From Siphonodentalium dalli (Eukaryota; Mollusca; Scaphopoda; Gadilida; Siphonodentaliidae): a stretch of DNA of 64,000 nucleotides. A program made the translations under genes and the position numbers. The notes below the pieces were generated by a model. That model was not told where the DNA came from. It was given only the letters and a program-made list of their open reading frames with translations, and searched no databases. Of this stretch, positions 1-64,000 are shown in pieces. Position 1 is the first letter of the stretch; each line of letters opens with the position of its first letter. The stretch spans positions 15,252,440-15,316,439 of the forward strand of contig CP136061.1 in assembly GCA_032622095.1 (NCBI GenBank). The letters run 5' to 3'.

Positions 1-654
1 CTGGATCCAAATTTATACCACAACAATTATCGAACACAAAGAATGAGCTACCAATTAAATACCTGATTCTATTTCAAAAATCCTATCGACAAGCAATGCA
101 TTATGACGCTCGCTTGACAAATGTATTCAACAAATAGTGATTACTTCGTACGGAAGTTTGAGGACGCCACAGAAAAACCAGTTTGCTCGTTGACCTCCAG
201 TCAACAACAAGCGAAGACGACTGTTTAAAAACCAACATTTTTGAATCGCGTGATACTACGATGACTATAAGTAAGTGTGATCCCGCAGCCAAATATCATA
301 ACAACTCACCCCCAAACACCCCCCCCCCCCCACAAACCCCACAAGAATGACCCTCCGTGTCCGGGATATGAACACTCCTTATATTAGTCATATTGTATAA
401 GCAAACATAATTGATGATTTATTCGTCAATTATGGTCGTTTATTCAGATACTAATGTTCATACTATTAGTTCTCACCAATGAACATAATCATAATTATCT
501 CTTTATTTCATTTATGTTACATTCTTAAGAATAATTGTTCTGCATGAAAATGTGTCTTGACCAATAAAATGATTCGTATCCGTAGTCTGCTGTAATCTCG
601 TTCAGTGATTCATATCGTGGTGATTCCGGAAACACTCCACAATCAACGGTTTAT
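1..654. other. Downstream flank, no gene recognised
   Basis: AT-rich sequence with a C14 run at about 318-331. Minus-strand AATAAA occurs at 418-423 and again near 436-441 and 649-654. It could be distal 3' UTR of the Notch ligand, but no specific polyadenylation site can be assigned. Confidence 0.4.
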
Positions 655-1560
655 TTCCCCCAGGATGACCATCCATGCGAAGAATATGTACATGTAGTTC
701 ATTGTTACCCCCAGCCTCCATGTGAGGAATGTGTACATGTAGTCCATTGTTACACCCCCTCCCCGCCCTAACCTCCATGCGATTAATATGTACATGTAGT
801 ACATTGTTACCCCCCCCCCCCCCAGCCTCCATGTCAGGAATATATACATGTAGTCCATTGTTATCCCCCCACCCGCCCGAACCTCCATGTGATGAATATG
901 TACATGTGGTCCAGAGTCCCCCCCCCGAGCCTCCATGTGAGGAATATGTACATGTAGTCCATAGTTCCTCCCCCCGAGCCTCCATGTGAGGAATATGTAC
1001 ATGTAGTCCATAGTTACCCCCCCCCCCCGAGCATCCATGTGAGGAATATGTACATGTAGTCCATAGTTACCCCCCCCCCCCCCCCCGAGCATCCATGTGA
1101 GGAATATGTACATGTCGTCCATTGTTACCCCCATCCCGCCCGAACCTCCATGTGATGAATATGTACATGTAGTCCATTGTTACACCCCCGTCCCAAGCCT
1201 CCATGTGATGAATATGTACATGTAGTCCATTGTTACCCTCCCCCCCCCCCCGCCCGAGCCTCCATGTAATGAATATGTACATGTAGTCCATTATTACACT
1301 CCGAGCCCCCATGTGAGGAATGTGTACATGTAGTCCATTATTACCCCCCCCCCCCCACTCCCGAACCTCCATGTGATGAATATGTACATCATGTAGTCCA
1401 TTGTTACACTCCGAGCCTCCGTGTGAGGAATGTGTACATGTAGTCCATTGTTACCCCCCCCCCCCCACTCCCGAACCTCCATGTGATGAATATGTACATG
1501 TAGTCCATTGTTACACTCCGAGCCTCCATGTGAGGAATATGAACATGTAGTAGTCCGCTG
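655..1560. repeat. Minisatellite, about 55-bp unit with C runs, about 16 copies
   Basis: The unit holds GGAATATGTACATGTAGTCC, then ATTGTTA, a run of 8-15 C, and GAGCCTCCATGTGA. Units vary in C-run length. Open frames on both strands here are a by-product of the repeat. Downstream of the Notch-ligand stop. Confidence 0.9.
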
Positions 1561-2008
1561 TTAACAACCCACCCCAGAGCCACAATGGAGTACACTGGAA
1601 TGACATACAGTACGTAAAATGTGTGAGATACGCAAGACACTCAACACCGGCTACACCAGGATTCATGGTGATTGTTTCGCTCTTATCCACGGTAAACTTG
1701 CGTGGGTGGAGCTGATTATATGCGTGGGTGGAGCCGATTAATATGAATTAACACAAATCCTGGAAGCTGACCGGGGCTCTCCATGCAAGAGTCACTGAGA
1801 ATCGCTGCAAAAACACCTTCTAAAGGATAGTTCACATACAATCCTCGTCACCCAAGATGTTGATGTTGAGTGGGTCATCGTGAATAACTCTCCAAAAAAC
1901 ATCGCCACGGTGTTCAGTGTTTTGCTTATCGTGCACTCTTTAAAACTGTATAGTGATCCATAGCTTGGTAACTAGTCGCGTGGGGTCCCCGAAAACATCG
2001 TCTATCAT
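1561..2008 (-). other. Probable 3' UTR of the Notch ligand
   Basis: Starts immediately after the TGA at 2009. No coding frame, no array and no clear AATAAA in this stretch. The end of the transcript may lie beyond the minisatellite at 655-1560. Confidence 0.5.
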
Positions 2009-2168
2009 TCAACTTTTGCTTTCTCCTCGAAACGAGCCCAGAGTCACAGTATTACTCATATAGAGAGCGTTTACGAACGATTCAGGTTGTGTTTCATCTG
2101 GATCCAGAGAATTGCAAATATTATCGTTGTGAATCACGTTGTCATAAAGATGATTGTCGCAGGGTTTT
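2009..2168 (-). CDS. Notch ligand exon 14: cytoplasmic tail and stop
   Basis: Acceptor CTATATTTCAG|AAAACC; 160 nt, phase 2 in, ending TGA at 2011-2009. The 53-residue tail is short for the family. It has YDNV (887-890), a YxxPhi-like endocytosis motif, and NICN (895-898), which fits the NxxN Neuralized-binding pattern known from Delta/Serrate. It ends GESKS, so it has no hydrophobic PDZ-binding C-terminus. Both motif assignments are inferences. Confidence 0.9.
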
Positions 2169-5100
2169 CTGAAATATAGAGAACAGTGTCACATATAAGA
2201 AACATATAAGGAGGTGTGGTTTCATGGCTGCTATCACGGGGATAGTTAAATATGTGACATGCATGTATGTGTTTTATAATAGAGCGCATGCCATGCATAG
2301 ACACACAGTGTATAATAATTCAGTTGTTTATGCATCCAGTCTCTTCATACGTACACATTGTAATCATTCAGATTGTAAATTACATGTGTGTGCTCTGCTT
2401 TGTTAGAGAATACTACTAAATTTACAAACCATATATAGCCTCTTTCCAAAAAATAGCATTTGCATCGACACTCTATCGAGGTTAAGATGAATGATAACTA
2501 TCCGATCGGTTAAAATGTTTATCATTCAGTAAATGATAACTTGAAAACTCCAATAATATTGCTATTTGTGTGCAAGGGAAATTTTCGGCAAGATGTACGA
2601 AGTGTGTTTATTATACGCATGTGTATCCAGAGGATATGCATACGCAAAGATCGTTCGTTCTTTTGTAACGACAAGACATCGCCTGTGTCACCCCTGGTCA
2701 AGTGGTCCTGCTAATATGCTATGGTGCGATTGGTCCTGCTGAATTGCTATGATACTGTTAGGGCAAACTGATGCTGTTAACATAAGGTACCGTTATAATT
2801 TTTTAATTTGGCTTTTTCTCGGTGTTCTGATAATTTGAATATATCCAAGAAAAGCCATTATGCTTAGCCATATATATTGCGAAATATGTGTATTAATTGT
2901 TGAAAATGGACTATAATCAAGACGGTTATTCGCGTCGTTTTAGAAACACCAGCGCAGTCATTATTATATTTTTCAAAAATATAATGTGTTCTTGGATGTT
3001 TCATATATACACACACGAAAATGAAAACTTTAGAAAAAATAACGGTACTTTTTCGTAACGGCATTCAGCAGGACCACCAGCATCATAGCATATTAGCAGG
3101 ACCACTTGACCAGGGGTGAGTGTATCCCCATGTCGCATTTTAGGCGATCGGTCATCTGTGTCAGTAACACAATCGTCTTATAAGCCTGTACACCGTGACT
3201 GTGTGATTATAATGCAGGGACGTTTTCATTGACTGTATATGAAATATATGTAACTATGCCGGAAATCAAAATGCCTAAAGCGAAAAATAATAGGCAAAAT
3301 CCAAAATGAAAAGAACGTCTATTGCCACCGTTGATAAATCATCGTGACAAGTGACCGAACAGCAACTCGGAAATATAAACCGTTAATCTCAATGTCAATA
3401 CAACTCCCGAGGTTAGCAAATGGTAATCCTATCAAACAGCCATGGCATTGGATACATGTAAAATGGTATAAGACACAGACAAAACTTCACGGGCGCATTA
3501 ATTGAGTATAGTGCGTGGATACACCCATGAGTAAACCGCGGAGTTTCGAAGATTATAAAACATTCGTAGAACACTCACGGCCGTTTCCTTCGTCGCACGA
3601 GGATGATGGCGATACAGAGCACGGTGATTAGTAACAAACCCGCTGCTAACACTATGTACCAGTTTTCTACAATCCACGACTGAAAATAAAAAGGTGATTG
3701 TCAGCACAGTATACATGTACATAACATAACCATCTGTTATACACACGAATAACAATGCCGATTACATAATGTACAGCAGTTCTCAAAATGACAATGCCAC
3801 TCTCATTACATAATAAAACTCGTTCTAATTATTGAGAAAGTTTTAATTGACCCCTTTTGCATGATGAACTACTGCAGATTGAATTAAGATCAGGGTACAT
3901 TCGTCACTAGAATTTGTGTTCTTTCTATCAGTTGTTTTGTTTTTCCATATCCGTAGTTACGATACGGATTCGAGCAACCAAGCATGGGCACACGAGCTTT
4001 GTGTGTAATCGTCGAGTATACCACCACATGGCATATAAACAACGTAATTGAATAGATATAATCACGGAAAACATATCTTATTTTGAGAGATTTTTTAACC
4101 CTGTGCCAATGCATTCTCTTATATATGCGAGTCGACCATAGGTCGCCTCGCATATATAAGAGAATGCATTGGCCTAACAATTTTTTATCATTTTTTTTAA
4201 ATAAATGTTTCTTACAATTTTAGGACATAAAATAAAAAAAACATCCATTGCAGGGAGCCCAACACATATATAGAAGCATATAGAAGAGTGTCGTCTGCTC
4301 ATGTTTGTCTGGGGCTCTGTATGGGTGAAATTATAAAATTGTTATGGTCGACTCGCATATATAAGAGAATGCATTGGCACAGGGTAAAAAATCCCGACTT
4401 ACGACTGGATTTGATATGGCGGGTCACATATCTAGAAAGTACATAATTGTAATACGACCCTGCCTAACTATGCTAGGACATAAAATAAAAAACATCCATT
4501 ACCCTGCAGGGAGCCACACACATATATAGAAGCATATAGAAGAGTGTCGTCTGCTCATGTTTGTCCGGGGCTCTGTATGGGTGAAATGTGAGTGGCAAGA
4601 AGTTTTAACGGCACAATTTTCTAAAAAACGGACTCGTAGTCGTCAATTCTGCGAAAATGTTTTTGGACGATGATGATGACGACGACGACGACGACGACGA
4701 TGAAGACGATAACGCTGGTGATGACGACGACGACGATGAAGACGATAACGCTGGTGGTGACGATCACGACAATGACGACGACGATGATGAATTAATAGAC
4801 TGGCGGCAGCGGCGGCCGACGAAGACGACGATGATGATGAATTATTAGACTTACGTCACTCGGCGGTGCTGATTTTTGTTCTGCTGTCAGAGCACCGGGA
4901 CTGATGAGTCCAGTATAAATAGGAAGCGGTAAAATGGAGTCTATTTTCATGAGAGGGACTTTATTCCATGATTCCCTCAGAATATCTTCCTTCACAAATC
5001 CGTCATCTCCGGAAATCTTCACCTCTACCCGCGATATAACATTTCTGAAAAACAGGAAGATGAAATCGTCACATCTATACCCGCGATATTCCATTTCTTA

Positions 5101-8100
5101 AAAACAGGGATATGAAATCTTCACCTCTACCCGCGATATAACATTTCTGAAAAACAGGAAGATGAAATCGTCACATCTATACCCGCGATATTCCATTTCT
5201 TAAAAACAGGGATATGAAATCCTCACCTCTACTCGCGATATAACATTTCTCAAAAAAACAAACAGGAAGATGAAAGCTTCACCTCTACTCGCGATATAAC
5301 ATTTCTGAAAAACAGGGATTTATTTAGAAGGATGTAGGTTAAAGTTGCATTCAGGGTTCCAGACATCCACAACAACAACATAAAACATTTGATCTGAAAT
5401 CGTTTTCTGCTTTGTTCTGTTGAATTCTGAGATATTAACTAATTATGAGATATAAACTGGACCTATAAATAAAAAATTATATTATTGTTGTTATTGAAAA
5501 ATTAACTAAAATCAAATGAATAATTGTTGGTTTCACAGTGCAACTAATTTTTGTTTCGGTCTTTCAGATTGGAAAGTTCCCTCTTCTGTCTCTGAATTGA
5601 TAAATTCAGTGACTTCAATAAGCCTTTCCGGAGCATAACAAGCCGTATAAACCCGGAGCATAACAAGCCGTATAAACCCGGAGCATAACAAGCCGTATAA
5701 ACCCGGAGCATAACAAGCCGTATAAACCCGGAGCATAACAAGCCGTATAAACCCGGAGCATAACAAGCCGTATAAACCCGTAGCATAACAAGCCGTATAA
5801 ACCCGGATCATAACAAGCCGTATAAACCCGGAGCATAACAAGCCGTATAAACCCGGAGCATAACAAGCCGTATAAACCCGGAGCATAACAAGCCGTATAA
5901 ACCCGTAGCATAACAAGCCGTATAAACCCGGAGCATAACAAGCCGTATAAACCCGGAGCATAACAAGCCGTATAAACCCGTAGCATAACAAGCCGTATAA
6001 ACCCGGAGCATAACAAGCCGTATAAACCCGGAGCATAACAAGCCGTATAAACCCGGAGCATAACAAGCCGTATAAACTCGGAGCATAACAAGCCGTATAA
6101 ACCCGGAGCATAACAAGCCGTATAAACCCGGAGCATAACAAGCCGTATAAACCCGGAGCATAACAAGCCGTATAAACCCGGAGCATAACAAGCCGTATAA
6201 ACCCGGAGCATAACAAGCCGTATAAACCCGGAGCATAACAAGCCGTATAAACCCGGAGCATAACAAGCCGTATAAACCCGGAGCATAACAAGCCGTATAA
6301 ACCCGGAGCATAACAAGCCGTATAAACCCGGAGCATAACAAGCCGTATAAACCCGGAGCATAACAAGCCGTATAAACCCGGAGCATAACAAGCCGTATAA
6401 ACCCGGAGCATAACAAGCCGTATAAACCCGGAGCATAACAAGCCGTATAAAACTATTTCGCGTATTGTTTTATTCCCAGAAATGTACCAAAAGCGAGAAC
6501 TCCTAAAAAAATTCTTTAATCAGAAAAACATGATGTTGAGAAATGGAAAGTATAATCAAAACATGGAGAAAAAGAAGACATGCATTATGTTAAACATATC
6601 ATCATCATCCTCGTCATATTCGTCATCATATATAGTCGCCGCCGCCATCGTCGTCATCACCATCAATGTGAGACACCAAACCGACAAGGGCCTTTAAATT
6701 ATGACATAAAAGTCGGCATTTTTATGACATAAAAGTCGGCATTTTTTTTACCCTGTGCCAATGTATTCTCTTATATATGCGAGTCGACCATATGTCACCT
6801 CGCATATATAAGAGAATGCATTGGCCTAACAATTTTTTACAATTTTAATAATTTTTTCTTGTATTTTATAATTTCACCCATACAGAGCCCCAGACAAACA
6901 TGAGCAGACGACACTCTTCTATATGCTTCTATATATGTGTGGGGCTCCCTGCAGGGTAATGGATGTTTTTTATTTTATGTCCTAAAAATTGTAAGAAACA
7001 TTTATTTAAAAAAAATGATAAAAAATTGTTAGGCCAATGCATTCTCTTATATATGCGAGGCGACCTATGGGCGACTCGCATATATAAGAGAATGCATTGG
7101 CACAGGGTAAAAAATCCCGACTTACGACTGGATTTGATATGGCGGGTCACATATATATATCAAAGCCGAAACAGTAACATTTCACCCAGACCACTAAAAA
7201 TATCGACGATCCGCCGCAAATCAAACGTTTAACGTTTAACTCACTTTTATAATTTCTCCATATCTCCAGTATAATATTCGTAATCTAACTATAACTCACC
7301 CCATATTTCCAGTATAATGTTCGTAGTTTGTGTGAACCATTATCTTATCCGATAGAGGTTGATGTATAAACTCGGTCATTACTCTTTTGATGGATGATCG
7401 TAAAAGGTTCTCATTCTCCGCAGACACTTTACCATCCAGATATATAATCAACTGTCCATCCGTGGCTGCAGAAATAAATTATAAAATTGTATAGATATAG
7501 AAATCCTAGCGGCTGGAAACACATGCGTTCTGAATCTCTATATATATAGATTAAGACAAAAACTTTACCATCTAGTTATAAAATCGACTGTCCGTCAGTG
7601 ACTGAAGAAATAAATTTAAAAATGGTTGCAAGATGCATAAATCGTAGGGGCTGGAAACTCATGCGTTCTGAATCGCTGTAGCTTCTAACAAAAACTTTAC
7701 AATCCAGTTATAAAAGTCAGTAGCTGAAGAAATAAATTCACAAACTTGTTGTAATAATATAGAGATCATAGGGGCTGGAAACATGCGTTCTGAATTACAA
7801 ACTTGTTGAAACCCTACTACGTATCACGGTCCCATCACTTAGACATTTCTTAGACAACGTAGATTAAATATCTCGAAACGACTACTATACCGTTATTGGT
7901 GCATTGTGTTGCAAATCGAGTTATTGTTTTTAGAACTTTTAATCCGATACAGATATCCCGATGTATCATTGTTGAGTACTCGTTACTCAACTGTTGAATT
8001 CAATTTCCTCAAAAAATTATCACTCAACAGTTACTTTTTGAGTAGACATTTATAGTTAATACGATGTTCAGTGTACGGTCGAAGGCCTCCATTAAAGTTG

Positions 8101-11100
8101 AATTGATCAAAAATCGCATGTTACCGCGTTAAGATTACCCAGGATCAATTCACCTCTCTTCGTTGTATAACCATACCATGCCATGCATAACTATCATAAA
8201 GCTAAGGACTTAATTTATATATTGGGCCAGACGTAATATCAACAAATGTTCCGCCCAGTAAGAAACAGCGTCTTTGATTGGTCGGAGAGCCGCACAATAT
8301 CTTCCATATTTACGTCTCGAGCCTTCAACATACATATTCAATGGAAATCAAGACAACCGCTAAATCGGCTCTCATTGGACTGCTTTTCGTGACGCCCTTT
8401 ACGGAGCCTATATATATATATATATATACGAAAACCCTGTCCCATGCAATGAATGCTCTTATATATGCGAGTCTCCCATAGGGTATGCTTTGGCCTAACA
8501 ATATTTACCTTGACCTTGTAATCCTGTGCATTATATGATATATACATATGTTTAACCCACCAGGAGCACCGTACAGATGAAAGCATGCACCACGGAGTGT
8601 CGTCTGCTACAGTCTATGCGGGGATCTATATGGGGTTCGCTCGTCTACTCGTCGTTCCGCGACTCTGTGACATTGATTGTCCATAGTATTACAAAATGTG
8701 ACAATTTTTTTGAAAGGATCATCAAAAAGTGTAAGGTATATTGCCTTGAAATCTCACCTGGTTTTATGGGATCATTGAACATCTCACATATAGTCCCTGT
8801 CCACGTGACCGCACAATGACACGTGAAGTCATTTCCAACAACCGAACACGTCCCGCTATGTCTGCACGGGCTGGACGAACAGGCGTCGAAATATTCACAT
8901 CTCTGGCCATGCCATGGCGCGTCACACACACATGAATAGGAACCAATACCATCAACGCATGTAGCGTTGTTCAAGCATGGGTTCTCAATGCATTCATCGA
9001 TGTTCATCGCACAGTCCACCCCAGTCCACCCGTCTGAGCAGAAACAATGAAATCCAGCGATCTTATCTCTACATTTACCGTTATTTTTACACGGATTGAT
9101 GAAACAATCGTCAATATTTTCGTCGCAAAATTTCCCACTCCATCCATCCTCACATTCGCAGTAGAACTCTGCTTTGTGGTTGTGGCACGTTCCATTGTTC
9201 TGGCACGGCTCGCTCAGACATTCATCTATCTCTTCAAAACATAAGCGACCAGTGTAACCAGGGAGACATAGGCATCGATGACCGTTAACTTCATCTATAC
9301 AAGTTCCTCCGTTAACACATGGGAGGTCGTGACATTCGTCGATGTTGATTTGGCATAATTCTCCAGCAAACCCTTCCGCGCACGTGCAAGCGAAACCGCC
9401 AATGAAATCAGTGCAGTTGGCGCCGTGCTCGCAAGGCGAGCTAAGGCATTCGTCCACATCCATCTCACAGTGTGAGCCTGTAAAATGTAGAGTTATCATT
9501 CCTTATTAAACTATTGAGAGAGAAAAAACCGTTTTGAGGCTGGATTTGAATGGGATAAGCGATATCACAGGGTCGTGGCTGTATTGGGTTCAGCCAGCTC
9601 CGTTTCGTGGTTTCAGAGATTCTTCCAGCCCGGTTCCGTGGTTTCAATGCTACTGGTCAAAGTTTTGGAGAAGCATTTCCATGTGGAGCTTTTGAAGTAT
9701 TCATGATTTCCATATATGGAATGCTGCTCCAAAACTTTGGCCTGTAGCACTAAAACCACAGGACCGGACCTAGTGTATCCAATATGACCGCGAGTTAGTG
9801 ACAGGTCGTATTGTGGACGTGGGTGTTAAACGTAATCATGGCCTGGAATTTAGCACGAATTCGGTCGGTAAACTTTTCGGAATTTGAATTGTGAAAATTC
9901 TGGAAGATGTAGCCAGTGTGTATCTAATGAGACGTCATCGTGATTTTGTCGTAATTTTATTTCGGGTTGTTTCTGTTTTGGGGCGGCACAAAATAGTTCC
10001 CAGTTATTATATCCGCAGAAAATATCACCGGGAATTCAACTGGGAGTCCAGATACATACTGGTGGCATATCATTCCTATCTAAATATGCCATTATTATCT
10101 ATGTAGGCTCCGACTGGAATTCCCTGTGATATTATGTGCGGGGTATAATAACTATAGGAATGACTTGGTTGTATAATTATGGATATTAAAATTATCCTCA
10201 GTGAACCACTTAATTGCCAAAATTCAGACAGGTGTCAGGTGTCAGGATTCAATTTGTCATTGCTGAAACTAATATATTGAAAGCATGAACTATCGTCATT
10301 CGATTTTAGGAATAAATCACTTATTCAAAAAGAACTTATTAAAATATTTATCATACTCACCGTGAAATCCATCGGCACAAATACACGAAAAGCCGTTCAC
10401 AATATCCTGACAAGTTGCGTGGTTGAGGCACGGATTTGATTGACATTCGTCAACTTCGATCTGACACACTAGCCCCTTCCACCCGGCAGCACATGAACAG
10501 TTGTAGCCATTCACATTATCGAGGCATATTCCCTCATGTTGGCACGGTGAGCTGACGCATTCGTCGATATTCACTTCACAGTCCTTCCCTAAATATTAAA
10601 AATACATAGAGGGGTTCAGATTGTGACTCGCAACTTAATGGACCAAGTATTCTCGGTCCAAAACAGCTTGGGATGTCGATTGGGTTGATTCTGTTTTGAA
10701 CCGAGAATATGAAACAATCGTATCATCACTAGCAAACCTTTTTCTATCACGGTAAATGATATATCATTTTGAAGACAGATTAACTGCAGACATGCATGTC
10801 AGACGATTAATAACATTCAAGAGTTCACGTGAATACGCGGGCTCTACGTGTAAATGTAGTACGTATTTTCAATGAAAGTCTGTCATAGAAAAGTACCGGG
10901 ACGGGGCTCGGTCCAAAACAGCATCTACCCAACCGATATCCCAAGCTGGTGTGAACCGAGAAGCCTTGGTCTAAACACAAGGGTGTCCAATAGTGTGACA
11001 ACTGTTGTTGTGTGTAGACCAAAATCAAATAATTTCCAACATATAGGGGTGTCAGGTTGATAAACTTGAGGTACCAGACTACTATATACTATCAGTTGGA

Positions 11101-14100
11101 AAGTTCCTTCCAACCCAGGGGGCACCGGAAATCCCATGGTGGACAGCCTTTTCATTATTTATTTGCGTCATACCTGAAAATCCCTCGGTGCAGACACATT
11201 GATATTCAATGTGGGCGTCGTGACATATCCCGTTGCCAGAACACGTGACGTTGACGCAATCATCGATGCTGGTTTCACATGATAGCCCCTCCCACCCGGC
11301 CACACAGTGACAGGAATATCCGAACACGTCGTCAGTACACGCTCCAGAATGAAGACATGGCGAACTGAGACATTCATCAATATCGGTCTCACACCGGTCT
11401 CCTGTAACAATGATGGTAACATTATAGTGACACTCCACAGTATCGACAGGGAGGGTACAAATAATAACATCGGTCACCTGTAACAATGATGGTAACATTA
11501 AAGTGACACCCCACAGTATCGACAGGGAGGGGTACAAAGAATAACATCGGTCACCTGTAACAATGATGGTAACATTATAGTGACACTCCACAGTATCGAC
11601 GGGGAGGGGTACAAATAATAACATCGGTAACCTGTAACAATGATAGTTACATTATAGTGACACTCCACAGTATCGACAGGGAAGGGTACAAATAATCAAT
11701 TAACCCTTTTATCAAGGTGCAGCGTTGAAGATCAGGGAGCCTCACATATATAAGAGAAGAGGGATGGGTCAATTACTATCATCTAGAGTGATGCAAACAA
11801 CGTGGCAATTCTAATCAAAATCAGTCATAAACTTGTTTTATTATAATGACCATGTTGTTTGCGTCGTTCATAGAGCGCGTGATTGTATTTTGCGCTAAGC
11901 CGTGGCTCAAATTCATTCATTTGTTGCATATATTCTGTTGCGTATAAAAGGGGATGGTCCCATAAGAATGCTCTCCCAATCGCGGGCGACAACTGTATAA
12001 TAATAATAATTAAATTGACATGCATGTATCTACATGTGTATTGTGTATCTAAATACGACTAATCACGATATTGTCCACAAATGATGGTCATATCTGGAAA
12101 AGAGACTGTCGTCAAATAGTGTATGTCTTGATAGCTTAAAAATTGGTACATACCTGTAAAACCATCTCGACAGAGACACTTGTAAGCAAGATGGACGTCA
12201 ATGCAAGATGCTTTGTTCAAACATCCGTGACCTTCGCAGTCGTCGACGCTGACGTCACACGTTGTTCCACTCCAACCGGCTACGCATGCGCACGAGTACC
12301 CATTTATGGCGTCGGTACATGTGCCATCGTTAGAACATGGATGGCTGATGCAATCGTTTATGTCCTCCTCACACAGATGACCTACAGATTAAACAAGAAA
12401 ACTATAGTCAGAAATGGTAACGCGCTTAAGATCATATATTATATACCCATGATTGTAATTATAGAATCTTTTTAATTTCTGTTATTTGTAATTGGGGCAT
12501 AGCTTATCACAAACCAAAAATCAACATTATTGACATAATGTAAACGCCAATAAACGAAATTGAAATTCTCAACTACACCTTTTACCGGGCTCGTCTCGGG
12601 GTCGCACTACAACCTGTAATGTGTCCCAATAATTAACATTCTATAAATAGAACCCCCATGCGCTATGGCAGCGCCCAGGCGAAACAAGAATTTGTACATT
12701 AGTATACACGCGGCGCGCGTTATAACTCTCATAGATGTAGTTTACCCAAATACCATACACTGTTCAATCAAAATGACAGAAAATCAAACACAGTACCACT
12801 AGTTTGTTCTTGGAGATCAAAATCACTTCTGCAGAACCTAACCTTGAGATCATCATTGACATCATCGTCGTCGTCGTCGTCGTCGTGCTAATTTTTGAGT
12901 TTGCGGGGGTTATTGGAACATTATATTTGAGAATGGATTTATGCCCATGGTGTGTGATGTTCTGAAACTCAGTGTTAATTAGGTTCTATCTCACAGCTGC
13001 ACTTGCATTACCGATACGGAGCACTATTCATAATTATACTGAACACAAGTACAAATATATTACACAAACCCAGAGTGTATATTACCGTACCTCCTTGTCT
13101 CCATGTAGAGATCGGTGAATCCTGCTTGCCAGTTACGGATCGCAAAATACGAAGTTAATGCTAATAAACAAATTTTGCGGAGATAATATCCATATTCACC
13201 ATAAATAAGTCTGATTTTCAGCAGCATTTTTCAGTAATGATAAAATAAACAATTGAGTATTCGGTGGTATTAAATGTTGTCTACCTAGCTTATTGTTTAG
13301 TCTTGCACGTCGGATAAAGTTAGCATGTGAATCACAAGTGCGCGTTAGCATGGATAACTATCTCCTTAATAGGTCTGAACATATGGTGCCGGACAGTTTG
13401 ACATTGAGGTCCACAGTGTTAATTTGGGGACCAATTTGGGTATATAGAGAAAGTAAACTAAAAAAATCATCATGCTGAAGAAACTTTGATAAAAAAATTT
13501 GATAAGAAATATACTTTCCATAGAAGATGAGGCGTAAGATGCAGAATGGGCTCAACAGAAATATAAACTTTATAAAGAAACTAAAACACTTCTTTACCCT
13601 TTACCCAACAAACCGGCCAAAAACGGCCAAATAAAGCTTCAACAGCCTAAAATATCTTCGGTCTGTCTCAATAACACCATACAAATATGGATATCATTGG
13701 AACCGGTTCATTGACCACATTGTGATGGTTACAGTTATGCCCTGTGCCAATGCATTCTCTTATATATGCGAGTCGACGATAGGTCGCCTCGCATATATAA
13801 GAGAATGCATTGGCCTAAAAAAATCTTTTTTTAACACTTTTTACCATTTTTTCTTATAATATTTTCTACATTCTTTGACAATTTGATCATTTTTAATGTG
13901 TTAAGCCAATGCATTCTCTTATATATGCGAGGCGACCTATGGTCGACTCGCATATATAAGAGAATGCATTGGCACAGGTACGTTCTGTTGGGTAAAGGGT
14001 TAATTTGATAACAAAGATAGTTTCCAGAGAAGATGAGGCATAAGCAGAATGGGGTCCACATAAGGTAAATATAGTGACGCTATGTGGGGTATAGTGTCAC

Positions 14101-17100
14101 TAAATCCGCCCTCTGTGGACCTCATTTTGCAAATGTCCGGCAACATATTTTCAGCCATTTCCCTAAAATATCAGCCGAATCCCTCGATCTAGAAAAAAGT
14201 AACTTCCGGAGTCACGTGATTAGAGTGTCCGACTTGTCTTTCCTATCAACACATCGAGATGAGTTCGAAGCTCGTCTGTGCAACACATCGATATGAATTC
14301 GAAACCCGTCTATGTAACACAATGCGATTAGTTCGAAGCCCGCCTGTGGACTAACGAGTTTCTCACAGCAATGACTTGGTTCAAATCTCGATCCAAGTTG
14401 TGACACTTGGGCATCGTCAGGTGTATTGTGATCGCTTCGTCGTACCTCGGCGAGAAATAGGGACCTGGTTTGTTGAGTAAGTATAAGCCGCTCCATTAAA
14501 GCTCATGTCAACTTGCAGCAGGTACAATTTAAGACTCGATATTGCTCAACAACTGGGGAATAATGTGAAGTACTTAGGGTCCAACATTATGTTAAAGAGA
14601 TAAGTGCTTTATAAGCCTCTTTATTAGGTAAGTATGGATGGTGTCTCCTCCCTTGTCTGGTATATGCGCGATTCGAGTGATTTTGAAGTGGTTCGCAGGA
14701 TTCATACCCCTATTATAACTGGTTCTAGGTATTCATATGATCATTTTAACCGCTGTGCAATATTAAATAGCAATGGTTGTATGCAGCTTTTATAAAATCA
14801 AATAATTTGTCAAACTTTTGATTAATTAGTAACCAGAATTAAATTGTTTGATGTAATTCATTGTCATAGATCTTCATGTGTTAAAGCTATGGACAATATT
14901 TCAGCAAATGTGTGAACATTATCATATTAGTGTGAAATGACCATGATTGTAATCAATATTAGTGTGAAATGACCATGATTGTAATCAATATTTTATTAAC
15001 CGGATTCACCTTTCTCTGTTAACTTGTATCCATTGATGTGGGTAGGGCGTGACACCCTCAGTATTGGTATCGTAGAACTATGTTGTTTTGTGTACCTACC
15101 AGCGAATCCTGACGGACATTCACAGAAGAAATTCGTCTACTGGTTTTATGGGTGTGGGTAGGGCGTGACACCCACATTATTGGTATCGTATAACTCTGTT
15201 GTTTTGTGTACCTACCAGCGAATCCTGACGGACATTCACAGAAGAAATTCGTCTATAAATATACTGGTTTTATGGGTGTGGGTAGGGCGTGACACCCTAT
15301 TGGTATCGGAGAACTCTGTTATTTTGAGTACCTACCAGCGAATCCTGATGGACATTCACAGAAGAAATTCGTCTACTGGTTGTATGGGTGTGGGTAGGGC
15401 GTGACACCCACATTATTGGTATCGTATAACTCTGTGGTTTTATGGGTGTGGGTAGGGCGTGACACCCACAGTATTGGTATCGGAGAACTCTGTTGTTTTG
15501 AGTACCTACCAGCGAATCCTGACGGACATTCACAGAAGAAATTCGTCTCCATGTCCCGACATTCTCCACCATTATGACAGGTCGACGTCTGGCAGTATTT
15601 CACCTTCTGTGTGCAATCATGGCCAGTCCAGCCTGAAAGATGGACATAAACATTTAAAATCATGACCAGTCCAGTCCGTAAGATGGACGTAAACATTGAA
15701 CGGACTTGTACTATAAAAGTGTGGTATGCAAACATCCTATATAATGTAATTATAAATTATGGTCTAAAGGGCTAGACGTCGCCACAATTCAATACATATA
15801 TATAATAATCAATAATAATAATCAATAATAATAAACAATAATAATAATCCATCCATTTATTGCACGCATTATACAGGTACCCCTATTCAATGCATGGGAC
15901 AATTATTACCCTGATGAGCCTGAACACTCAGTAACCATCTACTGCTCTCCGGGACAGTGGAGGTACAGCCACAATGTGGCTATAGCATGCTGACAATATC
16001 TTTCTCTGCTCATTATCAGGTTTTCAACGCATGGGTGGTGCAAAACAGACTCGGGGACGAGCGACCTTATTCAGGTGTAAAACTTGGCAATCCAACAATT
16101 GCACGCCGATCAATTTGACCACTGTGGGGGAACTGCTCCTGGCCATTTGGTTCTCTACCGAGCTTTATTTACATTCTCTACCGAGCAAAGTTTACGGACG
16201 GCATATACTAATTTTCTAAAGCAGAGAATCGAGTTATTCGCAGAGAACCGAGCGCTCGGTAGATAATCGGAGTCCTCAGCAAAGAATCGGAATCGGAAAA
16301 TAAAAAGTCAATTTCTGACATGTGTATTTCGGGATTAGTTTTTAACTTTTTTTGTACACACACCAATGGCCAGTGACAATAATTTCACGGTAGCTCTATG
16401 AAACACACGAAACACTGTTCTAATTCTGTTGATTTTTACGTTTTATGCCGCGATTACTCGATAGAGAATCGGAATCGTCGCTAAAAATCCTCACGAGACT
16501 CGGTAGAGAACCAAATCTCTAGGATTAGTTCCTCCACAGTCAATTTGACCAAGCCACTGTTGCGTGAAACTTACATTAGTCCAGCGGCAGGGCTGTGAAC
16601 TCAAATCGCTGTGTTTACAGCGTAGGCAAGTCCGATGCGCTGATCACTGGACCATGGAGCTCCATGCATACCGAACTTTGTGAATTGTTATCCAACATGT
16701 AATGGGACCCTATTCCTGTGTCGTTTATGTTTTGTTGTTATGATTTCACGCCACCATATAGCTTACTGATAGGCAAGCTATAGTAATGATATATACGAAA
16801 AATGCAGTGGTGTCAAACTGGATAAAACTGGGGCCGGTTTAATTTGCAAATAAAACGTTTTGAAGATCATTTTATCAAATCCAGTCGTAAGTCGGGATTT
16901 TTTTACCCTGTGCCAATGCATTCTCTTATATATGCGAGTCGACCATAGGTCGCCTCGCATATATAAGAGAATGCATTGGCCTAACAATTTTTTACAATTT
17001 TAATAATTTTTTCTTGTATTCTTTAACAATTTTATAATTTCACCCATACAGAGCCCCAGACAAACATGAGCAGACGACACTCTTCTATATGCTTCTATAT

Positions 17101-20100
17101 ATGTGTGGGGCTCCCTGCAGGGTAATGGATGTTTTTTATTTTATGTCCTAAAAATTGTTTATCAGAGAACCAACATGATTGTGGCGACCTTTATACTGCA
17201 CGTGTGAACTAAACTAAACTCACATGCACGGCGGCACTAATGCCGCACTATGATATCCGTAATAATAGTATACTGCACATGTGAACTAAACTAAACTCAC
17301 ATGCACGGCGGCACTATCATATAGATGTAGACTAAAATAAATACACCCCGTGGCCGTGACCTACTAAAATACACCCCACCGCGCTACACCCGTGTCCCTT
17401 AAAACTATAGTTTGGCGTCAATACAAAAACGTTCAAAGCCCATTAAAGATTGCCGCAGTTTCCCTCAAACGTGGTTGCTGACAGTGCACGTGTGTTATGG
17501 TCAACAATTAGCATCGGGGTACCTACATTCCATACATCGGGGTACCTACATTCCATACATCGGGATACCTACATTCCATGCATCGGGGTACCTACATTCC
17601 ATGCATCGGGGTACCTACATTCCATGCATCGGGGTGCCTACATTCCATGCATCGGGGTACTTACATTCCATGCATCGGGGTACCTACATACCATACATCG
17701 GGGTACCTACATACCATACATCGGGGTACCTACATACCATACATCGGGGTACCTACATACCATACATCGGGGTACCTACATTCCATGCATCGGGGTACCT
17801 ACATTCCATGCATCGGGGTACCTACATTCCATGCATCGGGGTACTTACATTCCATACATCGGGGTACCTACATACCATACATCGGGGTACCTACATTCCA
17901 TGCATCGGGGTACCTACATACCATACATCGGGGTACTTACATACCATGCATCGGGGTACCTACATACCATGCATCGGGGTAATTACATACCATGCATCGG
18001 GGTACCTACATACCATGCATCGGGGTACCTACATACCATACATCGGGGTACTTACATTCCATACATCGGGGTACTTACATTCCATACATCGGGGTACTTA
18101 CATTCCATGCATCGGGGTACTTACATTCCATACATCGGGGTACCTACATACCATGCATCGGGGTACCTACATACCATGCATCGGGGGTACTTACATTCCA
18201 TACATCGGGGTACTTACATTCCATGCATCGGGGTAATTACATTCCATGCATCGGGGTACCTACATACCATACATCGGGGTACTTACATTCCATGCATCGG
18301 GGTAATTACATTCCATGCATCGGGGTACCTACATACCATACATCGGGGGTACTTACATACCATACATCGGGGTACTTACATTCCATGCATCGGGGTACCT
18401 ACATACCATACATCGGGGGTACTTACATTCCATGCATCGGGGGTACTTACATTCCATGCATCGGGGGTACTTACATTCCATGCATCGGGGTACTTACATT
18501 CCATGCATCGGGGTACCTACATTCCTCGCATCGGGGTACTTACATTCCATGCATCGGGGTACCTACATTCCATGCATCGGGGTACCTACATTCCATGCAT
18601 CGGGGTACTTACATTCCATGCATCGGGGTACTTACATTCCATGCATCGGGGTACCTACATTCCATGCATCGGGGTACCTACATACCATGCATCGGGGTAC
18701 CTACATTCCATGCATCGGGGTACTTACATTCCATGCATCGGGGTACTTACATTCCATGCATCGGGGTACTTACATTCCATGCATCGGGGTACTTACATTC
18801 CATGCATCGGGGTACCTACATTCCATGCATCGGGGTACTTACATTCCATGCATCGGGGTACCTACATTCCATGCATCGGGGTACCTACATTCCATGCATC
18901 GGGGTACCTACATTCCATGCATCGGGGTACCTACATTCCATGCATCGGGGTACTTACATTCCATGCATCGGGGTAATTACATACCATGCATCGGGGTACC
19001 TACATACCATGCATCGGGGTACCTACATACCATGCATCGGGGTACTTACATTCCATGCATCGGGGTACTTACATTCCATGCATCGGGGTACTTACATTCC
19101 ATGCATCGGGGTACTTACATTCCATGCATCGGGGGTACCTACATACCATGCATCGGGGTACCTACATTCCATGCATCGGGGTACCTACATACCATGCATC
19201 GGGGTACCTACATTCCATGCATCGGGGTACCTACCTACCATGCATCGGGGGTACCTACATTCCATGCATCGGGGGTACTTACATTCCATGCATCGGGGTA
19301 CCTACATACCATGCATCGGGGTAATTACATTCCATGCACATGTTATTACCAACATCCTCGAGCGTTTAATGTCCGCTCCAGTCTCCACGTGGTTCAGATT
19401 CCGATCACGTGGTTCTGATCACTTTTGTATATTATGCAAATAAAATATATTTCAAGCACGTGGTTCTGATATCCGAGTTACATATATTCCATGCAGATTG
19501 TATTGCCGTCATCCTCGCAATCCTCTCCTGTTATGCACGTGCATGCACGTGGTTGGCGGTATCCATGTTATACCTTTCATGCATATGTTCCTGTCGTCAT
19601 CCCCACACTTGCTCGTGGTTGACGGTGTCCGTGTTACCTACATTTAATGCATATTTTCTTTCCGTCATCCCCGCGCGTGCATGTGGTTGACGGTGTCACC
19701 TGTTACCTTATACCTTTTATACATATGTTATTGACGTCATCACGTCATCATGGTTGATGGTGTCCGTGTTACCTACCTTTAATGCACGTGGTTGACTGTG
19801 TCACGTGTTACCTACCTTTAATGCACGTGGTTGACTGTGTCACGTGTTACCTACCTTTAATGCACGTGGTTGACGGTGTCACGTGTTACCTACATTTAAT
19901 GCACGTGGTTGACGGTGTCACGTGTTACCTACCTTTTATACATATTTTCTTGCCGTCATCCCCGCGCGTGCATGTGGTTGATGGTGTCACGTGTTACTTA
20001 CCTTTAATGCACGTGGTTGACTGTGTCACGTGTTACCTACCTTTTATACATATTTTCTTGCCGTCATTCCCGCACGTGTAGTGCCCACTCCAGTTGTCAC

Positions 20101-22936
20101 GTGGTTCACAGTATGCAGCACACTGCTTCCCGTAATAATTCTTGTTACAAAAGACCTGGACTTCCATCTTGAGCCTGCATGGAAAACGTGGGCAATAATG
20201 ATGATCTATCTCTTGATCTCTTTCCAGCAAGTTTTATATAGATTCCCGGGTATAACAAAATATTTGAATCGAGGACACATGTCCAGAGAAGCTTCCATCA
20301 ATTGATATTGATTTAAACAATATTTATTAGCCCCAATATTACATTTATGATGAACAACATTTAGATGATGGAAACATGAGTAGAATAGAAAAGGGGAAGA
20401 GGATGTAGCAGCAAGCAGATATGTGCTTTTGTTGAGCTATCTCCTCAGACAAGTAGAAAAATTGTAGAAATCAAGGAAGATCGAGCGAATGGCAAGTGGT
20501 CGAGTTAGAGAAACAATAGGTTTAAGAAGTGATGGTATATTAATATTATGATGTACAGACGAGTTTACAATAAGTGTTGAAATGATAAATAAGCTTATGT
20601 GGATAATAATGAGAGGGGTGTATTCACAAGGAATACGAGACAGAGATAGGTGAAGCGATAGAAATAAAGAGCTTGTATGTGAAAGAAAAGTCGGTACCAC
20701 TGTTATGAACATTTTTAGACTAACTTGTGGAAAGAATTATTTTGAAAATGAATTGTTTTGAAAATAAATGTGGAAACTAAATATGGAAACTAAATATGAA
20801 AACTAAATATGAAAACTCCATGGGTTATCGTTGCTATGCCGTTGAATTGTTAGTGTATTGTTTGAAACGTCCGCTTTTTTGAATGAAGTATTGCGTAGCT
20901 CGGAATATTTCATTATTTATTTCAGATGATAGCAATGTTATGCCTTTGAGTAAGATCTTGGTAGTTAAGAAAGTCGGGTCAATATTTGAGAATGAGTCAG
21001 ACCTGAGTTGAGTATATCTTTGACAGAATAATAGAAATCCTAAGTGTTTATGCGAGCTAACTTCTGTGATAATATAATTGGACATCTGAAGTGGTGGGTG
21101 GGCTATGGGTGTTCGCTTTCTGGAGATGAGAAGAGATTCAGTTTTTTGAGGATTAAAAGTAACAAGCCACTGATGTGCCCAATTAGCTAGTCTCGCGATA
21201 TCCATATTCATCAGATCTGCTGCTCTGTCTGGATCTTCTATAGTAAGAAACATGGATGTATCGTCAGCAAAAAGTCGAATGTGACAAGTAACATTTTCAG
21301 AGATATCGTTTATATAAACTATAAATAGTAAAGGTCCAAGTATAGATCCTTGGGGAACACCTGCTTGTACGGGTTTCCAATCTGAGTTTTCATTGTCAAT
21401 TATTACTCGTTGTTGGCGTTGACTTAGATAACTCTCGATCAATTGATATTAATTTTATATAGAATTTCGTATGACATTCCTGTGACAGTTTGATGTGCTA
21501 TTTTTAGAACAGAAACCCGCGCGAAAATGTTCGGAGTGTACACCAAGAGAGTGTACTCTATCTTGTTAGCACCCTCAATCAAGGAAAACTGCAGACCAGC
21601 TAAGAGATTTGCCGCGAATTACGATCGAAATATACCACTTTATTATGCCTTTATTTTGACGAATATTACCATCTTCACAAAATAAATACAATTTCAGAGC
21701 TCAGCATCAAGTATGTCAAATCTACCGCCCGTGCGTTCGGTCGGTATTGCTTTCCGTGTTCGGATTTTGGAGGTAAAAATTTATGTATTTGTTCACTTAT
21801 GGACTAAAAATTCCGTCCGATTTTCGAAATAGAGGTTTCGGTTTATAGAGGTGATTTTTAGTGATAATGCACTTTTGTGAATTCGGGACCGGACAATTTG
21901 TTCGGTATGGAGATGGATTCGGTTTATAGAGAGCCCGGTTTGGACATATTTCACTGTATATGTAGTCTTGAAATTGGGATTTACAATAAATAGTTTGTTG
22001 TTGTTGAATCTCATGGAAGAGATAGACTATATGTAAGGCCTATGCCTATAATAACAGAGAAGTGTCTCAGTTATATGATAGCATACCCATTGCTATACTA
22101 TCAACCACTGTTATAATGCTTGCCCCATGAGGTTCAGCGAATAAGGTGCATGGCATGTCAGACCACCACAAACGCTCAGTGATGGCGAGGGTTCATGGCA
22201 TGTTAGACCTCTTAGTGATGGCGAGGGTTAAATTCAGATGAAGGCAGAGATCCGCACAATACGACGGAAGATATATAACACGCAGCCCCCAAACTTCGGT
22301 AAAAATATTCAACAGTCGGAAATCCCATGCCTGACACAACATTAAGCGACAATTTTACATCACATATAAAGGTTCAAATGTTCTCAAATTTTGAATTTCC
22401 AACCCGTAAATAGTGCTGAAATTGTCACTTGGATACCCGTGCAGTTGGATACCCAACTTTTTTTAATTTTAGTTTGGTACCCAGCTTTATGAAATCTTAC
22501 ACATGACATGATTGAATTAGTGATTGCCTTTAGTTGTTTTCGAAATGAACTTGTTAAATTTGTGAATTCAAAGTCTTGTTATCTTCTACTATATATCCAT
22601 ATATATATCTGTATATCCTTTATAGACTCGAAAACGGCTGGACCGATTGAGCCCAAACTTCCTATATAAGGGTAAAAAGCCACGGGCAATGTCGTCGCAC
22701 CTCTTCTGAGAATGTCCGAGCACTCCTTCTCCCGTCCCACTGCCGCCGTCTTTGGAATTGTGGTGTTAATCGAGGTGATAGTTAAAGAGCGTTCGTATCC
22801 GCAGTGTCGTTGATAAAGAGCGTTTATATACACGACGAGTATAAATACGGCTCAGTCGACCGTCTCGAGACAACATTTCGTACTTAATTTCGTACTTAGG
22901 GGTTCCAAGGAACTTTGAAACGGCTACCCACAAATG

Positions 22937-22968
<32 letters not shown>

Positions 22969-25900
22969 CAAATCGGATAAAACTGGCGGATTTCGACGAA
23001 AGTTTATACCTAGGTGTACTTTTGTCCGGGGGGTGTTTTGGACGGGTCAAATCTTGACCACGACATGACCTTGACGTTCAAAATGGTCTAATCTTGACCA
23101 TGACATGACCTTGACCTTCAAAATGGTCAATTCAACGTCAAATCGGGTAAAACTGGCGGATTTCGACGCAAATTGATACCTAGGTGCAACACACGTGTCT
23201 CGGAAGCTGTTGCAATTGCTTTTTCGAACAAAGCCATGGGACGAACCACGCCAGTGGCGGGCTAATCTGCTAGTATGTAATATAAAAAAAGCTGAAACCA
23301 CTCAACTGAACGACATGGGGTGACAGTGACCATTTCAGCGTAAAAAGTGGGGATTTATTGTTTTTAGACCAACGGAAGTAGATATTTCTACTTTTGGTAA
23401 AAAAAACATATGGTCTGAAATAGCCGTCAGTTGAAAATTTTAAACCCTTCAACCTTTCAATCTCATGTGGGACATTTCCAACAGTTGGAAAGCTTGATGT
23501 ACCGGTTGGATAGGTCCAACCGAAAATAGAATTATGAAAACCTGGTTCAAGCGGGATCGGGTGCACTCGGAAATTACAAGTTGAACACCCCTCCCACGGG
23601 GATCATCTAAACACGTCCCTGATAACCTGATTAGTGTATATCTCGGCAAGCGTCACAGTTGCTTAATTACATACATATATATAGGTGGCTACTACTAACC
23701 TATACTTAAGCGCGGGATTATTTCTGAGTGAAATGCATGAATCATATTTACATAACATCATATGACTCATAAAGTCAAATTAATAAAAACAGACAATTGA
23801 ATCGTGCTTGGCATTTTACGTAACAATTATACACGGATAGTGGATGAGGTAGACATGTGGGGAATGCGGAAATATGAGACAGATGACAGTTAAAGTCGCA
23901 TTCTACACAGATGACAAATTAAATTTGATTGATTCAGATGCTTTCTCTGTCACGAGGGTGACACATATTAATGCACTCTGGACACATTGAAATGGTTTAT
24001 TATTAATTTTGAGGGATGGTCAGGTAACAAAAGCAGACGACAGACAGAAAAAAAAAAATAATAAAAGAACAGAATTAATCATATTCATTGGTGGTAATTG
24101 TTTGCGATAATAAGTTCAACAAACGACCTATGGTACTTTATTGAACTTATTATCTGAACATGCCCTATGGGAAAATTATTCGTCAATGAGTATTTAATAT
24201 AGAATTGGTTAATTGGGACACGGAAGTGTCAATGACACTGCAGCTCGTCTTGACAAATGATGATAAATTAACCCTTTCTTTACTGAATTATTAATTAGGT
24301 GAGATGTATAGGAAATATAAGAATACGACAGACAGCCGAACAGATAGTACACGTATATAGCAGAAGGATTCCTACCCATTGATGGGCTCTAGCCTCACAG
24401 TGTCAACAAAACTCGATAATTCGTCACGGGCACTCATGTGGTAGCCTCGTCCCGCTCACCTGGATCATGCCATGAATCTCTACTCTTAGCCACGCACGTG
24501 GAGATCATACTCCACCAGTATAAAACCTTGGAACTTTTTGAAGTTTTGACAGGGAACCTTGTAAAGTCGAAAAAATAACACAGGGAATATATTTCTAAGT
24601 TATATATGATCTGTTCCTTAATAATGTATTTCACTGTAGGTGAAGGTTCCAACTCGAAATTTCATGATTTAAGTGACTGTGAGCTTTGCGTCGCTAACAA
24701 TTATGTAATTTCTCATGGGTAATTAATTCAATGTATTGCGATATCGGCTCACAAAAGTAAAAGAAAACATGCAATTTTGAGTTGGGACTTTCACCTACAG
24801 TGAGTACATTATTAAGGAACAGATAATAACTAAGAAATATATTCCCCGAATTATTTTTTCGACTTTATAAGGTTCCCTGTCAAAACTTTAAAAAGTTCCC
24901 AGGTTTTGTACTGGTGGAATATGATCTCCACGGGAGTTAGCCAGAGTAGAGATTCATGGCATGGTCTACTGCTCACCGAGAGTTCGTCATGGTCACTCAT
25001 GTGGTAGCCTCACCCCGCCAGTCGGTGGTGATGTTATGGGTATTTTGAAATTAAAACCAAACACAGACCCAAAAGAATCAAGATTTCTTACCAAACGTAT
25101 TGTCCGGTGTGCACGAGTCGTGTTCCATACGTCGGCGCGACGTGTTCGATCTTCGCGGGGGGGGGGGCATATCCAGTGTACCCGTCGGGTGGACGACGTA
25201 ATCTGTATACATGTACATATTATGTGTCTTAATTAGATTCCTTACCAAACGTATTGTCCTGTGTGCATGAGTCGTGTTCCGTACGTCGGCGCGACGTGTT
25301 CGATCTTCGCGGGGGGGGGGGGGGGGCATATCCAGTGTACCCGTCGGGTGGACGACGTAATCTGTATACATGTACATATTATGTGTCTTAATTAGATTCC
25401 TTACCAAACGTATTGTCCTGTGTGCATGAGTCGTGTTCCGTACGTCGGCGCTACGTGTTCGATCTTCGCGGGGGGGGGGGGGGGGCATATCCAGTGTACC
25501 CGTCGGGTGGACGACGTAATCTGTATACATGTACATATTATGTGTCTTAATTAGATTCCTTACCAAACGTATTGTCCTGTGTGCATGAGTCGTGTTCCGT
25601 ACGTCGGCGCTACGTGTTCGTTCTTCGCGGGGGGCATATCGAGTGTGCCCGTCAGGTGGACGACGTAATCGTTATCATTGCTACCGTCGTCCTTATCCCA
25701 AACGTCGAATTTGAATTTGACCGACCCCTGTGAATATAGAATGGAAGTTATGTATTATATATGTAACTAGCAGGTGGACCCGACTTCGTCCGGGCTGTTT
25801 CCCCTCTGCTTTTCGGCGAATTGCGCGATTTGACCTTGAATTGTCCATTTTGAAGGTCAAGGTCAGGTGGGGTCACGATTTGACCCGTCCAAAACACTGC

Positions 25901-28900
25901 CCGGACAAAAGTATCCGACAAAAGTACCCGTCGAAATCCATCCGGTTTTACCTGATTTGACCTCGAATTGATCATTTTGAAGGTCAAGGTCGGGTCGGGG
26001 TCACGACTCAACCCGTCCAAAACACCCAGTGGACAAAAGTAACTCTAGGTATCAAATTTCGTCGAAATCCCATCAAAATTCGCGATTTGACCTTGAATTG
26101 ACCCGATTTCAAGGTCAAGGTCACGTCGCACGGGCAAACGAATAGGCTTACGACACTCAGACACTAATTTTCATCGAAATCCCGTGATACTCGGGCGTTT
26201 GACCTTGAAATGACCCGATTTCAAGGTCAAGGTCACGTCGCACGGGCAAATTAATAGACCCAGGCCACAACCCGGCCAAAAGTACCCCCACATACGAAGT
26301 TTCATCGAAATCGGCTCGGCCGTTTTCGAGTCCATCGCGAACAGACAGACAGATAGACAGACAGACAGACACACACACAGACAGATTTTCCAAAATATAT
26401 AATAGATCACCACACTCAGACATTTTGAAGAGCACTAATTTTTATTTCCTAAGAAACCAATGACTGAACTACGATATAGCACAATTAAGCTGGTACATGT
26501 ACAATTTATGACGTGAGCTTACTGAGTTTTAGCAAAAACCCTGTGCCAATGCATTCTCTTATATAAGCGAGTCGACCATAGGTCGCCTAGCATATATAAG
26601 AGAATTCATTAGCCTAACAAATTTTATATTATTTTTTATAATTGTTAAAAAATGTAAGAAAAAAATTATAAAAATTGTTAAAGCATATAAAAAATAATGA
26701 TAAAAAATTATAAAAATCCTCAAAGAATGTAAGAAAAAATCATACAACTTGATAAAGAATATAAGAAAAAAATTATAAAAATGATAAAATTCTTAAAGAA
26801 TGTAAAAAAAAATTATAAAAATGATAAAACTGTTAAAGAATAAAAGAAAACATGATAAAAATTGTTATAGAATGTAATAAGTTGATATAAATTTAATTTA
26901 TGGCTGGAGTCATAAATTAAATTACGAATTTCCGTGTACATGACGTAATCAAAATAATTCACGGATAGTGGATTGGGCAAAGCGTGGCACACATGATCGT
27001 GTAAAAAACTATGTTGATAAGGGGCGTAAACTCAAGCCACTCACTGATCAGTGACTGTACAATGACTTAATGAGTATATGGGACTAGTATGCGTATAATA
27101 TAACATTACTTCGTACTCAACAGACTTTCAAATAATGAAAATCTGGTTGCCTTATTCTACAACTCAGAGATTAAGGAAACCAACAACAACATTTGGGTAC
27201 AGTATCCCTTTAAGATAATAGCAGACGACAGCTAAATAAAAGTCCAGAAGGAGCCCTATTTATTGAAGGAAATACCATCAATGAGTATTTAGTATAGAAA
27301 GTGTTAATTAATACTCATTGACGAGTAGTTCCCTTAGGAGCAGTAAGGGTTACTCATATTATCTTAACATATCCCATGTTATCACCAATCATCATTGAGT
27401 ATTTAGTATAGTAAGGGTTACTCATATTATCCGAACATATCCCATGGTATCACTAATCATCAATGAGTATTTAGTATAGTAAGTGTTAATTAATACTCAT
27501 TGACGAGTAGTTCCCTTAGTATAGTAAGGGTTAATTAATACTCATTGACGAGTAGTTCCCTTAGTATAGTAAGGGTTAATTAATACTCATTGACGAGTAG
27601 TTCCCTTAGTATAGTAAGGGTTAATTAATACTCATTGACGAGTAGTTCCCTTAGTATAGTAAGGTTTAATTAATACTCATTGACGAGTAGTTCCCCTTAG
27701 GAGCAGTAAGGGTTAATTAATACTCATTGACGAGTAGTTCCCCTTAGGAGCATAGTAAGGGTTAATTAGAGAAGTTCCCCTTAGTATAGTAAGGGTTAAT
27801 TAGAGTAGTTTCCCTTAGGAGCAGTTCGGGTAATAAGTCCTAAGTCCGACAAACGTTTGTTGAATCTATTTTCTGAACTTTTCCCATCAATAAATGATTT
27901 TATTACATGATCCTACCCTTATTCCATTCAATAAACCCATTCTATAAATTGTGATATTAAACGTTCGTTTAATAACAGGAAATAGTGTCAGGTGACATTT
28001 GACTTCCGGTTTTTTGTCTGTTAACATTCCGTGCGCTATGTCTCAAAATACTATGGCTTCCAATATTTTTCGAATGAAGAGTTTGAAAAGTTATTTCATT
28101 AAATATACGCCATTAAATACGCCTTAGAGTCTTTATTTATTTGGAACTATTTCTTTACGCGGGCTAACAACGAATAGTTACGTGAAACGTCATCGCATGC
28201 CTTATATAAGCCGATGTTAGTTTCGCGTGCCATTTCTTGATTTAAGTATGTTTTGTCGAGGTTTTGGATCATGTAATAAATAGAATCTACAACTCGTCCC
28301 AGTCTATTGCGGAAATTACAAAACTCGTTCAGGAAATTAGGTCTGGACCTCGCCAAAGGTTCGGTCCAGACCTAATTTACTGGACTCGTTTTGTAAATTC
28401 CGCTATAAACTGGGGACGAGTTGTAGATCCTCTATATATTCGTCTGCTTATATTTCATGAACATTCATGGCCTCATCCACATATCCATATTCCACATGCT
28501 TGTACTTTACATACCATATCACAAACTGAGCGATGAACGGTGAACGACAAACGAATTATACTATTATTTATTTTAAAAACAGACATTTATATACCAATGT
28601 TTAAAGTTAACAAGACAAAACCTAGATAAATTATAATTATTATTACATGTATAGTTTTCACTTTTCAACGGGGACGGCAGGTAGACAACCTTCTTGGTTA
28701 TGCTGTCCCCGATAGCTCATTGAATGTTATACTATTACACTGTGTATATAATTGTATATATTATATGAATGAGTTATGAATAAATAATCATAGTCATAGT
28801 CACATTCCATCATATGAATAAGAGTTAATTCAAATTTATAGATGTATAACCCATGACGAGGAAACCAGGGGCGGCGGAGCCGGGGGGGGGGGCACAGGGG

Positions 28901-31900
28901 GCATGTGCCCCCCCCCCCCCCACTTTTTCCCCCAATTATGGGTACAAAATCTTCCAATGCTAAATACATTGGATAAAATAATTTTGCTTCCCAAGAAAAC
29001 ATTTGTTTATTAGACACATGTGTTTAATCTTATAACTATGGCTAGCAAGATAGCAAGTTAATCCCTTGGTCAGTATTGACACTGTGTCTGAGTAATTGCC
29101 CTCTGTGAATTTTACTACAGACTTTGAGTTCTTTATAGATCTCAGGTCTTCTGGGGATACCATCAGAGCCATGTATTGGACACAACAACTTGTCTAATTA
29201 AAATCACATTCATCAATCCAATCAAAGGTTTAAATTTGAGTGTCTTCAACAAAACTGCAAACCTGGGGCTTGGCAGGTATACAATTTCATGCCAAGGTGG
29301 TCAAACTCCTGATATATATGCATGGGATCACATGCTATATACAATATCAGTTGATGCTGTATTCATTCGAATAACTTGACTACGATGTTTATCAATTCAG
29401 CTAATTCGTTATTACCAACAAATAAGAAGAGTTAGAATAATTATTTTCTACACGAAGTTCACAGTGTACAAGTATCTGTGTACATATATATTATAGTGTT
29501 ATTTTCAAAGTTACTTGTGATTATTGTTTCTTCGATATCAACATGTGTCGCATGTGGAGTGAATTGGATTATACAGTATAGTGTATACTAATTTCATCAT
29601 AACATTTGTGACAAAGGATGCAGGTTGTAGAAGTTGTATCAACGTTATCAGTCATCTTTTACACATTGGCTGCAAACATAAGTGAGTAGCAGCGTACCAT
29701 AATTTAAACTCTTTCTTGTTTTCTACTTTCATAAAGGTAGCCACGAAAAACATCATACTAAACAGTCTTTGCACAAAATTGCGGCGCATATTTGAACAGT
29801 TTTTAATTCATACATGTAGTACATTAAAAATGGTGCCCCCCCCACTTTTGTGTAGCTTCCGCCGCCCCTGGAGGGAACAGGAACCTGGATACAGAGGGTG
29901 TCTATCTTGAACCAGGCAAGGATAGCAAAATTCCATTTGCACCCCTCCCCTGTTGGGTTGGAATTTTCCAACTGAAACCTCTCAAGTTTTCCAACTGTTG
30001 AAAATATACAAAATATATAGGAAACGTTGGTATAATTCCCAACTGATTACTGGTTGGAAAATCAAACTATATATATCAGAGCATTTTCAACATATTTTGT
30101 ATGTGAACTTTGCAACTAGTGTTGTTTCCGGCATGACACTAATACAACATGGTAACAAAAAGGTGTGGGTCGTAATTGATTTGAAATGCGTGTGATATGT
30201 CATGCACTATAGTGCGTATTGCCTGGTTGTCAACAGTACGTAAATATTCATACAAAACCTGCGTAAACAACTGTATCATAGGACAATGTTTTTTTATTAT
30301 TGTGAACGTCATAAACAGGTGACCGACTGATCGATCGCTAGCTCATCGACCGTAATTGTCAACGTCATGTCAAATCAAAATGATCATCCCTGTTTGTGAA
30401 CTCTATAGGTAGGTGCATGTACATCCCTGTTTGTGAACTCTATAGGTACATGTACATCCCTGTTTGTGAACTCTATAGGTACATGTACATCCCTGTTTGT
30501 GAACTCTATAGGTACATGTACATCGAATAACCTCTCACTTCAAATCTTAATTCAACAACTGATTTTATGTGAATGGGGAGTTTTTTTAGTCAAATCTCTC
30601 CGACAAAAAAACGCCGCTATTACATAAGAACGATAGACAACAAATATGAGCGCAATGGTTTTATGGATAAATTTTATAATTTCCGTGAAATTTGTAAGAT
30701 AACATAAGATAAATTTTATTTTAAAGTCGAACTTTAAAGGTACTCAATCCAATCAGACGGTCCCCATACCATCAAGATACAACAACAACATTTCTTCAAA
30801 ATACGATTTAGTTATCAGAATCGATTTATTGCAACAAAATAATGCTCCACTGTCAACTATGGTATCAAATTTCCCAAAACTTAATTGTTATCTATCAACA
30901 TTTTGTTCAACAAAATATGGCCGTATTATCCCTAAAATATCACGAAATTTGACCGTATTACCACTTGATGTTAGAGTTATCCATCTTCATCCGCAATTTG
31001 TCCGAGACCCTCCGTTTGACCACGTGTTTCTGGGCCACATATTATTACACATCTCGAGAAATAACAAACTTCAAAAATCGATATCTGATCACTCTGAGCT
31101 TTGGTGGGTGGGTTCATCGACTCGAATTACATATTTTTTACCCCCGAAGCCAAAGAAATATAGTAACTTAGGAGCATCTGATCGGATTGAGTACCTTTAA
31201 AAACATTATACAAACACACGATCTGGTGAGCTTTTGATCGACTGTGGAGGGAATATATAATAAAATATAAGGTCGTGTCAGACTTACGCTCCACTCTTGG
31301 ATCCGGAATCGCATTGGGTTGAGGGCCCCGCCGACATTGGATCCGAAACTGATGTAGTTTTTATCTTTGGTTTGTCCGGTACGTAATCGCCCGTATGGAC
31401 ATGAGTTCATGGAAGTGGTCCTGTAAACAATGTGGGTGGCATGTAAACAAGGTGGGTGGCATGTAAACAAGGTGAGTGGCATGTAAACAAGGTGGATGGC
31501 ATGTAAACAATGTGGGTAGCATGTAAACAAGGTGGGTGGTATTAGTTTTTGCCACTTCAATAGAATTGTGTTTGTTTGCTTGAAAAACGGCTTACATTCA
31601 CACTCCTGGTCAAGTGGTCCTGCTAATATGCTATGATGCGGTTGGCTCCTGTTGAATTGCTATGATGCTGTTAGGACAAAATGATGCTGTTAACAAAAAG
31701 AACCGTTATATTTTATTAATTTGTCTTTTTATCGGTGTTCCGGTATTCTGAACATATACAGCAAAGGCCATTATGCGTATCAAACATTCGAAAACATATT
31801 TATTGCGAAAGAATGTAATACCGGTTGAATTAGATGTTGAAAATCGACTATAACCAATATGGTTATTAACGTCGTTTTAGAAACACCAGCGCAGACATTA

Positions 31901-34900
31901 TAATATTTTTCAAAAATATATATGTTCTTGAATGTTTCATACAAACACTGGTGTTTTCTCAAATTGCTCGGATCAGCCAAACCCCGCTAAAATGACAACT
32001 TTAGAAAAATAACGGTACTTTTTCGTAACGGCTTCAGTTTGACCTACCCGCATCATAGCAATTTAGCAGGACCACCAACATCATAACATATTAGCAGGAC
32101 CACTTGGTCAGGGGGTGGTTCTGGACTCATTCCAACGCAGCGCTCAGTCTTCTGAGATCATCTACTCTGGCTATATAAACGCTGCGTTGGAATGAATCCA
32201 GAATCACAATCTTGGAACTTTTTGAAGTTTTCACAGAGAGCCTTATGAAGTTGAAAACATAACGCAGAGAATATATTTCTTAGTTATGTTCTGTTCATTA
32301 ATAATATACTTTACTGTTGGCGAAGGTCCTAACTCGAAATCATGATTACACGATTTATGTGACTTTGTGGGCGATTTTGCTTTGCGTCGCTTACTACAAT
32401 TATAGAATTTCTCCTGGGTAATTATTAATTCAATGTTTATTGCGATATTGGCTCAGTAAAGTCGCAGAAAATCGTGCAATTTCGTGTTGGGAGATTCACC
32501 ATCAGTGAAGTACATTTTTAAGGAACTATAATAACTACGAAATATATTCCCCGCGTTATTGTGTCGACTTTATAAGATTCCCTGCATGTCAAACCTTCAA
32601 GAAATTCCAAGGTTTTGTGCTGGTGGAATATGATCTCTACGTTTGATTCATGTCATGATCTAGTTTCCTCTGCGCTAAGCGCAATGCTCTGGTGGACGCT
32701 TTACGTCTATAGGTTTTGCACGGGGCAGTGCACGGGCGACATTTTACCCACATTATGTGGACTTTTAGTGATTATTAATATATATACTATATGCGAACAG
32801 ATCCACATGTTTCCCTTAGTAAGAACACAAAATATCTAAAAAAAATTGTGGACTATTGTTCATTAAGTTTGGAAAATTCCACTAGAAGCAAAGAACTATT
32901 TAGAGCAAGGTATATAGTGCTTTCTTCTCCACACTCTTAAAACAATAGGTACTCTGGGGTACCTACGTATGTACTGAGATTTGTCCCAGGGAGGGGGTAC
33001 CTAATTGTTGGTACTCTAGAGTACCTGCGTAGGTACTTTGGGGGTACCTATATTTAGGTACTCTGGAGTACCTAAATTTAGGTTCTCTGGAGTACCTATA
33101 TTTAGGTTCTGCTGTGGAGTACAAATATTTAGGTTCTCTGGAGTACCTATATTTAGGTTCTGTGGAGTACCAATATTTAGTTTCTCTGGTGTACATATAT
33201 AACTGCAGTTATTTATCAACATGAATGTCTAAACGCACATAATGCGCATAAGATTGTCCATTGATAAATGGATAATCCGTACCTAACGCTCTTTAAAACA
33301 CTCTTTAAAAACACTTCTTCAAATAATTCCGTTATTTCGTCAAAATCACTTCTTCTCATACAAATCGCCGTTATTTGGTAAAGGTACATTCTTTATAGAG
33401 TTATTACCCTTCAGATTAAAAACACTCTTTAAAAACACTTCTTCAAATATTTCCGTTATTTCGTCAAAATCACTTCTTTAAATATCTCCGTCAAAAATAC
33501 TTCTTCTCATACAAATCGCCGTTATTTAGTAAAGGTACATTCTTTATACAGTTATTACCCTTCAGATTAAATATGAAGCTAACATGCAGGATTTTCTATA
33601 TATATATATATATATATGTCGTGATTTAGTGGACAATCCCAAGCTCGCGTGCCACGCGTGGTCGGATTGACCATTAATTAATGAAAATGTAGGTACGGAT
33701 TGTCCATTTATAAATGGCCAATCCTTAAAGAATTGCCTGATATTGCTATGTGGGAGGCTCGCATATATAATAGAATGTACTGCACATGACCAATAATGCT
33801 GCACTAGCGCAGCTCTCGTTATGAAGCCCATGATAGGGTTAATGGCGTGTTGACGAGAGACATTTCTATGTTATTTTAAAACATGTGCCTCGGTCACTTT
33901 ATAGCATATATTATATGATATAATATTGTCTGATATCGCCCAAATAAATGCCTCCTCTATGTTACAAGATACCAGTATGGTTTCAGAGAGTAATTGATAG
34001 CTTATATAGTCATTACATTATAAACATATACAATATATAGTCATTACATTATAAACATATACAATATATAGTCATTACATTATAAACATATACAAGCAGT
34101 TTATTATGCCAAAATAAGTTATTTTCATAAATTTGATATCCAAATAGTCAGCGTCAATGGTATAAACCAATTACACACAGTGAATATTATTGACGCAATC
34201 ATTGCCTTAATACTTATGCCCAATAAGGGTACGTTCATACACTGGCATGTTTGCACGGTATGTTTTGCAGGCATTTCGTCGTAGAAAACGATATGGTGCC
34301 AGAATATGAACGAAATCAAGCACATAAAGTGCAACCGTGCCGCAGCTAACCACGTGCGAAGTAAAATCTCTGTAGTTCCACCTATATCGATGCTGCCGGA
34401 ATTTGCATGTAAATAGCATGCAATTATCTCGTAAGAATAAATCATACAGGTATTTGAAGGCAAATTCCAGTTGCACCGTTACAAGTGGAACTACATAAAT
34501 GTTACTGCCCATGTCTTCGCTTTGGTAAAGATGCATGTTATGTGCACGTTCCGTTCATATTCTGGCACCATGTGGTTTTCGTTGACGAAATGCCCACAAA
34601 AACATACCGTGCAAACTTACCCTAAGGTGTCCTGAATAAAGGAGTAAATATTTACATTTGTAAGTAGTTCAACCGTTGTTTACTCTGGAATGTTGCACAG
34701 TCGATGTGGTTGGAATTTTCGGCAATCTTATTTCATTGGTATACATTCTTACAAAGGGAATACTGTTTGGATGCTATAACAGATTGATTTTAATCAATGA
34801 AACATGTCCACTATATATGTCTTTAAAGCATTGTCGGCATCGTGTGTTTTCTAAAAAAAAAATAAAAAATTAAAGCCTTTAATTGATATATTGATAAAAA

Positions 34901-37900
34901 TCCACACACAAAAAACAGTTGCACTTCCTCGATCATCTCATTCACCTCGCCCAAGGAGGACACCATGCGCTAAATATCTTCATCTTAAAGGACACCATGC
35001 GCTAAATATCTTCATCTTAAAGGACATCATGCGCTAAATATCTTCATCTTAAAGGACATCATGCGCTAAATATCTTCATCTTAAAGGACATCATGCGCTA
35101 AATATCTTCATCTTAAAGGACATCATGCGCTAAATATCTTCATCTTAAAGGACATCATGCGCTAAATATCTTCATCTTAAAGGACATCATGCGCTAAATA
35201 TCTTCATCTTAAAGGACATCATGCGCTAAATATCTTCATCTTAAAGGACATCATGCGCTAAATATCTTCATCTTAAAGGACATCATGCGCTAAATATCTT
35301 CATCTTAAAGGACATCATGCGCTAAATATCTTCACCTCGCCCAAGGACATCATGCGCTAAATATCTTCACCTCGCCCAAGGACATCATGCGCTAAATATC
35401 TTCACCTCGCCCAAGGACATCATGCGCTAAATATCTTCACCTCGCCCAAGGACATCATGCGCTAAATATCTTCACCTCGCCCAAGGACATCATGCGCTAA
35501 ATATCTTCATCTTAAAGGCACGTGCGGCCTTAGTTGTCGAAAATATTCATATGTGTTCCAATCACCGTAAACATAAAAACATATAAACGCATACAGTTTC
35601 GTTCATATATACCATGACCATCGCGTAAACAGCATGTTATCATAAAGACATACTATATTTTACCTAAGCAAAAGCCTGATTGTGTTACAGAAGACAGCAC
35701 AATGCTACTGGCTAATCACACACAAATGGCATAAACGGTTACTTTTTATGCTCTTGTTTACATAACAATAGTCAAACATATGACAATAACATACTGTTTA
35801 TGCGACATTTCTTATTTGTATACGGACAAAGTCTGTCTACATTTTTATGTTCTTTCTGTTTGTGGCGGTTTTTGACGGGTGGACAAATTTTCACAGGATA
35901 CCCACCGCCAAGGCCAACCGTATCTTTGAGTGCCACCGCACACGCTGCGATTAAAATCGTAAGTGGGGAAAATCGCAGGAGGAAGCATCCAATGCGCATG
36001 CCCACGACAATATCATAGCCAAATCGTAGCAATCAAGCACTGTTTGATTTTACCAGGAAAATCGTGGCGTGACTTTGGCAACGCGCGCGATCGTAGCTGT
36101 CACATGACCACTGTCGACTGGTCATGTTGTAAATACCACGAAAATCGTAGCTGCAAAGATCGCAGCACCGTAGCGTCTGCGGGCAAGCTACGATTTCTCC
36201 ACCTACGATTTTCCCCACTTACGATTGTAATCGTAGCGTCTGCGGTGGCACTTACAATTATTCCAATACACTCGATAGACATGCAACTGGATTAGTGTCC
36301 GACATTGTCATGTTCTTCAGAAATATACATCTTGACAGCTTCACACAAACAGGCCATTTTTCGTCATAATCCACATGGAAATATATTTATAAGAAAGCTG
36401 TTTGCGGGATCAACATTTCTACATTTTGATTAGTTCATTCCGATTCTGACACTACCTGTTCGATATGGACCTTAGACCGCATTCCAAACTGTTCAGTTCA
36501 ACTTCGGAATCTTGCCCTTCTAATATATCCGTGGTTGAATCCACGCACCATTGTATGCTGTGCAGGCACCTTCTGTATCCTTACTTTTACATATATAAAC
36601 GCCGTCACATAATTATGACATTGAGAGTATACATTCTTCACAGGTCATATTCATGTACAAAATTGTGAATAACTTTGCAATAAATACTCATCTCCAGAAA
36701 TGGACGTATATACTTAATTAATTTAACCCTTTGATGACTTCAGCTTCCTGATTTTTTTTTGTTGCGAAAACCCTGTGCCAGTGCATTCTCTTATATATGC
36801 GAGTCGCCCATACGCATATATAAGAGAATGCACTGGCACATGATTTTAATGCTACACCAGCGCAGCTCCCGCCATGGAAGGGTTAAATAACACTTACCCT
36901 CTCCCCTCGTCGAGACAGATTACGAAGAAGTGGTCACACGGGGAGGGGCAGATGCCCCATCGTCCGTCACAGCAGTTACCGTTACTGCCTTTCCCATATC
37001 TGTTATAGAATGACACAAACCGAAGCGATATCGTCCCATCGCCGTTCACGATCTGAAAATGGATTTATTTTCAGTTCAATGGAAGGATTAAAGGCCCACT
37101 TAATTTTCGAACCCCCAGATCACATTATATACAACATATTATATACCATGAACCACCAGATCACATATTATATACCATGAACCCCCAGATCACATATTAT
37201 ATACCATGAACCACCAGATCACATTATATACAACATATTATATACCATGAACCACCAGATCACATTATATACAACATATTATATACCATGAACCACCAGA
37301 TCACATTATATACAACATATTATATACCATGAACCACCAGATCACATTATATACAACATATTATATACCATGAACCACCAGATCACATTATATACAACAT
37401 ATTATATACCATGAACCACCAGATCACATTATATACAACATATTATATACCATGAACCACCAGATCACATTATATACAACATATTATATACCATGAACCC
37501 CCAGATCACATTGTATACAACATATTATATACCATGAACCCCCAGATCACAGTATATACAACATATTATATACCATGAACCCCCAGATCACATTATATAC
37601 AACATATTATATACCATGAACCACCAGATCACATATTATATACCATGAACCCCCAGATCACATATTATATACCATGAACCACCAGATCACATTATATACA
37701 ACATATTATATACCATGAACCACCAGATCACATTATATACAACATATTATATACCATGAACCACCAGATCACATTATATACAACATATTATATACCATGA
37801 ACCACCAGATCACATTATATACAACATATTATATACCATGAACCACCAGATCACATTATATACAACATATTATATACCATGAACCACCAGATCACATTAT

Positions 37901-40900
37901 ATACAACATATTATATACCATGAACCACCAGATCACATTATATACAACATATTATATACCATGAACCACCAGATCACATTATATACAACATATTATATAC
38001 CATGAACCCCCAGATCACATTATATACAACATATTATATACCATGAACCCCCAGATCACATTATATACAACATATTATATACCATGAACCCCCAGATCAC
38101 ATTATATACAACATATTATATACCATTAACCCCCAGATCACATTGTATACAACATATTCAATATTATATACAACACCAGATAATATTATTTAAAAAATGA
38201 TAAAAATTGTGAAAGAATGTAAGAACAAATTATAAAAAATGGTACAAATTATTAAAGAATGTAAGAAAAATTGATAAAAAAAAATATTAAAAAAATTGTT
38301 TGGCCAATGTATTCTCTTATATATGCGAGGCGACCTATGGTCGACTCGCATATATAAGAGAATGCATTGGCACAGGGTTTTCACGATCTTTCAGGAAGCT
38401 CCAGTCATGGAGGGGTTAAAGGCCCACTTAATTTTCGAACCCCCAGATCACATTGTATACAACATATGCCATAGTATATACCATTTGAAAGAGGAAGTTC
38501 CCAAACATTGTATTATCAACTGATCCGGTCGAATAAACTGGAAACATGTTTTGTCGAGGTACCGATGTGTGTTCTGTGCTTAATTTTGATCCGGACTGCA
38601 CTGGGAAGTCTTGTGTTCTCAATGGAAAGGGAATAACTATATCTCTTAGTTTGAATTCTGGTGCATTCTGGGAAAACAACGGGGGATGTCTTGAAATTAA
38701 TCTGAAAATCTCTATTACTTGGTGGACACTCCTTGCATGACCACAGCTGTTCCGTATTCTGGTTTAATATATATTTTTTGGTTCGTCTTCCTAATGGTAT
38801 ATAATATGGATTATGTTGTGTATAATGTTATCTGGGCATTCTAATGGTATATAATATAAGATATGTTGTGTATAATGTTATCTGGGCATTCTAATGGTAT
38901 ATAATATAAGATATGTTGTGTATAATGTTATCTGGGCATTCTAATGGTATATAATATAAGATATGTTGTGTATAATGTTATCTGGGCATTCTAATGGTAT
39001 ATAATATAAGATATGTTGTGTATAATGTTATCTGGGCATTCTAATGGTATATAATATAAGATATGTTGTGTATAATGTTATCTGGGCATTCTAATGGTAT
39101 ATAATATAAGATATGTTGTGTATAATGTTATCTGGGCATTCTAATGGTATATAATATAAGATATGTTGTGTATAATGTTATCTGGGCATTATAATGGTAT
39201 ATAATATAAGATATGTTGTGTATAATGTTATCTGGGCATTCTAATGGTATATAATATAAGATATGTTGTGTATAATGTTATCTGGGCATTTGAAAATTAC
39301 TGCGGGAGACTCGCATATGTAATTGTGCAAAACGACACCCTGGATCCCAAATGAGCAAAAAGTACAAAAAAAGGTTAATTTACAAAACAATTTTTTTTTT
39401 TTTAATCTAACTGTTTAAATTATCAAAATGTGCGCGAAGCGAAACGCACACAGGGGCCACAGGCTCCTCGCTCAAAAGTATCGCATGCCCCTCGGACGCT
39501 GAATAAAGGCTCCAGAAGGGAGTCTGTTTCAGCTAGTTTTCAATAATCCTATTTGATTGGAGTGGAATAAACTTCTCGGTTTTATTCACAGATGTAAGTG
39601 TACAATAATATAATGTGTTTAAATTAATAATAATGTGTTTAAATTAATAATAATGTGTTTAAATTAATAATAATGTGTTTAAATGAAGCCTTTATTTCGT
39701 TTTCAAAAACTATTAATACACTTCAAGAAATGACGATCAAGCCCTTTTTTCTCATCGAGTCAATCTTTTTTCTCATGCGCTGTATTTCAATTTAATAAAC
39801 ATGTACTAACATACTAATCAGCAGTCATACATTTCATACACATTACACATGATAAACCCATGCAGAGTGACAAAATGATGTATATGCATGTCAACAATAA
39901 CAATTATACTAATATCACCTTGCCCTCTGGGTGTTTTACAATAGCCATTAGCCAGTGGTTGTCGATGCTATTTTCTTTTGTAGCCCATGCCTAAGCAATC
40001 AGATAATGACTGAGATATTTCCCGGAATCCATTAGATGCCATATCAATTTATGGTTTGTATCACATTGAACAAAGCGGAATACTTTACATGCACATGTAC
40101 CACTATAAACGATATGAGAGACGGACCGTATATGTCTTTTACTGAGCCGCATGTCCATACGAACAATAAAACAATGGGTTGAATATAACTCAAGTTTATT
40201 CCGTTTCTAACCTAACTTTTAGTCAACCGAATCCGACTAAATGTTCGGATATAGCTGTTAACTAAACTAGTTGGGTTAGAAAAAAGTAACCATACATTTA
40301 GTTATGGTAACCCAACTGTGCAACCAAACGTTGGGTTAAATTAACCAAACATTGGGTGTGAAGTAACTATAAACATGGGGTTATATATAGAGAAAAGCTA
40401 TGTCTATATATAATTAGATTTAATATTGATGCATGAGTTTTGATCATATAATCTGAGATTCTGGTCATTAAATAAATTTCACAAAAATAAGTCCAATCAA
40501 TAGATTAATTTCGGACCTTAACATCTGACTGGAGGAGAGATATTGAATTTAACAAGACTTCGAACCTTTATAGTATGTAATATTAAATTCCGAAACGAGG
40601 TGTAACAAATATAATATAATGACTTCCTTTTTTGGGAATAAATTAACAACCTAGAAAATAATACTTATGCCAAAGACACAAGCATTACTACCAGGGATGT
40701 GGCTAGAGGGTCTCCGTTGGTGGTGTCCACCTTGGGAAATTCCAATTGCACCCCCCCCCCTTGAATCAGAATCAGACACCAAACACAACTTTTCAGTGCA
40801 TAATTCCATATTTGCACCCCCCTTGAATCAGAATCACAGACCAAACACAAGTTTTGCATAATTCCAATTGCACCCCCCCCCCCCCCTTCCCCTTGAATCA

Positions 40901-43900
40901 GAATAACAGACCAAACACAAGTTTTGCATAATTCCATTTGCACCCCTTGCACACAGTCCTCAAGCCTAATATCCTATGTATTCATAAACTATGTTGTTCT
41001 ATATGCCCGGTATAAGAAAATTCAGATACTTTAACCTGAGAATTGCATAAATCCTAACATCTAGTAGCCTACTCCAGACAAATGCACACGGCTACGGATA
41101 AGAGACCAGGACATTGTGTCCGTCCATGTTTGTTCAGCCCGGCATGGGCGTAGCCAGCTAGGGTTCGATGGGTTCGGACGAACCCGCCCTTGAAAACAAA
41201 GCAGAATGTGCCCTCGTCGTCTGACTTCCAGGGTTCGACAGGTCGTAATTGGCTCGGGCAACTTCGGAGGTTCGTTAAGTTAATGCATGAACCCCCGAAG
41301 TTGCCCGAGCCAACGAACCGTCGAACCATGGAAGTCAGGCGACGAGGGTACTAAAGCAGTCGACAAAGGCATGATCGGCTATACTAGATTGTTTCACATT
41401 AAATTTAGATCCGTATAATGTTTCAGTGAAATCCACATATACGCTGGGGCGAAAATTTGATTTAATGTGAATCAAATCAATATATATAGTCCCATGGCAT
41501 GTTGGCATATTCCGTTGCTAGTTCAACGTGGATAGCATTGTGCTCAGTTTCAAATAAAGTGACGATGTATGAATGTGTGCATATATATCAAACTTGTTTT
41601 CACAGTCATTGGCAATTATGAACGAATGGACACAGTGTAATCAAACACTACATGCACATGTATATACATGCATGTATAGGGTACATTTTTGGGTGTCAAG
41701 TTGTGTTCCCGTGTGGTCATGCACGTAGTATATCGAGGATGATGCTTGCATAGCGAGGGTTCGAACACAGTTTCTGGACATGAAGTCCCCCCCCCCCCAA
41801 AACAGGATTTTAGTTGAAGTCCCACATCAACCAAAAAGGAGCACATTATTAGTTGATGGGTGGGATGTCAATTAAAATATTGTTGTGTGTGACTGTATAT
41901 GCCCAGTAACTTTTCGATAGACCCGATATAGACCTGAGTGTGAGAAAAGCACGTTAGTCCGAGGGTTCGATTACAGGCCGGGGTACAGCGTGCTATAGTC
42001 CGAGTCATTCCCAGGGCTCAATAGTCAAAGGGTTCAGTGGTCCGAGGGTTCGTTAGCCCGATGGTTCAAGGGTACGATAATCCGAGGGTGCGACAGTCCG
42101 AGGGTTCAATACCCCGAGTGTCCATTAGCGGGACGTGGTGCCTGGGATTTGCGGGTCCCCCCCAACTTTGTTAAAAAATCCAGTTGGCATGCAATAGGTC
42201 AGGGTTACAGATTATAGAATAAGTAAAATACAGTTGGTTCATGTATATAGTATAGGAAAATAAACAAGCAGGTCATTCCAATCTTTACATCTATATCTAT
42301 ATTTGCGAATGTCTGTCTGTCTGTCTGCCTGTGTTCTATAGAAATTCACAGGGGACCATCTAGATGATGCCAAAGGGGTCTACTAGGAGTAACTTTTTAC
42401 GAGAAAGATAATGGCCGGTGTTAAAATTTTCTAAAGTGACGCCGTTGTTGTCAGGGGCAGAAAAGGGGGAGGGGCAGAAAATAAAATTGTCGGCGATTGC
42501 CACCAAACTTATATATAATCATCCCCATAATATGAGGAATCTAATGGTTGTTTTAAATATGGCAAAAGTCGCGCCGTTCGCGTCAGGGGTGCCCGGAAGG
42601 GGGAGGGGAAGAATTTTTTTCTGTCGCCGATTGCCACGAAACTTACATATAATCATCCCCATGATATGAAGAATCCAACGGTGTGGTTTAAATAATTATG
42701 TCAAAAGTGGCGTCGTTGGAGTCAGATTTGCACGAAAGGGGAGAGGGGCACCAAAATTGATAAAAACGAATTTTAGCGCCGATTTCAACCAAATTGATAT
42801 ATATTCTTCTTCATGATACAAGGAATCTAATTGTGCGATTTAACAACACCAAATTGTTGTCGTTTGGATGAGAGATTGTGAGGGGTGGGCACTAAATTTG
42901 ATAATAATTGGTTTAGTCGCCGATTGCCACCACACTTATACAAAAGCATCCCCATGGTATGATGAGTCTAATGGTGTGGCTTATATCTGTCAAGTGTGGC
43001 CTCATTCGAGTCAGGGGTGTATTGAAAGGGACAGGGGCACCAAAATTGATGCACAATTTTTTTGGCGCCAATTTCCACCAAATTGATACACGTTCTTATT
43101 CATGATACGAGGAATCTGATTGTGTGATTTAAAGACGCCATAGTGGTGCTGTTTAGGTGAGAGATGGGGAGGGAGGGATTGACACAAAATTTGATTAAAA
43201 AAAACATTGTTTAGTCGCCGATTATCACCAAACTTATAAACAATCATCAACATGATATCAGGAGTGTAATTGTGTGGTTTAAGGATGTCACAAGTGGGGC
43301 CATTCGAGTCAGTGGTGTATAGAGATGAGAGGGACTTTATATTTATATGTTTATGGCCGATTTCCACCAGATTGATACATATTCTTCTCCGTTATACGAG
43401 GAATCTTATCGTGTGGTTTAGACACAACAAATTGGTGGCCTATGGGTGAGAGATATGGGGAACTTCAATTTGATACGAATTTGTATACTCGCCAATTTTC
43501 ACCAATTTCATATATATGCATCTCTAATCTCTAATGAGACTTACTTAGTGTGTGCAGCTTGAGTCCGAAATAGGGACGGGAGGGTCACTAAAAACTGATA
43601 CAAAATAGTTTTAGTACCAATTACCATCAAATTCAGACACGTTCTTCTCAAATGATACAATAAATCAAATTGTGCTGTCTGTCTGTCTTTCTGTCTGTCT
43701 GTGTGTTATATATATAACTTCACGCGGTACAATCGAAGAGGCAAAAGCCGATACAAATATATTTGGCACTAATTTCTAACAAATTCATACATGTTTTTAT
43801 CTAATGATATACCATAAATTAAATCACATTTGGTGTCGTTTGCGTCACGGATGGCGAGCGGATATGCACTATCATAGATAAGATTGATATTCGCCGATAT

Positions 43901-46900
43901 AAGTTATATATAGTCACCCAGGCCATCTCCATATCATTTTAAGGAGATTTGGGCGGTCACATTTCACAATCCCGACAAATGGTAACCCACTTATAAGGAT
44001 AAGAACGTGTATCAATTTGGTGGAAATTGGCGCTAAAAATATTGTGCCCCTGTCCCTTTCAATGCAACCCTGACTCGAATGAGGCCACATTTGACAGATA
44101 AAAGCCACACCATTAGACTCCTCATGCCATGGGGATGATTTTGTATAAGTGTGGTGGCAATCGGCGACTTATTATCAAATTTAGTGCCCACCCCCTCCCA
44201 ATCTCTCATCCAAAAACAACAATTTGGCGTTTTTAAATCGCACAATTAGATTCCTTGTATCATGAAGAAGAATATATATCAATTTGGTGAAAATCGGCAC
44301 TAAAATTAGTTTTATCAATTTTGGTGCCCCTCTCCTCTTCCGTACATCCCTGACTCAACCGACGCCACTTTTGACATATTTAAACCGCACCGTTGGATTC
44401 TTCATATCATGGGGATGATTATTATTATGTAAGTTTCGTGTAATCGGCGACAGAAAAAAACAATCTGCCCCCCCCCCCCTCTTCCAGGCACCCCTGACGC
44501 GAACGTCGCGACTTTTGCCATATTTAAACCACGCCATTAGATTCCTCTTATTATGGGGGTGATTATATATAAGTTTGGTGGCAATCGGCGACAATTTTTT
44601 TTTGCCCCTCCCCCTTTTCTGCCCCTGACAACAGCGGCGTCACTTTAGAAAATTCTAACCCCGACCATTATCTTTCTCGTAAAAAGCTACTCCTAGTAGA
44701 CCCCTTTGGCATCATCTAGATGGTCCCCTGTGAATTTCTATAGAACACAGACAGACAGACAGACAGACAGACATTCGCAATAGAAGATAGAAGATAGATG
44801 CATAACTCTTAAATTGGCGGCTAAAATGGTTCCATTCCCGAAAAGCTCGTATTTATGACACTCACTCGGACGGGCTGCATGGGATAATTCGATTCGTGTA
44901 GCTGTAAGCATTTTCCACATACGCCATCCATCATCCAAACGGAGAACACCATTATGTGGCTATAAAGGCTAAAAGAACGACAGACCGCCAAAAAAAAATC
45001 AAACCACCTACATGTGTTTAATATCTCGAAATATTCTGGAGATTAACAGTAACGAAATAATGTGTCTAGACGGAATGTTCAATCTGTCTATGAAAAGTAA
45101 TTGCTTGTCTGCGTGTTCTGTTAATAAATTATTGCATGGCAATTTTATTCATTTTCGCATTTTACAGTAAAGACCAAAAAAATTATAACTTACTAGCAGG
45201 GTTACCAGGCGTTGCCCGTGTGAAAGTAATGTGAAACTCTCTAGATGTTTTGTGGGGATAGTGGATACTCTTGCTCAAAGTGTTGCACGTATTCTTAAAG
45301 ATTGTATATCCGAATGACATCACAAAACGTCGTTCTTATACGTGGATTATAAGTCGTGCATGGCTCACCTTGTCGGAGTGATTGTCATTTTGTTTATCGC
45401 GATTAATTCGTCCCCAAAATGAAGAAGTATTTATTTATTTATTTATTTACAATGTTCTGCTCGTACTTCAGACGTTATCATTTTTTAAATCGTGGTTGAC
45501 TTGACGTTTGTTTGTTTTTGTTTTTGTTTTTTTACAAATATTTTGTATTGGGATCCTAACATGAACACCGTGAATACATTAGTTCACAAAAAATAAAAGA
45601 CGACAATTGGGTTTTACATAGATGTGTATAAATCAATCCAGTGGGTCAGATTAAGATTTTGAGGTCACCTGATTATCATATCTCCATGACGATACAGATT
45701 TTTTAAAGAAATGTCCAGGTGCTCATCTGTTCATGGTACAATTCAGGCTAATTAGTCTCTGTTTAAATGAAATTTTGCTATATATCAGCTACATAAGTAT
45801 ATAAACTAGACTGCACATTGTGACCGACATTTTTGAACAGGCATTCTATATTTTACCACATCTCTTGACAAATTGTATTTTTATTTTTTTCATTTTTTTT
45901 TTTGTGTGGAAAATATCTTGAATGGGACAGACTCAATTGTGTTATAATACATGAGCCATTCTAACATGCCATCCTCTGGTGGTTCGAAGTCCCTCGTTTT
46001 GCAAGAATATTTGTATCTCTTAAAGTGATGTGAAACACTCCGGCAGGGTGAGCAAATAAAACTGGGGACTAGTCTTGCTCAAAGTAGTTATTTTTACGAA
46101 TACTAATCCAAATTGACAACACACACCGTCTGATATATTAATTAAATGCATGACGCTACTAGTAGATGGCGAAATCATTTACGTTAGTTTATGGCCGATT
46201 GTTGCGTCCCGAATTGAGATGTAAATGTCTACAACTGAGCGTAGTTCAGACGATGTTTTCTATGGAGTAGTATGGTCGATTTCTTTGAAATTTTTGGTCA
46301 TGTTAATTGAATGCTACATTCCTCAGGTTGACATAGGGCCTGAGAACCAACTTATAATTAAGTGTATCACACTCGAACAAGTCCATACTATGTCTTTAAT
46401 AATATATAGTCGCTGTTCACATATACAGCATTTGTCAGTAATAACGCATATAATTTATGATACCGAATGGGCTATGATACATTATCGATGTTCTGCTATA
46501 ATCAGGGAGCTAAATGTGTTCCAGAGTCGGGGAGCGAGTTCACCGTGGAATGCTAGAGGTGAAGGTAACTGAAGAATGAAATCTTGTTTATTTGATTTGA
46601 ACAACATATCTAAAATGGTGAATTAATGGGGAATAGATTTTTTGTGAGTGGAACATTTATTTAACTAGCTGCTGTAGTTCTGGGTTTTCCATGTAAAAAT
46701 GGCTACGTGATAGCCCTGTCGTACTGGATTTATTTATTTATTTTCGTGATCAGCTGGTGTAAATCTAGCTGGGTAAACATCACGGGAGTGGCCTGCATGC
46801 TGCCTTCAATTCAGTTAATTTGGCTGAAACGTTAACACTGTCGTCTATGGGAAACCATTTAGTTCAATGATTCCTAAAGTTCATGATTCAATGTGTATGG

Positions 46901-47872
46901 CAATCTCAGCGGCTCGGCCGTTTCCGCTTTCGCTCGGAAATAACGAAAATGACCGAGCCCCTGAGATTAACTGGGATCCATGCACACCACAGCCCTGCTG
47001 TCTCTGAAGTACATGATCATAGTATTTCACTATATTTGCCAAGAGCCGCCCGTGTGTCTGCTGAGATGCCCATGTGTCTGCTGAGATGCCCCGTGTGTCT
47101 GCTGAGATGCCCGTGTGTCTGCTGAGATGCCCGTGTGTCTGCTGAGATGCCCGTGTGTCTGCTGAGATGCCCCGTGTGTCTGCTGAGATGCCCGTGTGTC
47201 TGCTGAGATGCCCCGTGTGTCTGCTGAGATGCCCGTGTGTCTGCTGAGATGCCCGTGTGTCTGTTGAGATGCCCGTGTGTCTGCTGATCCCCATCACGAG
47301 CCGCCCGTGTGTCTGCTGAGATGCCCGTGTGTCTGCTGAGATGCCCGTGTGTCTGCTGAGATGCCCGTGTGTCTGCTGAGATGCCCGTGTGTCTGCTGAG
47401 ATGCCCGTGTGTCTGCTGAGATGCCCGTGTGTCTGCTGAGATGCCCGTGTGTCTGCTGAGATGCCCGTGTGTCTGCTGAGCAATGGATTGTTATGTTGCT
47501 TCTTTTATTACTTTTGCATTTGATCACGTGTGTTAAATTTTGACTAATATTTTTGGATCTGGTCTTATATAATATGTTTTCCTGTTGACCAGACCCGGCG
47601 CTCTGTTATCTTGACAGTACTGTTTATGCACCAATACAAACTTGATTTATACATACAATTGAGAGCTGCGGTTGAACCAATAAAATCTGCACAAGTAGGG
47701 AAATTGCCAGCAATCAATAATTTAGATGCTTTTTCAGTAAGGGGATGGTTGTCTCGAAGTAACTGTTGGCGCGAATTTTCTAATAAAGTGAGTATAAGTT
47801 ACTCACCTGGACGGAGTTCAGTAATATCCCAACAACAACAAACAGCGGAAACAGTAACAACATGGTATCCAT
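2009..47872 (-). CDS. DSL-family Notch ligand (Delta/Jagged-like), whole gene, 14 coding exons
   Basis: Joined exons, in transcript order: 47872-47807, 37052-36898, 31420-31288, 25727-25564, 20174-20041, 15632-15510, 12381-12154, 11401-11174, 10588-10361, 9477-8758, 7465-7300, 5044-4855, 3679-3579, 2168-2009. They total 2796 nt and encode 931 residues plus a TGA stop. Every junction is GT-AG and every phase matches. Approximate domains: signal peptide 1-22; MNNL/C2-like 23-175; DSL 182-224 with cysteines 182, 191, 195, 207, 215 and 224; 13 EGF repeats about 225-720, many with the calcium-binding (N/D)-I-D-E-C start; cysteine-free juxtamembrane region 727-851; transmembrane helix about 852-873 followed by RRRKR; tail 879-931. 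Family role: a membrane ligand that activates Notch on neighbouring cells. The lack of a VWC/cysteine-rich region argues against classical Jagged, while 13 EGFs is more than typical Delta, so the Delta/Jagged choice is left open. EGF exons are bounded by phase-1 introns, as is usual for this module. Confidence 0.95.
2169..3578 (-). other. Notch ligand intron 13
   Basis: GT-AG intron between the transmembrane and tail exons. Contains MITE family A copy 1 (2689-3118). Nothing else recognised. Confidence 0.85.
2689..3118. mobile_element. MITE family A, copy 1 (430 bp)
   Basis: Terminal inverted repeats of about 38 bp start CACCCCTGGTCAAGTGGTCC and return as the inverse at the right end. Motifs ACCGTTAT and AACGGTACTTTTTCGTAACG lie just inside. 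A second copy is at 31601-32116. Located in intron 13 of the Notch ligand. No coding capacity. Confidence 0.75.
3579..3679 (-). CDS. Notch ligand exon 13: transmembrane helix
   Basis: Acceptor TATTTTCAG|TCGTGG, donor CGGCC|GTGAGT; 101 nt, phase 0 in, phase 2 out. It encodes SWIVENW, the hydrophobic run YIVLAAGLLLITVLCIAIIL, and then V-RRRKR. This is a single-pass type I anchor with a basic stop-transfer cluster on the cytoplasmic side. Confidence 0.95.
4104..4173. repeat. Hairpin family H, copy 1
   Basis: Palindrome of about 69 bp with arms GCCAATGCATTCTCTTATAT / ATATAAGAGAATGCATTGGC and a short TCGACCATAGGTCG loop. Flanked by ACCCTGT and CCTAACAATTTTTTA. A half copy is at 4346-4380. It is part of a composite with the blocks at 4205-4330 and 4470-4590 (GAGTGTCGTCTGCTCATG). 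Intron 12. Confidence 0.8.
4657..4853. repeat. GAY trinucleotide repeat beside the exon 12 donor
   Basis: Runs of GACGATGATGAC-type triplets directly downstream, in the transcript, of the exon 12 donor at 4854. The 18-bp stretch GATGATGAATTATTAGAC at the donor recurs at about 4783-4801, so the array also seems to have grown from the exon edge. Confidence 0.8.
4855..5044 (-). CDS. Notch ligand exon 12: juxtamembrane region, second half
   Basis: Acceptor TTTTTCAG|AAATG, donor GAC|GTAAGT; 190 nt, phase 2 in, phase 0 out. It encodes NVISRVEVKISGDDGFVKED and continues to a proline-rich end (IYTGLISPGALTAEQKSAPP). Five further copies of the acceptor plus exon start lie upstream in the transcript (5069-5330). 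The frame and phase fit only the innermost copy. Confidence 0.9.
5018..5330 (-). repeat. Boundary minisatellite at the exon 12 acceptor, 6 copies of 51 bp
   Basis: The copy at 5018-5068 is the true acceptor and the first exon bases (GTAGAGGTGAAGATTTC). Five more follow to about 5320. Copies alternate between two forms, TTTTTCAG|AAATGTT and TTTTTAAG|AAATGG, giving a 102-bp higher-order repeat. Every copy retains AG. Confidence 0.85.
5628..6450. repeat. Minisatellite, 25-bp unit, about 33 copies
   Basis: Highly uniform units of GGAGCATAACAAGCCGTATA plus AACCC, with rare variants (CGTAGC, CGGATC, AACTC). As 25 is not a multiple of three and the unit lacks stops on the minus strand, long artefactual frames of up to 302 codons arise. 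Intron 11. Confidence 0.95.
6757..6825. repeat. Hairpin family H, copy 2
   Basis: Same palindrome with one arm mismatch (GTATTCTC against GAGAATGC). It is paired with copy 3, 210 bp away, across an internal segment with GAGCCCCAGACAAACATGAG, as in the composite at 4.1-4.6 kb. Intron 11. Confidence 0.8.
7033..7101. repeat. Hairpin family H, copy 3
   Basis: Inverse-oriented loop (GCGACCTATGGGCGACTCG). Followed by AAATCCCGACTTACGACTGG, which also borders copies at 4.4 kb and 16.9 kb and therefore belongs to a larger mobile composite. Intron 11. Confidence 0.8.
7236..7330 (-). repeat. Boundary duplication at the exon 11 donor, 2 copies
   Basis: The exon end TACGAACATTATACTGGAAA-TATGGGGTGAGTTAT is followed 50 bp later by a diverged copy, TACGAATATTATACTGGAGA, with a second GTGAGTT donor. 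Confidence 0.75.
7300..7465 (-). CDS. Notch ligand exon 11: juxtamembrane region, first half
   Basis: Acceptor TTTCTGCAG|CCACGG, donor ATGGG|GTGAGT; 166 nt, phase 1 in, phase 2 out. It encodes TDGQLIIYLDGKVSAENENL and further cysteine-free sequence ending EHYTGNM. The sequence alternates strand-like and helix-like stretches; similarity to the Jagged juxtamembrane domain is suggested but not proven. Both splice boundaries have degenerate tandem copies in the adjacent introns. Confidence 0.88.
7425..7805 (-). repeat. Boundary duplication at the exon 11 acceptor, 3 copies
   Basis: The true acceptor TTTATTTCTGCAG and exon start recur as TTTATTTCTTCAG|TCACTG (about 7600) and TTTATTTCTTCAG|CTACTG (about 7727), each with a decayed version of the first 50 exon bases. 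The intronic half, GGCTGGAAACACATGCGTTC, is copied along. Unit about 130 bp. Confidence 0.8.
7466..8757 (-). other. Notch ligand intron 10
   Basis: Exon 11 acceptor copies to about 7805. The rest is AT-rich, with a TA microsatellite (8408-8428) and a decayed hairpin-H relative at about 8443-8500 followed by a GTCGTCTGCTACAGTC block. Confidence 0.8.
8758..9477 (-). CDS. Notch ligand exon 10: EGF 8 to EGF 13
   Basis: Acceptor TTTTACAG|GCTCA, donor CCAG|GTGAGA; 720 nt, phase 1 in and out. Six complete EGF repeats lie in one exon: VDECLSSPC, IDECHDLPC, IDECLSEPC, IDDCFINPC, IDECIENPC and FDACSSSPC. The sixth lacks the calcium-binding Asn/Asp pattern. Several carry the C-x4-(S/T)-C context of O-fucosylated EGFs (for example CQNNGTC, CLNNATC), a family inference. 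The exon ends EMFNDPIKP, where cysteines stop. Confidence 0.96.
9478..10360 (-). other. Notch ligand intron 9
   Basis: Holds palindromic element C copy 1 and flanking dispersed sequence. No boundary copies. Confidence 0.8.
9640..9772. mobile_element. Palindromic element C, copy 1
   Basis: Left CTACTGGTCAAAGTTTTGGA and right TCCAAAACTTTGGCCTGTAG are inverse arms around ATTTCCATATATGGAAT. The surrounding text (AAGCGATATCACAGGGTCG; TTCAGAGATTCTTCCAGC) recurs at 51080-51150, so both belong to a larger dispersed element. Intron 9. Confidence 0.55.
10361..10588 (-). CDS. Notch ligand exon 9: EGF 6 and start of EGF 7
   Basis: Acceptor ATATTTAG|GGAAGG, donor CACG|GTGAGT; 228 nt, phase 1 in and out. 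It encodes NIDECVSSPCQHEGIC and VDECQSNPCLNHATC EGF modules with calcium-binding starts. The flanks show no boundary duplication. Confidence 0.94.
10589..11173 (-). other. Notch ligand intron 8
   Basis: Two related hairpin arm sets (10649-10708 and about 10909-10970). Nothing else recognised. Confidence 0.8.
10649..10708. repeat. Hairpin with ATTCTCGGT arms
   Basis: ATTCTCGGTCCAAAACAG at the left pairs with CTGTTTTGAACCGAGAAT at the right. A related, more diverged arm pair (GGCTCGGTCCAAAACAGC ... GTGAACCGAGAAGCC) is at about 10909-10970. Intron 8 of the Notch ligand. Confidence 0.5.
11174..11401 (-). CDS. Notch ligand exon 8: EGF 4 and start of EGF 5
   Basis: Acceptor GTTACAG|GAGACC, donor TCAG|GTATGA; 228 nt, phase 1 in and out. 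It encodes DRCETDIDECLSSPC ... GYSCHC and DDCVNVTCSGNGIC. The acceptor with a few exon bases is repeated about four times at 77-bp spacing on its upstream side (11402-11700). Confidence 0.94.
11389..11700 (-). repeat. Boundary minisatellite at the exon 8 acceptor, 4 copies of 77 bp
   Basis: The unit runs from the intron (GTCGATACTGTGGAGTGTCA on the minus strand) to CATTGTTACAG and 9-12 exon-like bases (GGTGACCGATG against true GGAGACCGGTG). All copies keep CAG. Confidence 0.85.
11402..12153 (-). other. Notch ligand intron 7
   Basis: Exon 8 acceptor array to 11700. After that a degraded hairpin-H half (TCACATATATAAGAGAAG at about 11738) and unannotated AT-rich sequence. Confidence 0.8.
12154..12381 (-). 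CDS. Notch ligand exon 7: EGF 2 and start of EGF 3
   Basis: Acceptor CTGTAG|GTCA, donor ACAG|GTATGT; 228 nt, phase 1 in and out. HLC closes EGF 1. A calcium-binding type EGF (INDCISHPCSNDGTC) and most of EGF 3 (VDDCEGHGC) follow. Exons 7, 8 and 9 are all exactly 228 nt with the same 'close one, hold one, open one' EGF layout, suggesting descent from an exon duplication. Confidence 0.94.
13746..13814. repeat. Hairpin family H, copy 4
   Basis: Standard arms with loop TCGACGATAGGTCG. Paired with copy 5, 90 bp away. Both are bounded by CCCTGT/ACAGGT and CAACAGAACG-like flanks. Intron 6. Confidence 0.8.
13905..13973. repeat. Hairpin family H, copy 5
   Basis: Inverse partner of copy 4. The pair encloses AT-rich sequence, so the whole 13741-13979 block is itself an inverted repeat of two hairpins. 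Intron 6. Confidence 0.8.
14345..14635 (+). mobile_element. SINE-like dispersed repeat, copy 1
   Basis: Shares GGTATTGCTCAACAACTG-like (here GATATTGCTCAACAACTG), AATAATGTGAAG and TTAAAGAGATAAGTGCTTTA blocks with 63215-63408. Near its 5' side is GGTTCAAATCTCG, similar to a tRNA B box. Three TTCGAAGCC-like motifs at 14255-14345 precede it. A tRNA-derived SINE is plausible but unproven. Intron 6 of the Notch ligand. Confidence 0.5.
15028..15555 (-). repeat. Boundary minisatellite at the exon 6 donor, 4 copies
   Basis: Three copies (about 15093-15138, 15211-15255, 15331-15376) of the last 40 exon bases (AATTTCTTCTGTGAATGTCC ... GGATTCGCTG) plus donor GTAGGTAC precede the true one at 15501-15549. 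They are separated by CACGCCCTACCCACACCCAT blocks. In each copy CCAG|TAGACG gives an acceptor-like edge. Confidence 0.88.
15510..15632 (-). CDS. Notch ligand exon 6: end of DSL and EGF 1
   Basis: Acceptor TTTCAG|GCTGG, donor GCTG|GTAGGT; 123 nt, phase 1 in and out. WTGHDC closes the DSL domain. EGF 1 follows, from KYCQTSTCHNGGEC to FFCECPSGFAG, and is completed by the first residues of exon 7. Both boundaries are duplicated in the flanking introns. Confidence 0.94.
15600..15700 (-). repeat. Boundary duplication at the exon 6 acceptor, 2 copies
   Basis: GGCCAGTCCAGC-CTGAAAGATGGAC (true) is followed by GACCAGTCCAGT-CCGTAAGATGGAC 43 bp away. In the copy the acceptor AG has been lost. Confidence 0.75.
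16121..16540. mobile_element. Mutator-like MITE with 10-bp target-site duplication
   Basis: Terminal inverted repeats of about 43 bp begin ACTGTGG and end CCACAGT. They share the block TTTGGTTCTCTACCGAG. The flanks are a perfect 10-bp direct repeat, CAATTTGACC, at 16111-16120 and 16541-16550. A 9-10 bp duplication is typical of Mutator-like elements. The 420-bp interior has no coding frame of note. Located in intron 5 of the Notch ligand. Confidence 0.75.
16912..16980. repeat. Hairpin family H, copy 6
   Basis: Standard arms and loop. Preceded by CAGTCGTAAGTCGGGATTTT and followed by the GAGCAGACGACACTCTTC block up to 17157. One-hairpin version of the composite. Intron 5. Confidence 0.8.
17512..19337 (-). 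repeat. 23-bp minisatellite of 5' splice-site-like motifs, about 79 copies
   Basis: On the transcribed (minus) strand the unit reads GGAATGTAGGTACCCCGATG plus CAT. Frequent variants have GTAAGTA or GTAATTA in place of GTAGGTA, and some units carry an extra base. GTAGGT is the exact donor hexamer of exons 5 and 6. Long frames in all plus-strand phases are artefacts of the 23-bp period. Intron 5, 0.7-2.5 kb past the exon 5 donor. Confidence 0.93.
19340..20060 (-). repeat. Degenerate copies of the exon 5 donor end
   Basis: Blocks resembling the last 60-70 bases of the DSL exon (ATGACGGCAAGAAAATATGT-ATAAAAG|GTAGGTAAC) recur at about 19600-19720, 19900-19960 and 20020-20060. Short CACGTG-GTTGAC units with ACCTACCTTTAATGC lie between them. 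Copies closest to the exon are least diverged. Confidence 0.8.
20041..20174 (-). CDS. Notch ligand exon 5: DSL domain
   Basis: Acceptor CCATGCAG|GCTC, donor AAAAG|GTAGGT; 134 nt, phase 2 in, phase 1 out. It encodes the diagnostic DSL core, including FCNKNYYGKQCAAYCEPRDN and WSGHYTCGNDGKKIC. Five DSL cysteines are here; the sixth is at the start of exon 6 (WTGHDC). This exon identifies the gene as a Notch ligand. Its donor side is the edge of a region of degenerate copies (19340-20040) and a 23-bp array (17512-19337). Confidence 0.97.
20834..21442 (-). mobile_element. LINE reverse transcriptase fragment, 5'-truncated
   Basis: A 202-codon open frame carries the palm motifs of a non-LTR (jockey/CR1-like) reverse transcriptase: AGVPQGSILGPLLF, YINDI, the catalytic LFADDTS and HKHLGF. 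An in-frame stop lies just upstream and the finger domain is absent, so the copy is 5'-truncated. After HKHLGF the sequence no longer matches the family, suggesting an internal deletion or frameshift. It lies in intron 4 of the Notch ligand, on the same strand. Not expected to be active. Confidence 0.85.
22575..23280 (-). mobile_element. Dispersed repeat D with TGACCTTGA motifs, copy 1
   Basis: In reverse orientation this has the same layout as 25763-26405: an opening near CTAGCAG, a TTTCGTCGAAATCC block, AAGGTCAAGGTCA-type motifs, CCGTCCAAAACAC and, near its 3' end, CGGCCGTTTTCGAGTC-like sequence (GACTCGAAAACGGCTGG on the plus strand). A GT microsatellite (22947-22968) lies inside. Probably a non-autonomous retroelement tail family. 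Intron 4. Confidence 0.5.
24424..25018. mobile_element. Fold-back MITE family B, copy 1
   Basis: Inverse arms of about 190-220 bp (24468-24655 and 24780-24965) share blocks such as GGTGGAATATGATCTCCACG, CTTTATAAGGTTCCCTGTCA and TTCCTTAATAATGT. The middle holds GATATCGGCTCACA. The sequence CACTCATGTGGTAGCCTC flanks it in direct orientation on both sides. A second copy is at 32205-32665. Intron 4 of the Notch ligand. Confidence 0.65.
25078..25563 (-). repeat. Three tandem truncated copies of exon 4 with donor
   Basis: Period 154-159 bp. Each copy holds the last 116 or so exon bases (from ATTACGTCGTCCAC to TTTG) and a donor (GTAAGG twice, GTAAGA once), and is preceded by ACATGTATACAG|ATTACG, a possible acceptor. 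The C run is 16, 16 and about 11 long, against 6 in the real exon, so the copies are frame-shifted. Confidence 0.88.
25564..25727 (-). CDS. Notch ligand exon 4: C2-like segment before DSL
   Basis: Acceptor CACAG|GGGTCG, donor TTTG|GTAAGG; 164 nt, phase 0 in, phase 2 out. It encodes GSVKFKFDVWDKDDGSNDND and then YVVHLTGTLDMPP. V-W-D-x-D is the typical C2-like strand of these ligands. The exon carries a short C6 run (MPP). Three truncated copies of its 3' part, including the donor, follow in the intron with longer C runs. Confidence 0.92.
25763..26405 (+). mobile_element. Dispersed repeat D with TCAAGGTCA motifs, copy 2
   Basis: Repeats TTTGACCTTGAATTGACC and AAGGTCAAGGTCACGTC several times. 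It ends with CGAAATCGGCTCGGCCGTTT and a GACA microsatellite (26340-26390). It begins 36 bp upstream (in the transcript) of the exon 4 acceptor. Intron 3. Confidence 0.55.
26545..26613. repeat. Hairpin family H, copy 7
   Basis: Diverged arms (ATATAAGCGAG, GAGAATTCATTAGCC). Followed by 250 bp of AATGTAAGAAAAAATTATAA-type AT-rich repeats. Intron 3. Confidence 0.75.
27280..27835. repeat. Minisatellite, 45-bp unit
   Basis: Units of TAGTAAGGGTTAATTAATAC then TCATTGACGAGTAGTTCCCT, five well-conserved and several diverged copies. A related ATGAGTATTTAGTATAG form lies at its left. Intron 3. Confidence 0.9.
28284..28430. repeat. 147-bp palindrome
   Basis: Arms of about 68 bp: ATCTACAACTCGTCCCAGT at the left returns inverted at the right as GGGGACGAGTTGTAGAT. 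The centre is AGGTCTGGACC ... GGTCCAGACCT. Intron 3 of the Notch ligand, 430 bp from the hAT-like element. Confidence 0.65.
28866..29870. mobile_element. hAT-like non-autonomous element with 8-bp target-site duplication
   Basis: The ends are CAGGGGCGGCGGAGC and the inverse GCTTCCGCCGCCCCTG. The flanks GAGGAAAC (28858-28865) and GAGGGAAC (29871-29878) match at 7 of 8 bases. CAGGGG-type ends plus an 8-bp duplication are the hAT signature. The 1-kb interior contains C/G homopolymers near both ends and no transposase. Located in intron 3 of the Notch ligand. Confidence 0.7.
30385..30525. repeat. Minisatellite, 33-bp unit, 4 copies
   Basis: CATCCCTGTTTGTGAACTCT plus ATAGGTACATGTA. As 33 is divisible by three, a short open frame results. 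Intron 3. Confidence 0.9.
30732..31203. mobile_element. MITE with TTTAAAGGTACTCAATCC ends
   Basis: Left end CTTTAAAGGTACTCAATCCA and right end GGATTGAGTACCTTTAAA are inverted repeats of about 25 bp enclosing 470 bp. An open frame inside (30829-31200) runs into the terminal repeat and has no recognisable domain. It sits only 85 bp from the donor of Notch-ligand exon 3. Confidence 0.65.
31288..31420 (-). CDS. Notch ligand exon 3: MNNL/C2-like domain, middle part
   Basis: Acceptor TTGTTTACAG|GACC, donor AGC|GTAAGT; 133 nt, phase 2 in, phase 0 out. It encodes CPYGRLRTGQTKDKNYISFG followed by a NPMRFRIQEW segment. This matches the C-P-x-G ... N-P-x-x-F-x-F-x-W pattern of DSL-ligand N-terminal regions. 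A 20-bp minisatellite sharing TTGTTTACA with the acceptor lies directly upstream in the transcript. Confidence 0.92.
31405..31548 (-). repeat. 20-bp minisatellite abutting the exon 3 acceptor, 6 copies
   Basis: On the minus strand the unit is TTGTTTACATGCCACCCACC. The true acceptor is TTGTTTACAG|GACCACTTCC. The copies carry ACAT where the acceptor has ACAG, so only the real site has AG. Confidence 0.85.
31601..32116. mobile_element. MITE family A, copy 2 (516 bp)
   Basis: Same ends (CTGGTCAAGTGGTCCTGC and inverse) and same internal blocks as the element at 2689-3118, with a longer right part. Located in intron 2 of the Notch ligand, about 180 bp from exon 3. Divergence between the copies shows they are old insertions. 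Confidence 0.75.
32205..32665. mobile_element. Fold-back MITE family B, copy 2
   Basis: Same inverse arms as the element at 24424-25018 (CTTGGAACTTTTTGAAGTTT ... GCTGGTGGAATATGATCTC) and the same middle. Intron 2 of the Notch ligand. Diverged, with no coding content. Confidence 0.6.
32945..33200. repeat. Minisatellite of about 24 bp, GGAGTACC-rich
   Basis: Units of TTTAGGTTCTCTGGAGTACC type with self-palindromic GGTACTC/GAGTACC. About 9 diverged copies. Intron 2. Confidence 0.8.
33290..33570. repeat. Tandem duplication of about 130 bp
   Basis: AAAACACTTCTTCAAATA, CGTTATTTCGTCAAAATCAC and AAAGGTACATTCTTTATA occur twice in the same order. Intron 2. Confidence 0.75.
33996..34097. repeat. Minisatellite, 31-bp unit, 3 copies
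   Basis: TAGTCATTACATTATAAACA plus TATACAATATA. Intron 2. Confidence 0.85.
34212..34628. mobile_element. Inverted-repeat element around GTTCATATTCTGGCACCAT
   Basis: Outer arms 34212-34310 and 34545-34628 are imperfect inverse copies (GGTATGTTTTGCAGGCATTT; ACCATGTGGTTTTCG and inverse). A second nested inverse pair (GTAGTTCCAC / GTGGAACTAC) lies inside. The open frames crossing it follow the repeat and show no domain. Intron 2 of the Notch ligand. Confidence 0.5.
34957..35518. repeat. Minisatellite, 32-bp unit, about 17 copies in two variants
   Basis: AAGGACATCATGCGCTAAAT then ATCTTCATCTTA. The right third uses a second variant with CACCTCGCCC in place of CATCTTA. Variants are blocked rather than mixed, showing segmental amplification. 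Intron 2. Confidence 0.92.
35929..36252. mobile_element. MITE with AGTGCCACCGCAGACGCTAC ends
   Basis: A 324-bp segment has inverted terminal repeats of about 40 bp (AGTGCCACCGC ... AATCGTAAGTGGGG) and inner copies of CTACGATTTTC. No clear target duplication was found. Intron 2 of the Notch ligand. Confidence 0.6.
36775..36839. repeat. Hairpin family H, copy 8, perfect stem
   Basis: A 27-bp perfect stem with an 11-bp loop. Both arms carry GCCAGTGC / GCACTGGC where other copies have GCCAATGC / GCATTGGC, a matched change on both sides. It lies 58 bp past the donor of Notch-ligand exon 2 and will be transcribed. Confidence 0.8.
36898..37052 (-). CDS. Notch ligand exon 2: MNNL domain, first part
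   Basis: Acceptor TTTTCAG|ATC and donor AGG|GTAAGT; 155 nt, in at phase 0, out at phase 2. The peptide holds the MNNL signature: VSFYNRYGKGSNGNCCDG, then C-P-S-P-C-D-H-F-F-V-I-C-L. The G-x-C-C-x-G, CxxxC and FxxCL spacing is that of Delta/Jagged N-terminal domains. A 69-bp-family hairpin lies only 58 bp beyond the donor. Confidence 0.92.
37105..38155. repeat. Minisatellite, 41-bp unit, about 26 copies
   Basis: ACCAGATCACATTATATACA then ACATATTATATACCATGAAC. Some units are 12 bp shorter. It starts 50 bp upstream (in the transcript) of the exon 2 acceptor but does not contain it. A lone extra unit lies at about 38440-38480 beyond the hairpin copy 9 insertion. Confidence 0.92.
38303..38371. repeat. 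Hairpin family H, copy 9
   Basis: One arm has GTATTCTC. It sits, with AT-rich flanks (38160-38300), inside a duplicated context: the sequence AAAGGCCCACTTAATTTTCG occurs on both sides (37090 and 38417). Intron 1. Confidence 0.75.
38786..39292. repeat. Minisatellite, 50-bp unit, 10 copies
   Basis: CTAATGGTATATAATATAAG, ATATGTTGTG, TATAATGTTATCTGGGCATT. Nearly identical units, so recently expanded. Intron 1. Confidence 0.93.
39607..39688. repeat. Minisatellite, 20-bp unit, 4 copies
   Basis: AATGTGTTTAAATTAATAAT repeated. Intron 1. Confidence 0.85.
40680..40960. repeat. Diverged tandem units with C runs
   Basis: Three to four units of CTTGAATCAGAATCACAGAC, CAAACACAAGTTTTGCAT, AATTCCAATTGCACCCCC. 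Intron 1. Confidence 0.7.
41209..41351. repeat. 143-bp palindrome
   Basis: Arms contain CCCTCGTCGTCTGACTTCCA and GGCTCGGGCAACTTCGG with their inverses. Flanking text (GTAGCCAGCTAGGGTTCG) suggests the end of a degraded dispersed element. Intron 1 of the Notch ligand. Confidence 0.6.
42295..44785. repeat. Giant inverted repeat, arms about 0.8 kb, loop about 0.9 kb
   Basis: The left arm (about 42300-43100) and right arm (about 44000-44780) are reverse complements with moderate divergence. Both outer ends carry a GTCT/AGAC microsatellite followed by TGTTCTATAGAAATTCACAG and a GATGATGCCAAAGGGGTCTA block. Each arm holds degenerate 120-140 bp tandem units containing GCCGATTGCCACCA-type motifs, which continue into the loop. 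Intron 1 of the Notch ligand. No protein recognised. Confidence 0.7.
47050..47480. repeat. Minisatellite, 20-bp unit, about 22 copies
   Basis: GTGTCTGCTGAGATGCCCGT, with occasional CCCC. Interrupted once at 47286-47310 by ATCCCCATCACGAGCCGC. Intron 1, 330 bp from exon 1. Confidence 0.93.
47807..47872 (-). CDS. Notch ligand exon 1: signal peptide
   Basis: Encodes 22 residues starting MDTMLLLFPLFVVVGILL, a typical signal peptide with a hydrophobic core. It ends CAG|GTGAGT in phase 0. The first ATG (47872) and a second in-frame ATG (47863) are three codons apart; the first is chosen because the family needs the full signal sequence and both give one. On the minus strand, CTTTTACAG ends six bases before the ATG, so the 5' UTR is probably split by an intron and a non-coding exon lies upstream at higher coordinates. 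Confidence 0.88.
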
Positions 47873-49044
47873 AACTGTCTGTAAAAGATTTAATGAGAAT
47901 TCATTTCACGTCTCCACTTCACTGGTGTATTATGATGATCAGAGTCACGGAAGTCCTCACTTATAGGGCTGTATATAAACACATGAGCATTTGATTCATA
48001 GCATCTTGCTTCTGTAAATTGTGTCACGTGTGGATTTAGTGACCTTTGACTTGCCAATTGATGTCGTGCATGTATTATCAATCATCCCGACGGCTGATCC
48101 ACCGGCTTTGTTTGTAAATTGAAACCGTATGTGCATTAGACATATGTACAACAATTCATCCTCCTCATGTCACGACGTTAAACCCGTTATGTAACAAACT
48201 GTCGACGGGAATATGCGCATCATATACAAAAAGTTCGCGCGCCCTTATTCTATCTCCCTATTATGGGGCACTTATCCTCATTATCTACCGCTTCAAACAA
48301 TGGTTATGCGCGGGCATCCTAAATGTCAACGAGCGAGGCAAATTACCGTATATATTGTGAGGTATGAGGATTAGTATATATGTCAGGCATAATATGATAT
48401 CCGACATCTTTAACTGTTTGTGTGCATTTCGACTTTATTCTGAGAAATGTGGCACTTTGATGTTTGATGTAAAGATAATATATATATACTTCGTATCGGG
48501 TGCCATGCATGTAGACAATGCGTTTCGCGCATCTGTAATTCGTCATGGTATTATTTACGTTGCCTATATTAGCTCGTATGCTCAATTCTTAAAGATTTTT
48601 TGATGCATGTTTAGACGGACATGAATGGCTTACTCGAACTTCCAAATGGTTTCTATGTGTAATTTGGAAGGAGTTGTAAGATATGTTGATATAAATACAC
48701 GCAATATTGATATGGTCTTCATATTCTCTGATAAATACTCAATATCAAAGCAATTTTCCAGATGTTTGCAGTGTTTCGAGCACCAAAGTTAAATAAACGC
48801 TCTTTATAACTACCATATCAGGAATATACTATAACATTAAAAAGGAACCTTCTTTTTTGTTCAATGCCGAAGAATATTCGGGTCTCGAGATCCGAATTTG
48901 TAAATTACACCATAAATAGTCCATACAGGAATATTTGACATATTTATCAACCTATATTTTGGTGCAAAGGCGAGCATATTTTGGACGTTCAAACCGCCAA
49001 GGGCGCTTTAAATAGATGCCGTTCATTTATAAAACTATTTATTG

Positions 49045-49990
49045 GTGACTCGATCCTATATACTCTGAGGCTCGATCCTATATACTCTGAGGCCCGATCC
49101 TATATACTCTGAGGCTCGATCCTATATACTCTGAGGCTCGATCCTATATACTCTGAGGCTCGAAAAGGATATACTCTGAGGCTCGAAAAGGATATACTCT
49201 GAGGCTCGAAAAGGATATACACTGAGGCTCGATCCTATATACTCTGAGGCTCGAAAAGGATATACTCTGAGGCTCGAAAAGGATATACTCTGAGGCTCGA
49301 AAAGGATATACTCTGAGGCTCGAAAAGGATATACTCTGAGGCTCGAAAAGGATATACTCTGAGGCTCGAAAGGGATATACTCTGAGGCTCGATCCTATAT
49401 ACTCTGAGGCTCGAAAAGGATATACCCTGAGGCTCGAAAAGGATATACCCTGAGGCTCGATCCTATATACTCTGAGGCTCGAAAAGGATATACTCTGAGG
49501 ATCGAAAAGGATATACTCTGAGGCTCGAAAAGGATATACTCTGAAGCTCGAAAAGGATATACTCTGAGGCTCGAAAAGGATATACTCTGAGGCTCGAAAA
49601 GGATATACTCTGAGGCTCGAAAAGGATATACTCTGAGGCCCGAAAATGATATACTCTGAGGCTCGATCCTATATACTCTGAGGCTCGAAAATGATATACT
49701 CTGAGGCTCGAAAAGGATATACTCTGAGGCTCGAGAATGATATACTCTGAAGCTCGAAAATGATATACTCTGAAGCTCGAAAAGGATATACTCTGAGGCT
49801 CGAGAAGGATATACTCTGAAGCTCGAAAAGGATATACTCGGAGGCTCGATCCTATATACTCTGAGGCTCGATCCTATATACTCTGAGGCTCGAAAGGAAA
49901 TATACTCTGAGGCTCGAAAAGGATATAATCTGTGGCTCGATCCTATATACTCTGAGGCTCGAAAAGGATATACTATGAGGGCTCGAACAA
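49045..49990. repeat. Minisatellite, 22/23-bp unit in two forms, about 41 copies
   Basis: Core TATACTCTGAGGCTCGA followed either by AAAGGA or by TCCTA. The two forms are interspersed in runs. Point variants (CCCTGAGG, CTGAAG, AAATGA) are also shared by neighbours. Intergenic, 1.2 kb upstream of the Notch-ligand start. Confidence 0.93.
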
Positions 49991-50167
49991 CCTTTATGTG
50001 TGCAGAACAAATGCGTTCTGTATACCTTGAGTGTATACCATATAAAATACACATTTTATTTGTTTTCTATTTTATGATATCTAGCATATTCATCACCCTA
50101 TGGTATATAAGTCCTGCCATTCGCGACCATGTTGGATCCATCCCACTCCTGTTCTGTGGTTTAAATG

Positions 50168-50275
50168 CTATACATGTCAAAGATCTGTAGGTGCATTCCA
50201 TATATGGAATTTTGAATATTCATGAATTCCATATATGGAACGCACCTCCAGAACTTTTACCTGTACGCGGAACGG
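50168..50275. mobile_element. Palindromic element C, copy 2
   Basis: GTGCATTCCATATATGGAAT at the left pairs with ATTCCATATATGGAACGCAC at the right around ATTCATGA. Same design as 9640-9772. Intergenic, between the two genes. Confidence 0.55.
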
Positions 50276-50491
50276 GAACTAGATGAAATCAATATGGCTG
50301 CGACTAAGTTATCTCGCCTATTATACCGTGTCATAGAATATATACGAAACCTTTAATTATAAAAAATAAAAAACATAAAAAACACACGACATTTTACTTG
50401 GCTTACAAGCCTCAATAATGTCCATTTGACTTGTAGCGGAAAAAGTAGTAAATTAATTACAATTATAATCTATATAGGCGGGTGTTGACTT

Positions 50492-50707
50492 GGTCACCAT
50501 CTTGAAAAATAGGATTAGCTTGATTTTTCGGCGTCGATTGGTAAGTGTCTCCCACACAGTTTCGTGGAGCAAGCCCTCCTTACTACAACTTCTTGTCGCT
50601 CCAGTTATGATTCTTGCGGCTTCGTATTCGATTTCTTCTAGTTCGATAGCTTCTTCGTTGCTACAGGTGTCCCAAACTGAGGAGGCCTACTCCAGGACAG
50701 GACGAAT
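50492..50707 (-). pseudogene. LINE reverse transcriptase C-terminal fragment
   Basis: A 72-codon stretch reads IRPVLE-stop-ASSVWDTC, then EEIEYEAARIITGATR and WETLTNRRRKIKLILFFKM. This is the conserved C-terminal thumb-side region of jockey/CR1-like reverse transcriptases (IRPxLEYAS.VWD ... EAARIVTG). The Tyr codon has become TAG, and no upstream catalytic domain is adjacent. It lies between the two genes. Confidence 0.8.
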
Positions 50708-51414
50708 AAATGATAAATATAGTATTTATAGTCACCCCCTGTCAAGGTTTAATTTATGCCTCCCTGTATATAAGTCAGCGATACTAATTTAATACATGGA
50801 TGGAAATGCTGGAATAACCTGTCACAGTGTGTCCATCTGCGAATTATTGGAAGGGATCAATTATAAAAACTTAACATGTTGACATCAATTAACAAGTTGT
50901 CTTGAGTGATAAATCATGCATGTTTAAAACATGATATACCATGTTAAATCGTGTTATAATCATGATGTATCATGGTTTTATGTCTGATTCGTTTGACCTC
51001 GACCTGATAATAATGTTTCGAGTTCAGAGAAGGATGGTTTCTCTTCTTAGAATGTACAGTCGGCTTCTGTATGTAGCTGGTATAAGCGAGATCACTGGGT
51101 CGCGGCCGTATTTGATGCATCCCGTGGCTTCAGAGATTCTTCCAGCACCGGTATGATATCCAGGGCTGAATTGACACAGGGAGTACCATTGTATAGGTGC
51201 GTTGATCCTAATGGGGAACGTAAAATTATATTATCTTATATGAGCAATAAAGAGCGTTATACTAATCCTCTTAAACGACATTTAAGACAATTGGTACACA
51301 TGGGTCACCTGGTCATGGAATATGCGCTTTTGTCTTGAGATGACTTACGAATTCTGATTCAAAAGTATTCAATTGGCTTCAGATTGGGTTGAGAAGATTT
51401 AAGAAGAAGAAAAA

Positions 51415-51500
51415 GATGATGATGATGGTGGTGGTGGTGGTGGTGATGATGGTGATGATGATGATGATGACGATGATGATGATGATGATGACGACGACGA
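51415..51500. repeat. GAT/GGT trinucleotide repeat
   Basis: GATGATGGTGGTGGTGGT-type run in intergenic DNA, 600 bp upstream of TUSC2. It gives artefactual poly-Met and poly-Ile frames. Confidence 0.9.
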
Positions 51501-52079
51501 CGACGATAATGATGATGTTAATGACGATTACCTTAATGCCGACTGAGACGCAAAGCGCCCCCTCCCGGTCCAAGCATTGCGATGATGAAGAAGACAACAT
51601 TGTAACGACAACGATGATGATGATGAGTTTCCAACCTGAAATTTCCACCTGTTGAAAATGCTGACCATAAATAAGGATGTCAGATACCCCTATTAGGCCC
51701 ATGCTACAACGCCTCTGTCGCGGTGACGGTGATGGTGATGATTACCGGCATGGTAAACGGTCTTAATAATAGACCGGAATGTGTATTACGCACACCCGCC
51801 TGTAGATTACCTCCCCTGTTCTAGTACATCGAAAATTGGTGATGGGGTCATACGTACAGTTTATTTGACTCAAATCTTGTTCGGGACGAGTTAATATATT
51901 GAAGCCTTATTCGCGACTATGACTATACGATGCTAATAGTGTTTGTCTTCTCGCTTGATTCAATATATCGACATGAATAGTGCACAATCATGAATTTAAT
52001 CAATTTGATTGAAACTAAAATTTATGTGAAAATTGCAAGATTCTGGAACCGAATTTAGACCTGTTGTGAATGCACCAGT

Positions 52080-52222
52080 ATGGGTCAACGAGTATCAAAT
52101 TTAGCAAAGAAGGTTGCTAGTCCTGTGACAAACTATGTTTTTCCAAGTAATAGTTCAACGACTTCTGATGATTTTAAATCCAACGCATTGATGGCAACAC
52201 CATTTGTTTTTACACGACAAGG
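52080..52222 (+). CDS. TUSC2: TUSC2 exon 1: myristoylation site and N-terminal region
   Basis: ATG at 52080, donor CAAGG|GTAAGG; 143 nt, phase 2 out. It encodes MGQRVSNLAKKVASPVTNYV, a serine-rich stretch, and the conserved end ATPFVFTRQ-G (human PPFVFTRRG). The ATG was chosen because the family needs Gly2 and Ser6 for myristoylation and the length matches. Confidence 0.95.
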
Positions 52223-55200
52223 GTAAGGACTGATTCATAATATATGTATCGCATAATTATTTAATGCCAAGGGCTCGGGTTATTACATTTTCAGATTTTT
52301 TTTGCAGTTTTGGACCAGGAATGGCAATCTCACACGACTTCCCCGTCAAGAACATTTTGGGCTGAAGTTTGTTAGATAGTGCCGTCCACCTCCCCCAAGC
52401 CCACCCACCCTACAAGTGATTTTTCCTATAGTGTTTTTGAAACGTGTCTCTTTGTGGTGTCATTCTTTTGGTATGCCCGTTATTTAGTAAAGGTGATTTT
52501 TTACTAAATAACGGGTATGTTAGAGTTACATTTCTTAGAAAAACTCAAAACATTGGGCGACAAATTTTCTCGACGGGGAAGTCGTATGATATTGCCCCAG
52601 GAATCAGTCTATTCAAACAAGAGAAATAATCACTTTGAGTGAGTGCAAATAGACAGAAGGGCAATATCATACGACTTCCCCGTCGTCGCCCAACGTTTTG
52701 AGTTTTTCAAAGAAACATAACTCTAATATTCCCGTTATTTAGTCAAATCTTACCTTTACTAAATAACGGGCACACCAAAAGAATGACGCCACAAAGAGAC
52801 GCGTTTCAAAAACACTTTTGGAAAGAACACTTGTAGGGTGGGTTGGCTTGGGGGAGGTTGGCGGCACTTTAAAACAAACTTCAGCCCAAAATTTACTTGA
52901 CGGGGAAGTCGTGTGAGATTGCCGACAGAAGAGTCGCAGAAACATGTAGGGTCATTCCACGCGTGACTGCAGGCCTGTCCATATGAAAAATTGACGAGGG
53001 CTACAAAATTGCCCACGTGAACCTCAGTGACGAGTGCTAATAGCCCTCGTGATTTATTCATGCTATTTGCTTAGCCAGATATACTCCAAAAGGAACAGAC
53101 CAGACTGGAGAATGTATTTGTATGTTATCAATAAAGTTGTTCAATCTTATTTTGAGTGTTTATGTTTGCCTACCCCTGGGATTGTTACACTGACCAACAT
53201 CAAATTGATATGTTGTGTTTGATACTACGTTAGGTAAATGTAGGTAACCTAGGTAAGTGTAGTTATGGAAATGGTTATGGTTTAGAAAGCAAACATTGAC
53301 AAATTTGGAGGGTTTGAACATTGATATTATAAATTTAACAGAATGATTGATTGAAAATTATTTGAAACGAGGGAACTCAGGATCATGTTAAAACAAAATT
53401 TCAAAATTATGACATATCTGGGATTATCTGGCAATGTGTTATGCCACCAGCAAAGTTTTATATTCATTCATACTTTCCCGTGGCATGTTGATCTCAATCG
53501 ATCACAGTGGCGTGCACATATTTTACACCACACGCGTTCTATAAAATCCCGCCCGTTTGCGTTAACAATATCATAGCCAATCTGGCCTCCAGTATTCCAT
53601 CCTTCGAAAGTTTTTAACTGAACGTGGCAGCCTTTTTGATCAGCCATTATTGCATTATAGTTAATTTGGCTCCCTGAATAGAGTCACAGCTCAACTATGG
53701 ACAGAGCCCCAGTTCAAAACATGTGGAAGGTGCAGGCATGTAAAAATAGCAAGCAGATTCAGTTATCAAAGTGCCGACGATGCTGACGTAATACCGAGTC
53801 ATGTATGACGAGCACGTGTTGCAGGAAGAGCACGGGGTGTTAAACTCATGACACTGTCTAGAAACATCAAAGAACACAGATGCCGACGATGACGTTCGTC
53901 CCATTTGACCCGACTGGCTTCAATCAGATTGTCTTAAACCCTGACTTGCCATTTAAAGCACATTGATTTTGAAAGCCGACGCGGGCGAAACTGTCGCACG
54001 CGTGTAATCGAAAATACGCGGGCTGCACGCGGGCTATCGAAATCGCCCGCGTAAAATGACAGGCCTGTGACTGACACAATAATTTTACATATATTCTTAT
54101 ATAAATCCACATTGCAACTTATAATTCTTCAATTGATTTATCTATATGATTAAGCTGATCTGTATCCTCATAGACATACATGTAGAACAATACAACTTTT
54201 TGGTCTTTTCACAACAAATTTTCTTGAAACTACTAAATACATGCCATGACTGACGCAACAGAAACATGGGTTTTTCAGGCTATTATCGGTTGACCATTTT
54301 CTTTCTCAATCTGACAGTATTGAGATCAAATTATTGTTTCCTTTCAACCTTTGGGCAGAGAATAAATAAAAAAAATTGTACCATTAGGCCAAAACAAAAT
54401 GAATGCGTGTTTCCCGTAACCCGACCGACCGTCTTCAAAACCCCCCGACCCAAGTTCATTTTATTGGTTTTAAATAAAAAAAATCAATCTAAAAACCGAC
54501 CGACCGCACTGATAACCAAACTGTGTACGCGTGTTTCCATTTTATCTGATTCACCTCATGAAATAAATTATATCATTGATATATTTATATATTTTTCCCA
54601 AAGCCACATCATCACTCTAACGGAAAGTCAAATTATGACCTGACGCAATATCACGAGTTATGGTTCCTCTTCGCTGACCGGAAGCACATGTTTGTGTTGA
54701 TATTGAGTATTATATTATTTGCATAATTTTGTAAATAAACATCGTAAATTCCGGGGCCCGTTATGGATCATTTCTTATGACTAGTATTGATATTTTTCGA
54801 CGTCAATGCATGCCATGGCATTCCACTTTTCCTGTATAAACAGGTCAGGTGTGTACTCGATTCTTGTATCCAGGTGAAGGGTCTACTCCATTATGGCCAG
54901 GCTGCAAGGATGGTGGTTCCAATGGTGGTTCCAATGCAGGGCTGATGCCTGTTGTGGCCAAGCCACATGGCAAGGCAGTGCCTGTTTCAGGTTTATTAAA
55001 GTAATTTTAGTAAACTGTCTACTGTTATCTGTTTTATATGTTTCCCCTCAATATATCAGTTTTATCACCAATTTGTTGGTTGCTCTGGTCATTGTATGGT
55101 GTTTGATGGTGGTTAGGCATGGCCCACACGAGACCATAACAAAATAAAATGAAAAGCCTACCGCCCGCCCCTATTTTTTTTGGGCTCGTTACGGGAAACA

Positions 55201-58200
55201 CGCATTCATTTTGTTTTGGCCTTATCATAATATAATGGAGGGATATCACTGTGAACAACACCAGTAGTGTGACTGATGCAGCCATGACTGACTCAAAAGA
55301 TTTGTCCGATGTTTGTTTTGACAAATTTGGGTCCTACATACACAAATGTATCTCACTGAGATTCATACATATTTATACTTAAAATGACTTTACCTCAATA
55401 TATTCTCCCAGTGTGTTCACCCCAAGGCATCATGAAAGTTGACACCAATAAACCTGTCACCACTCTAGCATCAGGTGGACAAGTTCGGGTCCGACAAATG
55501 GAAAGACATTCCTGCATGATTCAAACACAGCATATACCGGTATGTATCGGTTTAACTTGGTTTGCACAGTGCTTGATTAAATTATATTTCCTGCTGCTCT
55601 TTGTGCAAAGTTGCAGGCACATGCTCTCCCAGTGTGTTCACCCCAAGGCACAGTGCTTGATTAAATTATAATTCCTGCTGCTCTTTGTGCAAAGTCGCAG
55701 GCACATGCTCTCCCAGTGTGTTCATCCCAAGGCACAGTGCTTGATTAAATTATAATTCCTGCTGCTCTTTGTGCAAAGTTGCAGGCACATGCTCTCCCAG
55801 TGTGTTCACCCCAAGGCACAGTGCTTGATTAAATTATAATTCCTGCTGCTCTTTGTGCAAAGTTGCAGGCACATGCTCTCCCAGTGTGTTCACCCCAAGG
55901 CACAGTGCTTGATTAAATTATAATTCCTGCTGCTCTTTGTGCAAAGTCGCAGGCACATGCTCTCCCAGTGTGTTCACCCCAAGGCACAGTGCTTGATTAA
56001 ATTATAATTCCTGCTGCTCTTTGTGCAAAGTTGCAGGCACATGCTCTCCCAGTGTGTTCACCCCAAGGCACAGTGCTTGATTAAATTATAATTCCTGCTG
56101 ATCTTTGTGCAAAGTTGCAGGCACATGCTCTCCCAGTGTGTTCACCCCAAGGCACAGTGCTTGATTAAATTATAATTCCTGCTGCACTTTGTGCAAAGTT
56201 GCAGGCACATGCTCTCCCAGTGTGTTCACCCCAAGGCACAGTGCTTGATTAAATTATAATTCCTGCTGCACTTTGTGCAAAGTTGCAGGCACATGCTCTC
56301 CCAGTGTGTTCACCCCAAGGCACAGTGCTTGATTAAATTATAATTCCTGCTGCTCTTTGTGCAAAGTCGCAGGCACATGCTCTCCCAGTGTGTTCACCCT
56401 AAGGCACAGTGCTTGATTAAATTATAATTCCTGCTGCTCTTTGTGCAAAGTTGCAGGCACATGCTCTCCCAGTGTGTTCACCCCAAGGCACAGTGCTTGA
56501 TTAAATTATAATTCCTGCTGCTCTTTGTGCAAAGTCGCAGGCACATGCTCTCCCAGTGTGTTCACCCCAAGGCACAGTGCTTGATTAAATTATAATTCCT
56601 GCTGCTCTTTGTGCAAAGTTGCAGGCACATGCTCTCCCAGTGTGTTCACCCCAAGGCACAGTGCTTGATTAAATTATAATTCCTGCTGCTCTTTGTGCAA
56701 AGTCGCCGGCACATGCTCTCCCAGTGTGTTCACCCCAAGGCACAGTGCTTGATTAAATTATAATTCCTGCTGCTCTTTGTGCAAAGTCGCAGGCACATGC
56801 TCTCCCAGTGTGTTCACCCCAAGGCACAGTGCTTGATTAAATTATAATTCCTGCTGCTCTTTGTGCAAAGTTGCAGGCACATGCTCTCCCAGTGTGTTCA
56901 CCCCAAGGCACAGTGCTTGATTAAATTATAATTCCTGCTGATCTTTGTGCAAAGTTGCAGGCACATGCTCTCCCAGTGTGTTCACCCCAAGGCACAGTGC
57001 TTGATTAAATTATAATTCCTGCTGCTCTTTGTGCAAAGTCGCAGGCACATGCTCTCCCAGTGTGTTCACCCCAAGGCACAGTGCTTGATTAAATTATAAT
57101 TCCTGCTGCTCTTTGTGCAAAGTCGCAGGCACATGCTCTCCCAGTGTGTTCACCCCAAGGCATCATGAAAGTTGACACCCCTAAATAACCTGTCACTTTC
57201 CTGGTATGAGGTGGACGAGACCTAAAGTAAATATACCATGCTGGGGACCCATTCCTGGTATCAGGTGGACGAGACCTAAAGTAAATATGTCATGCTGGGG
57301 ACCCATTCCTGGTATCAGGTGGACGAGACCTAAAGTAAATATGCCATGCTGGGGACCCATTCCTGGTATGAGGCGGACGAGACCTAAAGTAAATATGTCA
57401 TGCTGAGGACCCATTCCTGGTATCAGGTGGACGAGACCTAAAGTAAATATGTCATGCTGGGGACCCATTCCTGGTATGAGGTGGACGAGACCTAAAGTAA
57501 ATATGTCATGCTGGGGACCCATTCCTGGTATGAGGTGGACGAGACCTAAAGTAAATATGCCATGCTGGGGACCCATTCCTGGTATCAGGTGGACAAGACC
57601 TAAAGTAAATATGCCATGCTGGGGACCCATTCCTGGTATCAGGTGGACAAGACCTAAAGTAAATATGCCATGCTGGGGACCCATTCCTGGATAACTCAAA
57701 CACCACATGTATCACTTACACTTGATTTGTGCAGTATTATAGTTCCTGCTGCTCTTGAGTAATAAAAGTGTCTCGCTTATTGAGTGACATATACGGTAAT
57801 CAGATGTCCTTACCATCACTTTACTCAGTACATTGTCTTATTGAGTGACATATAGGGTAATCAGATGTCCTTACCATCACTTTACTCAGTACATTGTCTT
57901 ATTTGGAATTCTTCAACAATTTATCACAAAATTTACCAAAATGGCTCAAACAACTGAAGAATGACATTTTAGCTAAACGAAGAAAACAACTCAAAGAACA
58001 TTCTAGCTATACAAAGATAAAAATAAAGAAGCCCCAAGAAAACAATCCACCAGTAAAGGGTGGCACATTCATAAACAATCCACCAGTAAAGGGTGGCACA
58101 TTCATAAACAATCCACCAGTAAAGGGTGGCACATTCATAAACAATCCACCAGTAAAGGGTGACACATTCATAAACATTTCCGACTTGTGTACCGGTATTG

Positions 58201-61200
58201 GTGAATATGATGGACATTATTTCCCCGTAGAATTTCAATCTATTTAGAATGAAAGTTGTGAGCAAAATGAGGTCTCGGTACTATATATAGAGAGAGGATT
58301 GTGAAAAAACTCAAATATTGAACCATGCATATCCAGTGTAGAGTGACAATCTGACATTTATGTTTAAAGTGTTTTATTCACTGATATATATTGGATTTTA
58401 TGCTGTGGTCATATTAAAAATGACAAACTTGATTATTGGGAGTCTCATAAATTCAGTAAGAAAAGAAATAATAGCAGTTATTTTTCTAAATTCAAACCAA
58501 AAAGATATGATTATTATCACTATGACTTGCATGGTGCCTGACAAATGAGTTTCCCTTAAATTGACACACATCCTATTGAAATTCATAATATTCTAATGAC
58601 TCTATGTTTGTGACTGACGCAACATGGTTTAACTGACGTAACACATGACTGACGCAACAATTTTGAGGACCCTTCTACTACTAATTAAGAATTGGGCCCC
58701 CACATTTTCCTCCTCATGGTGATAGTATATACCCAAGAGTGGAAGATTGTGGGAGGTTATAAATCTATAACCTTTTATAAAGTTCTGGTAACAATAATAA
58801 TGGCAACAATTCTCACCACCCGACATCGAACTGCTCTGAAGCACAAGAAAACATACATTCACCATAAGTTCATAACAGACATAAATAATTGACAGAGTAT
58901 GATCCATTATGTCAACACCTTATCGGAAAATCATTAGTCAAATTCCTATTTTCTTTTACTGTGTATTCCAAAAAACTCACATATTGACCAATTTGGAGCG
59001 TACAATTTGTCGCTGAACAAGAACCTCTGTTAAAAAAGACACAGGTTATGTACCGGTATCAGCAGGTATCAGGGGAAAATATTATATCCAGTCAAGTTCA
59101 ATATTCTCTCAACAAGATGAGATAATTATCATCTCCATGATGTAATTCTGAAAATTTCACCTTGGTGTCCAGTTCTATATGAAATGACCCTTCACAGATT
59201 ACAGCTAGATAGCCATTTTCATTCACTAAAGGGGGGGGGGGGGTTGGTAAGCAAAATTTTTGTATGAGTACTAGTACTGGTGCAGAACAAGTCTAAAATT
59301 AATAATTGAGTCATAATAATGTCCAAGTATAGTGTATATATCTGAATATTATACCATGTTTGACCTTTTAAATGACATATATGTAGTTATTATGGGTACC
59401 GATATACCCAGAACTTGAAACATCACAACTAAATCCTTCCTCACACCCTACAGGCCACCTCCCTCATCCGATCATCACCAAACTTCATTCTGATCATCAG
59501 GGTGACCTCTAGATTGGAGCCATCCAAAAGTTTTTTAAATTACTGCCAGCAGCCATCTTGAATATCAAATTTGAATCCATCAGTGCACACTGCAGCCTGC
59601 ATTTATTGTTTTGAAATATAATAGGCATGTTTATGATCTTCTCTACATGTAGGTAGATGGGTACTATCAAATTTAAACACTTTTCGACGAAAAACATGGC
59701 CGTTGGCAGCTACATTGTGTATCTTGGATTTTACTCTTTGCATGACTAAATCCTTTGGCACACCTGCAGAACACATCCCTCATCTGATCATCACCACATT
59801 TCATAAGAATATTTTGGGTGACCACTAGATAGGTGCCACAGATAGGTGCCACAGAATACCGAAAAATCTCATGAATGTCTGGAAAGAAATATAGAATTTT
59901 CACGAGTGGCTACAAGCCACGAGTGATAATTCGATATTTCTTTCCAGTTACGAATGAGATGTTTTAGGTATTCAAACAAAAAACTGTAGGTATTCTTTTT
60001 ATCATATGCGGATTATTTAGGCTCAAATATAGAATTGTCTATTGATCATGCACCACCAAAGTCAAGTACATGTATTTTGATTTCTATAATTTTATTTCAG
60101 GTCTATGTATATTTATCAGGATGGAGATCTCACATACAAATTCTCTCTTTTTTCCCAGGTCTATGCATTTTGATCGGAATGGTGATCTCACATACATGTA
60201 CATGTATGAATTTTATCTTTTTGTCCAGGTCTGTATAATTATCGGGATGGTGATCTTCTTTTTTTTCAGGTCAATGTATTTTGATAGGGATGGTGATCTC
60301 ACATATGAATTTTATCTTTTTTTCCAGGTCTATGTATTTTGATCGGGACTGTGATCCCACACATGTTTTTATCTTTTTTTTCCCAGGTCAATGTATATTG
60401 ATCGGGATGGTGATATCATGCATGAATTCTATCTTTTTGTCCAGGTCTAAGCATTTTGATCGGGATGGTGATCTCACATACATTTATGAATTTTTGTTTT
60501 TTCCAGGTCTGTATTTTGATCGGGATGGTGATCTCACACATGAATTTTCTTATCAGGGATGGTGATCTCATACTAGTACATGTACATGTACTTGAATTCT
60601 ATAATTTTTTCCAGGTCTATGTATTTTGATCGGGATGGTGATCTCGCACATGAATTCTATGAAGAAGTTACAGATGGATCATCAAAAGTAATGAGGCGTG
60701 ACATGCAGATTATTTCACAGGTGATGAAAAAAGTCTAAAAGACGAGCCTAGGTTTAAAAATCTGCTGACTTATTAGTCTGAGAACACAGCTATTTTATTT
60801 GAATGGAATTAGGGTGACATAATTTTATATCAGGTCTTGTACTGGATTACATGCATCAGTCCGTCTGTCCATGTGTCTGTTTGAGTAAATATCTCAGCCA
60901 CAAAGAGCCATAGGCTGATGGATCTGAAAAAATTTGATAGGCTGATGGATCTGAATAAATTTGATATGGTGGTCCCCGTCGGGAGTGGTTTCATGAGAGG
61001 GCAGAAAAGCCACAGAACTCACATTTTCCATTCTAGAGTTGTCATTCATTGTTTATCTGGAAATAATGGTTTTCTGTCCATCTGCGCAGATACATGTATC
61101 TCAGCCATCGCTGATGAGATCTGAATCATATTTGGTCTGGATGTTAGCCATCGCTGATGAGATCTGAATCATATTTGGTCTGGATGTTAGCCATCGCTGA

Positions 61201-63104
61201 TCAGATCTGAATGATATTTGGTCTGGATGTTAGCCATCGCTGATCAGATCTGAATGATATTTGGTCTGGATGTTAGCCATCGCTGATGAGATCTGAATCA
61301 TATTTGGTCTGGATGTTAGCCATCGCTGATCAGATCTGAATCATATTTGGTCTGGATGTTAGCCATCGCTGATCAGATCTGAATGATATTTGGTCTGGAT
61401 GTTAGCCATCGCTGATCAGATCTGAATGATATTTGGTCTGGATGTTAGCCATCAGGATGCTTTTTAACAGAGAAGCCAATGATCAGTCCTTCCCAGGAGA
61501 CGGGAGTGATTGCTCTCGCACCCCTATGCACTCATAATTTTCAATTCACGGGTGCTGAAATTCCCACCCGTCCCTTTTCGCAAAATACTAATGGAGACTA
61601 ATTGTTGGTTCAATATTGAACTATTTTAAGGTTTATGTAGATCCTTTACCATCTCAGTTCAACTATGGCATATTAAAGTGTAACTAGACATAGGTCTATT
61701 CCACAATGACTTTTGGTTGAGCAAGAACCCAACTTACAATTATAGTATGGGTGCCATATTACACCCGTCTTCTGCATTACGGGAGCAAATAAATGCTCTC
61801 GCTGTGTTTTCCTCGTGGGAGGGACTGAATGATGTATTCAAACGTTTTCTGTTCTTGGGTTATCCTTCTTTTTTTGTATGTACAGTAATGCTCTAAATAA
61901 TCGACTCCTTAACCACAGCTGATTTATGGGTAATTTTTCAGGATTTAGTCGGAAATATGGCTTGTTGCCATTCATCAGAAAGTTCTCAGTGAGAGCTTTC
62001 CGATGAATGGCAACAAGCCATATTTCCGACTAAATCCTGAAAAATTACCCATAATTCTGCTGTGGTTAAGGAGTCGATTATTTAGAGCATTACTGTAACT
62101 GAGGCCCCCACCCCCCTTTTCGTACGCCGTATTCCATGCCCTGTTATGAGGTACGCCGTATTCCGGCCCCTCTGTTAGGAGGTATTCGGTATTCCAAATA
62201 TACCGGTACTCGTACGCCGACCTTCCAAAAACTGAAGTTTTCATATATTTTTATGTATTCCATATGGCTGTTAACTGGTATTCCGTATTCCACCCTCTGT
62301 ATTAAGTGGTATTCCGTATTCCATGGGGGTGGGGGTGGGGGCCTCGTAACTGATGGTTTTCTGTGTGTGCAGATTACTCAGCCATGGGTTATATGAATTA
62401 TATTTGACATTGATGTTCACCAACACAATGGCTTCCAATAATATGTGAAATTATAAAGATAGCATTTTCCCTTTTATTTGCAGTTTTCAATAAAACTTAT
62501 CATATTCAAAAATCTTGTGAAATTCATGGACAATTCTATTATTTGCCAATTGTTGTCATGGTGAAGAATAATTAAAAAAAATTCCCTCCTGCATCTACTT
62601 TTTTTCAAATGTTCGTAACCAGGTTATATTATTGTAGTGGCCTCAATATTATTTAACCCAGCCGCACTGGTGCAGCATTAAAGATCCTGTGCCAATGCAT
62701 TCTCTTATGTATGTGAATTCCCCAATGGGAGTTTTGCATACATAAGAGAATGCACTGGCTTACAAGGCCAAGGTACATGTAAATACTCCAGAATATAGGA
62801 TAATGCACTGGCTTTCAAGGTCAAGGTAAATATTGTTAAGCTAATGCATTCTCTCAAATATGTGAGGCTCCCTATGTGAGACTCACATATAAGAGAATGC
62901 ATTGGCACTGGGTTTTCGCAAAATTTTAGGAAGCTCCAGTCATGAATCACCACAGGACTTAGGACTTACAACCACAGGACTTAACACCACAGGAGTTTAA
63001 TAAAATGTTTTTTTTTATTAAAGGGCGAGGTTGAGCTGCCAATTCCAAGACTACATGTTGACTTTCCTATTGTGCTGTGTGAAGCACCGTATATGTGTAG
63101 GTAA
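52080..63104 (+). CDS. TUSC2: TUSC2 (FUS1) homologue, whole gene, 3 coding exons
   Basis: Exons 52080-52222, 60615-60720 and 63024-63104 join in phases 2 and 0 to a 109-residue protein; the human protein is 110 residues. The start MGQRVS fits the N-myristoylation pattern MGxxxS that TUSC2 uses. The segment TPFVFTRQGSMYFDRDGDLA followed by HEFYEE matches the most conserved TUSC2 block, and PRLHVDFPIVL matches the C-terminal block. Family knowledge: a small myristoylated, mainly mitochondrial protein linked to calcium handling and tumour suppression in mammals. It is head to head with the Notch ligand. Intron 1 (8.4 kb) and intron 2 (2.3 kb) are full of repeats, and the acceptor of exon 2 is preceded by a row of copies of itself. 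Confidence 0.95.
52323..52923. mobile_element. 600-bp fold-back element in TUSC2 intron 1
   Basis: Arms 52323-52596 and 52660-52923 are inverse copies separated by 63 bp. Shared blocks include GGCAATCTCACACGACTTCC, TGGTGTCATTCTTTTGG and CCCGTTATTTAGTAAA. Each arm contains a smaller palindrome made of two TTTAGTAAA-type halves. It begins 100 bp after the TUSC2 exon 1 donor and would form a stem of about 270 bp in the pre-mRNA. Confidence 0.75.
55565..57165 (+). repeat. Minisatellite, 84-bp unit, 19 copies
   Basis: CACAGTGCTTGATTAAATTA, TAATTCCTGCTGCTCTTTGT, GCAAAGTTGCAGGCACATGC, then TCTCCCAG|TGTGTTCACC. The array is bounded on both sides by the longer context CCAAGGCATCATGAAAGTTG. Each unit includes a polypyrimidine-AG acceptor-like site. 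TUSC2 intron 1. Confidence 0.92.
57195..57692. repeat. Minisatellite, 54-bp unit, 9 copies
   Basis: GGTGGACGAGACCTAAAGTA, AATATGTCATGCTGGGGACC, CATTCCTGGTATCA. The unit is a multiple of three and stop-free on both strands. It lies within a second, degraded copy of the 55412-55610 segment. TUSC2 intron 1. Confidence 0.92.
57894..58247 (+). other. Open frame of 117 codons with a 4x11-residue repeat, function unknown
   Basis: A plus-strand frame reads LPKWLKQLKNDILAKRRKQL, then four units of NNPPVKGGTFI (33-bp DNA unit at 58045-58177), and ends GEYDGHYFPVEFQSI-stop. Lysine-rich and without a recognised domain. It lies in TUSC2 intron 1 with no phase-compatible splice sites evident, so it may be chance, a TE remnant or an independent small gene. 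Confidence 0.25.
60090..60625 (+). repeat. TUSC2: Boundary minisatellite at the TUSC2 exon 2 acceptor, about 9 copies
   Basis: Units of 55-70 bp: a T-rich tract, CCAG|GTCTATGTATTTTGAT, CGGGATGGTGATCTCACA and CATGAATTCTAT. These are the polypyrimidine tract, AG and the first 45 or so bases of exon 2. Nearly all keep AG. The true exon is the last and differs by CTCGCACATG (Leu-Ala-His). Confidence 0.92.
60615..60720 (+). CDS. TUSC2: TUSC2 exon 2: DGDLAHEFYEE core
   Basis: Acceptor TTTTTTCCAG|GTCTATG, donor TCACAG|GTGATG; 106 nt, phase 2 in, phase 0 out. It encodes SMYFDRDGDLAHEFYEEVTD and GSSKVMRRDMQIISQ. The Asp-rich loop resembles an EF-hand-like loop noted for the family. Eight or nine degraded copies of acceptor plus exon start precede it, but only this copy reads DLAHEFYEE onward. 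Confidence 0.95.
61090..61452. repeat. Minisatellite, 43-bp unit, 8 copies
   Basis: GATGTTAGCCATCGCTGATC, AGATCTGAATCATATTTGGT, CTG. GATGAG/GATCAG and ATCATA/ATGATA variants alternate. TUSC2 intron 2. Confidence 0.92.
61883..62095. mobile_element. Tc1/mariner-like fold-back MITE, near-perfect hairpin
   Basis: Two arms of about 100 bp are almost perfect inverse complements, separated by only about 10 bp (61982-61994). The ends are CAGTAATGCTC and GAGCATTACTG, bounded by TA on both sides, the Tc1/mariner target duplication. It lies in intron 2 of TUSC2, and its transcript would form a long double-stranded stem. Confidence 0.75.
62691..62759. repeat. Hairpin family H, copy 10
   Basis: Arms read CTTATGTATGTG and GCATACATAAG, so the inner stem has changed from ATATAT to a still-paired ATGTAT/ATACAT. 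Intron 2 of TUSC2, near copy 11. Confidence 0.75.
62840..62906. repeat. Hairpin family H, copy 11
   Basis: Arms CTAATGCATTCTCTCAAATA and CATATAAGAGAATGCATTGG with loop GGCTCCCTATGTGAGAC. Followed by AAGCTCCAGTCATGAATC, the same flank as beside copy 9 (AAGCTCCAGTCATGGAGG). TUSC2 intron 2, about 120 bp before exon 3. Confidence 0.75.
63024..63104 (+). CDS. TUSC2: TUSC2 exon 3: C-terminal block and stop
   Basis: Acceptor TTTATTAAAG|GGCGAG, phase 0 in; 81 nt including TAA at 63102-63104. It encodes GEVELPIPRLHVDFPIVLCE and APYMCR. Human TUSC2 ends HVDFPVILYEV, so this protein has a slightly longer C-terminus. The last 30 or so coding bases plus the stop are tandemly duplicated just downstream (about 63116-63165). 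Confidence 0.93.
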   Translation, partial: GEVELPIPRLHVDFPIVLCEAPYMCR

Positions 63105-63165
63105 CCCAGCCATGGCTGTGTGAAGCACCGTATACATGTATATGTAGGTAACCCAGCCATGGCTG
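63068..63165 (+). repeat. TUSC2: Tandem duplication over the TUSC2 stop codon
   Basis: GTGTGAAGCACCGTATATGT-GTAGGTAACCCAGCCATGGCT is followed at once by a second copy with a 6-bp insertion. The last seven codons and the TAA are in the first copy; the second lies in the 3' UTR. Confidence 0.85.
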
Positions 63166-63214
63166 TATGGGACATATTCCAACACAGTCAAACCTGGTCA
63201 TATGTTATAAATCT

Positions 63215-63408
63215 ATGATGTTGGTAGAGCAGTGTGCAACAATTATGGACTTCCCAAATAGGGACCTGGTGCATTGGGTGAGCATAAACCGCTCAGATGA
63301 GGCACCTGTACAATTGCAACAGGCTTAAGACCCGGTATTGCTCAACAACTGTGGTAATAATGTGAAGCGCTTGGGGTTCCTTATATTAGAGAGATTTATA
63401 TAAGAAAT
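63215..63408 (+). mobile_element. SINE-like dispersed repeat, copy 2
   Basis: Begins with TTGGTAGAGCAGTG, similar to a tRNA A box. It continues with AATAGGGACCTGGTG, GGTATTGCTCAACAACTG and AATGTGAAGCGCTTGG, homologous to 14450-14635. Downstream of TUSC2 on the plus strand. Confidence 0.5.
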
Positions 63409-63836
63409 GAACGGCGGTTTCAATGTGGTCATGGGATTTTGACATGCTGAGTTTGCTGAATTTTTAACGCGGTCACAACCCATGACCACGTTGGATCTGC
63501 CGTTTATTATTTATATTTATATACTTAAATTCATTATCAACTAGGATTGTCTGTCTTTCAAACTATACTTATTCACTTTAAATGAACGCATGGAGTTCAG
63601 TTCGGACAGTTCGAATCCTCGCTTTTTAGAAATCCAAACATTGTGAGAATCCGTTGATGGAGAGCGGAAAAACGTAATTGCACAGTGAATTATACACATA
63701 CATGTATATAACGAAATGTCTTGTTAAACTTGTACTGATTATAGACCAAAAAAAATTGCTTGCCAAATCCGGACGTGCTGAATAGTCAAGCAGTCGTTCA
63801 TGTCCGACAATCCCCGGTGATTTCCGGGATCAATGT

Positions 63837-63897
63837 GTTCATAAACCTATGAATGACATCGAAAGTGACGTCACATTACGTTCATAGGTTTATGAAC
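63837..63897. repeat. Short palindrome near the window end
   Basis: GTTCATAAACCTATGAA returns inverted as TTCATAGGTTTATGAAC around a 27-bp centre. Downstream of TUSC2. Probably a MITE end or hairpin. No gene seen. Confidence 0.5.
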
Positions 63898-64000
63898 ATA
63901 TTGACTCAGGGGGCGTGTCTACCGTAACGCTATGGGGAAATCGGAAGCGATATTAGGTGTATGTAAATATACACCATTATTAATATGTTGACCCAGAGCT

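Follow-up and report, generated by a model that had tools for sequence, protein, structure and literature searches.

Mirage-like minisatellites at exon-intron boundaries of Siphonodentalium dalli and the probable share of chance seeding in their origin

Introns of two genes of Siphonodentalium dalli, one coding for a Notch ligand and the other presumably TUSC2, contain real copies of their own exon-intron junctions, and by anatomy (boundary-spanning units, donors as well as acceptors, AG or GT often kept) the arrays are to be classed, on sequence grounds, as mirage minisatellites. The best explanation, to which we assign a probability of about 0.55, is that tandem arrays arise and turn over here in the usual way, seeded at random in a minisatellite-rich genome and tolerated since the extra copies are intronic. 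Random seeding, combined with an exon-side copy frozen by selection, can explain a good part of the excess of copies at junctions, and most of the junction copies may be due to seeding by chance in DNA that is rich in repeats.

Gene models and junction copies in the window

The window, that is, the whole stretch of 64,000 nucleotides analysed here (Siphonodentalium dalli CP136061.1:15252440-15316439), belongs to a genome of 2.23 Gb in nine contigs. A search with the mollusc haemocyanin family PF14830 produced no hit, and no positive control either. Its minus strand holds a Notch-ligand gene of which exons 2 to 12 were placed. Exons 3 to 12 were joined with GT-AG introns into a single uninterrupted reading frame, and their boundaries are fixed because this joining yields one open frame. 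The MNNL domain was found by a Pfam family search, which added exon 2 (36898..37052, minus strand), holding the first part of the domain, to the model; the DSL domain in exon 5 and the EGF repeats are presumed from their characteristic motifs. No junction copy was seen at exon 2, and a 41-bp array (37109-38158) begins 57 bp upstream of its acceptor. On the plus strand, a gene which we take to be TUSC2 contributes its exon 2 (60615..60720), containing ...SMYFDRDGDLAHEFYEEV....

Junction copies were sought with the 24 bases centred on each junction, the best ungapped match being searched within 800 bp or 330 bp and a match of at least 18/24 being regarded as clear. A preliminary description of this DNA had listed ten splice boundaries adjoined by arrays of their own copies. 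Eight of these stood at the threshold among the 24 window junctions, namely the donors of exons 4, 5 and 6 and the acceptors of exons 6, 8, 11, 12 and TUSC2 exon 2 (three donors and five acceptors, so that both boundary types are duplicated), while the exon 3 acceptor and the exon 11 donor were weak; the 14 further window junctions had no copy at 18/24 or better. The repeat units span the exon-intron boundary, as do those of mirage minisatellites.

Among the donors of the Notch ligand, all features of which lie on the minus strand, exon 4 (25564..25727) is followed by 159-bp units (25081..25563) composed of about 116 exon and 43 intron bases, with copies at +159, +318 and +472 and the nearest at 159 bp. 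Next to exon 5 (20041..20174), 39-bp units accompanied by longer partial units decay across 19485..20040, the nearest copy lying at 39 bp. A 23-bp array of 79 copies (17511..19338), with units such as ATGTAGGTACC, matches the exon 5 donor at 15-17/24 over the part scanned and is probably its decayed continuation. Exon 6 (15510..15632), which carries the end of the DSL domain and the first EGF repeat, is duplicated at both ends: at the acceptor (15633..15697) by one copy 43 bp upstream, matching at 20/24 with the AG lost, and at the donor (15037..15509) by copies at +174, +294 and +410, the nearest at 174 bp, which include about 42 exon bases and keep the GT.

Among the remaining acceptors, exon 8 (11174..11401) adjoins three copies of a 76/77-bp unit with about 10 exon bases (11402..11696; nearest copy at 76 bp). 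Exon 11 (7300..7465) adjoins degenerate copies at -136 and -258 (7466..7740; nearest at 136 bp) that were missing from the TRF list. At exon 12 (4855..5044), five copies spaced by 50-56 bp and including about 33 exon bases were found (5045..5319; nearest at 52 bp). TUSC2 exon 2 is preceded on the plus strand by eight upstream copies that contain CAG|GTC and at most about 33 exon bases (60090..60614; nearest at 108 bp). The two weak cases are a 20-bp array abutting the acceptor of exon 3 (31288..31420), whose copies match at 17/24 and are without AG (31421..31539), and a degenerate lone copy of the end of exon 11, 43 bp downstream and without GT (7255..7299).

The splice dinucleotides were retained in copies of the exon 4 and exon 6 donors and of the exon 8 and TUSC2 acceptors, and were gone in those of the exon 6 and exon 3 acceptors. 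All copies in both genes lie on the intron side of their junction, in line with the initial account, whose second element, a decay with distance from the exon, did not prove general: it is visible at the exon 5 donor and the exon 11 acceptor and absent at the acceptors of exon 12, exon 8 and TUSC2, the nearest copy at exon 12 matching at 21/24 and the farthest at 24/24.

Conservation of the intronic copies

It had also been suggested that selection keeps the copies, for which no clear case was found. Exon-derived and intron-derived parts were about equally conserved at the exon 6 donor (0.952/0.930) and at the acceptors of exon 8 (0.944/0.933) and exon 12 (0.768/0.760). The exon part was the better conserved at TUSC2 (0.859/0.729), the exon 11 acceptor (0.867/0.776) and the exon 4 donor (0.975/0.614), in part because the intron part has indels or an array end, the TUSC2 intron part being a pyrimidine-rich stretch with indels and the exon 4 comparison including the end of the array. 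These three junctions leave room for selection.

Chance expectation in the window

Local repeats cover 28.6% of the noncoding window positions, and against this raw coverage 8/24 junctions would be ordinary (P 0.37). Raw base coverage was set aside as a null, as all copies of an array enter into it: an array multiplies positions, while each junction goes back to a single ancestral one, so that each array should count once. Weighting by 1/copy-number, which is backed by simulation, gives 8.1% of positions and 1.9 expected junctions of 24 (P 4e-4, post hoc, the window being the discovery set), bearing out the earlier rough estimate of about two chance contacts. With 21 junctions and with four other settings the weighted P in the window, likewise post hoc, ranged from 1.5e-5 to 5.5e-4.

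Junctions outside the window

An independent sample of 145 junctions was placed outside the window, comprising 76 junctions of 40 CCT/HSP60 exons, 39 of 20 kinesin exons, 14 of two other Notch ligands and 16 of eight kinesin exons chosen within 30 Mb of contig ends. Profile hits, splice motifs and human homologues were used to set the exon ends, partly by eye. Forty of 53 CCT places were used, two single-exon, nine duplicate and two unfetched places being left out. From 123 kinesin matches 31 were taken, the first 20 listed (two rows with two stops skipped) and eight plus three near contig ends, the latter eleven picked with open-frame lengths in view. The donors of L042 (ambiguous) and L074 (beyond the profile) were left out, and L053, L056 and L059, being last exons, have none.

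Copies matching at 18/24 or better were found at 7/76 CCT/HSP60 junctions, 0/39 in the first kinesin set, 0/14 in the other Notch ligands and 3/16 in the near-end kinesin exons. This makes 10/145 against a weighted regional expectation of 4.28 (2.3-fold, P 0.009), in a small sample in which junctions of one gene are non-independent and 16 junctions come from the eight exons picked near contig ends. The raw-coverage expectation is 9.25 (P 0.45). Varying the threshold gave pooled weighted P values of 0.007 (17/24, 12/145), 0.008 (19/24, 8/145) and 0.03 (20/24, 6/145); at 21/24 and without the 16 near-end junctions the value was 0.10 (3/129). As a cross-locus control, junctions were compared with foreign flanks, and none of 2900 pairs matched at 18/24.

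Good examples outside the window are the acceptors of L037 (24/24) and L099 and the donors of L058 and L095; the copy of the L051 donor has lost its GT. The three additional kinesin exons, outside the 145 junctions, gave one clear copy among candidate sites, at the L104 acceptor (24/24). Four pieces flank the window; the open reading frames of two, L030 and L031, were read through and revealed no placeable exon.

Array density and position along contigs

The window lies 15 Mb from a contig end. Arrays cover 28-29% of the window and its left flank, 17% of the right flank and 6-9% of the 160 kb around the other Notch ligands. The effect of location was assessed on 131 junctions in 27 gene clusters, the 14 junctions of the other Notch ligands not included. 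Copies occurred at 8/49 junctions less than 30 Mb from a contig end versus 2/82 further in (P 0.006), a cut chosen when part of the junction copies had already come to light. Leaving aside the loci selected for their nearness, the figures were 5/33 versus 2/82 (P 0.02). Three near-end clusters were without copies (C9 at 23 Mb, 0/8; C8 at 27 Mb, 0/6; C6 at 219 Mb, 0/4), and in cluster C7, which at 133 Mb is remote from the contig ends, 2/12 junctions had them.

Between junction-copy rate and intron coverage a correlation of rho 0.67 (P 1e-4) was obtained, which was partly circular, as the junction arrays had been counted in the coverage; without the flanks holding a junction copy the correlation was rho 0.36 (P 0.07). 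Because it weakens once the junction arrays are removed, regional array density can be regarded as a probable, though unproven, driver of the junction-copy rate. Distance to the contig end and coverage, again without copy-holding flanks, gave rho -0.19 (P 0.35).

Frozen exon edges and the residual excess

Uniform seeding was simulated and passed through the same detection pipeline. The ratio of junction hits to the weighted expectation was 1.06-1.20 when every part was free to change and rose to 1.36-1.68 when the exon and the splice site were frozen, since a frozen exon side and splice site slow the divergence of the pair, which stays recognisable for longer. With a 1.5-fold correction, 6.42 junctions are expected outside the window against 10 observed (P 0.10); inside the window a residual excess remains at P 0.006 (post hoc).

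These values bear on the proposal, already made in the preliminary description, that exon edges promote duplication, with tandem duplications seeded by the sequence of the splice site, by R-loops or by repair in the course of splicing. The proposal retains the copy-weighted excess outside the window and the post hoc one within it, as well as the rather loose tie between coverage and copy rate in flanks devoid of a junction copy, but 1.4-1.7-fold of the 2.3-fold excess is expected from the frozen copy, the remainder outside the window is not significant, and neither the first kinesin set nor the two other Notch ligands yielded a single copy at the 18/24 threshold. We therefore regard such hotspots as possible but doubtful. 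A null that counts one unit per array, together with the frozen-anchor correction, sets the bar for any claim of an exon-edge hotspot.

Periods of the duplicated donors

An unexpected bias toward multiples of three was observed in the donor periods, a bias that neutral seeding does not predict. The nearest-copy periods of the clear donor cases were 159, 39, 174, 39, 75, 63, 111 and 30, all multiples of three, and 47, which is not; the weak cases were 48, a multiple of three, and 31 and 43, which are not. Multiples of three thus make up 8/9 clear donors (P 0.001) and 9/12 when weak ones are included (P 0.004), both post hoc. The clear acceptor periods were 43, 76, 136, 52, 108, 55, 83, 44, 73 and 115, of which one in ten is a multiple of three, and the weak ones 20 and 84 (the latter at L100, 16/24), giving 2/12 overall. 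The contrast between donors and acceptors has P 0.001 for the clear cases and 0.012 for all, again post hoc.

Were the bias real, it would imply that the duplicated donors are used: mainly units preserving the frame would survive, donor-side mirages being filtered by frame and acceptor-side ones unfiltered, and mirages would be an active means of lengthening exons and relocating introns, through which repeat-rich regions would continually provide exons extended in frame and introns displaced from their former place. We consider functional use of these donors unlikely. Besides the post hoc nature of the pattern, in-frame stops occur immediately within several donor units (exon 4, exon 5 and L058), so that a protein including them would be broken all the same, the exon 4 and exon 6 arrays depart from the rule at later spacings (154 and 116, respectively), and the L051 copy is without GT. 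Through the three-base periodicity of donors, the use of duplicated splice sites can be tested directly.

Origin of the junction copies

An assembly artefact, in which repeats were collapsed or expanded at exon edges, is highly improbable: the paired CCT clusters might be uncollapsed haplotypes, but copies differ by substitutions and indels, units and copy numbers vary among loci, and resequencing of amphioxus PGBD5 argues against assembly error according to the authors (PMC3087553/PMC3902484).

Under ordinary array turnover, our preferred explanation, short tandem duplications would arise untied to exons, at a rate that depends on the region and is high here, as the array density of the window indicates; the uniformity of seeding is presumed. 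A duplication straddling a junction would leave an intact exon edge and splice site, with the extra copies in the intron, where they were indeed found, and would for this reason be tolerated, in contrast to one wholly within an exon, which presumably would not. The array would afterwards expand and decay as any other, and selection on the exon-side copy would keep such arrays recognisable for longer, an effect put at 1.4-1.7-fold by the simulation. The higher frequency of junction copies in the array-rich window (8/24) than outside (10/145), their greater frequency near contig ends and the simulated ratios favour neutral seeding; the residual excess, the weakening of the density correlation to P 0.07, the failure of distance to the contig end to predict coverage and the donor periods in threes stand against it.

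Comparison with known systems

The amphioxus mirage minisatellites, which the preliminary description had mentioned, are indeed published (PMC3087553, PMC3902484). They are known at Adh3, troponin C, the globins BflGb6 and BflGb9 and PGBD5, involve 5' and 3' boundaries, have units that measure from 10 bp to some 160 bp, and keep AG or GT in many copies, not all; splicing is suggested to be undisturbed, length is unstable (somatically at Adh3), and intron gain has been proposed to arise from them (PMC3087553, PMC3902484). Among the literature matches listed, with most subscription papers outside the reach of the search, no report of mirages beyond amphioxus was present.

The S. dalli arrays resemble the amphioxus ones in their tandem boundary copies at both ends, their unit sizes and the partial retention of AG and GT. 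They differ in occurring in a genome of 2.23 Gb, the amphioxus genome being roughly 0.5 Gb, in the many junctions matched within one gene, and in that copy frequency was related to array density at another 145 junctions. With ordinary intronic minisatellites they share unit sizes and copy numbers, but the unit here takes in the edge of the exon, and one of the copies is coding. In the Rogers model, which is named in PMC3087553, introns are gained by tandem duplication of proto-splice sites; duplication with splice sites inside a gene is common to both, whereas the copies here lie beside existing junctions. Amphioxus mirages have been described gene by gene, and here they are met in an animal genome that is different and much larger, where a sample of 145 junctions, 16 of them picked near contig ends, had copies at 10.

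Minisatellite periods and density

Of the 12 donor-side mirages (minisatellites of tandem exon-intron boundary copies), a set comprising the arrays of the window and those of the sequence pieces L048, L051, L054, L058, L063 and L096, 9 had their nearest copy at a distance divisible by three, whereas such a period was found in 2/12 acceptor-side mirages. Minisatellites were dense near some contig ends, examples being L096-L099 (contig C7, 207-209 Mb) and the window flanks L030 and L033 (coverage, the fraction in local tandem repeats, of 0.29 for the two together); clusters at <=4 Mb from an end had a coverage of 0.09-0.47. A coverage of 0.013 at 219 Mb of C6 indicates that this density does not extend to every contig end.

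Other repeats and coding fragments

L030 also contains a 2 kb tandem array (4851-6866) with both strands open in frame (671 aa, +; 618 aa, -), and an ORF (9211-9522) with the P-loop-like stretch GPTMSGKS, perhaps a mobile-element ATPase. A reverse-transcriptase-like fragment on the - strand of the window (20837-21448; VPQGSILGPLLF...FADDT) is probably a broken non-LTR element. Members of one family of short repeats with inverted arms (...AGAGAATGCATTGGCACAGGG...) were seen several times, in the window (6790-7130, 16900-17100 and 26540-26600) and in the flanking piece L031, some of them within introns of the Notch-ligand gene.

Matches to CCT/HSP60 exons occurred as pairs with nearly equal scores and a spacing of 37-170 kb (C7:133.43/133.49, C1:68.37/68.54, C1:54.10/54.27 and C8:26.61/26.65 Mb), and may represent recent segmental duplications or uncollapsed haplotypes.
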